Shown here one piece after another: positions 1-32,852 of a stretch of 32,852 nucleotides of DNA. The stretch covers positions 1 to 32,852 of the forward strand of contig JAKSMQ010000026.1 in the NCBI GenBank assembly GCA_024400565.1. Reading direction: 5' to 3'. Origin of the DNA: Bacteroidales bacterium (GTDB lineage Bacteria; Bacteroidota; Bacteroidia; Bacteroidales; P3). The notes under the pieces were generated by a model. It had not been told where the DNA came from, did no database searches, and saw only the letters and a list, made by a program, of their open reading frames with translations. A program made the translations under genes and the position numbers. The stretch's first letter is position 1. The number at the start of each line of letters is the position of its first letter.

Positions 1-210
1 CAGCAACTGAATATTGTTATACGAATAAGCAATCTTTGGTCAGACTCGAGAGCTAATAATCATTGCACTCCATATATTATTAAAATAACCTGAAAAGTGA
101 TTTTGTGACAAAATAATAGAATTTTTTTTATTATTGTGTCTTGTACGGCATGACTCCTGTTCAAATTTTTCTATCACTTTAGAGATGCTGTCGGTTACGG
201 TATCGCTTGA
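1..210. other. AT-rich stretch without a recognisable gene
   Basis: No open frame with recognisable protein character is visible. The stretch lies downstream of the minus-strand frameshifted lipoprotein ending at 211. Around 107-155 there is an A/T-only imperfect inverted repeat with a run of T that might act as a weak terminator, but its stem has no GC pairs, so I do not call it. Confidence 0.4.
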
Positions 211-614
211 TTATCTTATGGCAATACAGTTGTATACACCTTTTTCTTTATCGTAACTAATTGTTACAAAATACCCTGCATTATTCATTTTTTCTGACCA
301 CGCATAGGCATCATCTTTATTCGTTGTATTATACTTGACAGTATCTTTTGGGGTAGCGATACTTGAAATAGCTACCTCATTGCGAAAGGTGACAATGTGT
401 CCCTCTTCTGCAAGGGCAAACAAATGTTCCAAGAACTCTCGCCAAGCATCTTCGTTCTTCAGCGATATGGTATATGATACGCCATCAATAGTATAATAGA
501 TAGGAGGGTTTCTGATACAAAGGCAGTCTGATCAATAAGTTTCTCTTTCTGACAACTGACAGCTATGGAGCCTAAGACTGATAAAAGTACGATGGAAATA
601 AATGTTTTACGCAT
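211..614 (-). pseudogene. small secreted lipoprotein, frameshifted
   Basis: Reading leftwards from an ATG at 614, the first frame encodes a lipoprotein signal (MRKTFISIVLLSVLGSIAVS then Cys, followed by QKEK) and then runs to a stop near 460. A second frame, closed upstream by a TGA near 530, stays open to the TAA at 211. It reads plausible protein across the overlap (YYTIDGVSYTISLKNEDAW and onwards) and ends DKEKGVYNCIAIR. The interval is 404 bases, two more than a multiple of three, so one indel around 465-530 would restore a protein of about 134 residues. The A/C run near 505-510 is a possible site. It is either a real pseudogene or a sequencing or assembly error. The function is unknown. 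The C-terminal part alternates charged and aromatic residues, as in small secreted alpha/beta domains of Bacteroidales lipoproteins. The next gene upstream on the same strand starts 622-1128. Confidence 0.6.
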
Positions 615-621
615 ATTGTGA

Positions 622-1128
622 TTATTTTTCTTTTAAGAATTCATCATAATTGTGATAATGAACAGCATGTTTCTCTGCTTCGCTTTTAGAATGGAATATG
701 GTGAATGTATGTGTACAGAAGGATAGTGTCGATACATCGTGGATTATTGTATCGGGGGATGTACCTTTGGGATAATGCATGGGGGTCAACTCCCGAGAAA
801 AGACCTGGTCCGGGTTGTTGTCGACGAACTGCTGACTCTCAGGATCTAACTCCGGAAGCATAAAATCCTGTTTCAGAATAGCCCAACCCAGAGAGTCTTT
901 TGCCTCCAACATAGTGACATCAACGAAGACGGTGTCGTTGACCTTGAACCCTTTGATGTAGGTAACATCAATACCATCCACTTTTTCATAATACCGATAG
1001 ATAACGCTGACTTCGTTGGAGGGGAAGAGGTATCTCCACTGAAAGACAGCAAAGAGTACCAGCACCTCAATGACTGCCAGAATAGCAATAATGAGCCAGA
1101 AACGTTTTATATTGAAAAAATGGTTCAT
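622..1128 (-). CDS. single-pass membrane protein, unknown function
   Basis: This 168-residue protein has a short basic N-terminus and one strong membrane helix (about residues 10-30, FWLIIAILAVIEVLVLFAVF). The rest is a soluble domain of about 135 residues that probably faces the periplasm. The C-terminus is rich in His and charged residues (HSKSEAEKHAVHYHNYDEF). I do not recognise the family. Its ATG overlaps the stop of the upstream gene in an ATGA arrangement, which implies translational coupling. It is therefore the last gene of an operon that begins with the sigma factor at 2498, and by context it may be part of that sigma factor's membrane regulation. That role is inferred from position only. 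Confidence 0.7.
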   Translation of the reverse strand: MNHFFNIKRFWLIIAILAVIEVLVLFAVFQWRYLFPSNEVSVIYRYYEKVDGIDVTYIKGFKVNDTVFVDVTMLEAKDSLGWAILKQDFMLPELDPESQQFVDNNPDQVFSRELTPMHYPKGTSPDTIIHDVSTLSFCTHTFTIFHSKSEAEKHAVHYHNYDEFLKEK

Positions 1129-1934
1129 ATTGATAGTTGATTTATTGCCCGACTGGCGGAGAGAAACAGCGTTGTGTCGGTCTTATCGGTGGTTGTAATA
1201 ATCTTGATGAAGTCGTGTGTATTGGCAAACGTTTTGCTGGTGTTAAGTGCAAGGAGGAGAAGGAGGCCTAGTGCAATGGTGTAGGACGGAAGCCGAAAGC
1301 AGAAGAACTCCATCTGACGGTGCTCTTTGCCGGAAGCAGAGGGGCTGCTGTTGCGCAGCACGAAGTTCAGCCAGTACCGGCGACGGTGGGAGAGCCTGTT
1401 GAGGTGGTCGGAATAGCGGGCCATGCGGAGGGGAGTGAAGCGTAGGCGCAGAGTCTGCCGCATGAGCCATAGGCTGCAGGCTGCCCGGGATATTACCCAG
1501 AGGTCGATTGCCGAGAAGATAAGGACGGCTATGCTGAAGGGGGTAATATGTATGGGTGCGGTATACCACAGAAGGCCTGCTGCCAGCAGAAGGAGGAGAA
1601 GGCTGTAGGCAAGCAGATAGCGGTCGGCCTGCTGGCGGATCTGGAACTGGGGACGTCTGCCGCTTTCAACCAAAGTATGAATCTGCTGGGCGGAGAGGGG
1701 TGGTATTCTAGAGGCGACCTCGTCTATCTGCCTCTGAGCAGATCGCAGTCGGGATACCAATGCTTTAAAATCGGCCTCCTCGTCAACTGTGGCGCGACTA
1801 CTATGAGCAGCTATGCCAGACGGGGAGGAGCAGAGGCGGCTCTTTAGACTGGACTGGAAAACATCGCTGCGGGTATCAGGATTGCTCCTGCTTGCGCAAT
1901 GCTGTTCGGTTTCAATTCTTTTCTTCTTTTTCAT
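1125..1934 (-). CDS. membrane protein, putative anti-sigma-like regulator
   Basis: I start it at ATG 1934 (MKKKKRIE); a TTG two codons upstream is possible but less likely. The 269-residue protein has a basic cytoplasmic N-terminal region with a helical stretch (about residues 55-80, VSRLRSAQRQIDEV), two adjacent membrane helices (about 108-125 and 132-152), a strongly basic linker (RRRYWLNF), a third hydrophobic segment near 218-235 and a short C-terminal tail. It lies 57 bp downstream of a sigma-70 family gene and overlaps the next gene by 4 bp. A membrane protein directly after an ECF-type sigma factor is commonly its anti-sigma factor, and the topology fits. However, no zinc-finger or FecR-type signature is visible, so this is inference from context. 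Confidence 0.65.
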   Translation of the reverse strand: MKKKKRIETEQHCASRSNPDTRSDVFQSSLKSRLCSSPSGIAAHSSRATVDEEADFKALVSRLRSAQRQIDEVASRIPPLSAQQIHTLVESGRRPQFQIRQQADRYLLAYSLLLLLLAAGLLWYTAPIHITPFSIAVLIFSAIDLWVISRAACSLWLMRQTLRLRFTPLRMARYSDHLNRLSHRRRYWLNFVLRNSSPSASGKEHRQMEFFCFRLPSYTIALGLLLLLALNTSKTFANTHDFIKIITTTDKTDTTLFLSASRAINQLSI

Positions 1935-1991
1935 TGGCAATCATATTTTACCTGTCCCAATAAAAGACTATCGGTAGTGTGTGGCGGATAA

Positions 1992-2498
1992 TTATCGGTG
2001 GAGTAATATTCTTATTTTATTTAAAAGGCGTGACATCTGTTTGCGTGCGTTGTCCTCAGTAATGCCTTCGACACGCGAAATGGTGGTGTAGGAGTCGTCG
2101 TTCAGGTAGTGATTGAGCATGACGCATTCATGAGGTTTCAGCTGTAGGGTCAGTTCGTCGAGGAGGCTTCTGTCTTGGGTGGGTTCGGTGTTAATCAGGT
2201 GTTCTATGTCGGATATGTCGGTGGAGGTATGGATGTCCTGGTTTTGGGGGGTGCGCAGGTAGTAGGCAATGTGGAGGTAGCAGATCTTGTATATCCAGTT
2301 TGACTCGGCGCTGGGGTTGCGCAGGCGACTGAGGCCATAGATGCTGAACTCCCGCCATATCGCCATGACACACTCCTGGCGGAGCTCATCGAAATAGAAC
2401 ATATTGTCACCACAATACCTGAGACAGATATTGTTTATCGTGTTGTGGTTTCGCATCAGCAGCTCGCTGAATTCTATTTCTTGAGACTCTGTAGGCAT
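1992..2498 (-). CDS. RNA polymerase sigma factor, sigma-70/ECF-like
   Basis: The 168-residue length is typical of ECF sigma factors. Residues about 10-75 resemble sigma region 2 (YCGDNMFYFDELRQECVMAIW, where the family usually has D-A-E-D-L-x-Q-E-x-F). The C-terminal 55 residues resemble region 4: LKPHECVMLNHYL, then TTISRVEGITEDNARKQMSR as a helix-turn-helix. The region 2 match is loose, so recognition rests largely on region 4. It heads a three-gene minus-strand operon with two membrane proteins, which suggests a cell-envelope stimulus. Upstream, 2499-2720 is AT-rich and probably holds the promoter, but no clean TAnnTTTG element is visible. Confidence 0.8.
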   Translation of the reverse strand: MPTESQEIEFSELLMRNHNTINNICLRYCGDNMFYFDELRQECVMAIWREFSIYGLSRLRNPSAESNWIYKICYLHIAYYLRTPQNQDIHTSTDISDIEHLINTEPTQDRSLLDELTLQLKPHECVMLNHYLNDDSYTTISRVEGITEDNARKQMSRLLNKIRILLHR

Positions 2499-2710
2499 TG
2501 ATGGTATTCCTATTTTCTATAACGTTTTTTGGGTCACATTATTTTCTATATGAATTGGTCTGTTGAGATCTTTTTGCCCTATAAGTTGCAAAAAAATTTG
2601 AATTGTGTGACAAAGGGTGAAAAAAAATTTTCTGTCTCCCATGGATATTCGGGGCAGAATGCCTTGATTATTCTACTGGAACCCTTTCGTTGTTAAAGAT
2701 TTATGCTGTC

Positions 2711-2750
2711 TGAAAAGAATGCGGCACCACTACCGGAGTTGTGGTGCCGC
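2711..2750 (-). terminator. intrinsic terminator of the 2774-3613 lipoprotein gene
   Basis: A perfect 10-bp GC-rich inverted repeat (GCGGCACCAC at 2721-2730 and GTGGTGCCGC at 2741-2750) encloses a 10-base loop. On the minus strand it is followed by ATTCTTTTC. It starts 24 bp past the stop codon of the lipoprotein gene. Confidence 0.8.
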
Positions 2751-2773
2751 ATGGAGTGAGGTCAGACTGTATA

Positions 2774-3613
2774 TTAGCGAATGTTTACAGGACGGTCGAG
2801 TTTCTTGTCGTAACGATAGAGGAGGTAGAAACGGTCGGGGCTGTCCATGCTCATGGTTTCAACCTTGCCCTTCTTAACCTTGCCGCAGGGGTCGGTGAGA
2901 CGGGTTTCGGTCATCATGGCCTTGCGGGTCATGTTGAGAATCTCGCTTACATAGAACTGGGTGTTGATGAGGGTACGGTTGCCCTTGGTTCCGATGTTGT
3001 AGGAGATGGTGTTGGAGAAGGTGAGAGGAGTATCGTTCTCGGTATAGGTGCGACCGGAGTTCTTGCGGCCTTTGGGGTTGGATTTGGCTCCGCAGAGTTC
3101 GAGAACGTAGGCATTGATGTTGTAGTTGCCAAGCTGACGGGAAGCGTGGGGAGGGATGGTGAGAACGGCACGCTCGAAGGTTCCGCTATAGTGGGCATGG
3201 GATGAGGTGGTAGCGCTCTCGGAGGAGACTTTTGCCTCGCGATTCTTTTTCTTCTTGGATTCTACCCCGTTGTTGAGAGAGATATTGAGGGAAGAACCGA
3301 TGGTGCGGGACTGACCCTGAATGTCGAACGACTGGCGATAGTAGTCGTTGGTTACGCCATTAAGAACGAAGAAACTCTCGTCCATGTGAACGTACATAAT
3401 GGAGTCTGTGAGGTTGGTGAGGAGGAATCCGGCATCACCACCGTTGGAGTAGAAATTGTAGGTTACACGGCAGTCCTTGTTGGCAAAGACGATAGCCTCC
3501 TTGTCGATGGCAGCACCTTCGGTGATAGGCTTGGTCTGATATACCTGATAATAAATGGGCGAACAGGCTGCGAAGAGAGCTGTTGCTGCAAATGCTAATA
3601 GGAGTTTTTTCAT
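2774..3613 (-). CDS. secreted lipoprotein, unknown function
   Basis: The 279-residue protein begins with a type II signal peptide (MKKLLLAFAATALFAAC, with Cys17 in the lipobox AAC-SP). No Asp or acidic retention motif is evident. The mature part has a beta-rich look: YQVYQTKP, CRVTYNFYSNGGDAGF, a central lysine run (KKKKNREAK) in an apparent linker near residue 120, and a C-terminal segment with FYVSEILNMTRKAMM. A domain preceded by an ILTNLTDSIMYV-like strand suggests a periplasmic or outer-membrane-attached immunoglobulin-like fold, but I do not recognise the family. It follows the ureohydrolase-like gene by 43 bp on the same strand and may be co-transcribed with it. A strong terminator lies immediately downstream. 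Confidence 0.75.
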   Translation of the reverse strand: MKKLLLAFAATALFAACSPIYYQVYQTKPITEGAAIDKEAIVFANKDCRVTYNFYSNGGDAGFLLTNLTDSIMYVHMDESFFVLNGVTNDYYRQSFDIQGQSRTIGSSLNISLNNGVESKKKKNREAKVSSESATTSSHAHYSGTFERAVLTIPPHASRQLGNYNINAYVLELCGAKSNPKGRKNSGRTYTENDTPLTFSNTISYNIGTKGNRTLINTQFYVSEILNMTRKAMMTETRLTDPCGKVKKGKVETMSMDSPDRFYLLYRYDKKLDRPVNIR

Positions 3614-3656
3614 AGTATTATTTTTTTGTAATTAATTTGTTACTTGTTGCTGAAAG

Positions 3657-4913
3657 CTAGGAATTGACGCGGAAATAGTAGCGCATCCAGAGGTCGGGGA
3701 TTTCGTTCTTCATGGCTTGCTCGTATTCCTGATAGGTGCAGGGTACCAGCAGGTGGCGCATATAACGTTCGCGGCGCTCGTCGAGGTCGCAGGGCACCTC
3801 CATCCACCAGCGGTCGCTCTTCTTGCTCTTCACAAACACAATCTCCATATTGTGGATGTCGGCATCCTCGAAGTTGGGAGTCTCTTCGGCCTGAGAAGAA
3901 CCGGAACGGACGGGACTCATGAGGAAGTCGTTGCGGTTGAGGGTGACAAGAAAACGCTTGTAGTTCTCCTTGTCGCGATAGGGGAAGTCGAAATAGCGGT
4001 TATAGTATCCCTCGATGAAATACCAGAGGGCATGGGCTACCAGATGGGCCGACTGGAAATTGTGATCGTAGCGGGGATTCAGCTCATAGACTCCGAAGCT
4101 GGTAAGCTTGTCGCTCATGCCGGCAAAACGGGCCAGCTGACACAATTCTTCGCCATAAAAGCCGTGGGGAGAGGGATTTCCGTTGGCAGGACAGTCGCTC
4201 TGGCGGACGCTGCTCATATCAACCGTAACCATATCGGCTGCACGGATAAGGGTCTCGGCACGGGTCATATCGCCCTGGGCTTCTCCCAATCGGAAGGCAT
4301 CGAACTTGAGGTCGTCGATGAGGCCTATCAGCTTGCGCTCGTTGAAATAGGTCTGATATCCGATATTGGTATAGTTGAACAGATAATTGGGATCCTGTCG
4401 GATGATGTGATAGAGATAGGAATAGGAGTCTACACGCTCTGTCTCGGCCAGGTCGAAACGTGAGTCGATGGCCGTGATATTGATGACGCGCCCCAGAATT
4501 TCGTATGCTTTGTATTGCGCAAGGGTTAGATCCTGTCCGCCTCCGAGAATGATGACAGCAATATTGCGGTCCATCAGCTGATAGAGTACTTCGGTTACAG
4601 CATATTGTGTGTCTTCGGGCGTACATCCTGGGGCAATATTTCCAAGGTCTACAACGGCCATATTGTCGGCAGGTGTTGCCAGACGGTAGAGTTTGCGACG
4701 TATGGTGTCGGGGGCAGCCCCACAACCATTGTTGCGGATGGCTCCTCTATCCTCGCACACTCCTACTATGGCAAGGGTGACATTTTGTAAATTGGGGAAA
4801 GCGCCCTCTTCCCAATAAGTATCTATTGCAGAGCCCAGACATACATCAAAATCTCCCTCCAAGAAATCTACGCTGGCACGGCTAATAGGCTCAAAATAAG
4901 ACTGTAACTCCAT
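3657..4913 (-). CDS. arginase/agmatinase-fold protein lacking metal ligands
   Basis: This 418-residue protein has the layout of the ureohydrolase (arginase/formimidoylglutamase) family. It has a strand-loop start (TLAIVGVCEDRGAIRNNGCG at about 47-66), the conserved glycine turn IILGGGQDLT (121-130), then ITAIDSRFDL (146-155), and MVTVDMSSVRQSDCP (228-242) followed by GFYGEE. In active enzymes these places read GGDH, DAHxD and DxDxxDP. Here the His of the first is Gln, the His of the second is Arg, and the second Asp of the third is Ser, so a normal dimanganese site cannot form. The C-terminal 110 residues are an extra domain. Bacteroidetes are known to carry such divergent members, sometimes annotated as formimidoylglutamase. 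Enzymatic activity as a ureohydrolase is doubtful; a structural or binding role is possible. Confidence 0.75.
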   Translation of the reverse strand: MELQSYFEPISRASVDFLEGDFDVCLGSAIDTYWEEGAFPNLQNVTLAIVGVCEDRGAIRNNGCGAAPDTIRRKLYRLATPADNMAVVDLGNIAPGCTPEDTQYAVTEVLYQLMDRNIAVIILGGGQDLTLAQYKAYEILGRVINITAIDSRFDLAETERVDSYSYLYHIIRQDPNYLFNYTNIGYQTYFNERKLIGLIDDLKFDAFRLGEAQGDMTRAETLIRAADMVTVDMSSVRQSDCPANGNPSPHGFYGEELCQLARFAGMSDKLTSFGVYELNPRYDHNFQSAHLVAHALWYFIEGYYNRYFDFPYRDKENYKRFLVTLNRNDFLMSPVRSGSSQAEETPNFEDADIHNMEIVFVKSKKSDRWWMEVPCDLDERRERYMRHLLVPCTYQEYEQAMKNEIPDLWMRYYFRVNS

Positions 4914-4978
4914 AATGTGCTTTTTATTTCGGTTTGTAAAATTACTAAAAAAAAAATATATATAGGTAGAAATTCAAA

Positions 4979-4986
4979 TATTTTTG
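4979..4986 (+). promoter_or_regulatory. Bacteroidetes-type -7 element upstream of comEC
   Basis: TATTTTTG matches the Bacteroidetes -7 consensus TAnnTTTG, about 50 bp before the comEC ATG. The 122-bp region is divergent with the ureohydrolase-like gene. No correctly spaced -33 TTTG is seen, so the call is tentative. Confidence 0.5.
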
Positions 4987-5035
4987 CGATTTTTGCATAT
5001 TATTAGCATTACAGGAGCCCTCAAATAATCATCTC

Positions 5036-7153
5036 ATGAAGAACCCATTACTGCCCATAGCCATCGCTCTTGCCGCCGGCATTTTCTTTGCCGACAGAGT
5101 GCCTCTGACCTGGGGATGGGCGATACCTTATGCCGGGATGGCTTTGCTGCTTCTGGTCCTGATGCTAAAACTGGCAGGAAAGAAGATGCAGAAAGCATTC
5201 ATGCCTTTTGCCCTGGCGGCTTTTATCTGTATGGGATACGGGCTTCAGCAGAATGCCTCGCCTCTACCCTCGTCTCTGCCCAACGACGAACACCTGTACG
5301 AGTTGCGCATACGCAGGTCTCCTTCTGCCTCCACCTACAGCTGGAAGGCTGAGGCAGAGGTGATTCGGATGAAGGATTCTTCCGGATGGAGAGACTGGAG
5401 CCAGCACGACAGAGTGATGCTGAGATTCCCCAAAGAGGCTATGCCCCCTCAACGTGGAGACCATATCGTTGCCTATTGCCGTCTGAAAGAACCCTCCCAG
5501 GCCTTGAATCCCTATCAGTTCGACTATAGCAGGTTTCTGCAACGTAAAGGAATTGTGCGCGAGGGACGCATCAACGATCTGACAGACAGCGCAGATATTG
5601 CATCCGGCAAGAGGCCTTATTCCATCATCTCGTCGTCGGAGGATGGTCTTCAGGAGAGGATGATAGAGGTGATACACAGGTCGGACCTCAGCCCTTCTCA
5701 GCAAGGAATAGCCGAGGCCCTGCTATTGGGATATGACGATGATGTCTCGACCGAGACCCGCAATCTATTCCGTAATGCCGGCATCATGCATCTGCTATGT
5801 GTGTCGGGATTGCACGTGGGAATCGTGGCTGCTATCCTGGGCGGACTATTCTTCTTCCTGGGAGCAAATCCGAGGAGAAGAATCATAAAGGGCGCGCTCC
5901 AACTGGCCGGCGTGTGGGGATTTGTATGGCTTACAGGCATGGCGCCTTCGAGTCTTCGTGCCGGCATCATGTTCTCGTTCCTGATTGTAGGCAGAATGGT
6001 CTCTTCGCGTCCTCCTACTCTCAATATTATCGTCGCCTCAGCTTTGTTCCTTCTGCTGATAAGGCCCGGTCTGCTTTTCGATGTCAGCTTCCAGCTTTCC
6101 TATAGCGGCGTGTTGGGTATTGTGCTGTTCTACAAACCTATGGAAGGCATGCTCCGCATACCCTCTTCCCTGAAGAAGAAATGGACCATACCGCTTGGAT
6201 GGATGATGGAGAAGATGTGGTCGCTCGTGTGCATATCGACTGTTGCCCAAGTATGTACGCTACCCTTTACGCTCTACTATTTCCATCAGTTTCCGCCCTA
6301 TTTTCTGCTGGCCAACATTACCATCATACCCTTTGCGGGTCTTCTTCTGGCCAGCGTCATGATGATGGTGGTCCTTTACTGGTGGCCTGCGGCCTTCATG
6401 GCTGTCGGGAAAATGGTAGGGGTTGAGCTCACCCTCGTCGACGGGCTGACTCGATGGGTGTCGGCTCTCCCTCACGCTTTGATTGAGGATATCTGCTTCC
6501 CCTGGCCGATGGCCCTGCTGGCTATGGTCATACTTGTCGTATGGGCGCTTGCCATTTATTCTGACCGCCGCCCCGCGTGGGTATGGCTTTCGGCCATGCT
6601 GCCTCTATGTCTCGCTGCAGGAGCCATTCTGCTCAATTTCTCACATAAAGGACAGAACTACTGGATTATATACTCCACTCCCCGGGTAACGGCCATGGAG
6701 CATTTTGAGGGACTTCAGAGCCGGCTGTTCCTGGCCGCCAGCCCCGAAGAACTGCGTCCTGAGGAGATTGACTACTATAGAAAGAACCTTGTCGTAAACA
6801 ACGGCATAAGGCATAGCCGCCTGTCCTATTGCGATACGACGAGTCATCTCTATGCGATGGGAGACGGGACTCTTCTGCTCCTCGACCGAAGTAATATTTC
6901 TCTGTTCGACAATATTCTGCGACAGGAGAAGGCGTCTACTCTCCCTGCCCGGGTGACTTATCTTCTAATGAGTGAGACTCCTTGGCTGACTCCCCTCGAA
7001 CTACGGCATGCGATAGACTACGACACGCTCCTTATTGCCAGCAACAACTCGCTCCGCTACCGGATTATGTGGCACACCCAATGCGAACAGAATGCCATCC
7101 CGTATGTTGACCTGGCTGAAGAGGGCGCAAAGACAGTAAGAAAATGCAGATAA
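5036..7153 (+). CDS. comEC: ComEC/Rec2 family DNA-uptake channel
   Basis: The 705-residue integral membrane protein belongs to the ComEC/Rec2 family, the inner-membrane channel for single-stranded DNA in natural transformation. Residues 1-70 hold two or three helices and about 75-190 a soluble N-terminal (DUF4131-like) domain including NPYQFDYSRFLQRKGI. The hallmark of the competence domain is at about 228-265: ALLLGYDDDV, then LFRNAGIMHLLCVSGLHVGI. Multiple membrane helices follow to about residue 525. The C-terminal 170 residues are soluble but do not show the HxHxDH motif of the metallo-beta-lactamase-like domain found in longer ComEC proteins, so nuclease function may be absent or supplied elsewhere. 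No other competence genes lie nearby. A tRNA-Ala gene with its own promoter follows. Confidence 0.92.
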   Translation: MKNPLLPIAIALAAGIFFADRVPLTWGWAIPYAGMALLLLVLMLKLAGKKMQKAFMPFALAAFICMGYGLQQNASPLPSSLPNDEHLYELRIRRSPSASTYSWKAEAEVIRMKDSSGWRDWSQHDRVMLRFPKEAMPPQRGDHIVAYCRLKEPSQALNPYQFDYSRFLQRKGIVREGRINDLTDSADIASGKRPYSIISSSEDGLQERMIEVIHRSDLSPSQQGIAEALLLGYDDDVSTETRNLFRNAGIMHLLCVSGLHVGIVAAILGGLFFFLGANPRRRIIKGALQLAGVWGFVWLTGMAPSSLRAGIMFSFLIVGRMVSSRPPTLNIIVASALFLLLIRPGLLFDVSFQLSYSGVLGIVLFYKPMEGMLRIPSSLKKKWTIPLGWMMEKMWSLVCISTVAQVCTLPFTLYYFHQFPPYFLLANITIIPFAGLLLASVMMMVVLYWWPAAFMAVGKMVGVELTLVDGLTRWVSALPHALIEDICFPWPMALLAMVILVVWALAIYSDRRPAWVWLSAMLPLCLAAGAILLNFSHKGQNYWIIYSTPRVTAMEHFEGLQSRLFLAASPEELRPEEIDYYRKNLVVNNGIRHSRLSYCDTTSHLYAMGDGTLLLLDRSNISLFDNILRQEKASTLPARVTYLLMSETPWLTPLELRHAIDYDTLLIASNNSLRYRIMWHTQCEQNAIPYVDLAEEGAKTVRKCR

Positions 7154-7252
7154 ATGTGGCCGATTTTTCGTTATGAATATCCTCTAAACACCTTTTTGTG
7201 CAACAGAATTCCGGTCTTATACATACTGATATTCAGTCTGAAATAAAAAAAG

Positions 7253-7284
7253 TTTGGTAGATAATAGAAAAAGTTGTATTTTTG
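7253..7284 (+). promoter_or_regulatory. promoter of tRNA-Ala
   Basis: A TTTG -33 element (7253-7256), a 20-bp spacer and a TATTTTTG -7 element (7277-7284) match the Bacteroidetes primary sigma consensus closely. The tRNA begins 15 bp further on, consistent with initiation just before the gene. Confidence 0.85.
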
Positions 7285-7298
7285 CACCCGAATTAGAT

Positions 7299-7372
7299 GG
7301 GGTATTAGCTCATATGGCTAGAGCGTTTGACTGGCAGTCAAAAGGTGATCAGTTCGATTCTGATATACTCCA
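7299..7372 (+). tRNA. tRNA-Ala, anticodon GGC
   Basis: The gene folds into a full cloverleaf. The 7-bp acceptor stem is GGGGTAT with ATACTCC, and its third pair is G3:U70, the identity element of alanine tRNAs. The D stem is GCTC/GAGC, the anticodon stem TTTGA/TCAAA has loop CTGGCAG (anticodon GGC), and the T stem is ATCAG/CTGAT around TTCGATT. The discriminator base is A at 7372 and CCA is not encoded. It has a strong promoter 15 bp upstream and an intrinsic terminator immediately downstream, so it is a single-gene transcript. The AT-rich TerB-like operon begins on the opposite strand just beyond it, which makes this tRNA a candidate integration landmark. Confidence 0.97.
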
Positions 7373-7375
7373 CAA

Positions 7376-7413
7376 AAGAAAGCCCGACAGATTCTGCCAG
7401 GCTTTCTTCTTTT
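7376..7413 (+). terminator. intrinsic terminator of tRNA-Ala
   Basis: A 9-bp stem, AAGAAAGCC (7376-7384) with GGCTTTCTT (7400-7408), has a 15-base loop and is followed by CTTTT. Confidence 0.8.
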
Positions 7414-7430
7414 ATAACGCGAAGTTTAGA

Positions 7431-7476
7431 AAAACAAAAATAACAGATGAGGTGTCCCAAATACACCTCATCTGTT
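7431..7476 (-). terminator. intrinsic terminator of the TerB-like operon
   Basis: A perfect 14-bp inverted repeat (7442-7455 and 7463-7476, containing CAGATGAGGTGT and its complement) has a 7-base loop. On the minus strand it runs directly into ATTTTTGTTTTT. It lies 24 bp past the stop of the VWA-like gene and, with the tRNA terminator on the other strand, separates the two units. Confidence 0.9.
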
Positions 7477-7499
7477 GTTTGCTAATGATATTGTCTCAC

Positions 7500-8321
7500 T
7501 TAGAATCCTATAAATTGGTCAATTACATCCTCTATATTATTTGGTAAGTCTGTTGAAACCACCTGATATTTTTGAACCCCCATACCCTTTAACCAATTCC
7601 CAATCTTACTCTTTAATAATTCTTCTTGTTGATGAAAATCATTGATTTCCAAGAATAAAATCTCAATATTCTCTAAACCTCCTCTTTTAACCATCAGTTC
7701 TATATTGGGATTAACTTGCAGATCTTTTGGTAATAAGTAGCTATAGTTATTGCCTTCTCTAAGAAGATTATCTTTATGATACAGGTATCCGTCTGTAAGA
7801 ATAATTAAGATGTTACGTGCAGAGTCAGCAACACAGAATTGATCTACTTTACCACTACTAAAGAAACTCCATATATCACAACCCACCCATCTTTTAGAAG
7901 AAATAGTTTGATTGTAAAGCAGATTTAGTCCTTTCGAAAAATTAGTATCCATTTCTATCAATACTTTCTTCTTCTCAGCAGCCTGTAGCTTTGCTAGATT
8001 AACATCCAGATTCTTAGAGATAATTTGTACTTGACTAATATCTGGCGTTGGATAAAACATTACCTTCATACGGTCTTTTCTAGAAGGAAGTTTATTCCCT
8101 TTCACAGCATTTTTTTTGAATTTGTCTACTACATAGTTGACGATGGCGATATCACGATCCTGCTGACATGGATTCACATTATCGCGAATAATTCTATCCG
8201 ACAAATCCAAGAGTATTGTGACATTTAAAGGTTTTTCAGGCTGAGTCGGTTCATTGCAACTTGAAAAAACCAATATTGATGAAAGAACCATCAAAAAGTT
8301 GAGCGTTTTAAACTTTTTCAT
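7500..8321 (-). CDS. VWA-like lipoprotein, third gene of TerB-like operon
   Basis: I start the gene at ATG 8321 (MKKFKTLNFL), which gives a clean lipoprotein signal ending FSSC (Cys22). An in-frame ATG at 8348 lies inside the upstream gene and would spoil the signal peptide. The 273-residue product has a von Willebrand A-type core: strand NVTILLDLSDR (33-43), where the MIDAS motif DxSxS is modified to DLSDR; a helix DRDIAIVNYVVDKF; and strand NILIILTDGYLY (170-181), with the typical TDG. The C-terminus (ENIEILFLEIND, then VVSTDLPNNIEDVI) completes the alternating fold. VWA domains commonly bind partner proteins through a metal ion. Its start follows the upstream stop by one base, so it is translationally linked to the membrane protein. 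It probably sits on the periplasmic or outer-membrane side as the sensing or effector arm of the operon. Confidence 0.78.
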   Translation of the reverse strand: MKKFKTLNFLMVLSSILVFSSCNEPTQPEKPLNVTILLDLSDRIIRDNVNPCQQDRDIAIVNYVVDKFKKNAVKGNKLPSRKDRMKVMFYPTPDISQVQIISKNLDVNLAKLQAAEKKKVLIEMDTNFSKGLNLLYNQTISSKRWVGCDIWSFFSSGKVDQFCVADSARNILIILTDGYLYHKDNLLREGNNYSYLLPKDLQVNPNIELMVKRGGLENIEILFLEINDFHQQEELLKSKIGNWLKGMGVQKYQVVSTDLPNNIEDVIDQFIGF

Positions 8322-8322
8322 A

Positions 8323-9576
8323 TTATTGCTGTACATTAAAAAATTCATTTATTGTGTTCTCATAAATTCGTTTAGCTTCTTGTTGAGATTGAATAGAGCA
8401 TCCTTGAGCCACCATATTCTGAAGCCATCCTGTGTAAAAATTATTCATTTCGGTTTTTATATCGGCTATGCTATATATCACGAAATTTCCCAATTGAGAT
8501 AACAATTTCTGCTCCTCACCTTTAAGCTTTGTTATTTCGGATTGTAACTGATTCTTGTCATTTAATGATTTGTCAATTTTCATTTTTATTTCAGCCATTT
8601 CGCTATCAATGTGTTTCAACTTTGACTTTGTTAGATCTAAGTTATTATATGCAGAAATGACCAAATTGAAGACTAATCCCCAAATAATGTAAGCAATAAA
8701 GCCACAAAAGATTACAGCCCAGAAGTTGGGATCAGTAATTGCCATCTTTATACTGAATTCAGGAAACTCAGCAAGTTGCCCAAGAACCCAATTGTCGTAA
8801 ATATGCTTACCAATCTGATAGGCGATAATCACATCAAATGTTAGTGTAATCAACAAGATTGCAGTCATTTTGGGATATTTCATCTTGCTAGATTCCTTGC
8901 TAAAGAAGTGTAATACAAAACCAAGCCCAAGAAAGATAATAGGTGCAAACAAGATAAATACAGCTTCCATAAAACCATCTTTGAAAGCTGAAGGTATAGC
9001 GTTTGCGTCAAACATAGCACTAGCGAGTCCGTCAACACTCTGGAAGTCTTTAAAGAATGCAGAGTAGAATGCAGAGCTATAGAAGACAATAAGATAAATA
9101 GTAAGAGGAATAATAATACCAATTCCAATTATCATTTTCATCTTTTCCTCTTTATTGACCTCTTCTTTTCCCTCTTCAATTTTATGTTTTGCTTTTTTTA
9201 AGTCGTCTAGTTCTTGCTGATGCAAATTTACTTTATCCTCACAGTTCTTTATTTTATCAAACGTATCGTTCTGGTCTGATCTGTTTTTGTCAGCTTCGTT
9301 TTGAATGTCTTGTTTCAATTTTAGCTGAAGAGTATCATTTTGAGACTGAACTTTCTTGACATCATAATAAACGGACTGAAGATAAGCTGGTAGCGCAACA
9401 TTACTTGCGGCAACCTTACCACACATTCGAGATCCCCATTGGTTATAAGTCTCTTTGTCTCGCCTAGCGTCAGGGTTAAGAAATTGAACATCCATTGTCC
9501 CATTGTTGGTTGTCAAAGGGTGTTCGCTACCTACTTGAGGCTGATCTTTTTGCTTAAATAGTTTTTTAATATCCAT
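8323..9576 (-). CDS. coiled-coil protein with four membrane helices, TerB operon
   Basis: This 417-residue protein is symmetrical. A hydrophilic N-terminal 70 residues (containing NPDARRDKETYNQWGSRM) lead into a long coiled coil (about 73-145). Four membrane helices follow (about 147-170, 203-225, 238-258 and 285-310), then a second coiled coil (about 313-363) and a C-terminal helical tail (YTGWLQNMVAQGC onwards). With both ends cytoplasmic, the two coiled coils could pack together and form a scaffold at the inner membrane. I do not recognise the family. It lies 4 bp downstream of the TerB-like gene and 1 bp upstream of the VWA-like lipoprotein gene, so all three are one transcript. The base composition is clearly more AT-rich than the neighbouring comEC and ugd. 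Confidence 0.78.
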   Translation of the reverse strand: MDIKKLFKQKDQPQVGSEHPLTTNNGTMDVQFLNPDARRDKETYNQWGSRMCGKVAASNVALPAYLQSVYYDVKKVQSQNDTLQLKLKQDIQNEADKNRSDQNDTFDKIKNCEDKVNLHQQELDDLKKAKHKIEEGKEEVNKEEKMKMIIGIGIIIPLTIYLIVFYSSAFYSAFFKDFQSVDGLASAMFDANAIPSAFKDGFMEAVFILFAPIIFLGLGFVLHFFSKESSKMKYPKMTAILLITLTFDVIIAYQIGKHIYDNWVLGQLAEFPEFSIKMAITDPNFWAVIFCGFIAYIIWGLVFNLVISAYNNLDLTKSKLKHIDSEMAEIKMKIDKSLNDKNQLQSEITKLKGEEQKLLSQLGNFVIYSIADIKTEMNNFYTGWLQNMVAQGCSIQSQQEAKRIYENTINEFFNVQQ

Positions 9577-9580
9577 ACAC

Positions 9581-9967
9581 TTAGTTTAAAATATCATTTA
9601 ATACAGATTCAATTGTAGCGTTATTTTTAGCACAATCAACTAGATAATCAACAATTCCATCAGCATTCTCCTCCTCAAACTGATAACGAATAACATATCG
9701 TTTCAGTAAATCACGTTCATGAATGTCTATCTCTTGGTCTGCCCAGGCAACCATTGCAAGTTGATATAAAACTCGTACCTTATCTTCTACTGTTTCAGGT
9801 ACTACAAAAGAAACATCAGCAGAAACTATATACTTGTTAATCTCATCTTCGGAAAGCTGATATACTTCCCGACCCAAATTATACATAAATTCTAGTTCTT
9901 TTGGGGAGATTAACCCATCAGCAATCACCATGCTGTAGAGGCTTAAAAAGAATGATTTGTTTTCCAT
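9581..9967 (-). CDS. TerB-like protein, first gene of operon
   Basis: This small all-helical protein of 128 residues matches the TerB/TerB-like tellurite-resistance fold. Helix one, with an acidic loop, reads MVIADGLISPKELEFM (about 13-28). The second half repeats the pattern as LAMVAWADQEIDIHERDLLKRY (about 71-92). In the family the acidic residues after the A-D positions line a metal-binding site, and TerB-like domains act as signalling modules at the inner membrane in Ter-type stress systems. Here the partners are an uncharacterised coiled-coil membrane protein and a VWA-like lipoprotein. No TerC or TerD homologue is in the window. A long leader with a promoter at about 10285 and an intrinsic terminator at 10038-10083 precedes it, implying regulated readthrough. 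Confidence 0.78.
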   Translation of the reverse strand: MENKSFFLSLYSMVIADGLISPKELEFMYNLGREVYQLSEDEINKYIVSADVSFVVPETVEDKVRVLYQLAMVAWADQEIDIHERDLLKRYVIRYQFEEENADGIVDYLVDCAKNNATIESVLNDILN

Positions 9968-10037
9968 CTTATTTTCAATTATTTAATACTTATATCTTTT
10001 ATGTATCGTTGTTCTCTATTGCAAATCCTAGATCTAC

Positions 10038-10083
10038 AAAAAAATCGTGGAACTTTCCTTATATGCTCTAAGGTGTTCCACGA
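10038..10083 (-). terminator. intrinsic terminator inside the TerB-like operon leader
   Basis: On the minus strand a 9-bp stem (TCGTGGAAC with GTTCCACGA; plus-strand 10045-10053 and 10075-10083), with an extra inner stem CCTTA/TAAGG (10057-10061 and 10069-10073), runs straight into seven T (10038-10044). It sits 71 bp before the TerB-like ATG and after the probable transcription start. Transcription therefore either ends here, giving a small RNA of about 240 bases, or must read through to express the operon. Confidence 0.75.
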
Positions 10084-10166
10084 CCTGTACAACTAAATAA
10101 GTAAAGCCCACGATAGACTCGTGAGCGTTTACCGCTTTACATAAGTTGTACTTGATATTGTGGAAC
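10075..10166 (-). promoter_or_regulatory. nested leader hairpin competing with the terminator
   Basis: Four nested complementary pairs line up concentrically: GTTCCAC/GTGGAAC (10075-10081 with 10160-10166), GTACAACT/AGTTGTAC (10087-10094 with 10144-10151), GTAAAGC/GCTTTAC (10101-10107 with 10134-10140) and CACGA/TCGTG (10109-10113 with 10119-10123). The outermost pair uses the same bases as the terminator stem, so the two structures exclude each other, as in an antiterminator/terminator switch. I do not recognise a known riboswitch class. Confidence 0.6.
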
Positions 10167-10284
10167 TTCAAGAGCAATGCTTAGCGAAAACGCATCAAAT
10201 AATATGTGTTTTACAAGATAATTTCTATGTTATTATTATGTTTTTAAGTGTTTTATAATTAAATAATTCCGTTAATTCACTTTG

Positions 10285-10292
10285 CAAAGATA
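10285..10292 (-). promoter_or_regulatory. -7 element for the TerB-like leader
   Basis: CAAAGATA on the plus strand is TATCTTTG on the minus strand, a full match to TAnnTTTG. Transcription would start near 10278, giving a leader of about 310 bases before the TerB-like ATG. No well-spaced -33 TTTG is visible. Confidence 0.65.
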
Positions 10293-10582
10293 CACATTTT
10301 TTTGCAATTATTTAAAAATTGATTATTTGTTGTCAATATTGTCTTATACTTTATATGGCTTACTTTTTCAATCTTAGGAATAAACAATAATTCATAATGC
10401 TCCAACAAGTTTAGTTGCGAAAGATTGCAGGCTCGAATAGTCCTCATTTTTGAGCACAAATTTCAGAAGTTGTTATTAATCTTCTCGGTGCATACAAATA
10501 GATAGTAGTTGAAGTGTCATTACGTTTTTATTATGTGAATCCCACTTATTAGCCCTTCTGCCAAAGTCTTTTCTGTTGTACT

Positions 10583-10726
10583 AGCATCCGCCTTGCGTCA
10601 GCCTTGCGTCGGTCTAGGGTCGGTATAGCGTCCACTTTTTAATCCGTTTGTGGACTTTATGTGGAGGCTATGTGGAGGCTAAGTGGACGCTAGAGGGAGG
10701 CTAGGGGGACGCAACTGGGACGCAAC
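10583..10726. repeat. 11-bp periodic inverted array, locus A
   Basis: The left arm (10583-10637) is five contiguous 11-mers sharing GTC at positions 4-6 of the unit, of the type TGCGTCGGTCT. A spacer of 12 bases follows. The right arm (10650-10726) is seven contiguous 11-mers of the type GTGGACGCTAG, drifting to TGGGACGCAAC. The arms are reverse-complementary at the unit level (GCGTCC against GGACGC). It lies between two divergently transcribed genes and does not overlap any coding region. Confidence 0.8.
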
Positions 10727-10941
10727 TGCCTGCCAGCCGGGAGAGAAGTTGTCCCTTCTGCAAAGCCGGAAGAGATGCCTCCTGGAGCAATCTCCGATTG
10801 GCGTTAATCGAACTCGGGTTGAGGAATAAAGAAGCTCTCATCCTCTGTCGCCGGTCGGTTGCCCCGAAATGGTAATTATCTGTAATTTGATAAAATACAA
10901 CGCCTATGACTGAATTATTTTCTCATTTCAGAAATCTTTCG

Positions 10942-10949
10942 TATTTTTG
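10942..10949 (+). promoter_or_regulatory. -7 element of ugd
   Basis: TATTTTTG followed by CAAATT lies 32 bp before the ugd ATG and fits the Bacteroidetes -7 consensus. A clear -33 element is not visible. Confidence 0.65.
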
Positions 10950-10981
10950 CAAATTATTATTATTGTAAATATTCTAAAAAG

Positions 10982-12271
10982 ATGAAGATATCTGTTGCCG
11001 GCACCGGTTATGTAGGTCTGAGTATTGCCACCCTGCTTGCACAACACAATGAGGTTGTTTCTGTTGATATTGTTGCCGAACGCGTAGACATGGTCAACCG
11101 CCGCCAGTCTCCCATAAGAGACGAATATATTGAACGGTTCTTCGTAGAGGATCTTGCCCTTCAGAAGGGCGAAATGCCCAAGGAGGCTATCCTGCAGAAG
11201 CCGCTCACCCTGACTGCCACCCTGGACTGGGAGAATGGATACAAGGATGCAGATTTTGTTGTCATCGCAGCCCCAACCAACTATGACAGCCAGAAGAACT
11301 TCTTCGACACATCGGCCGTTGAGGATGTTATCGAGAAGGTTATGAAGGTGAATCCCGATGCCATAATGGTAATCAAGTCAACCATCCCTGTGGGCTATAC
11401 GGAGAGTGTGCGGAAGAAATACCATACCGACAACATTATCTTTGCGCCCGAGTTCCTGCGCGAATCAAAAGCCCTCTACGACAATCTCTATCCCTCGCGC
11501 ATCATAGTAGGTTATCCCCAGGATAACGAGCGCCTGGACAGGAAGGCTCACGAGTTTGCCGAGCTCATTAAGGGAGGAGCGCTTCAGGAGGAAATCCCCA
11601 TGCTCTATATGGGTAGTACCGAGGCTGAGGCCGTGAAACTCTTTGCCAATACCTATCTCGCCCTACGTGTAAGCTATTTCAACGAACTGGACACCTATGC
11701 CGAGCTCAAGGGACTCGACACGATGAGTATCATTAACGGAATTGGACTTGACCCCCGTATCGGCCTTCACTACAACAATCCCTCTTTCGGATATGGCGGC
11801 TATTGCCTGCCCAAGGACACCAAGCAGCTGCTGGCCAACTATCAGGATGTGCCGCAGAACATGATGACTGCCATTGTGGAGAGCAATCGCACGCGCAAGG
11901 ATTTCATCGCCGACCAGGTTCTGAAGAAGGCCGGATGGTACAGCTATAGCGAAAACAACGATTTCGCCTCGGCCCTGAACGCAGAATCCTGTACCATAGG
12001 AGTATACCGTCTCACTATGAAGAGCAACTCTGACAATTTCCGCCAAAGCTCTATCCAGGGAGTAATGAAGCGCATCAAAGCAAAAGGAGCTCAGATTATT
12101 ATCTACGAGCCCACTCTCGAAGACGGAAGTTCCTTCTTTGGGAGCAAGGTGGTCAACGACCTGGATGAGTTCAAGCGCCAGAGCCAGGCCATCATCGCCA
12201 ACAGATACGATTCGTGTCTTGATGACGTACAGCAGAAGGTCTACACCCGCGACATCTTCAAGCGCGACTGA
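10982..12271 (+). CDS. ugd: UDP-glucose 6-dehydrogenase
   Basis: This 429-residue enzyme oxidises UDP-glucose to UDP-glucuronate with two NAD+, supplying precursors for capsule, LPS or exopolysaccharide. An N-terminal Rossmann motif is at residues 4-12 (SVAGTGYVG). KSTIPVGYT (132-140) and FAPEFLRES (154-162) are family hallmarks. The central helix carries [20 protein letters not shown]. The catalytic Cys275 sits in [13 protein letters not shown]. The C-terminal UDP-binding domain runs to the end. The length is close to the usual 390-450. The gene is preceded by its own promoter and followed after 103 bp by a fimbrial-like lipoprotein. No polysaccharide cluster surrounds it. Confidence 0.95.
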
Positions 12272-12374
12272 TTGCTACCATATTGGGGTCGCTACTCTAT
12301 TGAGGACTGACGCTCCCGTCTGACCTAGGAAACCTATAAAGAAAATAAATCTATAAATACATAACATTATTACT

Positions 12375-13682
12375 ATGAAAAAGATATTTCTTCTTTTTAT
12401 GGCAATCATTCCTTTCCTGTTCTCCTCCTGTACCAAGGAACAGGAAGAGGGCTCTGTAACAGTAAAGATTTTCGGAAGTGTCTGGAGCGATGTGTTTCAG
12501 GACGAGGACCTTAACTCGGCCAAGGCTGGGGCTCCGAAGAGCTCTGCGGCAAACGGCCCCATTCGCCTTTATTTTGTCCGTCAGGGAACAACTACCTTTG
12601 CAAAAAGCATTACAATCACAAGCGGCAACTCTGTAAACGTCAGTCTGCCGACCGGCAACTATACTGTTTACGCACTTTGCGGCCTCACGGACGATAGCGC
12701 GGCTCCAACCGACCTGAATTCTGTAATCAACCTTTCTTCTTCCAACCCTCTGCCCGACGTGCAGCTGGGCTCTAAGAGCATAACTGTTTCTACGAGTAGT
12801 ACCCCCGCTCTGGATATCGAGGCGGACCATCTGCTTACAAACCTTTCTCTCAACCTGATAGGTGTTCCTTCCACCATTACCTCTCTAAGGGTATACGTGC
12901 GCAATCTGTATGACGGATTTACGTTGAGCAAGGTCTTCAGCCAGTCTGCCAGCATGAGCATTCCTGTTAGCGTCGCTCAGGATAATACAACCTCTACAAC
13001 CTATTCTGGACAGCAGATTATCTTCCCCTGCGCATCAAACACCAGTATGGGTGTTCTTGTTGAGGCTCACGATGTAAATGGATATACCACACTTCTTCAA
13101 ACATCTACCACTCCTGCTTCATCAGGCGACCACCTCACCTTGAATCTGAACTATGCCGACCTGATTCCTTTATCGGGCGGAGTAACCGTAAGCGATTGGG
13201 GAACAGCTACTGGAACAGGCGATCTGACAGGTTTCAACTTCGTCGATGGCGAACAATATTTCAGCTACCCTGCTACTGTTATCCGTGCTTCAACATCTGC
13301 GCTATATATCGTGAGCCACCTCCCCATTACCCTCACTAAGGCAGAACTCGACGCAATGTCCAATCCTCAAGAGAGTATTGCCTATACTCTTATACCCGAT
13401 CTGATTGTAAATAGATGGTACATTCCAGCCAACAATGGACAGCCTGGTAACGTGATTTTAAAAATATCAGATATCAATTCTCAGATTGTTGCAAACGGAG
13501 GAACAGCAATTGACCTGAGCGCGACCAATATACTTGCATATTGCACTTATGGTGCCGACGGTCATCCTACAGCATATTATTGCTACGATTTCCAGAACAA
13601 TACAACCGTACAGGCTACCAATCTGAGCAGCTCAAGCCAGTTCATTCTTTATCCTATAGGCAAGATATTGCTCGCACAATAA
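12375..13682 (+). CDS. FimB/Mfa2-like fimbrial lipoprotein (putative)
   Basis: The 435-residue protein has a lipoprotein signal (MKKIFLLFMAIIPFLFSSC). The mature N-terminal domain is a beta sandwich typical of Bacteroidales fimbrillin and anchor proteins: strand RLYFVRQGTTTF, then VNVSLPTGNYTVYALCGL, where the family usually has LPAGxYxVxAW. A second sandwich begins near LTNLSLNLIGVPSTI and ends in the VTVSDWGTATG motif (about residue 274), common in these proteins. A further 150 residues are extra, containing SYPATVIRASTSALYIVSHLP. The composition is rich in Ser and Thr, consistent with a surface-exposed protein. A role as fimbrial tip or anchor subunit is inferred; no partner fimbrillin gene is present in the window. 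A stem-loop follows the stop. Confidence 0.6.
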   Translation: MKKIFLLFMAIIPFLFSSCTKEQEEGSVTVKIFGSVWSDVFQDEDLNSAKAGAPKSSAANGPIRLYFVRQGTTTFAKSITITSGNSVNVSLPTGNYTVYALCGLTDDSAAPTDLNSVINLSSSNPLPDVQLGSKSITVSTSSTPALDIEADHLLTNLSLNLIGVPSTITSLRVYVRNLYDGFTLSKVFSQSASMSIPVSVAQDNTTSTTYSGQQIIFPCASNTSMGVLVEAHDVNGYTTLLQTSTTPASSGDHLTLNLNYADLIPLSGGVTVSDWGTATGTGDLTGFNFVDGEQYFSYPATVIRASTSALYIVSHLPITLTKAELDAMSNPQESIAYTLIPDLIVNRWYIPANNGQPGNVILKISDINSQIVANGGTAIDLSATNILAYCTYGADGHPTAYYCYDFQNNTTVQATNLSSSSQFILYPIGKILLAQ

Positions 13683-13703
13683 TAACCTGTGCATAAGAAT
13701 GAA

Positions 13704-13723
13704 CCTGCCACAAGAGTGGCAGG
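13704..13723 (+). terminator. stem-loop after the fimbrial-like gene
   Basis: A perfect 8-bp stem (CCTGCCAC/GTGGCAGG) with a 4-base loop lies 22 bp past the stop. It has no T-run after it, so it may stabilise the mRNA end rather than terminate by itself. Confidence 0.5.
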
Positions 13724-13738
13724 CTGACAGACCAAAGA

Positions 13739-13787
13739 GAGTCGTAAGTATGGTACATCGCAATTGCAAGTACCATATTTACGACTC
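13739..13787. repeat. 18-bp inverted repeat
   Basis: The arms at 13739-13756 and 13770-13787 pair over 18 bases with a single G/T wobble (GAGTCGTAAGTATGGTAC and its near-complement), around a 13-base loop that contains the palindrome GCAATTGC. No T-run is present. The region between the fimbrial-like gene and the convergent sigma gene (13683-14189) otherwise holds only this, a second inverted repeat and AT-rich sequence. Confidence 0.7.
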
Positions 13788-13911
13788 TTAACCAACATAC
13801 TTACGTTTACAAACCAGCATACTTTTGCAATCTAATAAATTTGGTAGGAGAGTAGATGAGGAAAGGAGAGATTGCATATTGAAAAATTTTACATAAAAAG
13901 TATTCAACTCC

Positions 13912-13992
13912 TATCCACTTTATCCACTTGCTTTATACCAGTCTCTAAATGTGATTGATAGAATAAGTGGATACCCAAGTGGAAAGTGGATA
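13912..13992. repeat. inverted cluster of CCAC/GTGG boxes
   Basis: TATCCACTTTATCCACTTG (13912-13930) is mirrored by CAAGTGGAAAGTGGATA (13976-13992), which differs by a 2-base gap, and a third copy, AAGTGGATA, starts at 13965. The spacing of the boxes is irregular (9, 12, 7), unlike the 11-bp arrays elsewhere. A run of CCCC and TTTTT follows on the plus strand, so it could also act as a bidirectional terminator. Confidence 0.5.
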
Positions 13993-14182
13993 CCCCTTTT
14001 TCTGTCTCAGCTATGCTAATATTCTACTATTATCCTGATGTCCAATAAAATAATACGATAATACCCATCATAATTTCCTATTTTCATCATCGAGGGCAAT
14101 ATGATAGATCTTTGTGTCGCGAATAGGTATGATTGTCAGAAATGACCAGATACACGCTTTAGGTCAATAATTGTTTTAGGAC

Positions 14183-14220
14183 TCAAAAAAATTAGACACC
14201 TCTTTGTAGGGTGTCTAATT
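14183..14220 (-). terminator. intrinsic terminator of the ECF sigma gene
   Basis: A perfect 11-bp stem (14190-14200 with 14210-14220, AATTAGACACC/GGTGTCTAATT) has a 9-base loop. On the minus strand it is followed by a run of T (seven A on the plus strand at 14185-14191). Confidence 0.85.
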
Positions 14221-14252
14221 GTAGTATCGGGTATTGATTAATTGCGGACGGA

Positions 14253-14843
14253 CTATAGTTCTATGTGCATCTTGTTCTCTTCGGCGAGGCGACGGAGATT
14301 GATAATAGCATAGCGCATACGACCTAGAGCAGTATTGATGCTTACGTCGGTCTTCTGGGCGATATCCTTGAAGTCGTATTTGCCAAAGTGACGCAGGATT
14401 ACTACCCGACGCTGTTCGGGAGGAAGCATCTTGATGAGCTTGCGGACATTGGAGTCGGTCTGCTGGCGGATAATATCGCGTTCGGCATTATCGGTATGTT
14501 GCTTAAGTGTTTCAACTACGTCAAAATCGGGACGGTTTGCTACCATTGGCATCTTGGTAACACGACGATAATAGTCAACAATGAGATTGTGGGCAATACG
14601 CATCACCCAATGGATGAATTTATTTTCATCCTTGTAGTAACCTCCGTTGATTGTATATACTACCTTAAAGAAAGTATCCTGGAAGATATCATCGGCCAAG
14701 TCTTTATCCTTGACAACTGAGATGATATAGCCGTAGACTTTGTTCTTATAACGGTCAAGAAGGACATCAAAACAAGCAGTATCCCCATCCTTGTAGGATT
14801 GGATCAACTCATTATCAGTGAGCGAACTTTTTAATACGTCCAT
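14253..14843 (-). CDS. RNA polymerase ECF sigma factor
   Basis: The 196-residue protein is a standard ECF sigma factor. Region 2 spans about residues 24-95, with RYKNKVYGYIISVVKDKDLA followed by DDIFQDTFFKV (core-RNA-polymerase binding) and FIHWVMRIAHNLIVDYYRR (-10 recognition). Region 4 spans about 133-190: LPPEQRRVVILRHFGKYDFK and the helix-turn-helix DIAQKTDVSINTALGRM. No anti-sigma gene follows, because it is closed by a strong terminator, so it may be controlled at expression level or by an unlinked factor. A TATCTTTG promoter element lies 83 bp upstream of its start. Genes of this type, constitutive and single, are common in Bacteroidales. Confidence 0.93.
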   Translation of the reverse strand: MDVLKSSLTDNELIQSYKDGDTACFDVLLDRYKNKVYGYIISVVKDKDLADDIFQDTFFKVVYTINGGYYKDENKFIHWVMRIAHNLIVDYYRRVTKMPMVANRPDFDVVETLKQHTDNAERDIIRQQTDSNVRKLIKMLPPEQRRVVILRHFGKYDFKDIAQKTDVSINTALGRMRYAIINLRRLAEENKMHIEL

Positions 14844-14925
14844 TATAACCTCCTAATTTTATTGGTTAAAACTGATAGTAATGTTTCGATAGACCTTAGG
14901 GTTTAGTTAGACATTAAAACGGGTG

Positions 14926-14933
14926 CAAAGATA
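14926..14933 (-). promoter_or_regulatory. -7 element of the ECF sigma gene
   Basis: CAAAGATA (TATCTTTG on the minus strand), flanked by GTG and CGC, matches TAnnTTTG. It predicts a leader of about 75 bases. Confidence 0.65.
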
Positions 14934-15040
14934 CGCTTTTTTTCTTAATTACGCGCACTTCTACGCAACTTTTTTATTTTTAGTATGTGGAAATGCAATT
15001 TTATTGTGTTAAAATCAAAATATTGTGTTAAAAAGATAAT

Positions 15041-15973
15041 TTAACATTTTTCGTCTGAGCAAGCCGATTTGTAGAGTGAAACCACCTCCGACGCTTTCTC
15101 TTTTAACGTTTTTTGCCCATCTATCCAATGGATATTTATTCCATTACGTTCCATTCTGCGGAACCATGTCATCTGTCTTTTCGAGAACCTTCGGATGTCG
15201 GTATACAGGTTATCGTACATCGACTCATACGAACATTCGCCCATAATATAGCGTGTCAGATGCTTGTATTCTAATCCGTATCTAAGCAGTCGCTCGGGGG
15301 GGACACCCTTATCGAGAAGTCCCTTTACCTCTTCTACCATACCCTCTTCCAGTCGCTGGCGCAGGCGTATGCCTATACGCTCAATAACCAGCTCGCGCGG
15401 AAAGGAGACGCCGATGATAAGGTGGTTCATCTGGGGCATCCTCACATGCTTGTCGGGATGCTTCATAGCAAACTCCTGAATCTCGAGTGCACGTATCAGT
15501 CGGTCGCGTGTCTCGGTATCAGTATGATTGTGGAGCTTAATGTACGAAGCCAGTCTCTCGGTAAGTTCCTCATCGCTAAAAGGCTCAAGCGAGGCCCTGA
15601 ACTCGGGGTCTATTGGGGCATCGGGCAACTCATAACCACGTACCACGCTCTCCACATACAGGCCTGTTCCTCCGCAGAGGATTGGCTTTCTACAGTTGGA
15701 GAGAATCAGCTGGTAGGCTCGGATAAAATCATTTTGAAACTGATACACATTGTATTCGTAGCCTGCCTCGTGGATGTCTATCAGATGATAGGGAATCTGT
15801 CTGCCTTCTACCATATATTCCCCCAGATCCTTGCCCGTACCAATATCCATTCCGCGAAACACCTGACGAGAGTCTGCGCTTATTATCTCGCCGTCAATCT
15901 GACGTGCTACCTCGACTGCAAGTGAGGTCTTTCCGCAAGCTGTAGGTCCGGTAATGGTTAAGAGTGTGGGCAT
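15041..15973 (-). CDS. miaA: tRNA dimethylallyltransferase
   Basis: MiaA transfers a dimethylallyl group to the N6 of A37 in tRNAs that read codons beginning with U. The 310-residue protein has the P-loop GPTACGKTS (residues 9-17), SADSRQVFRGMDIGTGK (about 34-50), the switch CGGTGLYVESV, and the C-terminal RQMTWFRR motif, all diagnostic of the family. The length matches. The start MPTLLTITGP is used because the P-loop follows at the usual distance. A bulged hairpin with a short T-run separates it from porE upstream, so it may have a separate transcript. Confidence 0.96.
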   Translation of the reverse strand: MPTLLTITGPTACGKTSLAVEVARQIDGEIISADSRQVFRGMDIGTGKDLGEYMVEGRQIPYHLIDIHEAGYEYNVYQFQNDFIRAYQLILSNCRKPILCGGTGLYVESVVRGYELPDAPIDPEFRASLEPFSDEELTERLASYIKLHNHTDTETRDRLIRALEIQEFAMKHPDKHVRMPQMNHLIIGVSFPRELVIERIGIRLRQRLEEGMVEEVKGLLDKGVPPERLLRYGLEYKHLTRYIMGECSYESMYDNLYTDIRRFSKRQMTWFRRMERNGINIHWIDGQKTLKEKASEVVSLYKSACSDEKC

Positions 15974-15985
15974 AAGTCTATGAGG

Positions 15986-16035
15986 TAAGAAAGCAATGGA
16001 GCATTCTCGTGTGTGAATGAGTTTGCCCCATTGCT
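15986..16035 (-). terminator. probable terminator between porE and miaA
   Basis: AGCAATGG (15992-15999) pairs with CCATTGCT (16028-16035) around an inner stem CATTC/GAATG (16002-16006 with 16015-16019). On the minus strand it is followed by TTTCTTA. The hairpin is imperfect and the T-run short. Confidence 0.55.
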
Positions 16036-16065
16036 ATATATAAGGTATATATTCTCCTTTAAGGA

Positions 16066-18738
16066 TTATTCGTCAATAAAGGTGAGACGGCCACGCTGTT
16101 TATCGAATTCGTATGCGCCAAACTGGTTCAGACCGATGCGGTTGATGATGAACTTGTAGTCGATACCTTTTACAACTACAACCTCAACATTGCGGGCATG
16201 CTTCTGGCCAATCTGGAGTTCCTTGAATACGATGGTAGCCTTATCGAGGATGTTGCCATCGGGGTCGAAGGCATTGTCACGATCAGGGAAGTCTTCCTTG
16301 TTGATACGACGCTGATAGAGGAAGTTCATGGCCTCTTCCCAGCTGATGGCTACGGGCTCTGCATAACGCTCGTCGATGAGCATAGGCATCTGGCAGCCAT
16401 TTACGATACATTGGATTTCGCCCTTGGCAGAAGAAATCATAGTGGCAGGAATGGTACCCTCGTCGTGGATAATGGCAGGAGTGTAGTCTACGTGTTCGAT
16501 AGGAGTAGTTACAAGGTCGATAACCTTTCCGTCCTCGGTCTTCTTGACTGTAGGAGTCTGGTTGGCGGCAAGGTTGTCGATGAGGGTCTTGGAGACGTAG
16601 TCGGTACGGAGGATGAGGAATTCAAGACGGCGGTTGAGCAGGTGTGCAGCCTCCTGGCGCTCCTTGTTGGAAAGGCCATCGATATAGTCGCACTCAAGAG
16701 TCATACCCTCGCTGAAGGTGTAACGGTTGCCATTCACACGAACGGTCATATCGCGGTCGAGGGTGCGGGGCACACGTTCTGCGTAACCCTTGGCAACCAG
16801 ACGGTCTTTCTCAATACCACGGCTGATGAGATAGTCGACAACCGACTGGGCACGACGCTGAGAAAGGGTATCGTTGGTAAGGCCGATGAAGGGACGGCAG
16901 TCGGTATGAGCGCGAAGCTCAACTACGATATTGGGATTGTTGACCATTACGAGATAAAGGTCCATAAGCGAATCCATGAATTCTTCCTTGAGATCCCACT
17001 TAGCAAGGTCGTAGCGGATTTCGGGAAGAACGACGGGCTGCTTGGGAACAGGCTCAAGTCTGAAATCGTGAACGAGGTCCTTGTCGGTATTGTATCCGCA
17101 GGTGCTCTCGCTACCTTCAATAGAGAAATAGTCAACCTTGGATACATACATCTTATACACTACGTTGCGCTTGATCTGCTTGTCGTCAAACTTGTAGTAG
17201 CCCTGCTTGTTGGTATAGGTCTCAAATTGGGTGTTGTTGGAACCTACGATGCGGACCTTGGCGCCCTCGATAAGCTGCATGGACTTCTCGTCGCGGATAG
17301 TACCCTCGATGGAGTAGAGCAGAGGAGGAAGCTCGAAATAGAAGAGGTCGTCGTTTACGGGAGGAGTCTTGACGCCTTTCTTGTCGGTACGCTTGGAGTG
17401 AGGATCGTCGAAGGGACGGTTAGAGCTGAAGTAACCGCGCTCCATCATATAATGATCGCTTTCGGGATAGTATACGATACTCATCTCGTCGTAGGAGGAG
17501 TTGATAGGAATACCGAGGTTCTGGGGAGAAGACCAGCGACGGCCCATGCGATGGGTTTCGAAGAGGTCCTGACCACCGACGCCGGGAAGACCATTGGAGG
17601 AGAAATACATGGTTGAGTCGTTGCGGAGCAGAGGCATAATCTCGCGGCCTTCGGTATTGATAGAAGGACCGAGGTTTACAGGATTGCCGAACGATTCGTC
17701 CTTGCTGTGGCGGGTTACCATCCAGAGGTCATAGTCGCCGATACCATTAGGCATATCGGACGAGAAATACATGGTAAGCTCGTCGCGGGTAAGGGTAGGA
17801 TAGAGATAGTTGAAGGTGGTATCGCCCAGGTTGATACGGATAGGTTCGCTCCATTCGCCATTCAACTCGGCATTGTCGTCCTTCTTCTTTTTGCCCTTCT
17901 TGTTGTCGAGAGTGGGATTGCCACGGGTGGTATAGTAGATGTAGCAACCCTGGGTTTCGTGTTCGCGGCTGTCGCAACGGGAGAAATAGAGCGAACGGCC
18001 GTCGGGAGAGAACCAGGGCTCACCCTCGTTGACGCCAGTATTAATCTTACCGGTCTGGTCGAGAAGCTCTACTTCTGCGCTCCAGTCGCCCTTGCGGTCC
18101 TGGAATACGGTAAAGAGGTCAGAGAAGTTCTGGCCAGTCCAGGCATCATGCTGTTCCTTGCCTTCGCCGGTATAGCGCGAGGAGGTGAACACCAGTCTGG
18201 TAGTATCGTCGCCCACAAATCGGGGAGCCCAGTCGTTATAGTCCGAGCACCATTTGTCGAGCTTGATGATTTTATGACGGGTGCGGCTCATGAACAGCTG
18301 GTTCACATATACGAGCGAAGTCTTACGCTGGATAGCATAAGTGTCCTCGGGCTGCAGCTCAATGTATTTGTCGTAGTACTTGTCAGCCTCATCAAATTTG
18401 TTCTCGAAGCGGTACATCTCGGCCATGTAGAAATAAAGCTTAGGCTCGGTGGTGTAGTACTTCTGCGAGATGAGACGTTTGTAAACGCGCTCGGCCTTGG
18501 GGAAGTTGTTCATCAGACGGTAGCATTCGCCCATCTGGAAATAGCAACGATTCTTCTCCACCTTGTTGGAGGAAATCTTGTTGTATGCCTCTTCATATTT
18601 CTCAAGGGCGGCGATATACTGCTTCTGGTCGAAGAGATCATCGGCCTTTTGAGCTATACTTTTAGTTTGTGCAAAGCCCACCGAGGCGAAAAGGAGGGCT
18701 GCGAACAGGAAGAGAAGGCCTTTTTTAAGCATTTTCAT
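16066..18738 (-). CDS. porE: PorE-like T9SS component with pseudo-retropepsin C-terminus
   Basis: The 890-residue secreted protein (signal MKMLKKGLLFLFAALLFASVGFA) has the domain order of PorE, the peptidoglycan-binding outer-membrane-associated component of the type IX secretion system. TPR-like helices span about 28-150, with ALEKYEEAYNKI and KAERVYKRLI. A WD40/PD40 beta-propeller spans about 155-470 (repeated WFSPDGRSLYFSR, YFSSDMPNG, YFSSNGLPG). A carboxypeptidase-regulatory fold spans about 475-565 (YSIEGTIRDEKSMQLIEGAK). An OmpA-like peptidoglycan-binding domain spans about 568-712 (VELRAHTDCRP, SQRRAQSVVDYL, KGYAE), with an insert. After it comes an unusual domain at about 762-888 that resembles a retropepsin fold, with DER (789-791) where the catalytic motif would be DTG. 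The gene is single, followed by miaA. Whether it works with PorP/K/L/M/N cannot be judged here, since none lies in the window. Confidence 0.75.
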   Translation of the reverse strand: MKMLKKGLLFLFAALLFASVGFAQTKSIAQKADDLFDQKQYIAALEKYEEAYNKISSNKVEKNRCYFQMGECYRLMNNFPKAERVYKRLISQKYYTTEPKLYFYMAEMYRFENKFDEADKYYDKYIELQPEDTYAIQRKTSLVYVNQLFMSRTRHKIIKLDKWCSDYNDWAPRFVGDDTTRLVFTSSRYTGEGKEQHDAWTGQNFSDLFTVFQDRKGDWSAEVELLDQTGKINTGVNEGEPWFSPDGRSLYFSRCDSREHETQGCYIYYTTRGNPTLDNKKGKKKKDDNAELNGEWSEPIRINLGDTTFNYLYPTLTRDELTMYFSSDMPNGIGDYDLWMVTRHSKDESFGNPVNLGPSINTEGREIMPLLRNDSTMYFSSNGLPGVGGQDLFETHRMGRRWSSPQNLGIPINSSYDEMSIVYYPESDHYMMERGYFSSNRPFDDPHSKRTDKKGVKTPPVNDDLFYFELPPLLYSIEGTIRDEKSMQLIEGAKVRIVGSNNTQFETYTNKQGYYKFDDKQIKRNVVYKMYVSKVDYFSIEGSESTCGYNTDKDLVHDFRLEPVPKQPVVLPEIRYDLAKWDLKEEFMDSLMDLYLVMVNNPNIVVELRAHTDCRPFIGLTNDTLSQRRAQSVVDYLISRGIEKDRLVAKGYAERVPRTLDRDMTVRVNGNRYTFSEGMTLECDYIDGLSNKERQEAAHLLNRRLEFLILRTDYVSKTLIDNLAANQTPTVKKTEDGKVIDLVTTPIEHVDYTPAIIHDEGTIPATMISSAKGEIQCIVNGCQMPMLIDERYAEPVAISWEEAMNFLYQRRINKEDFPDRDNAFDPDGNILDKATIVFKELQIGQKHARNVEVVVVKGIDYKFIINRIGLNQFGAYEFDKQRGRLTFIDE

Positions 18739-18960
18739 ATATAGAATAATTCTTATTTACACAATATAACTAGTCTTAATTCACCACATTACCCTCGATT
18801 GTCGGAAGGGCATAGGGGGATGAATTAGAAAGCTAAAATACACCTTTTTTCTCAAATAGCAAGAAAAAAATGTAAAAATAGTTCTCTTAACGCTCTCCGG
18901 GCATGATGGCATCCGTCTTCAGGCACTTCTGTCAGGTCATGCTGCGGGCCTAAACGGGGA

Positions 18961-20163
18961 CTATTGCTCGACCTCTATCAGATAGACGAATTTCTGAATT
19001 TCGCTTACCTGCTCAGACAGTTTCTTGCCCCTGACGGTATTCCCTTTCGGAAGGGTGACCGTTCCGCTCACCTTGCCGATAAGCCGCTGGAGATAGGATG
19101 TCTTTACGGCATACGCGGCACTCTCTACCATGAGTCGGGAGCTGATAACGCCTATCACCTCTCCGTTGCTGTTGAAGAGCGGACCTCCACTATTGCCGCT
19201 CTGTACCGTGGCCGAAATCTGATAGCAGGTATTGTCGCCCTGGAATCCTGAACGCGAGCTGACTACGCCTGTGGTCAGCTTGATGTCGTCGCCCATCAGA
19301 GCCCTGAGGGGAAATCCCAGCACGAACACCTCTTCTCCTACATTGGCCACGCCAAAGTTTATTTCGTAGGGAATGCGGCCCAGGCTGGAGAAAGAGGGGT
19401 CGCTTATGCGTAGAATAGCCACGTCGTTCTCCCTGTCAGAGGCCACAACCTTGGCCGGATAGTTCTTGTCGAAATTGCCGTTTACTCCTTTTATGCGTAT
19501 GCGGCTTGCTCCTTCAACCACATGATAGGCCGTAGCCAGATAGCCGTTGGAACTGATTGCAAAACAGGTGCCTGACGCCGTGGCCTCGAACGGGCGCCCG
19601 CTTCGTCGGGCCGAAGATCCGCCTGCGTTCTGACCCCGCCCGGAGGCCTCGCGCTCGCTCTTCAGCAGACCCCCGTTCTGGGTGCCTCCTTGATGCTGGC
19701 GGTCCGGGCTGCTGGCGCTTGATTCCAGATGGATTCCTTTCCAGAAGAACCCGTTGGGCTCGATAATATCCAGCACGCGGGCCGTCGTGGGTATGGCCTC
19801 AAACATCAGATAGAGAACATAACGTCTGTCGGCCGTCTGACTGTATTGCTTGTCGAGCTTCAGACTGGTAGCATCCTCATTGTCAATCAGACCCCATTCC
19901 TGTATGCGGTATCTCCGCGAAGAGCCCTTCACCATAAGAGCCGTATTGCTGCCCAGCGATATCCAGAGGTCCGACGTATGGGGCCGTGTAATATCCTCTA
20001 TCAGCACTACTGTCGACTCCTCGTCGCAGACTACGCCCAGCACACGCATATCGCTCGTCGTGCTACGGTACGATTGGTCAACACGAGGGGTCTCGTACGA
20101 TCTTGTCTGAGCAAATACAGAACAACAGATAATCGAAAACAGGATACAGAACAATCGTTTCAT
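18961..20163 (-). CDS. secreted trypsin-like serine protease
   Basis: I start at ATG 20163 (MKRLFCILFSIICCSVFAQ, a clean type I signal) rather than at an upstream TTG. Of 400 residues, about 20-145 form an N-terminal domain (VVLIEDITRPHTSDLWISLG) and about 150-195 a Ser/Gly/Arg-rich linker. About 197-370 form an S1C-type trypsin fold with the complete triad: His214 in TAYHVVEG, Asp247 in ENDVAIL and Ser325 in GNSGGPL. No PDZ domain follows, unlike DegP/DegS. It lies 32 bp downstream of a gene for a repeat protein and is probably in the same transcript. It is likely to act in the periplasm or outside; the substrate is unknown. Confidence 0.88.
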   Translation of the reverse strand: MKRLFCILFSIICCSVFAQTRSYETPRVDQSYRSTTSDMRVLGVVCDEESTVVLIEDITRPHTSDLWISLGSNTALMVKGSSRRYRIQEWGLIDNEDATSLKLDKQYSQTADRRYVLYLMFEAIPTTARVLDIIEPNGFFWKGIHLESSASSPDRQHQGGTQNGGLLKSEREASGRGQNAGGSSARRSGRPFEATASGTCFAISSNGYLATAYHVVEGASRIRIKGVNGNFDKNYPAKVVASDRENDVAILRISDPSFSSLGRIPYEINFGVANVGEEVFVLGFPLRALMGDDIKLTTGVVSSRSGFQGDNTCYQISATVQSGNSGGPLFNSNGEVIGVISSRLMVESAAYAVKTSYLQRLIGKVSGTVTLPKGNTVRGKKLSEQVSEIQKFVYLIEVEQ

Positions 20164-20195
20164 AACGGCGAGCCGCAAAGGGGCGTCTTACAGAT

Positions 20196-20897
20196 TTACA
20201 TATAATATTGATAGCGGCCCTTCTGGTCGGCAAAGAACCAGGCCGAGCCTGCTATTTTAAGACGGAACACATCGAGATTTGTTTCATTGAGGGCAGATTT
20301 TAACGTTTCGGGCACGTTGCCGTAGAAACGGTAACCCTGCTCATAGACAGCCACTATCGCATCCTCGGTAACGCAGGCAGCCCACAGCTGACCATATTTC
20401 TCCAATCCCTCGGCCAGCCAGTCCTGAATGGCGCCCTCAGAGGCAGAGATATAATTCTGGGTAATCACAATCCAGTCGCCCGCGTCGTTGAAGGTGACCG
20501 ACGTAACCACCTCTTCCTGGCGGTTGTATTCTCTCAGCTTTGACTCGAGGCTGTAAGGAATATCGCTCCATCTGAAGCCGTTGTTGCCGACAAGAATCAG
20601 CCATCGACCCTGTTCGGTCAGCTGGACATCGTCAATATATTCGTTGTCGTTGTTGAGCTCGTTCAACGCGTCAGTCAGTCCTTTGGGGAGAGCCGTTCCG
20701 GCCCATCCGTTTGAACCGTAAAGCATCAGGTCGCCGTTGGTCTTCGTGATGGCCACATTTCTGCATTCTCTCTTTTGCTGGATCTTTTCCTTAATGAACG
20801 AACGTCCCTGGGCCAGCGAGGAGAGCGGGGGCGCCATAAGTATCACTATCATAGCGATTCTCATCAGAGAACCCAAACCGGTAAGAAATCTTTTCAT
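20196..20897 (-). CDS. secreted internally repeated protein, partner of the protease
   Basis: The 233-residue protein has a signal peptide (to about residue 30, LSSLAQ). The mature part consists of about four and a half repeats of 40-43 residues. Each runs strand-turn-strand (GDLMLYGSNGWAG, GRWLILVGNNGFRW, GDWIVITQNYISA, AIVAVYEQGYRFYG, SAWFFADQKGRYQY) followed by a helix with LPKGLTDALNEL, IPYSLESKLREY, IQDWLAEGLEKY or VPETLKSALNET. This looks like a beta-propeller or solenoid with one short helix per blade. I do not know the family, but similar repeat proteins occur next to trypsin-like proteases in Bacteroidales. It is upstream of the protease on the same strand, so a substrate-binding, inhibitor or chaperone role is plausible but unproven. 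Confidence 0.72.
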   Translation of the reverse strand: MKRFLTGLGSLMRIAMIVILMAPPLSSLAQGRSFIKEKIQQKRECRNVAITKTNGDLMLYGSNGWAGTALPKGLTDALNELNNDNEYIDDVQLTEQGRWLILVGNNGFRWSDIPYSLESKLREYNRQEEVVTSVTFNDAGDWIVITQNYISASEGAIQDWLAEGLEKYGQLWAACVTEDAIVAVYEQGYRFYGNVPETLKSALNETNLDVFRLKIAGSAWFFADQKGRYQYYM

Positions 20898-21073
20898 AAA
20901 TGCATCTAAATATATTATCTTCCTTACGGCCCTTGCAGAAGAATCTTGTTTATCAAAGGTGAAGAGCCGAACCGAGGTCTTGGATACAACTCACGAAAGA
21001 AGCATCTATCGTCAAGTACAACAACCTCTTACACCCGTCCGAAATATCTTTGCTAATGTCTGTTACGACTTTG

Positions 21074-21081
21074 CAAAGATA
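21074..21081 (-). promoter_or_regulatory. -7 element of the repeat-protein/protease operon
   Basis: CAAAGATA on the plus strand is TATCTTTG on the minus strand, 177 bp before the repeat-protein ATG, giving a leader of about 170 bases. Confidence 0.6.
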
Positions 21082-21168
21082 CGAATTATTTTGGATAAAT
21101 CCTGATTTTTTTTTTCACTTAACGGCAAGAGTCCGCCCTCTGGCAAGGGCCGTCGGCAACTCCTATCC

Positions 21169-21300
21169 TCCACTTAGAAAGCACATAAAGAGCATCCAAG
21201 TAGCATCTGTCTGATGTCCCGTGCCGGCTGTATGCCGTTTATATGGACCCAAGGTGGAGACTAACCCGTTGTCGGATGGACTCATCCTGCCCCTCAAATG
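21169..21300. repeat. 11-bp periodic inverted array, locus C
   Basis: The left arm (21169-21212) is four contiguous 11-mers with CAC or CAT at unit positions 3-5 (types AGCACATAAAG, AGCATCCAAGT). The right arm (21213-21300) is eight contiguous 11-mers in the same register, and seven of these end in TG, mostly ATG or GTG (types CCGGCTGTATG, CCGTTTATATG). It lies between two minus-strand genes, near the 3' end of the secreted coiled-coil gene and upstream of the repeat-protein promoter. Confidence 0.65.
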
Positions 21301-21349
21301 GCAATATCCAGCCTTGTGAGATGTCGTAATCTACCAGTCTGACAGAATG

Positions 21350-22003
21350 CTACTTCCAGGTAGATCCTGCAGGAAGGTCTTCTTCGGTATACCAGATATA
21401 GTATGGGTTTGTGGCACTTGCACGGTAGTCCGCATTACACATAAAATACATCCCTGGGAAAAGGATGAAGGTCCAATCATCCGATATCCAACCAACTTTC
21501 TTTCCTTTCTCGTTGTAATACAACACAATGCTGTAATCTTCGCCTCTCGAGTAACCAAGTAGCCTCCATATCTTACCCTCAGGAACGACATATTTCTTTG
21601 AAGGATCGGTAACGGTAACGAAATGATAGGTTACATTACTATTGGAAGGAGATGCTTGAGCATTTGTCCCATTAGATTGTGACTTCAGTTGTTCGGTATA
21701 GGCGGTCAGGGCGCTTACCTGCTGGGCATAGGAGGAGAGTACAGAGTTCTGTTGTTCAATAAGTTTCTTCTGCTCATCGATTATCGATTGCTGTTTCTGG
21801 ATTGTGGTCTCCTGCTGGGTGATACGGGTGTTGAGGAGCGTCATGGCACTCTGCTGTTGCTGGCGATAGAGAGAGTCGCGTACTCGGAGAGTCTCCAGCT
21901 GGGAGTTGAGCAGGTTGATCTGATCCATCATCTCGTGCTTGTTCTGACCTGCGGCTACGGATGCAACCAACAGTAAAACAATAGATAGTAACGTCCTTTT
22001 CAT
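21350..22003 (-). CDS. secreted coiled-coil protein, unknown function
   Basis: The 217-residue protein has a signal peptide (MKRTLLSIVLLLVASVAAGQ) and a Gln-rich coiled coil over about residues 24-105 (repeats of the type ITQQETTIQKQQ, then EQKKLIEQQNSVL). The C-terminal domain of about 90 residues is aromatic-rich and beta-strand-like (YHFVTVTDPSKKYVVPEG, WRLLGYSRGEDYSIVLYYN, PGMYFMCNADYRASATNPYY). A coiled coil followed by a compact C-terminal domain suggests a trimeric or periplasmic rod with a binding head. I do not recognise the family. It is a single gene with a TAACTTTG promoter element upstream. Confidence 0.7.
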   Translation of the reverse strand: MKRTLLSIVLLLVASVAAGQNKHEMMDQINLLNSQLETLRVRDSLYRQQQQSAMTLLNTRITQQETTIQKQQSIIDEQKKLIEQQNSVLSSYAQQVSALTAYTEQLKSQSNGTNAQASPSNSNVTYHFVTVTDPSKKYVVPEGKIWRLLGYSRGEDYSIVLYYNEKGKKVGWISDDWTFILFPGMYFMCNADYRASATNPYYIWYTEEDLPAGSTWK

Positions 22004-22030
22004 CTTGATTCAATAGTTTGTTTGGAAATG

Positions 22031-22038
22031 CAAAGTTA
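22031..22038 (-). promoter_or_regulatory. -7 element of the secreted coiled-coil gene
   Basis: CAAAGTTA on the plus strand reads TAACTTTG on the minus strand, matching TAnnTTTG, 28 bp upstream of the ATG at 22003. Confidence 0.65.
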
Positions 22039-22251
22039 CAATTATTTTTCCTTTTATCCAAATTATTTTTCGCTCATATGTCTTCCTTCCCGTCCTGTCC
22101 CAATCCCCTATGTCTTCTCCAAAGAGCTAGGGTCGACAGCTATAAGAGAGCAATCTCTCCCGGCTGTAGTCGCCCAATAGGAGTCGGGGCCTGGGCATCT
22201 GTTATCCTATCGTCCGCAGACAATAGACGTGGCCTCCTTTAATGTCTAAGA

Positions 22252-22279
22252 GAGTGTACCCTCGGGTAAGGGCACACTC
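22252..22279 (-). terminator. weak hairpin after menA
   Basis: GAGTGTACCC (22252-22261) faces GGGCACACTC (22270-22279), a 10-base stem with one mismatch and an 8-base loop. On the minus strand it is followed by TTAGACATT. It lies 21 bp past the menA stop. Nothing else is recognised in 22039-22300. Confidence 0.45.
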
Positions 22280-22300
22280 AGGTCAAAGGTCTCGGTCGGA

Positions 22301-23338
22301 TTAGTTGATGAATGCTCCGATAGAGATGAGCAACACCAGGTAGGTGAGCATGTTGCGGGCAAGGAACCAGCGGATCATAAACCAGTCGATACCGGCGGCC
22401 ACTATGCCATCCCAGTTCGACATAGGTCCCATCCACCATTTAATCTTGGTCTGGGCAGGAGGCAATCCTTTGGTATTCTCTTCGCAATAGTCTATCATCA
22501 GCTTGAATAGGCTTACAGCCATGGGAAGGGTGACGAAACTGACCAGAACCCAGGGAGAAACCCAACCCAATACAACAGCCAGTACGACAAAAGCATAGGG
22601 GAAGAAGTTGAAGACAAAACTTCCGGCCAGCATCTTGGTAGGAGTGTGGAGGATGGTAGCCAGGGTCTTCTTCCCTACCGACTCGTCGGGGGCGGCATCC
22701 ATAATGGAGTGGGTATACAGAATGTTGATTACCAGCAGACCTACAGCCACGGAGATAAGACCCAGGCCCGGGTCGAAGATTCCTGCGGCAGCCTGACCCA
22801 TGCCCAGCATGAGCAGGGGTCCGAAGATAATACCGGTAACGAGTTCGCCCATGCCGCGATAGCAGAACATGAAAGGCTTGGCCGAATAGAAGAAGCCCAG
22901 GAATCCTCCACAGGCTGCGAGGATTATGACAGGCAATCCGCGGAAATAGAGTATTGCTCCTCCTGCCACGATGGCCACAAGTCCGAAGAGGGACGCTACA
23001 CGTCGGGTTTCAGCCAGAGTGGCCTTGCCTTCAGCCAGATAGAGGGCCTTGCCGATACGGGCACGCATACCCGCACGATTCAGCTTTTCTCTACTCTCTA
23101 TGCCGGCATTCTTATAGTCGAAATAGTCGTCGAACAGGTTGACGCTAAGGTGGGCACATACAATTCCGATAAGGGCTATTATTGCCAGAGGCAAGGAGAA
23201 ATAGCCCTGGCCGAATTGCCAGAAACCGCCCCACGAGCTTTGGCTTCCTATGATACACAAAGCCATAATGGCGGGCATAACGCTCTGGGGGAGAGCTACA
23301 GTTCTGGCATTATTAAGCCAGAATTTGAATTTATTCAT
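22301..23338 (-). CDS. menA: 1,4-dihydroxy-2-naphthoate polyprenyltransferase (UbiA family)
   Basis: MenA attaches a polyprenyl chain to 1,4-dihydroxy-2-naphthoate in menaquinone synthesis, at the inner membrane. The 345-residue protein has eight to nine predicted helices. It carries the two aspartate-rich motifs of the UbiA family: NLFDDYFDYKNAG (about 67-79, NDxxDxxxD type) for Mg-diphosphate binding, and DAAPDESVGKKTL (about 215-227) in the second site. The N-terminal RTVALPQSVMPAIMAL is typical of MenA. It is the most distal gene of the minus-strand set starting at 27123, but a gap of 88 bp from the Cys/His protein may hold a separate promoter. No other men genes lie nearby. Confidence 0.85.
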   Translation of the reverse strand: MNKFKFWLNNARTVALPQSVMPAIMALCIIGSQSSWGGFWQFGQGYFSLPLAIIALIGIVCAHLSVNLFDDYFDYKNAGIESREKLNRAGMRARIGKALYLAEGKATLAETRRVASLFGLVAIVAGGAILYFRGLPVIILAACGGFLGFFYSAKPFMFCYRGMGELVTGIIFGPLLMLGMGQAAAGIFDPGLGLISVAVGLLVINILYTHSIMDAAPDESVGKKTLATILHTPTKMLAGSFVFNFFPYAFVVLAVVLGWVSPWVLVSFVTLPMAVSLFKLMIDYCEENTKGLPPAQTKIKWWMGPMSNWDGIVAAGIDWFMIRWFLARNMLTYLVLLISIGAFIN

Positions 23339-23426
23339 CAGTCAGTTGATTAGTTTGATAATGTGAAACAAATACCACGGCAAGGCCTATTGGCCTGCCG
23401 ACAGGCAATATCCAGAGAGGAGAATC

Positions 23427-23828
23427 TTATTTATTAGACTTCTTGGCTTTCTTCTCTGTGGTCTGGGCAGCCTTGGTTGCGGGAGTACCTTGGCAGGATT
23501 TACCATCATGACCTTGGCAAGACTTTCCGTCGTGACCCTGGCAGGATTTACCATCGTGGCCCTGACAGGATTTGCCATTATGACCTTGGCAAGACTTGCC
23601 GTCATGGCCCTGGCAAGCCTGACCCTGGTGGCTGCAGCCCTGATGCTGGGCCTGCTGAGCCTGGGCAGCCTGATGGTGGGGACAGTTGGCGTGGTTGTGG
23701 CCACATCCCTGGTGGGTAGCAGCAGTCTTGGTCTCCTGCTGGCTGGTTTTGGCGGTCTTTACAGGCTGCTGAGCAGCACAAATGCCCATAGTAAGGCAGA
23801 AAGCTGCAAAAAGAATGTATTTCTTCAT
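23427..23828 (-). CDS. small secreted Cys/His-rich tandem-repeat protein
   Basis: The 133-residue protein has a signal peptide ending ICAAQ. A His/Cys-rich segment follows (HQGCGHNHANCPHHQ), then a Gln/Ala/His spacer and five consecutive copies of the 8-residue unit CQGHDGKS (one with Asn for Asp) ending in CQG. The tail is basic (KKAKKSNK). Each repeat offers Cys, His and Asp side chains, which suggests a periplasmic or surface metal-binding or metal-buffering protein, for example for zinc or copper. That is inference; no family is recognised. It lies 33 bp downstream of the LolE-like permease gene and 88 bp upstream of menA. The repeated DNA is prone to copy-number change. Confidence 0.75.
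   Translation of the reverse strand: MKKYILFAAFCLTMGICAAQQPVKTAKTSQQETKTAATHQGCGHNHANCPHHQAAQAQQAQHQGCSHQGQACQGHDGKSCQGHNGKSCQGHDGKSCQGHDGKSCQGHDGKSCQGTPATKAAQTTEKKAKKSNK
23487..23615 (-). repeat. 24-bp coding tandem repeat (CQGHDGKS)
   Basis: Five direct 24-bp units plus 9 bp encode the CQGHDGKS repeats. The units differ mainly at synonymous third positions, with one Asp-to-Asn change, indicating that the amino-acid repeat is maintained while the DNA drifts. Confidence 0.9.
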
Positions 23829-23860
23829 AGTGTAAATGTTTGTATTAGTTTATATTCAAT

Positions 23861-25147
23861 TCAATTTTTTTGGTCGGAGGGTTGCTTGTCGGGCTCTGTA
23901 TTGCCTATCCTGGCCTTCTTTATGGTAAAGGTGACAGCCAGAAAGGAGAGAACCAGTACAATAAGCAACGTATTGACGAAGTCCTGCCAGCGCATGGAGA
24001 CAGGGAATGCGTCGGTTATGAAATTAGCCCCCATCTTGATGATGCCAAACTGTTGCTGAACCCAGCAGATGATAAATCCTACCACCTGACCGGCCACGAT
24101 TCCCACCAGGGCTATCATGATGCCTTCGGTAAAGAATGTGCGACGCAGATCGGAGTTGTCCATACCCATGCTGCGCAAGGTGTGGATGTCCTTTCGCTTG
24201 TCGATGATGAGGAGCGAAAGACTGGCTATAAGATTCAAAGTGGCAATAAGTACTATGAGGCTGAGTACGAGCATCACGCCCAGTCGCTCGCTTTGGAACA
24301 CCTTGTAGTAAAGGGGCTGTTGCTCAAAGCGGTCGCGTACCTGGTAGTTGTCTCCCACAAGCGCCTTTATCTGCTCCTTGACTTTGTTGAGATGGCGCGG
24401 GTTCTTCAGGGAGATGGCAAGAGCCGTAACCTCGTCCTCGTCATAGTCCATCAGCTGGCGTACAAAGTCGGCATGAGCCACAACATAGCGGTTGTCGATA
24501 TCCTGCTGCAGATAGAAACAGCCGGCAGAATAGGCATGACCCGTATTGAAGGCCTCGCTCATCGTCATTCCTATGCCGCTTCCACGTTTGGGAATATTGA
24601 CCGTGAGCAGACTGTTGGCATAGGTAGAGATGCCCAGATTGTAGTAGATCTCGCCTCCGAATATGAGATAGTTGGCCTGCTGCTCGATGGTACAGGTCTC
24701 GTCGTTGGGGTCAACGGTCTCGAAGGTGTTGCGCAGACAATAGCTTCCCTCATAGAGCATTGTATCGAGACCCGTCATCTTGTGGTAGTTGTCGTCTACG
24801 CCACGCAGCTGGACAATAGCCTCGTTGTGCTTGTGGGTTATCCAGGCATTCTCCTCGACGAGGGCGCTCACCTGGTCGACGCCATCGAGAGAACATAGCT
24901 GTTCGTAGGCAATACTGTCGGTATGGAAGGTCTTGCCCTGAGCAGGCTCTATCTTGAGTTCGGGATCGAAGACATTGAAGAGCTCCTGCGTCAGTTCGCC
25001 GATACCGTTATAGACCGAGAGGACCACTATCAGGGCTGCCGTACCCACAGCAATACCCACCAGCGAAATCCAGGAGATGACGTTGATGACGCTTTTCTTC
25101 TTGCGGGAGAAGAGATAACGGCCTGCTATGAAGGTGGAGGGTCTCAA
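23861..25147 (-). CDS. LolC/LolE-type ABC transporter permease (FtsX/MacB family)
   Basis: The 428-residue inner-membrane protein has the four-helix permease architecture. A basic N-terminus (FIAGRYLFSRKKKSVINVISWIS) leads into helix 1 (about 28-50). A large periplasmic MacB-like domain spans about 55-280. Three C-terminal helices follow: SERLGVMLVLSLIVLIATLN, MIALVGIVAGQVVGFIICWV and TLLIVLVLSFLAVTF. The DKRKDIHTLRSMGMDNSDLR segment before the last helices is the coupling helix region of lipoprotein-releasing permeases. The family exports lipoproteins from the inner membrane with a LolD ATPase, but no LolD-like gene lies here. It is 9 bp downstream of rbfA, a neighbourhood I have seen associated in Bacteroidetes annotations. 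Confidence 0.82.
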   Translation of the reverse strand: MRPSTFIAGRYLFSRKKKSVINVISWISLVGIAVGTAALIVVLSVYNGIGELTQELFNVFDPELKIEPAQGKTFHTDSIAYEQLCSLDGVDQVSALVEENAWITHKHNEAIVQLRGVDDNYHKMTGLDTMLYEGSYCLRNTFETVDPNDETCTIEQQANYLIFGGEIYYNLGISTYANSLLTVNIPKRGSGIGMTMSEAFNTGHAYSAGCFYLQQDIDNRYVVAHADFVRQLMDYDEDEVTALAISLKNPRHLNKVKEQIKALVGDNYQVRDRFEQQPLYYKVFQSERLGVMLVLSLIVLIATLNLIASLSLLIIDKRKDIHTLRSMGMDNSDLRRTFFTEGIMIALVGIVAGQVVGFIICWVQQQFGIIKMGANFITDAFPVSMRWQDFVNTLLIVLVLSFLAVTFTIKKARIGNTEPDKQPSDQKN

Positions 25148-25156
25148 GGGAACGGG

Positions 25157-25501
25157 TTACTGTTTAAGCAATTCTTCGATATGGGCTTTATAGTCGAGGG
25201 TGTCGTCGATATAGAACTCAAGGGAGGGAATGATGCGCAGCTGCTTGCCTTCTCGGAGACCCAGTCTGCGACGCAGGTCGGAGGTATTGGCCCGTATGGC
25301 GGCCATCACCTGGTCTACCGTAACGCCCCCGATGGGGAAGATGCTTACGTAGATGCGGGCCAGGCTGAGGTCGGAGGTAATTCTCACGGTCGTAACGGTA
25401 ATAAGCGAATTGCCGAGCACGGGTTTCATTTCCTTGACGAAAATGTCGCTCAGGTCCTGCTGTATGAGTCGTGATATCTTCTGTTGACGAGTTGATTCCA
25501 T
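25157..25501 (-). CDS. rbfA: 30S ribosome-binding factor A
   Basis: RbfA is a small KH-like RNA-binding protein needed for late maturation of the 30S subunit and for growth in the cold. I start at ATG 25501 (MESTRQQKISRLIQQDLSDI); an upstream extension lies in the region between genes and would add 17 residues of low complexity. The 114-residue product shows the family pattern: an N-terminal helix RQQKISRLIQQDLS, strand LITVTTVRITSDLSLARIYV, a helix with LRRRLGLREGKQLRIIPSL and a C-terminal DDTLDYKAHIEELL. It is the third gene of the OMP-mtnA-rbfA-permease operon, with short spacers. Confidence 0.92.
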   Translation of the reverse strand: MESTRQQKISRLIQQDLSDIFVKEMKPVLGNSLITVTTVRITSDLSLARIYVSIFPIGGVTVDQVMAAIRANTSDLRRRLGLREGKQLRIIPSLEFYIDDTLDYKAHIEELLKQ

Positions 25502-25532
25502 ATTAGAGTGTTGAAGATGAAAATTTATGGGG

Positions 25533-26537
25533 CTACATCGTGATGATGCCATCCTCGCGGATGTAGCCGGTTATGAGTTCGTGAGGCGTAACGTCGAACG
25601 AGGGATTATAGATGTCGCATTCCTGGGGAGCCATAGGCTCGGCATACCAGGCCGAACGTATCTCTTCGGGGTTGCGTTGTTCTATCACAATGTCCTGGCC
25701 CGTAGCACAATGGGGGTCGAAGGTAGAACGGGGGCCGCACACATAGAAGGGAATGCCGTAATGGCGGGCCAGGATGGCCACCCCGAGGGTTCCTATCTTG
25801 TTGGCGGTATCGCCGTTGGCAGCCACGCGGTCGCATCCTACCAGAACCATCTGTACCTTGCCCTGGCTCATGACCGAAGCAGCCATATTGTCGCAGATGA
25901 GCGTTGTGGGGACTCCGTTGCGGGTGAGCTCGTAGGCCGTGAGGCGTGCTCCCTGAAGCAGGGGCCGTGTCTCGTCGGCATAGACATGGATATTCTTGCC
26001 CGACTGGCGGGCGGCATAGATGGGAGCCAGCGCCGTACCATACCTGCCTGTGGCCAGTAGGCCGGCATTACAATGGGTGAGGATGCCCATTCCGTCGGCG
26101 ATAAGTGTATTGCCGTTGCGCCCGATGGCCTCGCAGGTCGACTCTTCCTCCTGCTGGATGAGAAGGGATTCGGCTTTGAGGGCCGACAGGATGCTGCCGA
26201 CATCGGAGAGTTGCGCTACCCTGGCCAGCATGCGGTTGACGGCCCAGGCCAGGTTGACTGCCGTGGGGCGGGCATTGGCTATGATATGGGCACACGACTG
26301 CAGCTTGGATGCTGCATCCGAGGCATCTTTCTCTACCAGAGTCCGGAACGCCACATAGAGCCCCATTGCTCCGCAGATGCCGATAAGGGGAGCCCCCCGC
26401 ACCTTGAGCCTGCGGATGGCGTCGGCCACCTCGTCGGCTGTGGAGAGGGTGACATACTCTTCGCGGTTGGGCAGCTGCGTCTGGTCGAGCACACGCAGCT
26501 GCTCCCGCTCGTCGAACTGGACTAGGTTGAGATTCAT
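25533..26537 (-). CDS. mtnA: S-methyl-5-thioribose-1-phosphate isomerase
   Basis: MtnA isomerises methylthioribose-1-phosphate to methylthioribulose-1-phosphate in methionine salvage. I place the start at ATG 26537 (MNLNLVQFDE), 10 bp past the stop of the OMP gene; the longer reading would extend into that gene in another frame. Of 334 residues, RRLKVRGAPLIG (42-53) is the substrate-binding signature. The catalytic Cys156 lies in ILTHCNAG and the catalytic Asp236 in LVGCDRVAANGDTANKIGT. The length is slightly below the usual 340-370. Close relatives include eIF2B-like proteins and other sugar-phosphate isomerases, but both catalytic residues argue for MtnA activity. No mtnBCDK genes are in view. 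Confidence 0.9.
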   Translation of the reverse strand: MNLNLVQFDEREQLRVLDQTQLPNREEYVTLSTADEVADAIRRLKVRGAPLIGICGAMGLYVAFRTLVEKDASDAASKLQSCAHIIANARPTAVNLAWAVNRMLARVAQLSDVGSILSALKAESLLIQQEEESTCEAIGRNGNTLIADGMGILTHCNAGLLATGRYGTALAPIYAARQSGKNIHVYADETRPLLQGARLTAYELTRNGVPTTLICDNMAASVMSQGKVQMVLVGCDRVAANGDTANKIGTLGVAILARHYGIPFYVCGPRSTFDPHCATGQDIVIEQRNPEEIRSAWYAEPMAPQECDIYNPSFDVTPHELITGYIREDGIITM

Positions 26538-26547
26538 ATCTTCGTAA

Positions 26548-27123
26548 TTAGAAACGCCAGCCCATGCGGACGGGGAGGAATGTGGTCTGCTGGGTATAGG
26601 CAAAAGCCACCTCGAGGAAGATGCTGCGGTTGTTGCGTTCCATATTGCTGAGAACGTGGTTGTAGTACCAGTTGATACCCAGACCCACTTCGGCATAGGG
26701 AGCAATGGTGTTGCCATAGGGTGTATCACCCATCATGTAACTTGCTCCGAGCTTGCCGATAATCATGGGAGCAAACTCAACATCGAGAGGACGGAAGTCG
26801 AAGTCGATGAAGGCCATGGCGCTATGCCAGCCGTTCTTGAAATGGGCAGGAGCAGCCACATAGTTGTAGCCCAGACCCAGACCGACAAAGAAATCCTGCT
26901 TGATGCAGACGCCGTTGATTACGTTGATGCCTGTGGTATGGCGCAGGTCGTTGATGTAATAGCCATATTCGCCGGGATGGCCCAGGTTAGAAACATAGGG
27001 GGCATAGCCTGCTTCTACCTTGAACATGTACTCGTAATCGGACAAGGCTTGTGAAAATTGAGCCTGTGCGGCACCCGCAACAAATAGCGCAATAGCCAGT
27101 ACTAATGACTTTATCTTATTCAT
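26548..27123 (-). CDS. outer-membrane beta-barrel protein, unknown function
   Basis: I start at ATG 27123 (MNKIKSLVLAIALFVAGAAQAQ, a type I signal). The mature part (about 170 residues) has alternating amphipathic strands with aromatic belts: YMFKVEAGYAPYVSN, FFVGLGLGYNYVAAP, MAFIDFDFRPLD, IGKLGASYMMG, TIAPYAEVGLGINWYYN, and the C-terminal strand ending MGWRF with the terminal Phe of outer-membrane barrels. The size fits an eight-stranded barrel. It heads the operon with mtnA, rbfA and the permease, with a promoter just upstream. Functional linkage to these is not obvious. Confidence 0.8.
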   Translation of the reverse strand: MNKIKSLVLAIALFVAGAAQAQFSQALSDYEYMFKVEAGYAPYVSNLGHPGEYGYYINDLRHTTGINVINGVCIKQDFFVGLGLGYNYVAAPAHFKNGWHSAMAFIDFDFRPLDVEFAPMIIGKLGASYMMGDTPYGNTIAPYAEVGLGINWYYNHVLSNMERNNRSIFLEVAFAYTQQTTFLPVRMGWRF

Positions 27124-27177
27124 AATATTCCATTTAGCGGCTTCTCCCATTAGGGGGAGGCCGATAGTTTAGCGATG

Positions 27178-27211
27178 CAAAGATAAGAAAAAAATGTCAA
27201 TTTGCGACAAA
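27178..27211 (-). promoter_or_regulatory. promoter of the OMP-mtnA-rbfA operon
   Basis: On the minus strand a TTTG (27208-27211) and a TATCTTTG (27178-27185) are separated by 22 bp, matching the Bacteroidetes -33/-7 arrangement. The start codon is 55 bp downstream. Confidence 0.75.
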
Positions 27212-27337
27212 AACTGCACATTTTTATTATGTATCCGACATATTTAGTCCCCGAACCGACTCGGAGACCAGACCCCAGGAGAGAAGGCGGCAAGGAGATG
27301 GGGAGAACGCCTCTCCGACCAGTCAATAAGGGAAAGT

Positions 27338-27525
27338 GGCCGCAACAATAAGGCATCTCGGCCCAACGATGGCCCCAAGGACTATGAGGAATGGGTTAGA
27401 GGAATGGGCAACGGATGGGCGGGGATCCGAAACAGGGTAGGGCGGCCGGAGGGCAATGGTAGCCCAATCCCAGATTAACCCAGGCCGAACCCAGGCCGAA
27501 TGTAGGCCGAACCCTGGCCAAAACG
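27338..27525. repeat. 11-bp periodic array, locus D
   Basis: Four contiguous 11-mers of the type AGGCCGAACCC lie at 27482-27525 in strict register. In the same 11-base frame, going left to 27338, further weaker units appear (GGCC at 27338, 27360 and 27371; ATGGGC at 27404 and 27415; GTAGGGC and GTAGCCC at 27437 and 27459), a pattern that suggests a decayed longer array. An opposite arm is not clear. Confidence 0.5.
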
Positions 27526-27623
27526 TAAAATTTCTTCTGCTTCGGATTTTCCGATTATCTGTCCCGTCCCAGTTGGCGGCAAACGATGTGTGCACATTGT
27601 CGCATCCGAATGAGACCATACAT

Positions 27624-27802
27624 AGCATACAGACACCACCTTGAGAGCATCATGCTACGCTATTGCCGGCACACAGACAGCACTAAGGGATAGCACTTTA
27701 TGAGGCATAGTGCTGCCTGTGTGCTGTCTAGGTGCTGCCTGTATGCTGTTTATATGCTGTCTGTATGCTCCCATAGTGCTGTCTGTATGATGCCTGGCAG
27801 GG
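27624..27802. repeat. 11-bp periodic inverted array, locus B
   Basis: The left arm (27624-27700) has seven contiguous 11-mers, five with CAC or CAT at unit positions 3-5 (types AGCATACAGAC, AGCACTAAGGG). After three bases, the right arm (27704-27802) has nine 11-mers, eight of them with ATG or GTG at unit positions 7-9; seven of these eight end in CT (types GTCTGTATGCT, GCCTGTGTGCT). AGCATACAGAC is exactly the reverse complement of GTCTGTATGCT. It lies in the 930-bp spacer upstream of the rsbW-like gene. The rest of that spacer (27212-27337 and 27526-27623) shows nothing recognised. Confidence 0.85.
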
Positions 27803-27901
27803 ACAGGATTTTCGACGGCATCTCTATTGACAGAATTTCCTATTTTGTATTCCTTTGGATGAAATGTCGGAACGGAAGACGGGTTTGTTAAAATTAACTA
27901 T

Positions 27902-27935
27902 TTTGTTTCTATATTAAAAAAAAGTCGTATATTTG
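27902..27935 (+). promoter_or_regulatory. promoter of the partner-switching operon
   Basis: TTTG (27902-27905) and TATATTTG (27928-27935), with a 22-bp spacer, match the Bacteroidetes consensus. The rsbW-like ATG at 28056 lies about 120 bp downstream, leaving a leader of about 115 bases. Confidence 0.8.
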
Positions 27936-28055
27936 CACATTGTTTCTCTCCCCGAAGGGATTTGTATAGATTTGATACAGCATCCCTTAAGCAAGAGGAA
28001 ACAAACTATAGGCAATACCAATAACCGGCGTAGACTCACCACAGACAGACAAAAG

Positions 28056-28517
28056 ATGAATACGGCAAACTCCAATATGGCATCAACCTCAAAGGGTAAG
28101 ACCCTCGTGCTTGGCTGCAGCCTGGCCGAGATGGAGAGGCTATACGAGTTTATCGGCTCCAACTGCGACCTCTGCGGCCTGGGCAAGGGCTTCTGCTACG
28201 AGGTGCAGCTGGCACTCGAGGAGGCCATAGTGAACGTGATGAGCTATGCTTTCCCCAACGGATCGGATGGCCATACCATTGAGTTGAGGGCCCGGCTCCG
28301 GAGCGACTCCGTCAGGTTCGATCTAATCGACGACGGCGTTCCCTTCGACCCCACTACCCGTGAGGAGGTGGACACGGATGCGCCCCTCAGCGAGAGAAAA
28401 GCGGGCGGCCTGGGCATCCATCTCTACACCCGGATGATGAGCCGTCTCAACTACCGCCGTACCGGAGACGGAAAGAACATACTGACCCTCTACAAGAATC
28501 TACCCTGCATCAGCTAA
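28056..28517 (+). CDS. RsbW-like anti-sigma/serine kinase (GHKL ATPase)
   Basis: I start at ATG 28056 (MNTANSNMAS); a longer reading from 27933 would begin inside the promoter. The 153-residue protein has the GHKL fold of switch kinases. The N box is EEAIVNVMSYA (Glu56, Asn60), the G1 box is DDGVPFDP (92-99) and the G2 box is GGLGIHL (117-123). Such kinases bind a sigma factor or other target and release it when they bind the dephosphorylated STAS partner. The next two genes encode that partner and a PP2C phosphatase, so the module is complete. No classic SigB lies in the window, so the target is unknown. Confidence 0.88.
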   Translation: MNTANSNMASTSKGKTLVLGCSLAEMERLYEFIGSNCDLCGLGKGFCYEVQLALEEAIVNVMSYAFPNGSDGHTIELRARLRSDSVRFDLIDDGVPFDPTTREEVDTDAPLSERKAGGLGIHLYTRMMSRLNYRRTGDGKNILTLYKNLPCIS

Positions 28518-28548
28518 CAATAACATAAACGTACAAAATATACCTGCC

Positions 28549-28851
28549 ATGAATCTCAATATCTCCCAGAAAGACGGAAAAACCATCGCCAAGGTGGTTG
28601 GCCGCATCGGCACAGCCGAGGCAATTGAGTTTGATCAGCAAATGAAGCCTCTTCTTACCGGAAACAACCCCGATATTGAAATGGACTGCTCAGCCCTTGA
28701 CTACATCTCCAGTTCCGGGCTTCGTCTCTTCTTCACCCTCCACAAGAGCGTGAACGAACGCAACGGCAGCCTCGTATTCACCAACCTGCAGGACACCGTG
28801 CGCCGCGTGTTCGTGATGACCGGCTTCTCCAAAATTATGAATATCCAATAA
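28549..28851 (+). CDS. STAS-domain anti-anti-sigma factor (RsbV-like)
   Basis: The 100-residue protein consists of one STAS domain: strand TIAKVVGRIG, helix EAIEFDQQMKPLL, strand DIEMDCSALDYISSSG, helix LRLFFTLHKSV, strand SLVFTNLQ, and final helix VRRVFVMTGFSKIM. Ser55 in YISSSGL aligns with the phosphorylated Ser of the RsbV and SpoIIAA type. When phosphorylated by the upstream kinase it would be inactive, and the downstream PP2C phosphatase would restore it. It lies 31 bp after the kinase gene and 10 bp before the phosphatase gene, all in one operon. Confidence 0.92.
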   Translation: MNLNISQKDGKTIAKVVGRIGTAEAIEFDQQMKPLLTGNNPDIEMDCSALDYISSSGLRLFFTLHKSVNERNGSLVFTNLQDTVRRVFVMTGFSKIMNIQ

Positions 28852-28861
28852 CCCTCAGCCT

Positions 28862-30412
28862 ATGAAACCCTACCGCTCCTTCTCACAGAGTATCTCGATT
28901 AGAGTACTTATCCTCGCCATTGGGACGATGTTTGTGCTCTGCCTGTTTCTGTCACTCCGTGCCCGCACGGTTATGAAGGCGCAGTCGGAGCTAGGCATTT
29001 TCGACCACCTGGAGTCGATTGTCAGCGACATCGACAAGAATGCGGATTTTGAGAACAACGCCGACATACAGTCGCAGCTGGACGGGATTGTGCTTCGCCA
29101 CATGGCCGACACCAATCAACATATATGCTGCCTGGTGATGGACAAAGGGCAGAAGATACTCAATACCCCCGACTACGCCTGTCTCATTGTCGACAACAGC
29201 ATGACCGACAAGGTTGACACAACGTTAACGGGAAAAGTAAAAGAACTTGCCCGGCATGCCCTTGACAAATCGAACGAGGAACACAAATACAGACTTTTTG
29301 TCAACGAGGTACTCTATGTAGCCTTTGCCAGCGCCACCCGGGACGGAAGCAAGGATGTAGTCCTGGCGATGCCCTTCTCGGAGGCCTACTCGCGCAGCAG
29401 CAACTTCCTCCTCTATGTCCTGCTCCTGTTTGTGGCCGCATCCGCTATACTGGTGATAGTAATCAATTCGATTGTCAACCGCAAGCTGCGCCCCTTGAGC
29501 GAGTATGCCCATCATCTGCGCAGAACAGCCGTCAACGAATATGGCGCTCCCTTTACACTTGAAGGCAACGGGAGCGACGATATGAACTATATCTTCGAGA
29601 CCGTGGAATACCTGACCGACCAGCTTAAGGAGAAGAACATCGCCCTCCAGCAGGTAACGGCAGAGCAGGAGCGTCTGGAAGAGGAGATTCATATTGCCCG
29701 TACCGTACAGCTCGACCTGGTGCCCAACGAATTCCCTGCATTCCCCGGCCGCAAGGATATCGACATCTACGCCCTCATGAACCCTTGGCGCGAGATAGGC
29801 GGAAACCTCTACAACTATGGCATTACCGGCGATACCTTCCTGGTATGCATCGGCGACGTATCGGGCAAGGGTATTATGGCAGCCATCTTTATGTCGACCG
29901 CCTTCAAGCTTATCAGTACCGGATGCCACGACGCTATGGCTCCCTCGGAGGTAATCAGCGTAGCCAACAGAGGTATGTCGAAGAACAACGAAAGCAACAT
30001 GTTCGTGACCATGTTTGCCGGCAACCTCGACCTCAAGACCGGTATCTTCACCTATTGTAATGCCGGTCAGGACGAACCTCTGATAGTAAAACCCGACGGA
30101 AGCGTGAGCATGCTCGAGGTCGACATCAATATGCCTGTGGGTCTTATGCCCGAGACCGAATATACCGAGCGCTCCTGCAAACTGGAGCCCGGCACGATGG
30201 TGGTTCTCTATACCGACGGAATTGTGGAGGCCTCTAACGAGAAGGGCGAACTCTATGGAGTGGAACGCCTGAAGAAGGTGCTGGCTAGCCATGCCAACGA
30301 CTCGTGCGAGGATGTGACACGTGCCATCAAGGCCGACGTGCTCAAGTTCGTTCCTTCCGAAATCCAGGACGACTGCACATCCGTTGTGTTCCGCTACACA
30401 CCCCAAAACTAA
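28862..30412 (+). CDS. RsbU-like PP2C phosphatase with periplasmic sensor and HAMP
   Basis: The 516-residue membrane protein has a first helix (about 13-33), a periplasmic domain (about 34-178), a second helix (about 181-205), a HAMP-like and coiled-coil linker (about 206-285, LKEKNIALQQVTAEQERLEE) and a C-terminal SpoIIE/RsbU-type PP2C domain (about 300-512). The PP2C motifs are EIGGNLYNYG (311-320), CIGDVSGKG (329-337, Asp332), VVLYTDGIVE (447-456, Asp452) and QDDCTSVVFR (502-511). In the family the first motif reads GGDxYD; here Asn315 replaces the usual metal-binding Asp. NAGQDEP also differs from the usual NAGHNP. It would dephosphorylate the adjacent STAS protein in response to a periplasmic signal, if the altered site is active. 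Confidence 0.87.
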   Translation: MKPYRSFSQSISIRVLILAIGTMFVLCLFLSLRARTVMKAQSELGIFDHLESIVSDIDKNADFENNADIQSQLDGIVLRHMADTNQHICCLVMDKGQKILNTPDYACLIVDNSMTDKVDTTLTGKVKELARHALDKSNEEHKYRLFVNEVLYVAFASATRDGSKDVVLAMPFSEAYSRSSNFLLYVLLLFVAASAILVIVINSIVNRKLRPLSEYAHHLRRTAVNEYGAPFTLEGNGSDDMNYIFETVEYLTDQLKEKNIALQQVTAEQERLEEEIHIARTVQLDLVPNEFPAFPGRKDIDIYALMNPWREIGGNLYNYGITGDTFLVCIGDVSGKGIMAAIFMSTAFKLISTGCHDAMAPSEVISVANRGMSKNNESNMFVTMFAGNLDLKTGIFTYCNAGQDEPLIVKPDGSVSMLEVDINMPVGLMPETEYTERSCKLEPGTMVVLYTDGIVEASNEKGELYGVERLKKVLASHANDSCEDVTRAIKADVLKFVPSEIQDDCTSVVFRYTPQN

Positions 30413-30448
30413 TAACAGAACAAAGCCTATTAATAGAACAAAACCTAA
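30413..30448. repeat. 18-bp imperfect direct repeat before nifJ
   Basis: Two adjacent 18-mers (TAACAGAACAAAGCCTAT and TAATAGAACAAAACCTAA) differ at three positions and are followed by a partial third unit beginning TAATAAT. They fill most of the 59-bp gap between the phosphatase stop and the nifJ ATG. They may be part of the A-rich leader typical of Bacteroidales ribosome binding. Confidence 0.5.
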
Positions 30449-30471
30449 TAATAATTCATAACAAACTATCT

Positions 30472-32852
30472 ATGGCAAAAGAAAAAAAGTTTATGACTTG
30501 CGATGGTAACTGCGCTGCTGCTACTATAGCATACATGTTCAGTGAAGTCGCTGCTATCTATCCTATCACTCCCTCCTCGCCCATGGCTGAGTACATCGAC
30601 GAGTGGGCTGCTGCAGGTCGTAAGAACCTCTTTGGCGAGACCGTAAAGGTTGTAGAGATGCAGTCTGAGGCTGGTGCTGCCGGTGCAGTACACGGTTCTC
30701 TCCAGGCTGGTGCTCTCACCACTACCTATACCGCTTCCCAGGGTCTTCTCCTCATGATCCCCAACATGTACAAGATCGCTGGTGAGCTTCTCCCCGGTGT
30801 ATTCCATGTTTCGGCTCGTGCTCTCGCAGCTCAGTCCCTCTCCATCTTCGGCGACCACGCTGACGTTATGTCCGCTCGCCAGACTGGTTTCGCTCTCCTC
30901 GCTACCAGCAGCGTACAGGAAGTTATGGACCTCGCTCCCGTAGCTCACCTCGCAGCTCTCGAGGGTCGCGTTCCCTTCATGCACTTCTTCGATGGTTTCC
31001 GTACCAGCCACGAGATCCAGAAGATCGAATGCCTCGATATGGAAGACCTCCGTCCTCTCGTAAACCAGGACGCTCTGAAACGCTATCGTGAGAACTGCCT
31101 CAACCCCGAGCACAGCGTAACCCGCGGTACTGCTCAGAACAGCGACGTTTACTTCCAGACTCGCGAAATCCAGAACAAGTACTACGATGCTCTCCCCGAG
31201 ATCGTAGCCAAATACATGAAAGAGATCTCCAAGCTCACCGGTCGTGAGTATGCTCCCTTCACCTACTATGGTGCTAAGGATGCTACCGACGTTATCGTAG
31301 CTATGGGTTCCGTTACCGAGACCGTTAAGACCGTTGTTGACTACCTCATGGCTCAGGGCAAGAAGGTTGGTGTTATCACCGTTCACCTCTATCGTCCTTT
31401 CAGCGTTAAGCACCTCATGGAGGTTATGCCCGCTAGCGTTAAGAACATCTGCGTTCTCGACCGCACCAAAGAGCCCGGCGCAAACGGCGATCCTCTCTAC
31501 CTCGACATCGTTGAGGCTTACAAGGGTAATGCAAACGTTAACATCATCGGCGGCCGCTATGGTCTCTCCAGTAAGGACACCACTCCCGCTCAGATCATTA
31601 GCGTTTTCAACAACCTTGAAGGCGAGAAGAAGAACCAGTTCACCATCGGTATCAACGATGATGTAACCTTCCGTTCTCTCCCCATCCTCCCCGAAATCTC
31701 CATCCTTCCCAAGGGTACTTTCGAAGCTCGTTTCTACGGCCTCGGTGCTGACGGTACCGTAGGTGCTAACAAGAACAGCATCAAGATTATCGGTGACAAC
31801 ACCAACAAGTACTCTCAGGCATACTTCGACTACGACTCCAAGAAGTCTGGCGGTTACACCTGCTCTCACCTCCGTTTCGGTGACAGCCCTCTGCCCGCTC
31901 CTTATCTCGTAGGTACCCCCGACTTCGTAGCAGTTCACGTACCCAGCTACCTCAGCAAGTACGACTGTCTCCGTGGTCTGAAAGACAATGGTACTTTCCT
32001 CTACAACTCTCCCTGGAGCGTAGAAGAGACCAAGAAGCAGCTGCCCGACTTCGTTAAGAAGTACCTGGCTCTGCATCACATCACCATGTACATCATCGAC
32101 GCTACTAAGATCGCTGGCGAGATTGGCCTTGGCAACCGTACCAACACCATCCTCCAGAGCGCATTCTTCAAGATCAGCGAAGTTATTCCTTACGACCTCG
32201 CCGTTGAGCAGATGAAGAAATTCATCGTGAAGTCCTACGGCCGCAAGGGTGAAGACGTAGTTAACAAGAACTACCAGGCTGTTGACCGTGGTGGCGAGAT
32301 CGTTAAGATCGACATCCCCGCAGAATGGGCTGACCTCCCCTGCACCACCGATTTCGCAGTTCCTCACTTCGATACCGACCCCGAGTTCATCGCTAAGGTT
32401 ATGCGCCCCATGGTTGCTCAGTGTGGTAACGACCTCCCCGTATCTGCATTCCTCGGTTGGGAAGATGGTACTTTCCCCGCTGGTACTACCGAGTACGAGA
32501 AACGCGGTGTTGCCGTTAAGATTCCCGCATGGAACGCTCAGAACTGTATCCAGTGTAACCAGTGCTCCCTCGTTTGCCCCCACGCAGCTATCCGTCCCGT
32601 TGTTATGACCGACGACGAGAAGAAGAATGCTCCCGCAAGCATGGAGACCGTTGTTATGAAGGCTCCCAAGGAGATGGCAGGTATGCATTTCCGCATGCAG
32701 GTTAGCGCTATGGACTGCACCGGTTGCGGCAACTGCGCCGATGTATGTCCCGCTAAGGAGAAAGCTCTCGTTATGATGCCTTTCGAAGGCCAGATGAACG
32801 AGGCTGAGAACTGGGAATACAGCCAGAAGAAAGTTACCTATAAGGACAACCT
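30472..32852 (+). CDS. nifJ: pyruvate:ferredoxin (flavodoxin) oxidoreductase, 5' part
   Basis: The frame from ATG 30472 (MAKEKKFMTCDGNCAAATIA) stays open to the window end: 793 codons of an enzyme usually near 1,180 residues, so the 3' third is missing. It oxidatively decarboxylates pyruvate to acetyl-CoA, reducing ferredoxin, a core step in anaerobes. Visible are the N-terminal pyrimidine-binding domain with YPITPSSPMAEY, the substrate-side TYTASQGLLLMIPNMYKIAG, the second domain DVIVAMGSVTETVKTVVDYL and two 4Fe-4S clusters: CIQCNQCSLVCP (Cys692, 695, 698, 702) and CTGCGNCADVCP (Cys749, 752, 755, 759). The TPP-binding domain lies beyond the end. Codon use is strongly biased, suggesting high expression, and this bias creates a 740-codon open frame on the opposite strand. 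It follows the partner-switch genes by 59 bp, perhaps with its own promoter. Confidence 0.96.
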   Translation, partial: MAKEKKFMTCDGNCAAATIAYMFSEVAAIYPITPSSPMAEYIDEWAAAGRKNLFGETVKVVEMQSEAGAAGAVHGSLQAGALTTTYTASQGLLLMIPNMYKIAGELLPGVFHVSARALAAQSLSIFGDHADVMSARQTGFALLATSSVQEVMDLAPVAHLAALEGRVPFMHFFDGFRTSHEIQKIECLDMEDLRPLVNQDALKRYRENCLNPEHSVTRGTAQNSDVYFQTREIQNKYYDALPEIVAKYMKEISKLTGREYAPFTYYGAKDATDVIVAMGSVTETVKTVVDYLMAQGKKVGVITVHLYRPFSVKHLMEVMPASVKNICVLDRTKEPGANGDPLYLDIVEAYKGNANVNIIGGRYGLSSKDTTPAQIISVFNNLEGEKKNQFTIGINDDVTFRSLPILPEISILPKGTFEARFYGLGADGTVGANKNSIKIIGDNTNKYSQAYFDYDSKKSGGYTCSHLRFGDSPLPAPYLVGTPDFVAVHVPSYLSKYDCLRGLKDNGTFLYNSPWSVEETKKQLPDFVKKYLALHHITMYIIDATKIAGEIGLGNRTNTILQSAFFKISEVIPYDLAVEQMKKFIVKSYGRKGEDVVNKNYQAVDRGGEIVKIDIPAEWADLPCTTDFAVPHFDTDPEFIAKVMRPMVAQCGNDLPVSAFLGWEDGTFPAGTTEYEKRGVAVKIPAWNAQNCIQCNQCSLVCPHAAIRPVVMTDDEKKNAPASMETVVMKAPKEMAGMHFRMQVSAMDCTGCGNCADVCPAKEKALVMMPFEGQMNEAENWEYSQKKVTYKDN

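What the first reader, a model, noticed from the sequence alone, without database searches (positions are those of the whole stretch)
10583..27802. A family of 11-bp periodic, dyad-symmetric intergenic arrays
At least four spacers (10583-10726, 21169-21300, 27338-27525 and 27624-27802) hold tandem degenerate units with an exact 11-base period. Three have two arms in opposite orientation, around a centre of 0 to 12 bases. The unit sequence changes between loci (GGACGC type, AGCA/TGCT type, GGCCGAA type), yet the period persists. At the two AT-richer loci the conserved part of each unit is a CA(C/T) on the left arm and (A/G)TG on the right. Eleven bases is close to one helical turn, so the flexible CA/TG steps would fall on one face of the helix. 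This is unlike REP elements, iterons (about 22 bp) or CRISPRs (about 60-bp units). I do not know of a description. Possible meanings are phased binding sites for a nucleoid or envelope-linked DNA-binding protein, slippage-generated junk with a preferred length, or structured RNA.
Basis: partly seen in the sequence, partly recalled or inferred. Interest (0 to 1): 0.8.

Follow-up and report, generated by a model that had tools for sequence, protein, structure and literature searches.

The report
Helix-spaced repeat arrays between genes
Many gaps between genes in this bacterium and its sister species carry rows of short DNA units spaced exactly 11 letters apart (about one turn of the helix), with a spacing that is kept while the letters change from species to species, which points to an unknown DNA-binding system or an unusual class of selfish repeat.

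Summary
Three of the four spacers are 11-bp arrays well beyond chance; 21169-21300 is weak. In 812 kb of the window's genome (half of it in stretches chosen by array hits) there are 58 arrays, none in genes called here. Other species of the genus have 11-bp arrays with mostly different units. Stretches sampled from other families of the order have none, and those from other genera of the family at most one or two; two sister genera have 21-bp arrays. Within a species, arrays at unrelated loci often share units; between species they rarely do. In the window's species 33 of 58 arrays score as two arms pointing inward (CAY to RTG, 3 the other way), and 26 of the 33 have a gap of 14 or 25 nt whose sequence is not conserved. 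Promoter-like motifs lie between array and gene, not in the array. Y1/RAYT transposase, RHH_1 and HU proteins, intrinsic bending, and (in this species) a strict hairpin are not supported as the cause. Best reading, at 0.38: head-to-tail sites for an unidentified oligomeric DNA-binding protein seeded at a symmetric centre. Main rival: a selfish or neutral, concertedly evolving minisatellite. Nine paper searches found no description.

The parts
10581..10635 (.). left arm of array 1: degenerate 11-bp units of the CTAGCGTCCAC type (rightmost CAC at 10633-10635)
   Evidence: lag-11 tract 77 bits over 10581-10728; identity 0.68 vs 0.26 shuffled
10636..10649 (.). 14-nt centre of array 1; centre sequences are not conserved between arrays
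   Evidence: read; class statistics (the automatic scorer gave this array a lower score and placed its centre at 29 nt)
10650..10728 (.). right arm of array 1: 11-bp units of the GTGGACGCTAT type
21169..21300 (.). array 2, decayed: AGCAY units on the left, RTG units on the right
   Evidence: lag-11 identity 0.38, z 3.4; weak on its own and below the 15-bit listing threshold
   Evidence: lag-11 tract 32 bits; TRF period 11 at 27477-27519
27624..27696 (.). left arm of array 4: AGCAY units
27697..27709. 13-nt centre of array 4, one base short of the usual 14 (one search scores it as 26 nt, one over 25)
   Evidence: read
27710..27796 (.). right arm of array 4: RTGCTGYCTRT units
   Evidence: lag-11 tract 37 bits; TRF periods 11 and 22
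27928..27935 (+). TAnnTTTG, the -7 element typical of Bacteroidota promoters (motif recalled), between array 4 and the HATPase/STAS/SpoIIE genes
   Evidence: read; class statistics
10982..12271 (+). UDP-glucose/GDP-mannose dehydrogenase gene to the right of array 1
   Evidence: Pfam PF03721, PF00984, PF03720
27933..28517 (+). anti-sigma-type HATPase_c_2 gene to the right of arrays 3 and 4 (the listed start overlaps the promoter motif, so the true start is probably further in)
   Evidence: Pfam PF13581

Best explanation
The arrays are dispersed operator-like platforms for an as yet unidentified oligomeric DNA-binding protein. Protomers bind head to tail, one per 11-bp unit, so that all sit on nearly the same helix face. 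A symmetric core spans a gap of fixed length (14 nt, or 14 plus one unit, in this species) without reading its bases, and rows of protomers extend outward from it in both directions, so the arms are inverted. The platforms sit outside promoters, often between divergent ones. Recognition changes fast between species and each genome's units follow, so period and phase persist while sequence does not. Shown: the period, the phase lock and polarity in the window's species, units shared within species, the place relative to promoter motifs. Inferred: the protein, its oligomeric binding, how units are replaced, and any effect on transcription or chromosome folding.
For: Arms are locked in phase: CAY-to-RTG gaps peak at 14, 25, 36, 47 nt (28, 51, 78, 99 pairs), with lesser peaks two bases lower from a second RTG; of 33 arrays (of 58) that score as two-armed, 17 have a 14-nt and 9 a 25-nt centre. 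Polarity is fixed: 33 of 58 score as CAY-centre-RTG, 3 as the reverse, one of them as both. Centre sequences are near background (pairwise identity 0.278 vs 0.255 shuffled) while units 1-4 agree at 0.48-0.63 and unit 5 at 0.44-0.45; T9 and A10, not used for alignment, are each at 80% (26 arrays). Best 44-nt identity of 0.70 or more between arrays at different loci: 33% of 1214 pairs within G000, 67% of 55 in G010, 42% of 36 in G012, 1.7% of 2584 pairs between genomes. TAnnTTTG on the gene strand: 32 in 10.95 kb between array and gene, 0 in 5.19 kb of array, 1 in 9.40 kb beyond. Divergent spacers of 200 bp or more carry arrays in 21 of 57, others in 28 of 169 (Fisher p 0.0026); without the window itself 19 of 55 and 28 of 161 (p 0.013). 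Precedent for 11-bp head-to-tail recognition on one DNA face: CarH (PMC9304148, passages).
Against: No protein was found. RHH_1 is absent from all 25 genus members searched, HU and MerR_1 counts are ordinary, and the one MerR_1 protein found in G000 looks by eye like an effector-domain regulator, not CarH. Several unit types coexist in one genome and even in one array, which a single sequence-reading protein does not readily explain. The divergent-spacer excess is not significant when spacers over 700 bp are left out (13 of 40 vs 21 of 110, p 0.12). 18 of 47 gene-array pairs have no TAnnTTTG. Presence upstream of hisS (9 of 29 genomes) and thrS (9 of 21, one of them AT-rich slop) is no higher than the general occupancy of large spacers, so no locus-specific conservation is shown. 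In two close pairs, gaps in or beside the arrays are 11, 11 and 22 nt but also 4 and 18 (thrS), and 11 but also 1, 5, 7, 12 and 23 (hisS), so phase-keeping indels are not established. Other genomes show other periods (7, 9; 21 in sister genera).
Confidence: 0.38

Rival explanations
1. A selfish or neutral minisatellite: a genus-specific process (for example primer- or gap-length-related duplication plus ectopic conversion) makes 11-bp tandem units and spreads them among spacers; coding regions and promoters are free of them only because frameshifts and lost promoters are selected away.
For: 0 of 58 arrays in called genes; adjacent units share positions 4-6 in 76 of 156 cases vs 26% expected if unlinked, a sign of local duplication; sequence turnover is fast; other short periods occur in the genus; gaps of lengths other than 11 also occur in the arrays of close pairs.
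Against: Does not predict the fixed 14/25-nt centre with unconserved sequence, the single polarity, or the inward arms.
Confidence: 0.3
2. Hairpin or cruciform elements: the arms are arms of a stem, in DNA or RNA.
For: In G012 (5 of 9 arrays at p below 0.05) and at loci L289 (G019), L290 (G023) and L295 (G100) the order of unit variants is mirrored across the centre (null biased towards this result); L086 folds into a nearly perfect stem of about 40 bp, z -14.6; window array 1 folds with z -3.5 and -6.0. In G000 arms of one array are slightly more alike than arms of different arrays when whole-unit offsets are allowed (0.619 vs 0.572, p 0.0016, 45 arrays).
Against: At fixed register G000 arms are hardly more alike within than between arrays (units 1 to 5: 0.56/0.52, 0.58/0.58, 0.63/0.63, 0.58/0.56, 0.42/0.45); arms of different types face each other (7 of 26 arrays); L098 of G010 folds no better than shuffles (z +1.6); arrays lie beyond the promoter motif.
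Confidence: 0.17
3. A non-autonomous mobile element (MITE or REP-like), moved in trans.
For: Dozens of copies with similarity confined to the array in most cases; intergenic; species-specific, as in BrickBuilt of Porphyromonas (PMC4596501, abstract and section 7 part 1).
Against: Ragged unit numbers, no shared ends seen, centres unrelated in sequence; Y1/RAYT transposases were not found in G000 (71.6% complete) nor in G008, G009 and G019, which have arrays; in the two close pairs read, both members have an array in the same spacer.
Confidence: 0.12
4. Intrinsic DNA bending by phased flexible steps, without a sequence-reading protein.
For: Period near one turn here and two turns (21 bp) in sister genera.
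Against: No excess of helically phased roll or YR steps over identical permutation of unit positions (roll values recalled, not from a call).
Confidence: 0.03

Closest known systems
CarH/CarA operators (MerR-family, tandem 11-bp direct repeats)
   Same: 11-bp head-to-tail units, degenerate, recognised on one DNA face near promoters (PMC9304148, passages)
   Different: Three to four direct repeats at single operators overlapping promoters; no inverted arms around a fixed gap in what I read; not dozens per genome; no CarH-like protein seen in G000 here
parC/ParR partition sites of plasmid R1
   Same: 11-bp repeats, at least two needed for ParR binding (PMC9426499 passages); ten repeats flanking a promoter (a reference title seen there)
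   Different: Direct repeats, a plasmid centromere (one site per plasmid, recalled), ribbon-helix-helix ParR; RHH_1 not found in the genus genomes searched
Borrelia ospC operator (Gac)
   Same: Up to seven adjacent 11-bp repeats upstream of a promoter, bound by a protein, plus one repeat in the opposite direction (PMC10127594, passages)
   Different: A single operator
BrickBuilt and PgRS MITEs of Porphyromonas gingivalis
   Same: Intergenic, species-limited tandem repeats in a Bacteroidota member
   Different: 23- or 41-nt units in direct orientation, BrickBuilt with leader and tail and IS5-type terminal repeats (PMC4596501, section 7 part 1)
REP/BIME elements with RAYT
   Same: Dispersed, intergenic, palindromic, many copies (recalled)
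   Different: No tandem 11-bp units (recalled); RAYT not linked here
Heptameric repeats of Nostoc and Xanthomonas
   Same: Abundant short tandem units in bacterial genomes (PMC4692102, start of abstract in a listing only)
   Different: 7-nt, G-rich; nothing on inverted phase-locked arms in what I saw; note that this genus also has 7-bp arrays

Membership tests
MITE (BrickBuilt-like) | terminal inverted repeats matching a known IS, and target duplications | not tested
   no IS comparison and no search for target duplications was made
MITE (BrickBuilt-like) | constant leader and tail around the repeats | tested here: not met
   similarity mostly ends with the array, except in a few copies inside longer dispersed repeats
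REP/RAYT | Y1 transposase in the genome | tested here: not met
   PF01797: 0 in G000 (71.6% complete), 0 in G008, G009, G019, which have arrays
parC/ParR | ribbon-helix-helix DNA-binding protein | tested here: inconclusive
   PF01402: 0 of 25 genus genomes at E 0.001; other RHH families not searched
CarH operator | tandem 11-bp direct repeats | tested here: met
CarH operator | TnnACA in each unit | tested here: not met
   unit consensus RTGSWSNYTAK
CarH operator | CarH-type MerR protein with a B12 domain | tested here: inconclusive
   one MerR_1 protein in the incomplete G000, no CarH likeness seen by eye; B12 domain not searched
CRISPR | repeats separated by unique spacers | tested here: not met
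   units abut without spacers
known structured RNA family | match to an Rfam model at gathering score | tested here: not met
   only a tRNA at 7299-7372 in the window; other loci not searched

The most novel reading that the evidence does not exclude
A genus-wide architectural DNA system defined by geometry rather than sequence: species-specific 11-bp units, phase-locked inverted arms around a fixed-length free-sequence gap, read by a fast-evolving filament-forming protein, with 21-bp (two-turn) arrays in sister genera as a possible variant of the same system.
Probability: 0.25. Interest if true: 0.88.

Novelty: new variant of a known kind. Interest (0 to 1): 0.72.

Why it matters
Dispersed bacterial repeats are normally recognised by sequence. 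Here the spacing is kept and the sequence is not, so ordinary repeat searches miss it: one array from this genome found only 2 of 41 genomes, its own included, although other genus members carry arrays of their own. If a protein reads these arrays, its recognition is changing together with many sites within one genus, a bacterial parallel to fast centromere or PRDM9 evolution that could be tested by pull-down. If not, it is a case of genome-wide concerted evolution of intergenic DNA with a helical period.

Tried and rejected
Locus conservation: I first took hisS and thrS as conserved array sites; the occupancy baseline shows they are not above expectation, so I dropped the claim. At the UDP-glucose dehydrogenase locus (30 loci scanned) the only array like those described here is the window's own; the other tracts of 20 bits or more, in L147 and L168, are AT- or A-rich. 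The HATPase gene gave no close orthologue among the other 78 genus genomes (best 45% identity). For Prs (30 loci, strand not sorted) arrays near the gene were seen in few genomes and were not counted further.

Phase-keeping indels: I first read the G023/G008 alignment as whole-unit gain and loss; a recount shows gaps of other lengths too, so the claim was withdrawn and the leading odds cut from 0.40 to 0.38 (neutral rival raised from 0.28 to 0.30).

Mirror test: the observed centre was chosen over a wider range than in the permuted controls, so its z-values lean high; I rely on it only for the extreme cases. Fixed-register and offset tests of arm likeness disagree; both are reported.

Empty-site comparison of G000 with G003 at hisS and thrS failed because the spacers no longer align.

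Candidate trans factors by family search: Y1_Tnp, RHH_1, HU, MerR_1, none convincing. Bending test null.

Literature: nine searches gave no description of such arrays; of the papers listed I read passages of PMC9304148, PMC9426499 and PMC10127594, and the abstract, outline and section 7 part 1 of PMC4596501; of the rest I saw listings only.

Gene calls are from a small home-made hexamer model; some genes are missed (long distances), and it labels a few intergenic-looking arrays of other species as coding.
Full report
OBSERVATION. The array at 10581-10728 has two arms of 11-bp units facing each other around a 14-nt centre; the one at 27624-27796 likewise, around 13 nt; the one at 27437-27526 is a direct array of GGCCGAA-type units.

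GENOME SCALE. Blast with one array gives 91 matches at E up to 10, many overlapping, in the window's own genome (1.89 Mb, 71.6% complete). A lag scan (log-odds tracts of 20 bits or more) gives, in 20 own stretches chosen without regard to array hits (383 kb), 17 tracts at lag 11, 17 at 22 and 7 at 33, against 0-3 at every other lag from 5 to 40 that is not a multiple of three, and none in one shuffle at the four lags tried. In 20 stretches chosen by hits (396 kb) it gives 46, 39 and 33. After merging, 58 arrays lie in these 40 stretches and the window (812 kb), none overlapping a called gene: 23 in divergent, 18 in tandem, 8 in convergent spacers, 9 at stretch edges. Tandem Repeats Finder agrees: 67 intergenic arrays of period 11 and 28 of period 22; the next commonest intergenic period has 7. 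It also puts 3 period-11 arrays in coding sequence.

RANGE. Same-genus relatives have them too: 17 tracts at lag 11 in 285 kb of 20 stretches (19 taken blind, one, L096, chosen by a hit), against 15 at lag 7, 8 at lags 8 and 14, and 0-5 at the other lags that are not multiples of 3 or 11; and 12, 10, 9, 11, 1 and 5 in 100, 100, 100, 118, 60 and 60 kb of G010, G012, G001, G003, G002 and G009 (these sets overlap the former, and a few of the tracts are AT runs). In 258 kb from 15 genomes of other families of the order there are none. In 387 kb from 19 genomes of ten other genera of the family there are 3: L177 belongs to a 21-bp array, L186 is AT-rich, and L184 (genus g26) is an A-rich row of about eight units that may be a true 11-bp array. 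Sister genera g19 and g20 show intergenic arrays at lag 21 instead (8 and 10 tracts of 18 bits or more, 0-5 at all other lags); seven further genera have 11 together, g27 none, the order sample 4. The genus itself also has many 7-bp arrays, some with inverted arms, and some 9-bp ones.

SEQUENCE. Units are shared among loci within a genome much more than between genomes: best 44-nt identity reaches 0.70 in 33% of 1214 pairs in G000, 67% of 55 in G010, 42% of 36 in G012, 3 of 3 in G009, 1 of 1 in G019, 0 of 6 each in G001 and G003, and 1.7% of 2584 pairs between genomes (89 arrays). G003, the relative closest at thrS (95%), shares the G000 type (best pair 0.86).

GEOMETRY IN THE WINDOW'S SPECIES. 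The unit reads RTG-SWSNY-TAK outward from the centre (RTG was used for alignment, TA was not). CAY-to-RTG gaps peak at 14, 25, 36 and 47 nt. Of 58 arrays, 33 score as two-armed; their centres are 14 (17), 25 (9), 12 (3), 23 (2), 15 (1) and 26 (1) nt. The 12 and 23 are what a second RTG two bases away would give. The reverse polarity scores in 3 of 58. Centre sequences are near background while units are not (26 arrays). Arms of different unit types can face each other (7 of 26), for example L013 10708 upstream of hisS and L019 7349.

PLACE. On the strand of the neighbouring gene, the Bacteroidota -7 motif TAnnTTTG (recalled) occurs 32 times in 10.95 kb between array and gene, never in 5.19 kb of array and once in 9.40 kb beyond; 29 of 47 gene-array pairs have one, 18 do not; background 1.12 per kb per strand. 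So arrays most likely lie beyond the promoter and outside that gene's transcript. In stretches not chosen by hits plus the window, divergent spacers of 200 bp or more carry arrays in 21 of 57, tandem in 22 of 129, convergent in 6 of 40; without the window 19 of 55, 22 of 123 and 6 of 38 (p 0.013 for divergent against the rest). With spacers over 700 bp left out the divergent excess is not significant.

SAME SPACER, OTHER SPECIES. Upstream of hisS, 9 of 29 genomes have a lag-11 tract of 20 bits or more (30 loci cut, partial G105 dropped, G018 with only 32 nt); no lag from 5 to 30 other than 11 and 22 reaches that in more than 2. Upstream of thrS it is 9 of 21, one of which (G003) is AT-rich slop. 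Units differ between most species, with likeness among near relatives such as G007, G009 and G022. Because both genes were picked for having an array in G000, and large spacers are occupied at rates of 8-45% across the genome sets, this shows turnover of sequence, not conservation of place. Two close pairs were read, G023/G008 at thrS and G007/G022 at hisS: both members of each pair have an array in the spacer, and gaps in or beside the arrays include 11 and 22 nt but also 1, 4, 5, 7, 12, 18 and 23 nt.

STRUCTURE. Folding is mixed: window array 1 z -3.5 and -6.0, array 2 z -0.3, G012 array L086 z -14.6, G010 array L098 z +1.6, G000 arrays with unlike arms L013 -1.1 and L019 -1.9 (arrays 3 and 4 not folded). 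Mirrored unit order is strong in some species and weak in this one. A general hairpin explanation therefore fails here, but some species may use or generate hairpins.

CANDIDATE FACTORS. Y1/RAYT transposase, RHH_1, HU and MerR_1 were counted in 41 genomes; none tracks the arrays. No factor is identified.

JUDGEMENT. A protein that binds head to tail, one protomer per turn, from a symmetric core is the simplest account of phase lock, polarity and a fixed-length free-sequence gap; CarH is a precedent for reading 11-bp direct repeats on one DNA face (PMC9304148, passages), ParR of R1 for 11-bp repeats (PMC9426499, passages), and Gac of Borrelia for an operator with up to seven 11-bp repeats (PMC10127594, passages). 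The coexistence of several unit types, the mixed indel lengths and the absence of a candidate keep this at 0.38.

Noticed in passing
window 23487-23632: 24/48/72-bp tandem repeats inside the 133-aa minus-strand ORF 23427-23828, in frame by length: probably a repeat protein, unrelated to the 11-bp arrays.
   Followed up: no
window 27933-30412: HATPase_c_2, STAS and SpoIIE genes in a row: a partner-switching (RsbW/RsbV/RsbU-like) module in a Bacteroidota-type genome.
   Followed up: no
L080, L138, L139 (G002), L086, L126, L127 (G012): Many 7-bp period arrays, several with inverted arms (L080 9755, L127 5072, L126 7889); three units make two helical turns.
   Followed up: partly
L172-L178 (genera g19, g20): Intergenic 21-bp arrays such as TAAAACAAAGAAATAATTTTC, some shared among loci of the same genome.
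   Followed up: partly
L184 13734-13893 (genus g26): An A-rich row of about eight 11-bp units beside 21-bp repeats, possibly the only true 11-bp array seen outside the genus.
   Followed up: partly
L141 9687-9853 and 18271-18378 (G009): Two arrays that look like inverted copies of each other about 8.5 kb apart, with two distinct arms each (read by eye).
   Followed up: no
L018 1-391, L020 15222-15804, L026 12491-13050, L016 5-447: A few arrays sit inside longer dispersed repeats of the own genome, two of them at contig starts.
   Followed up: no
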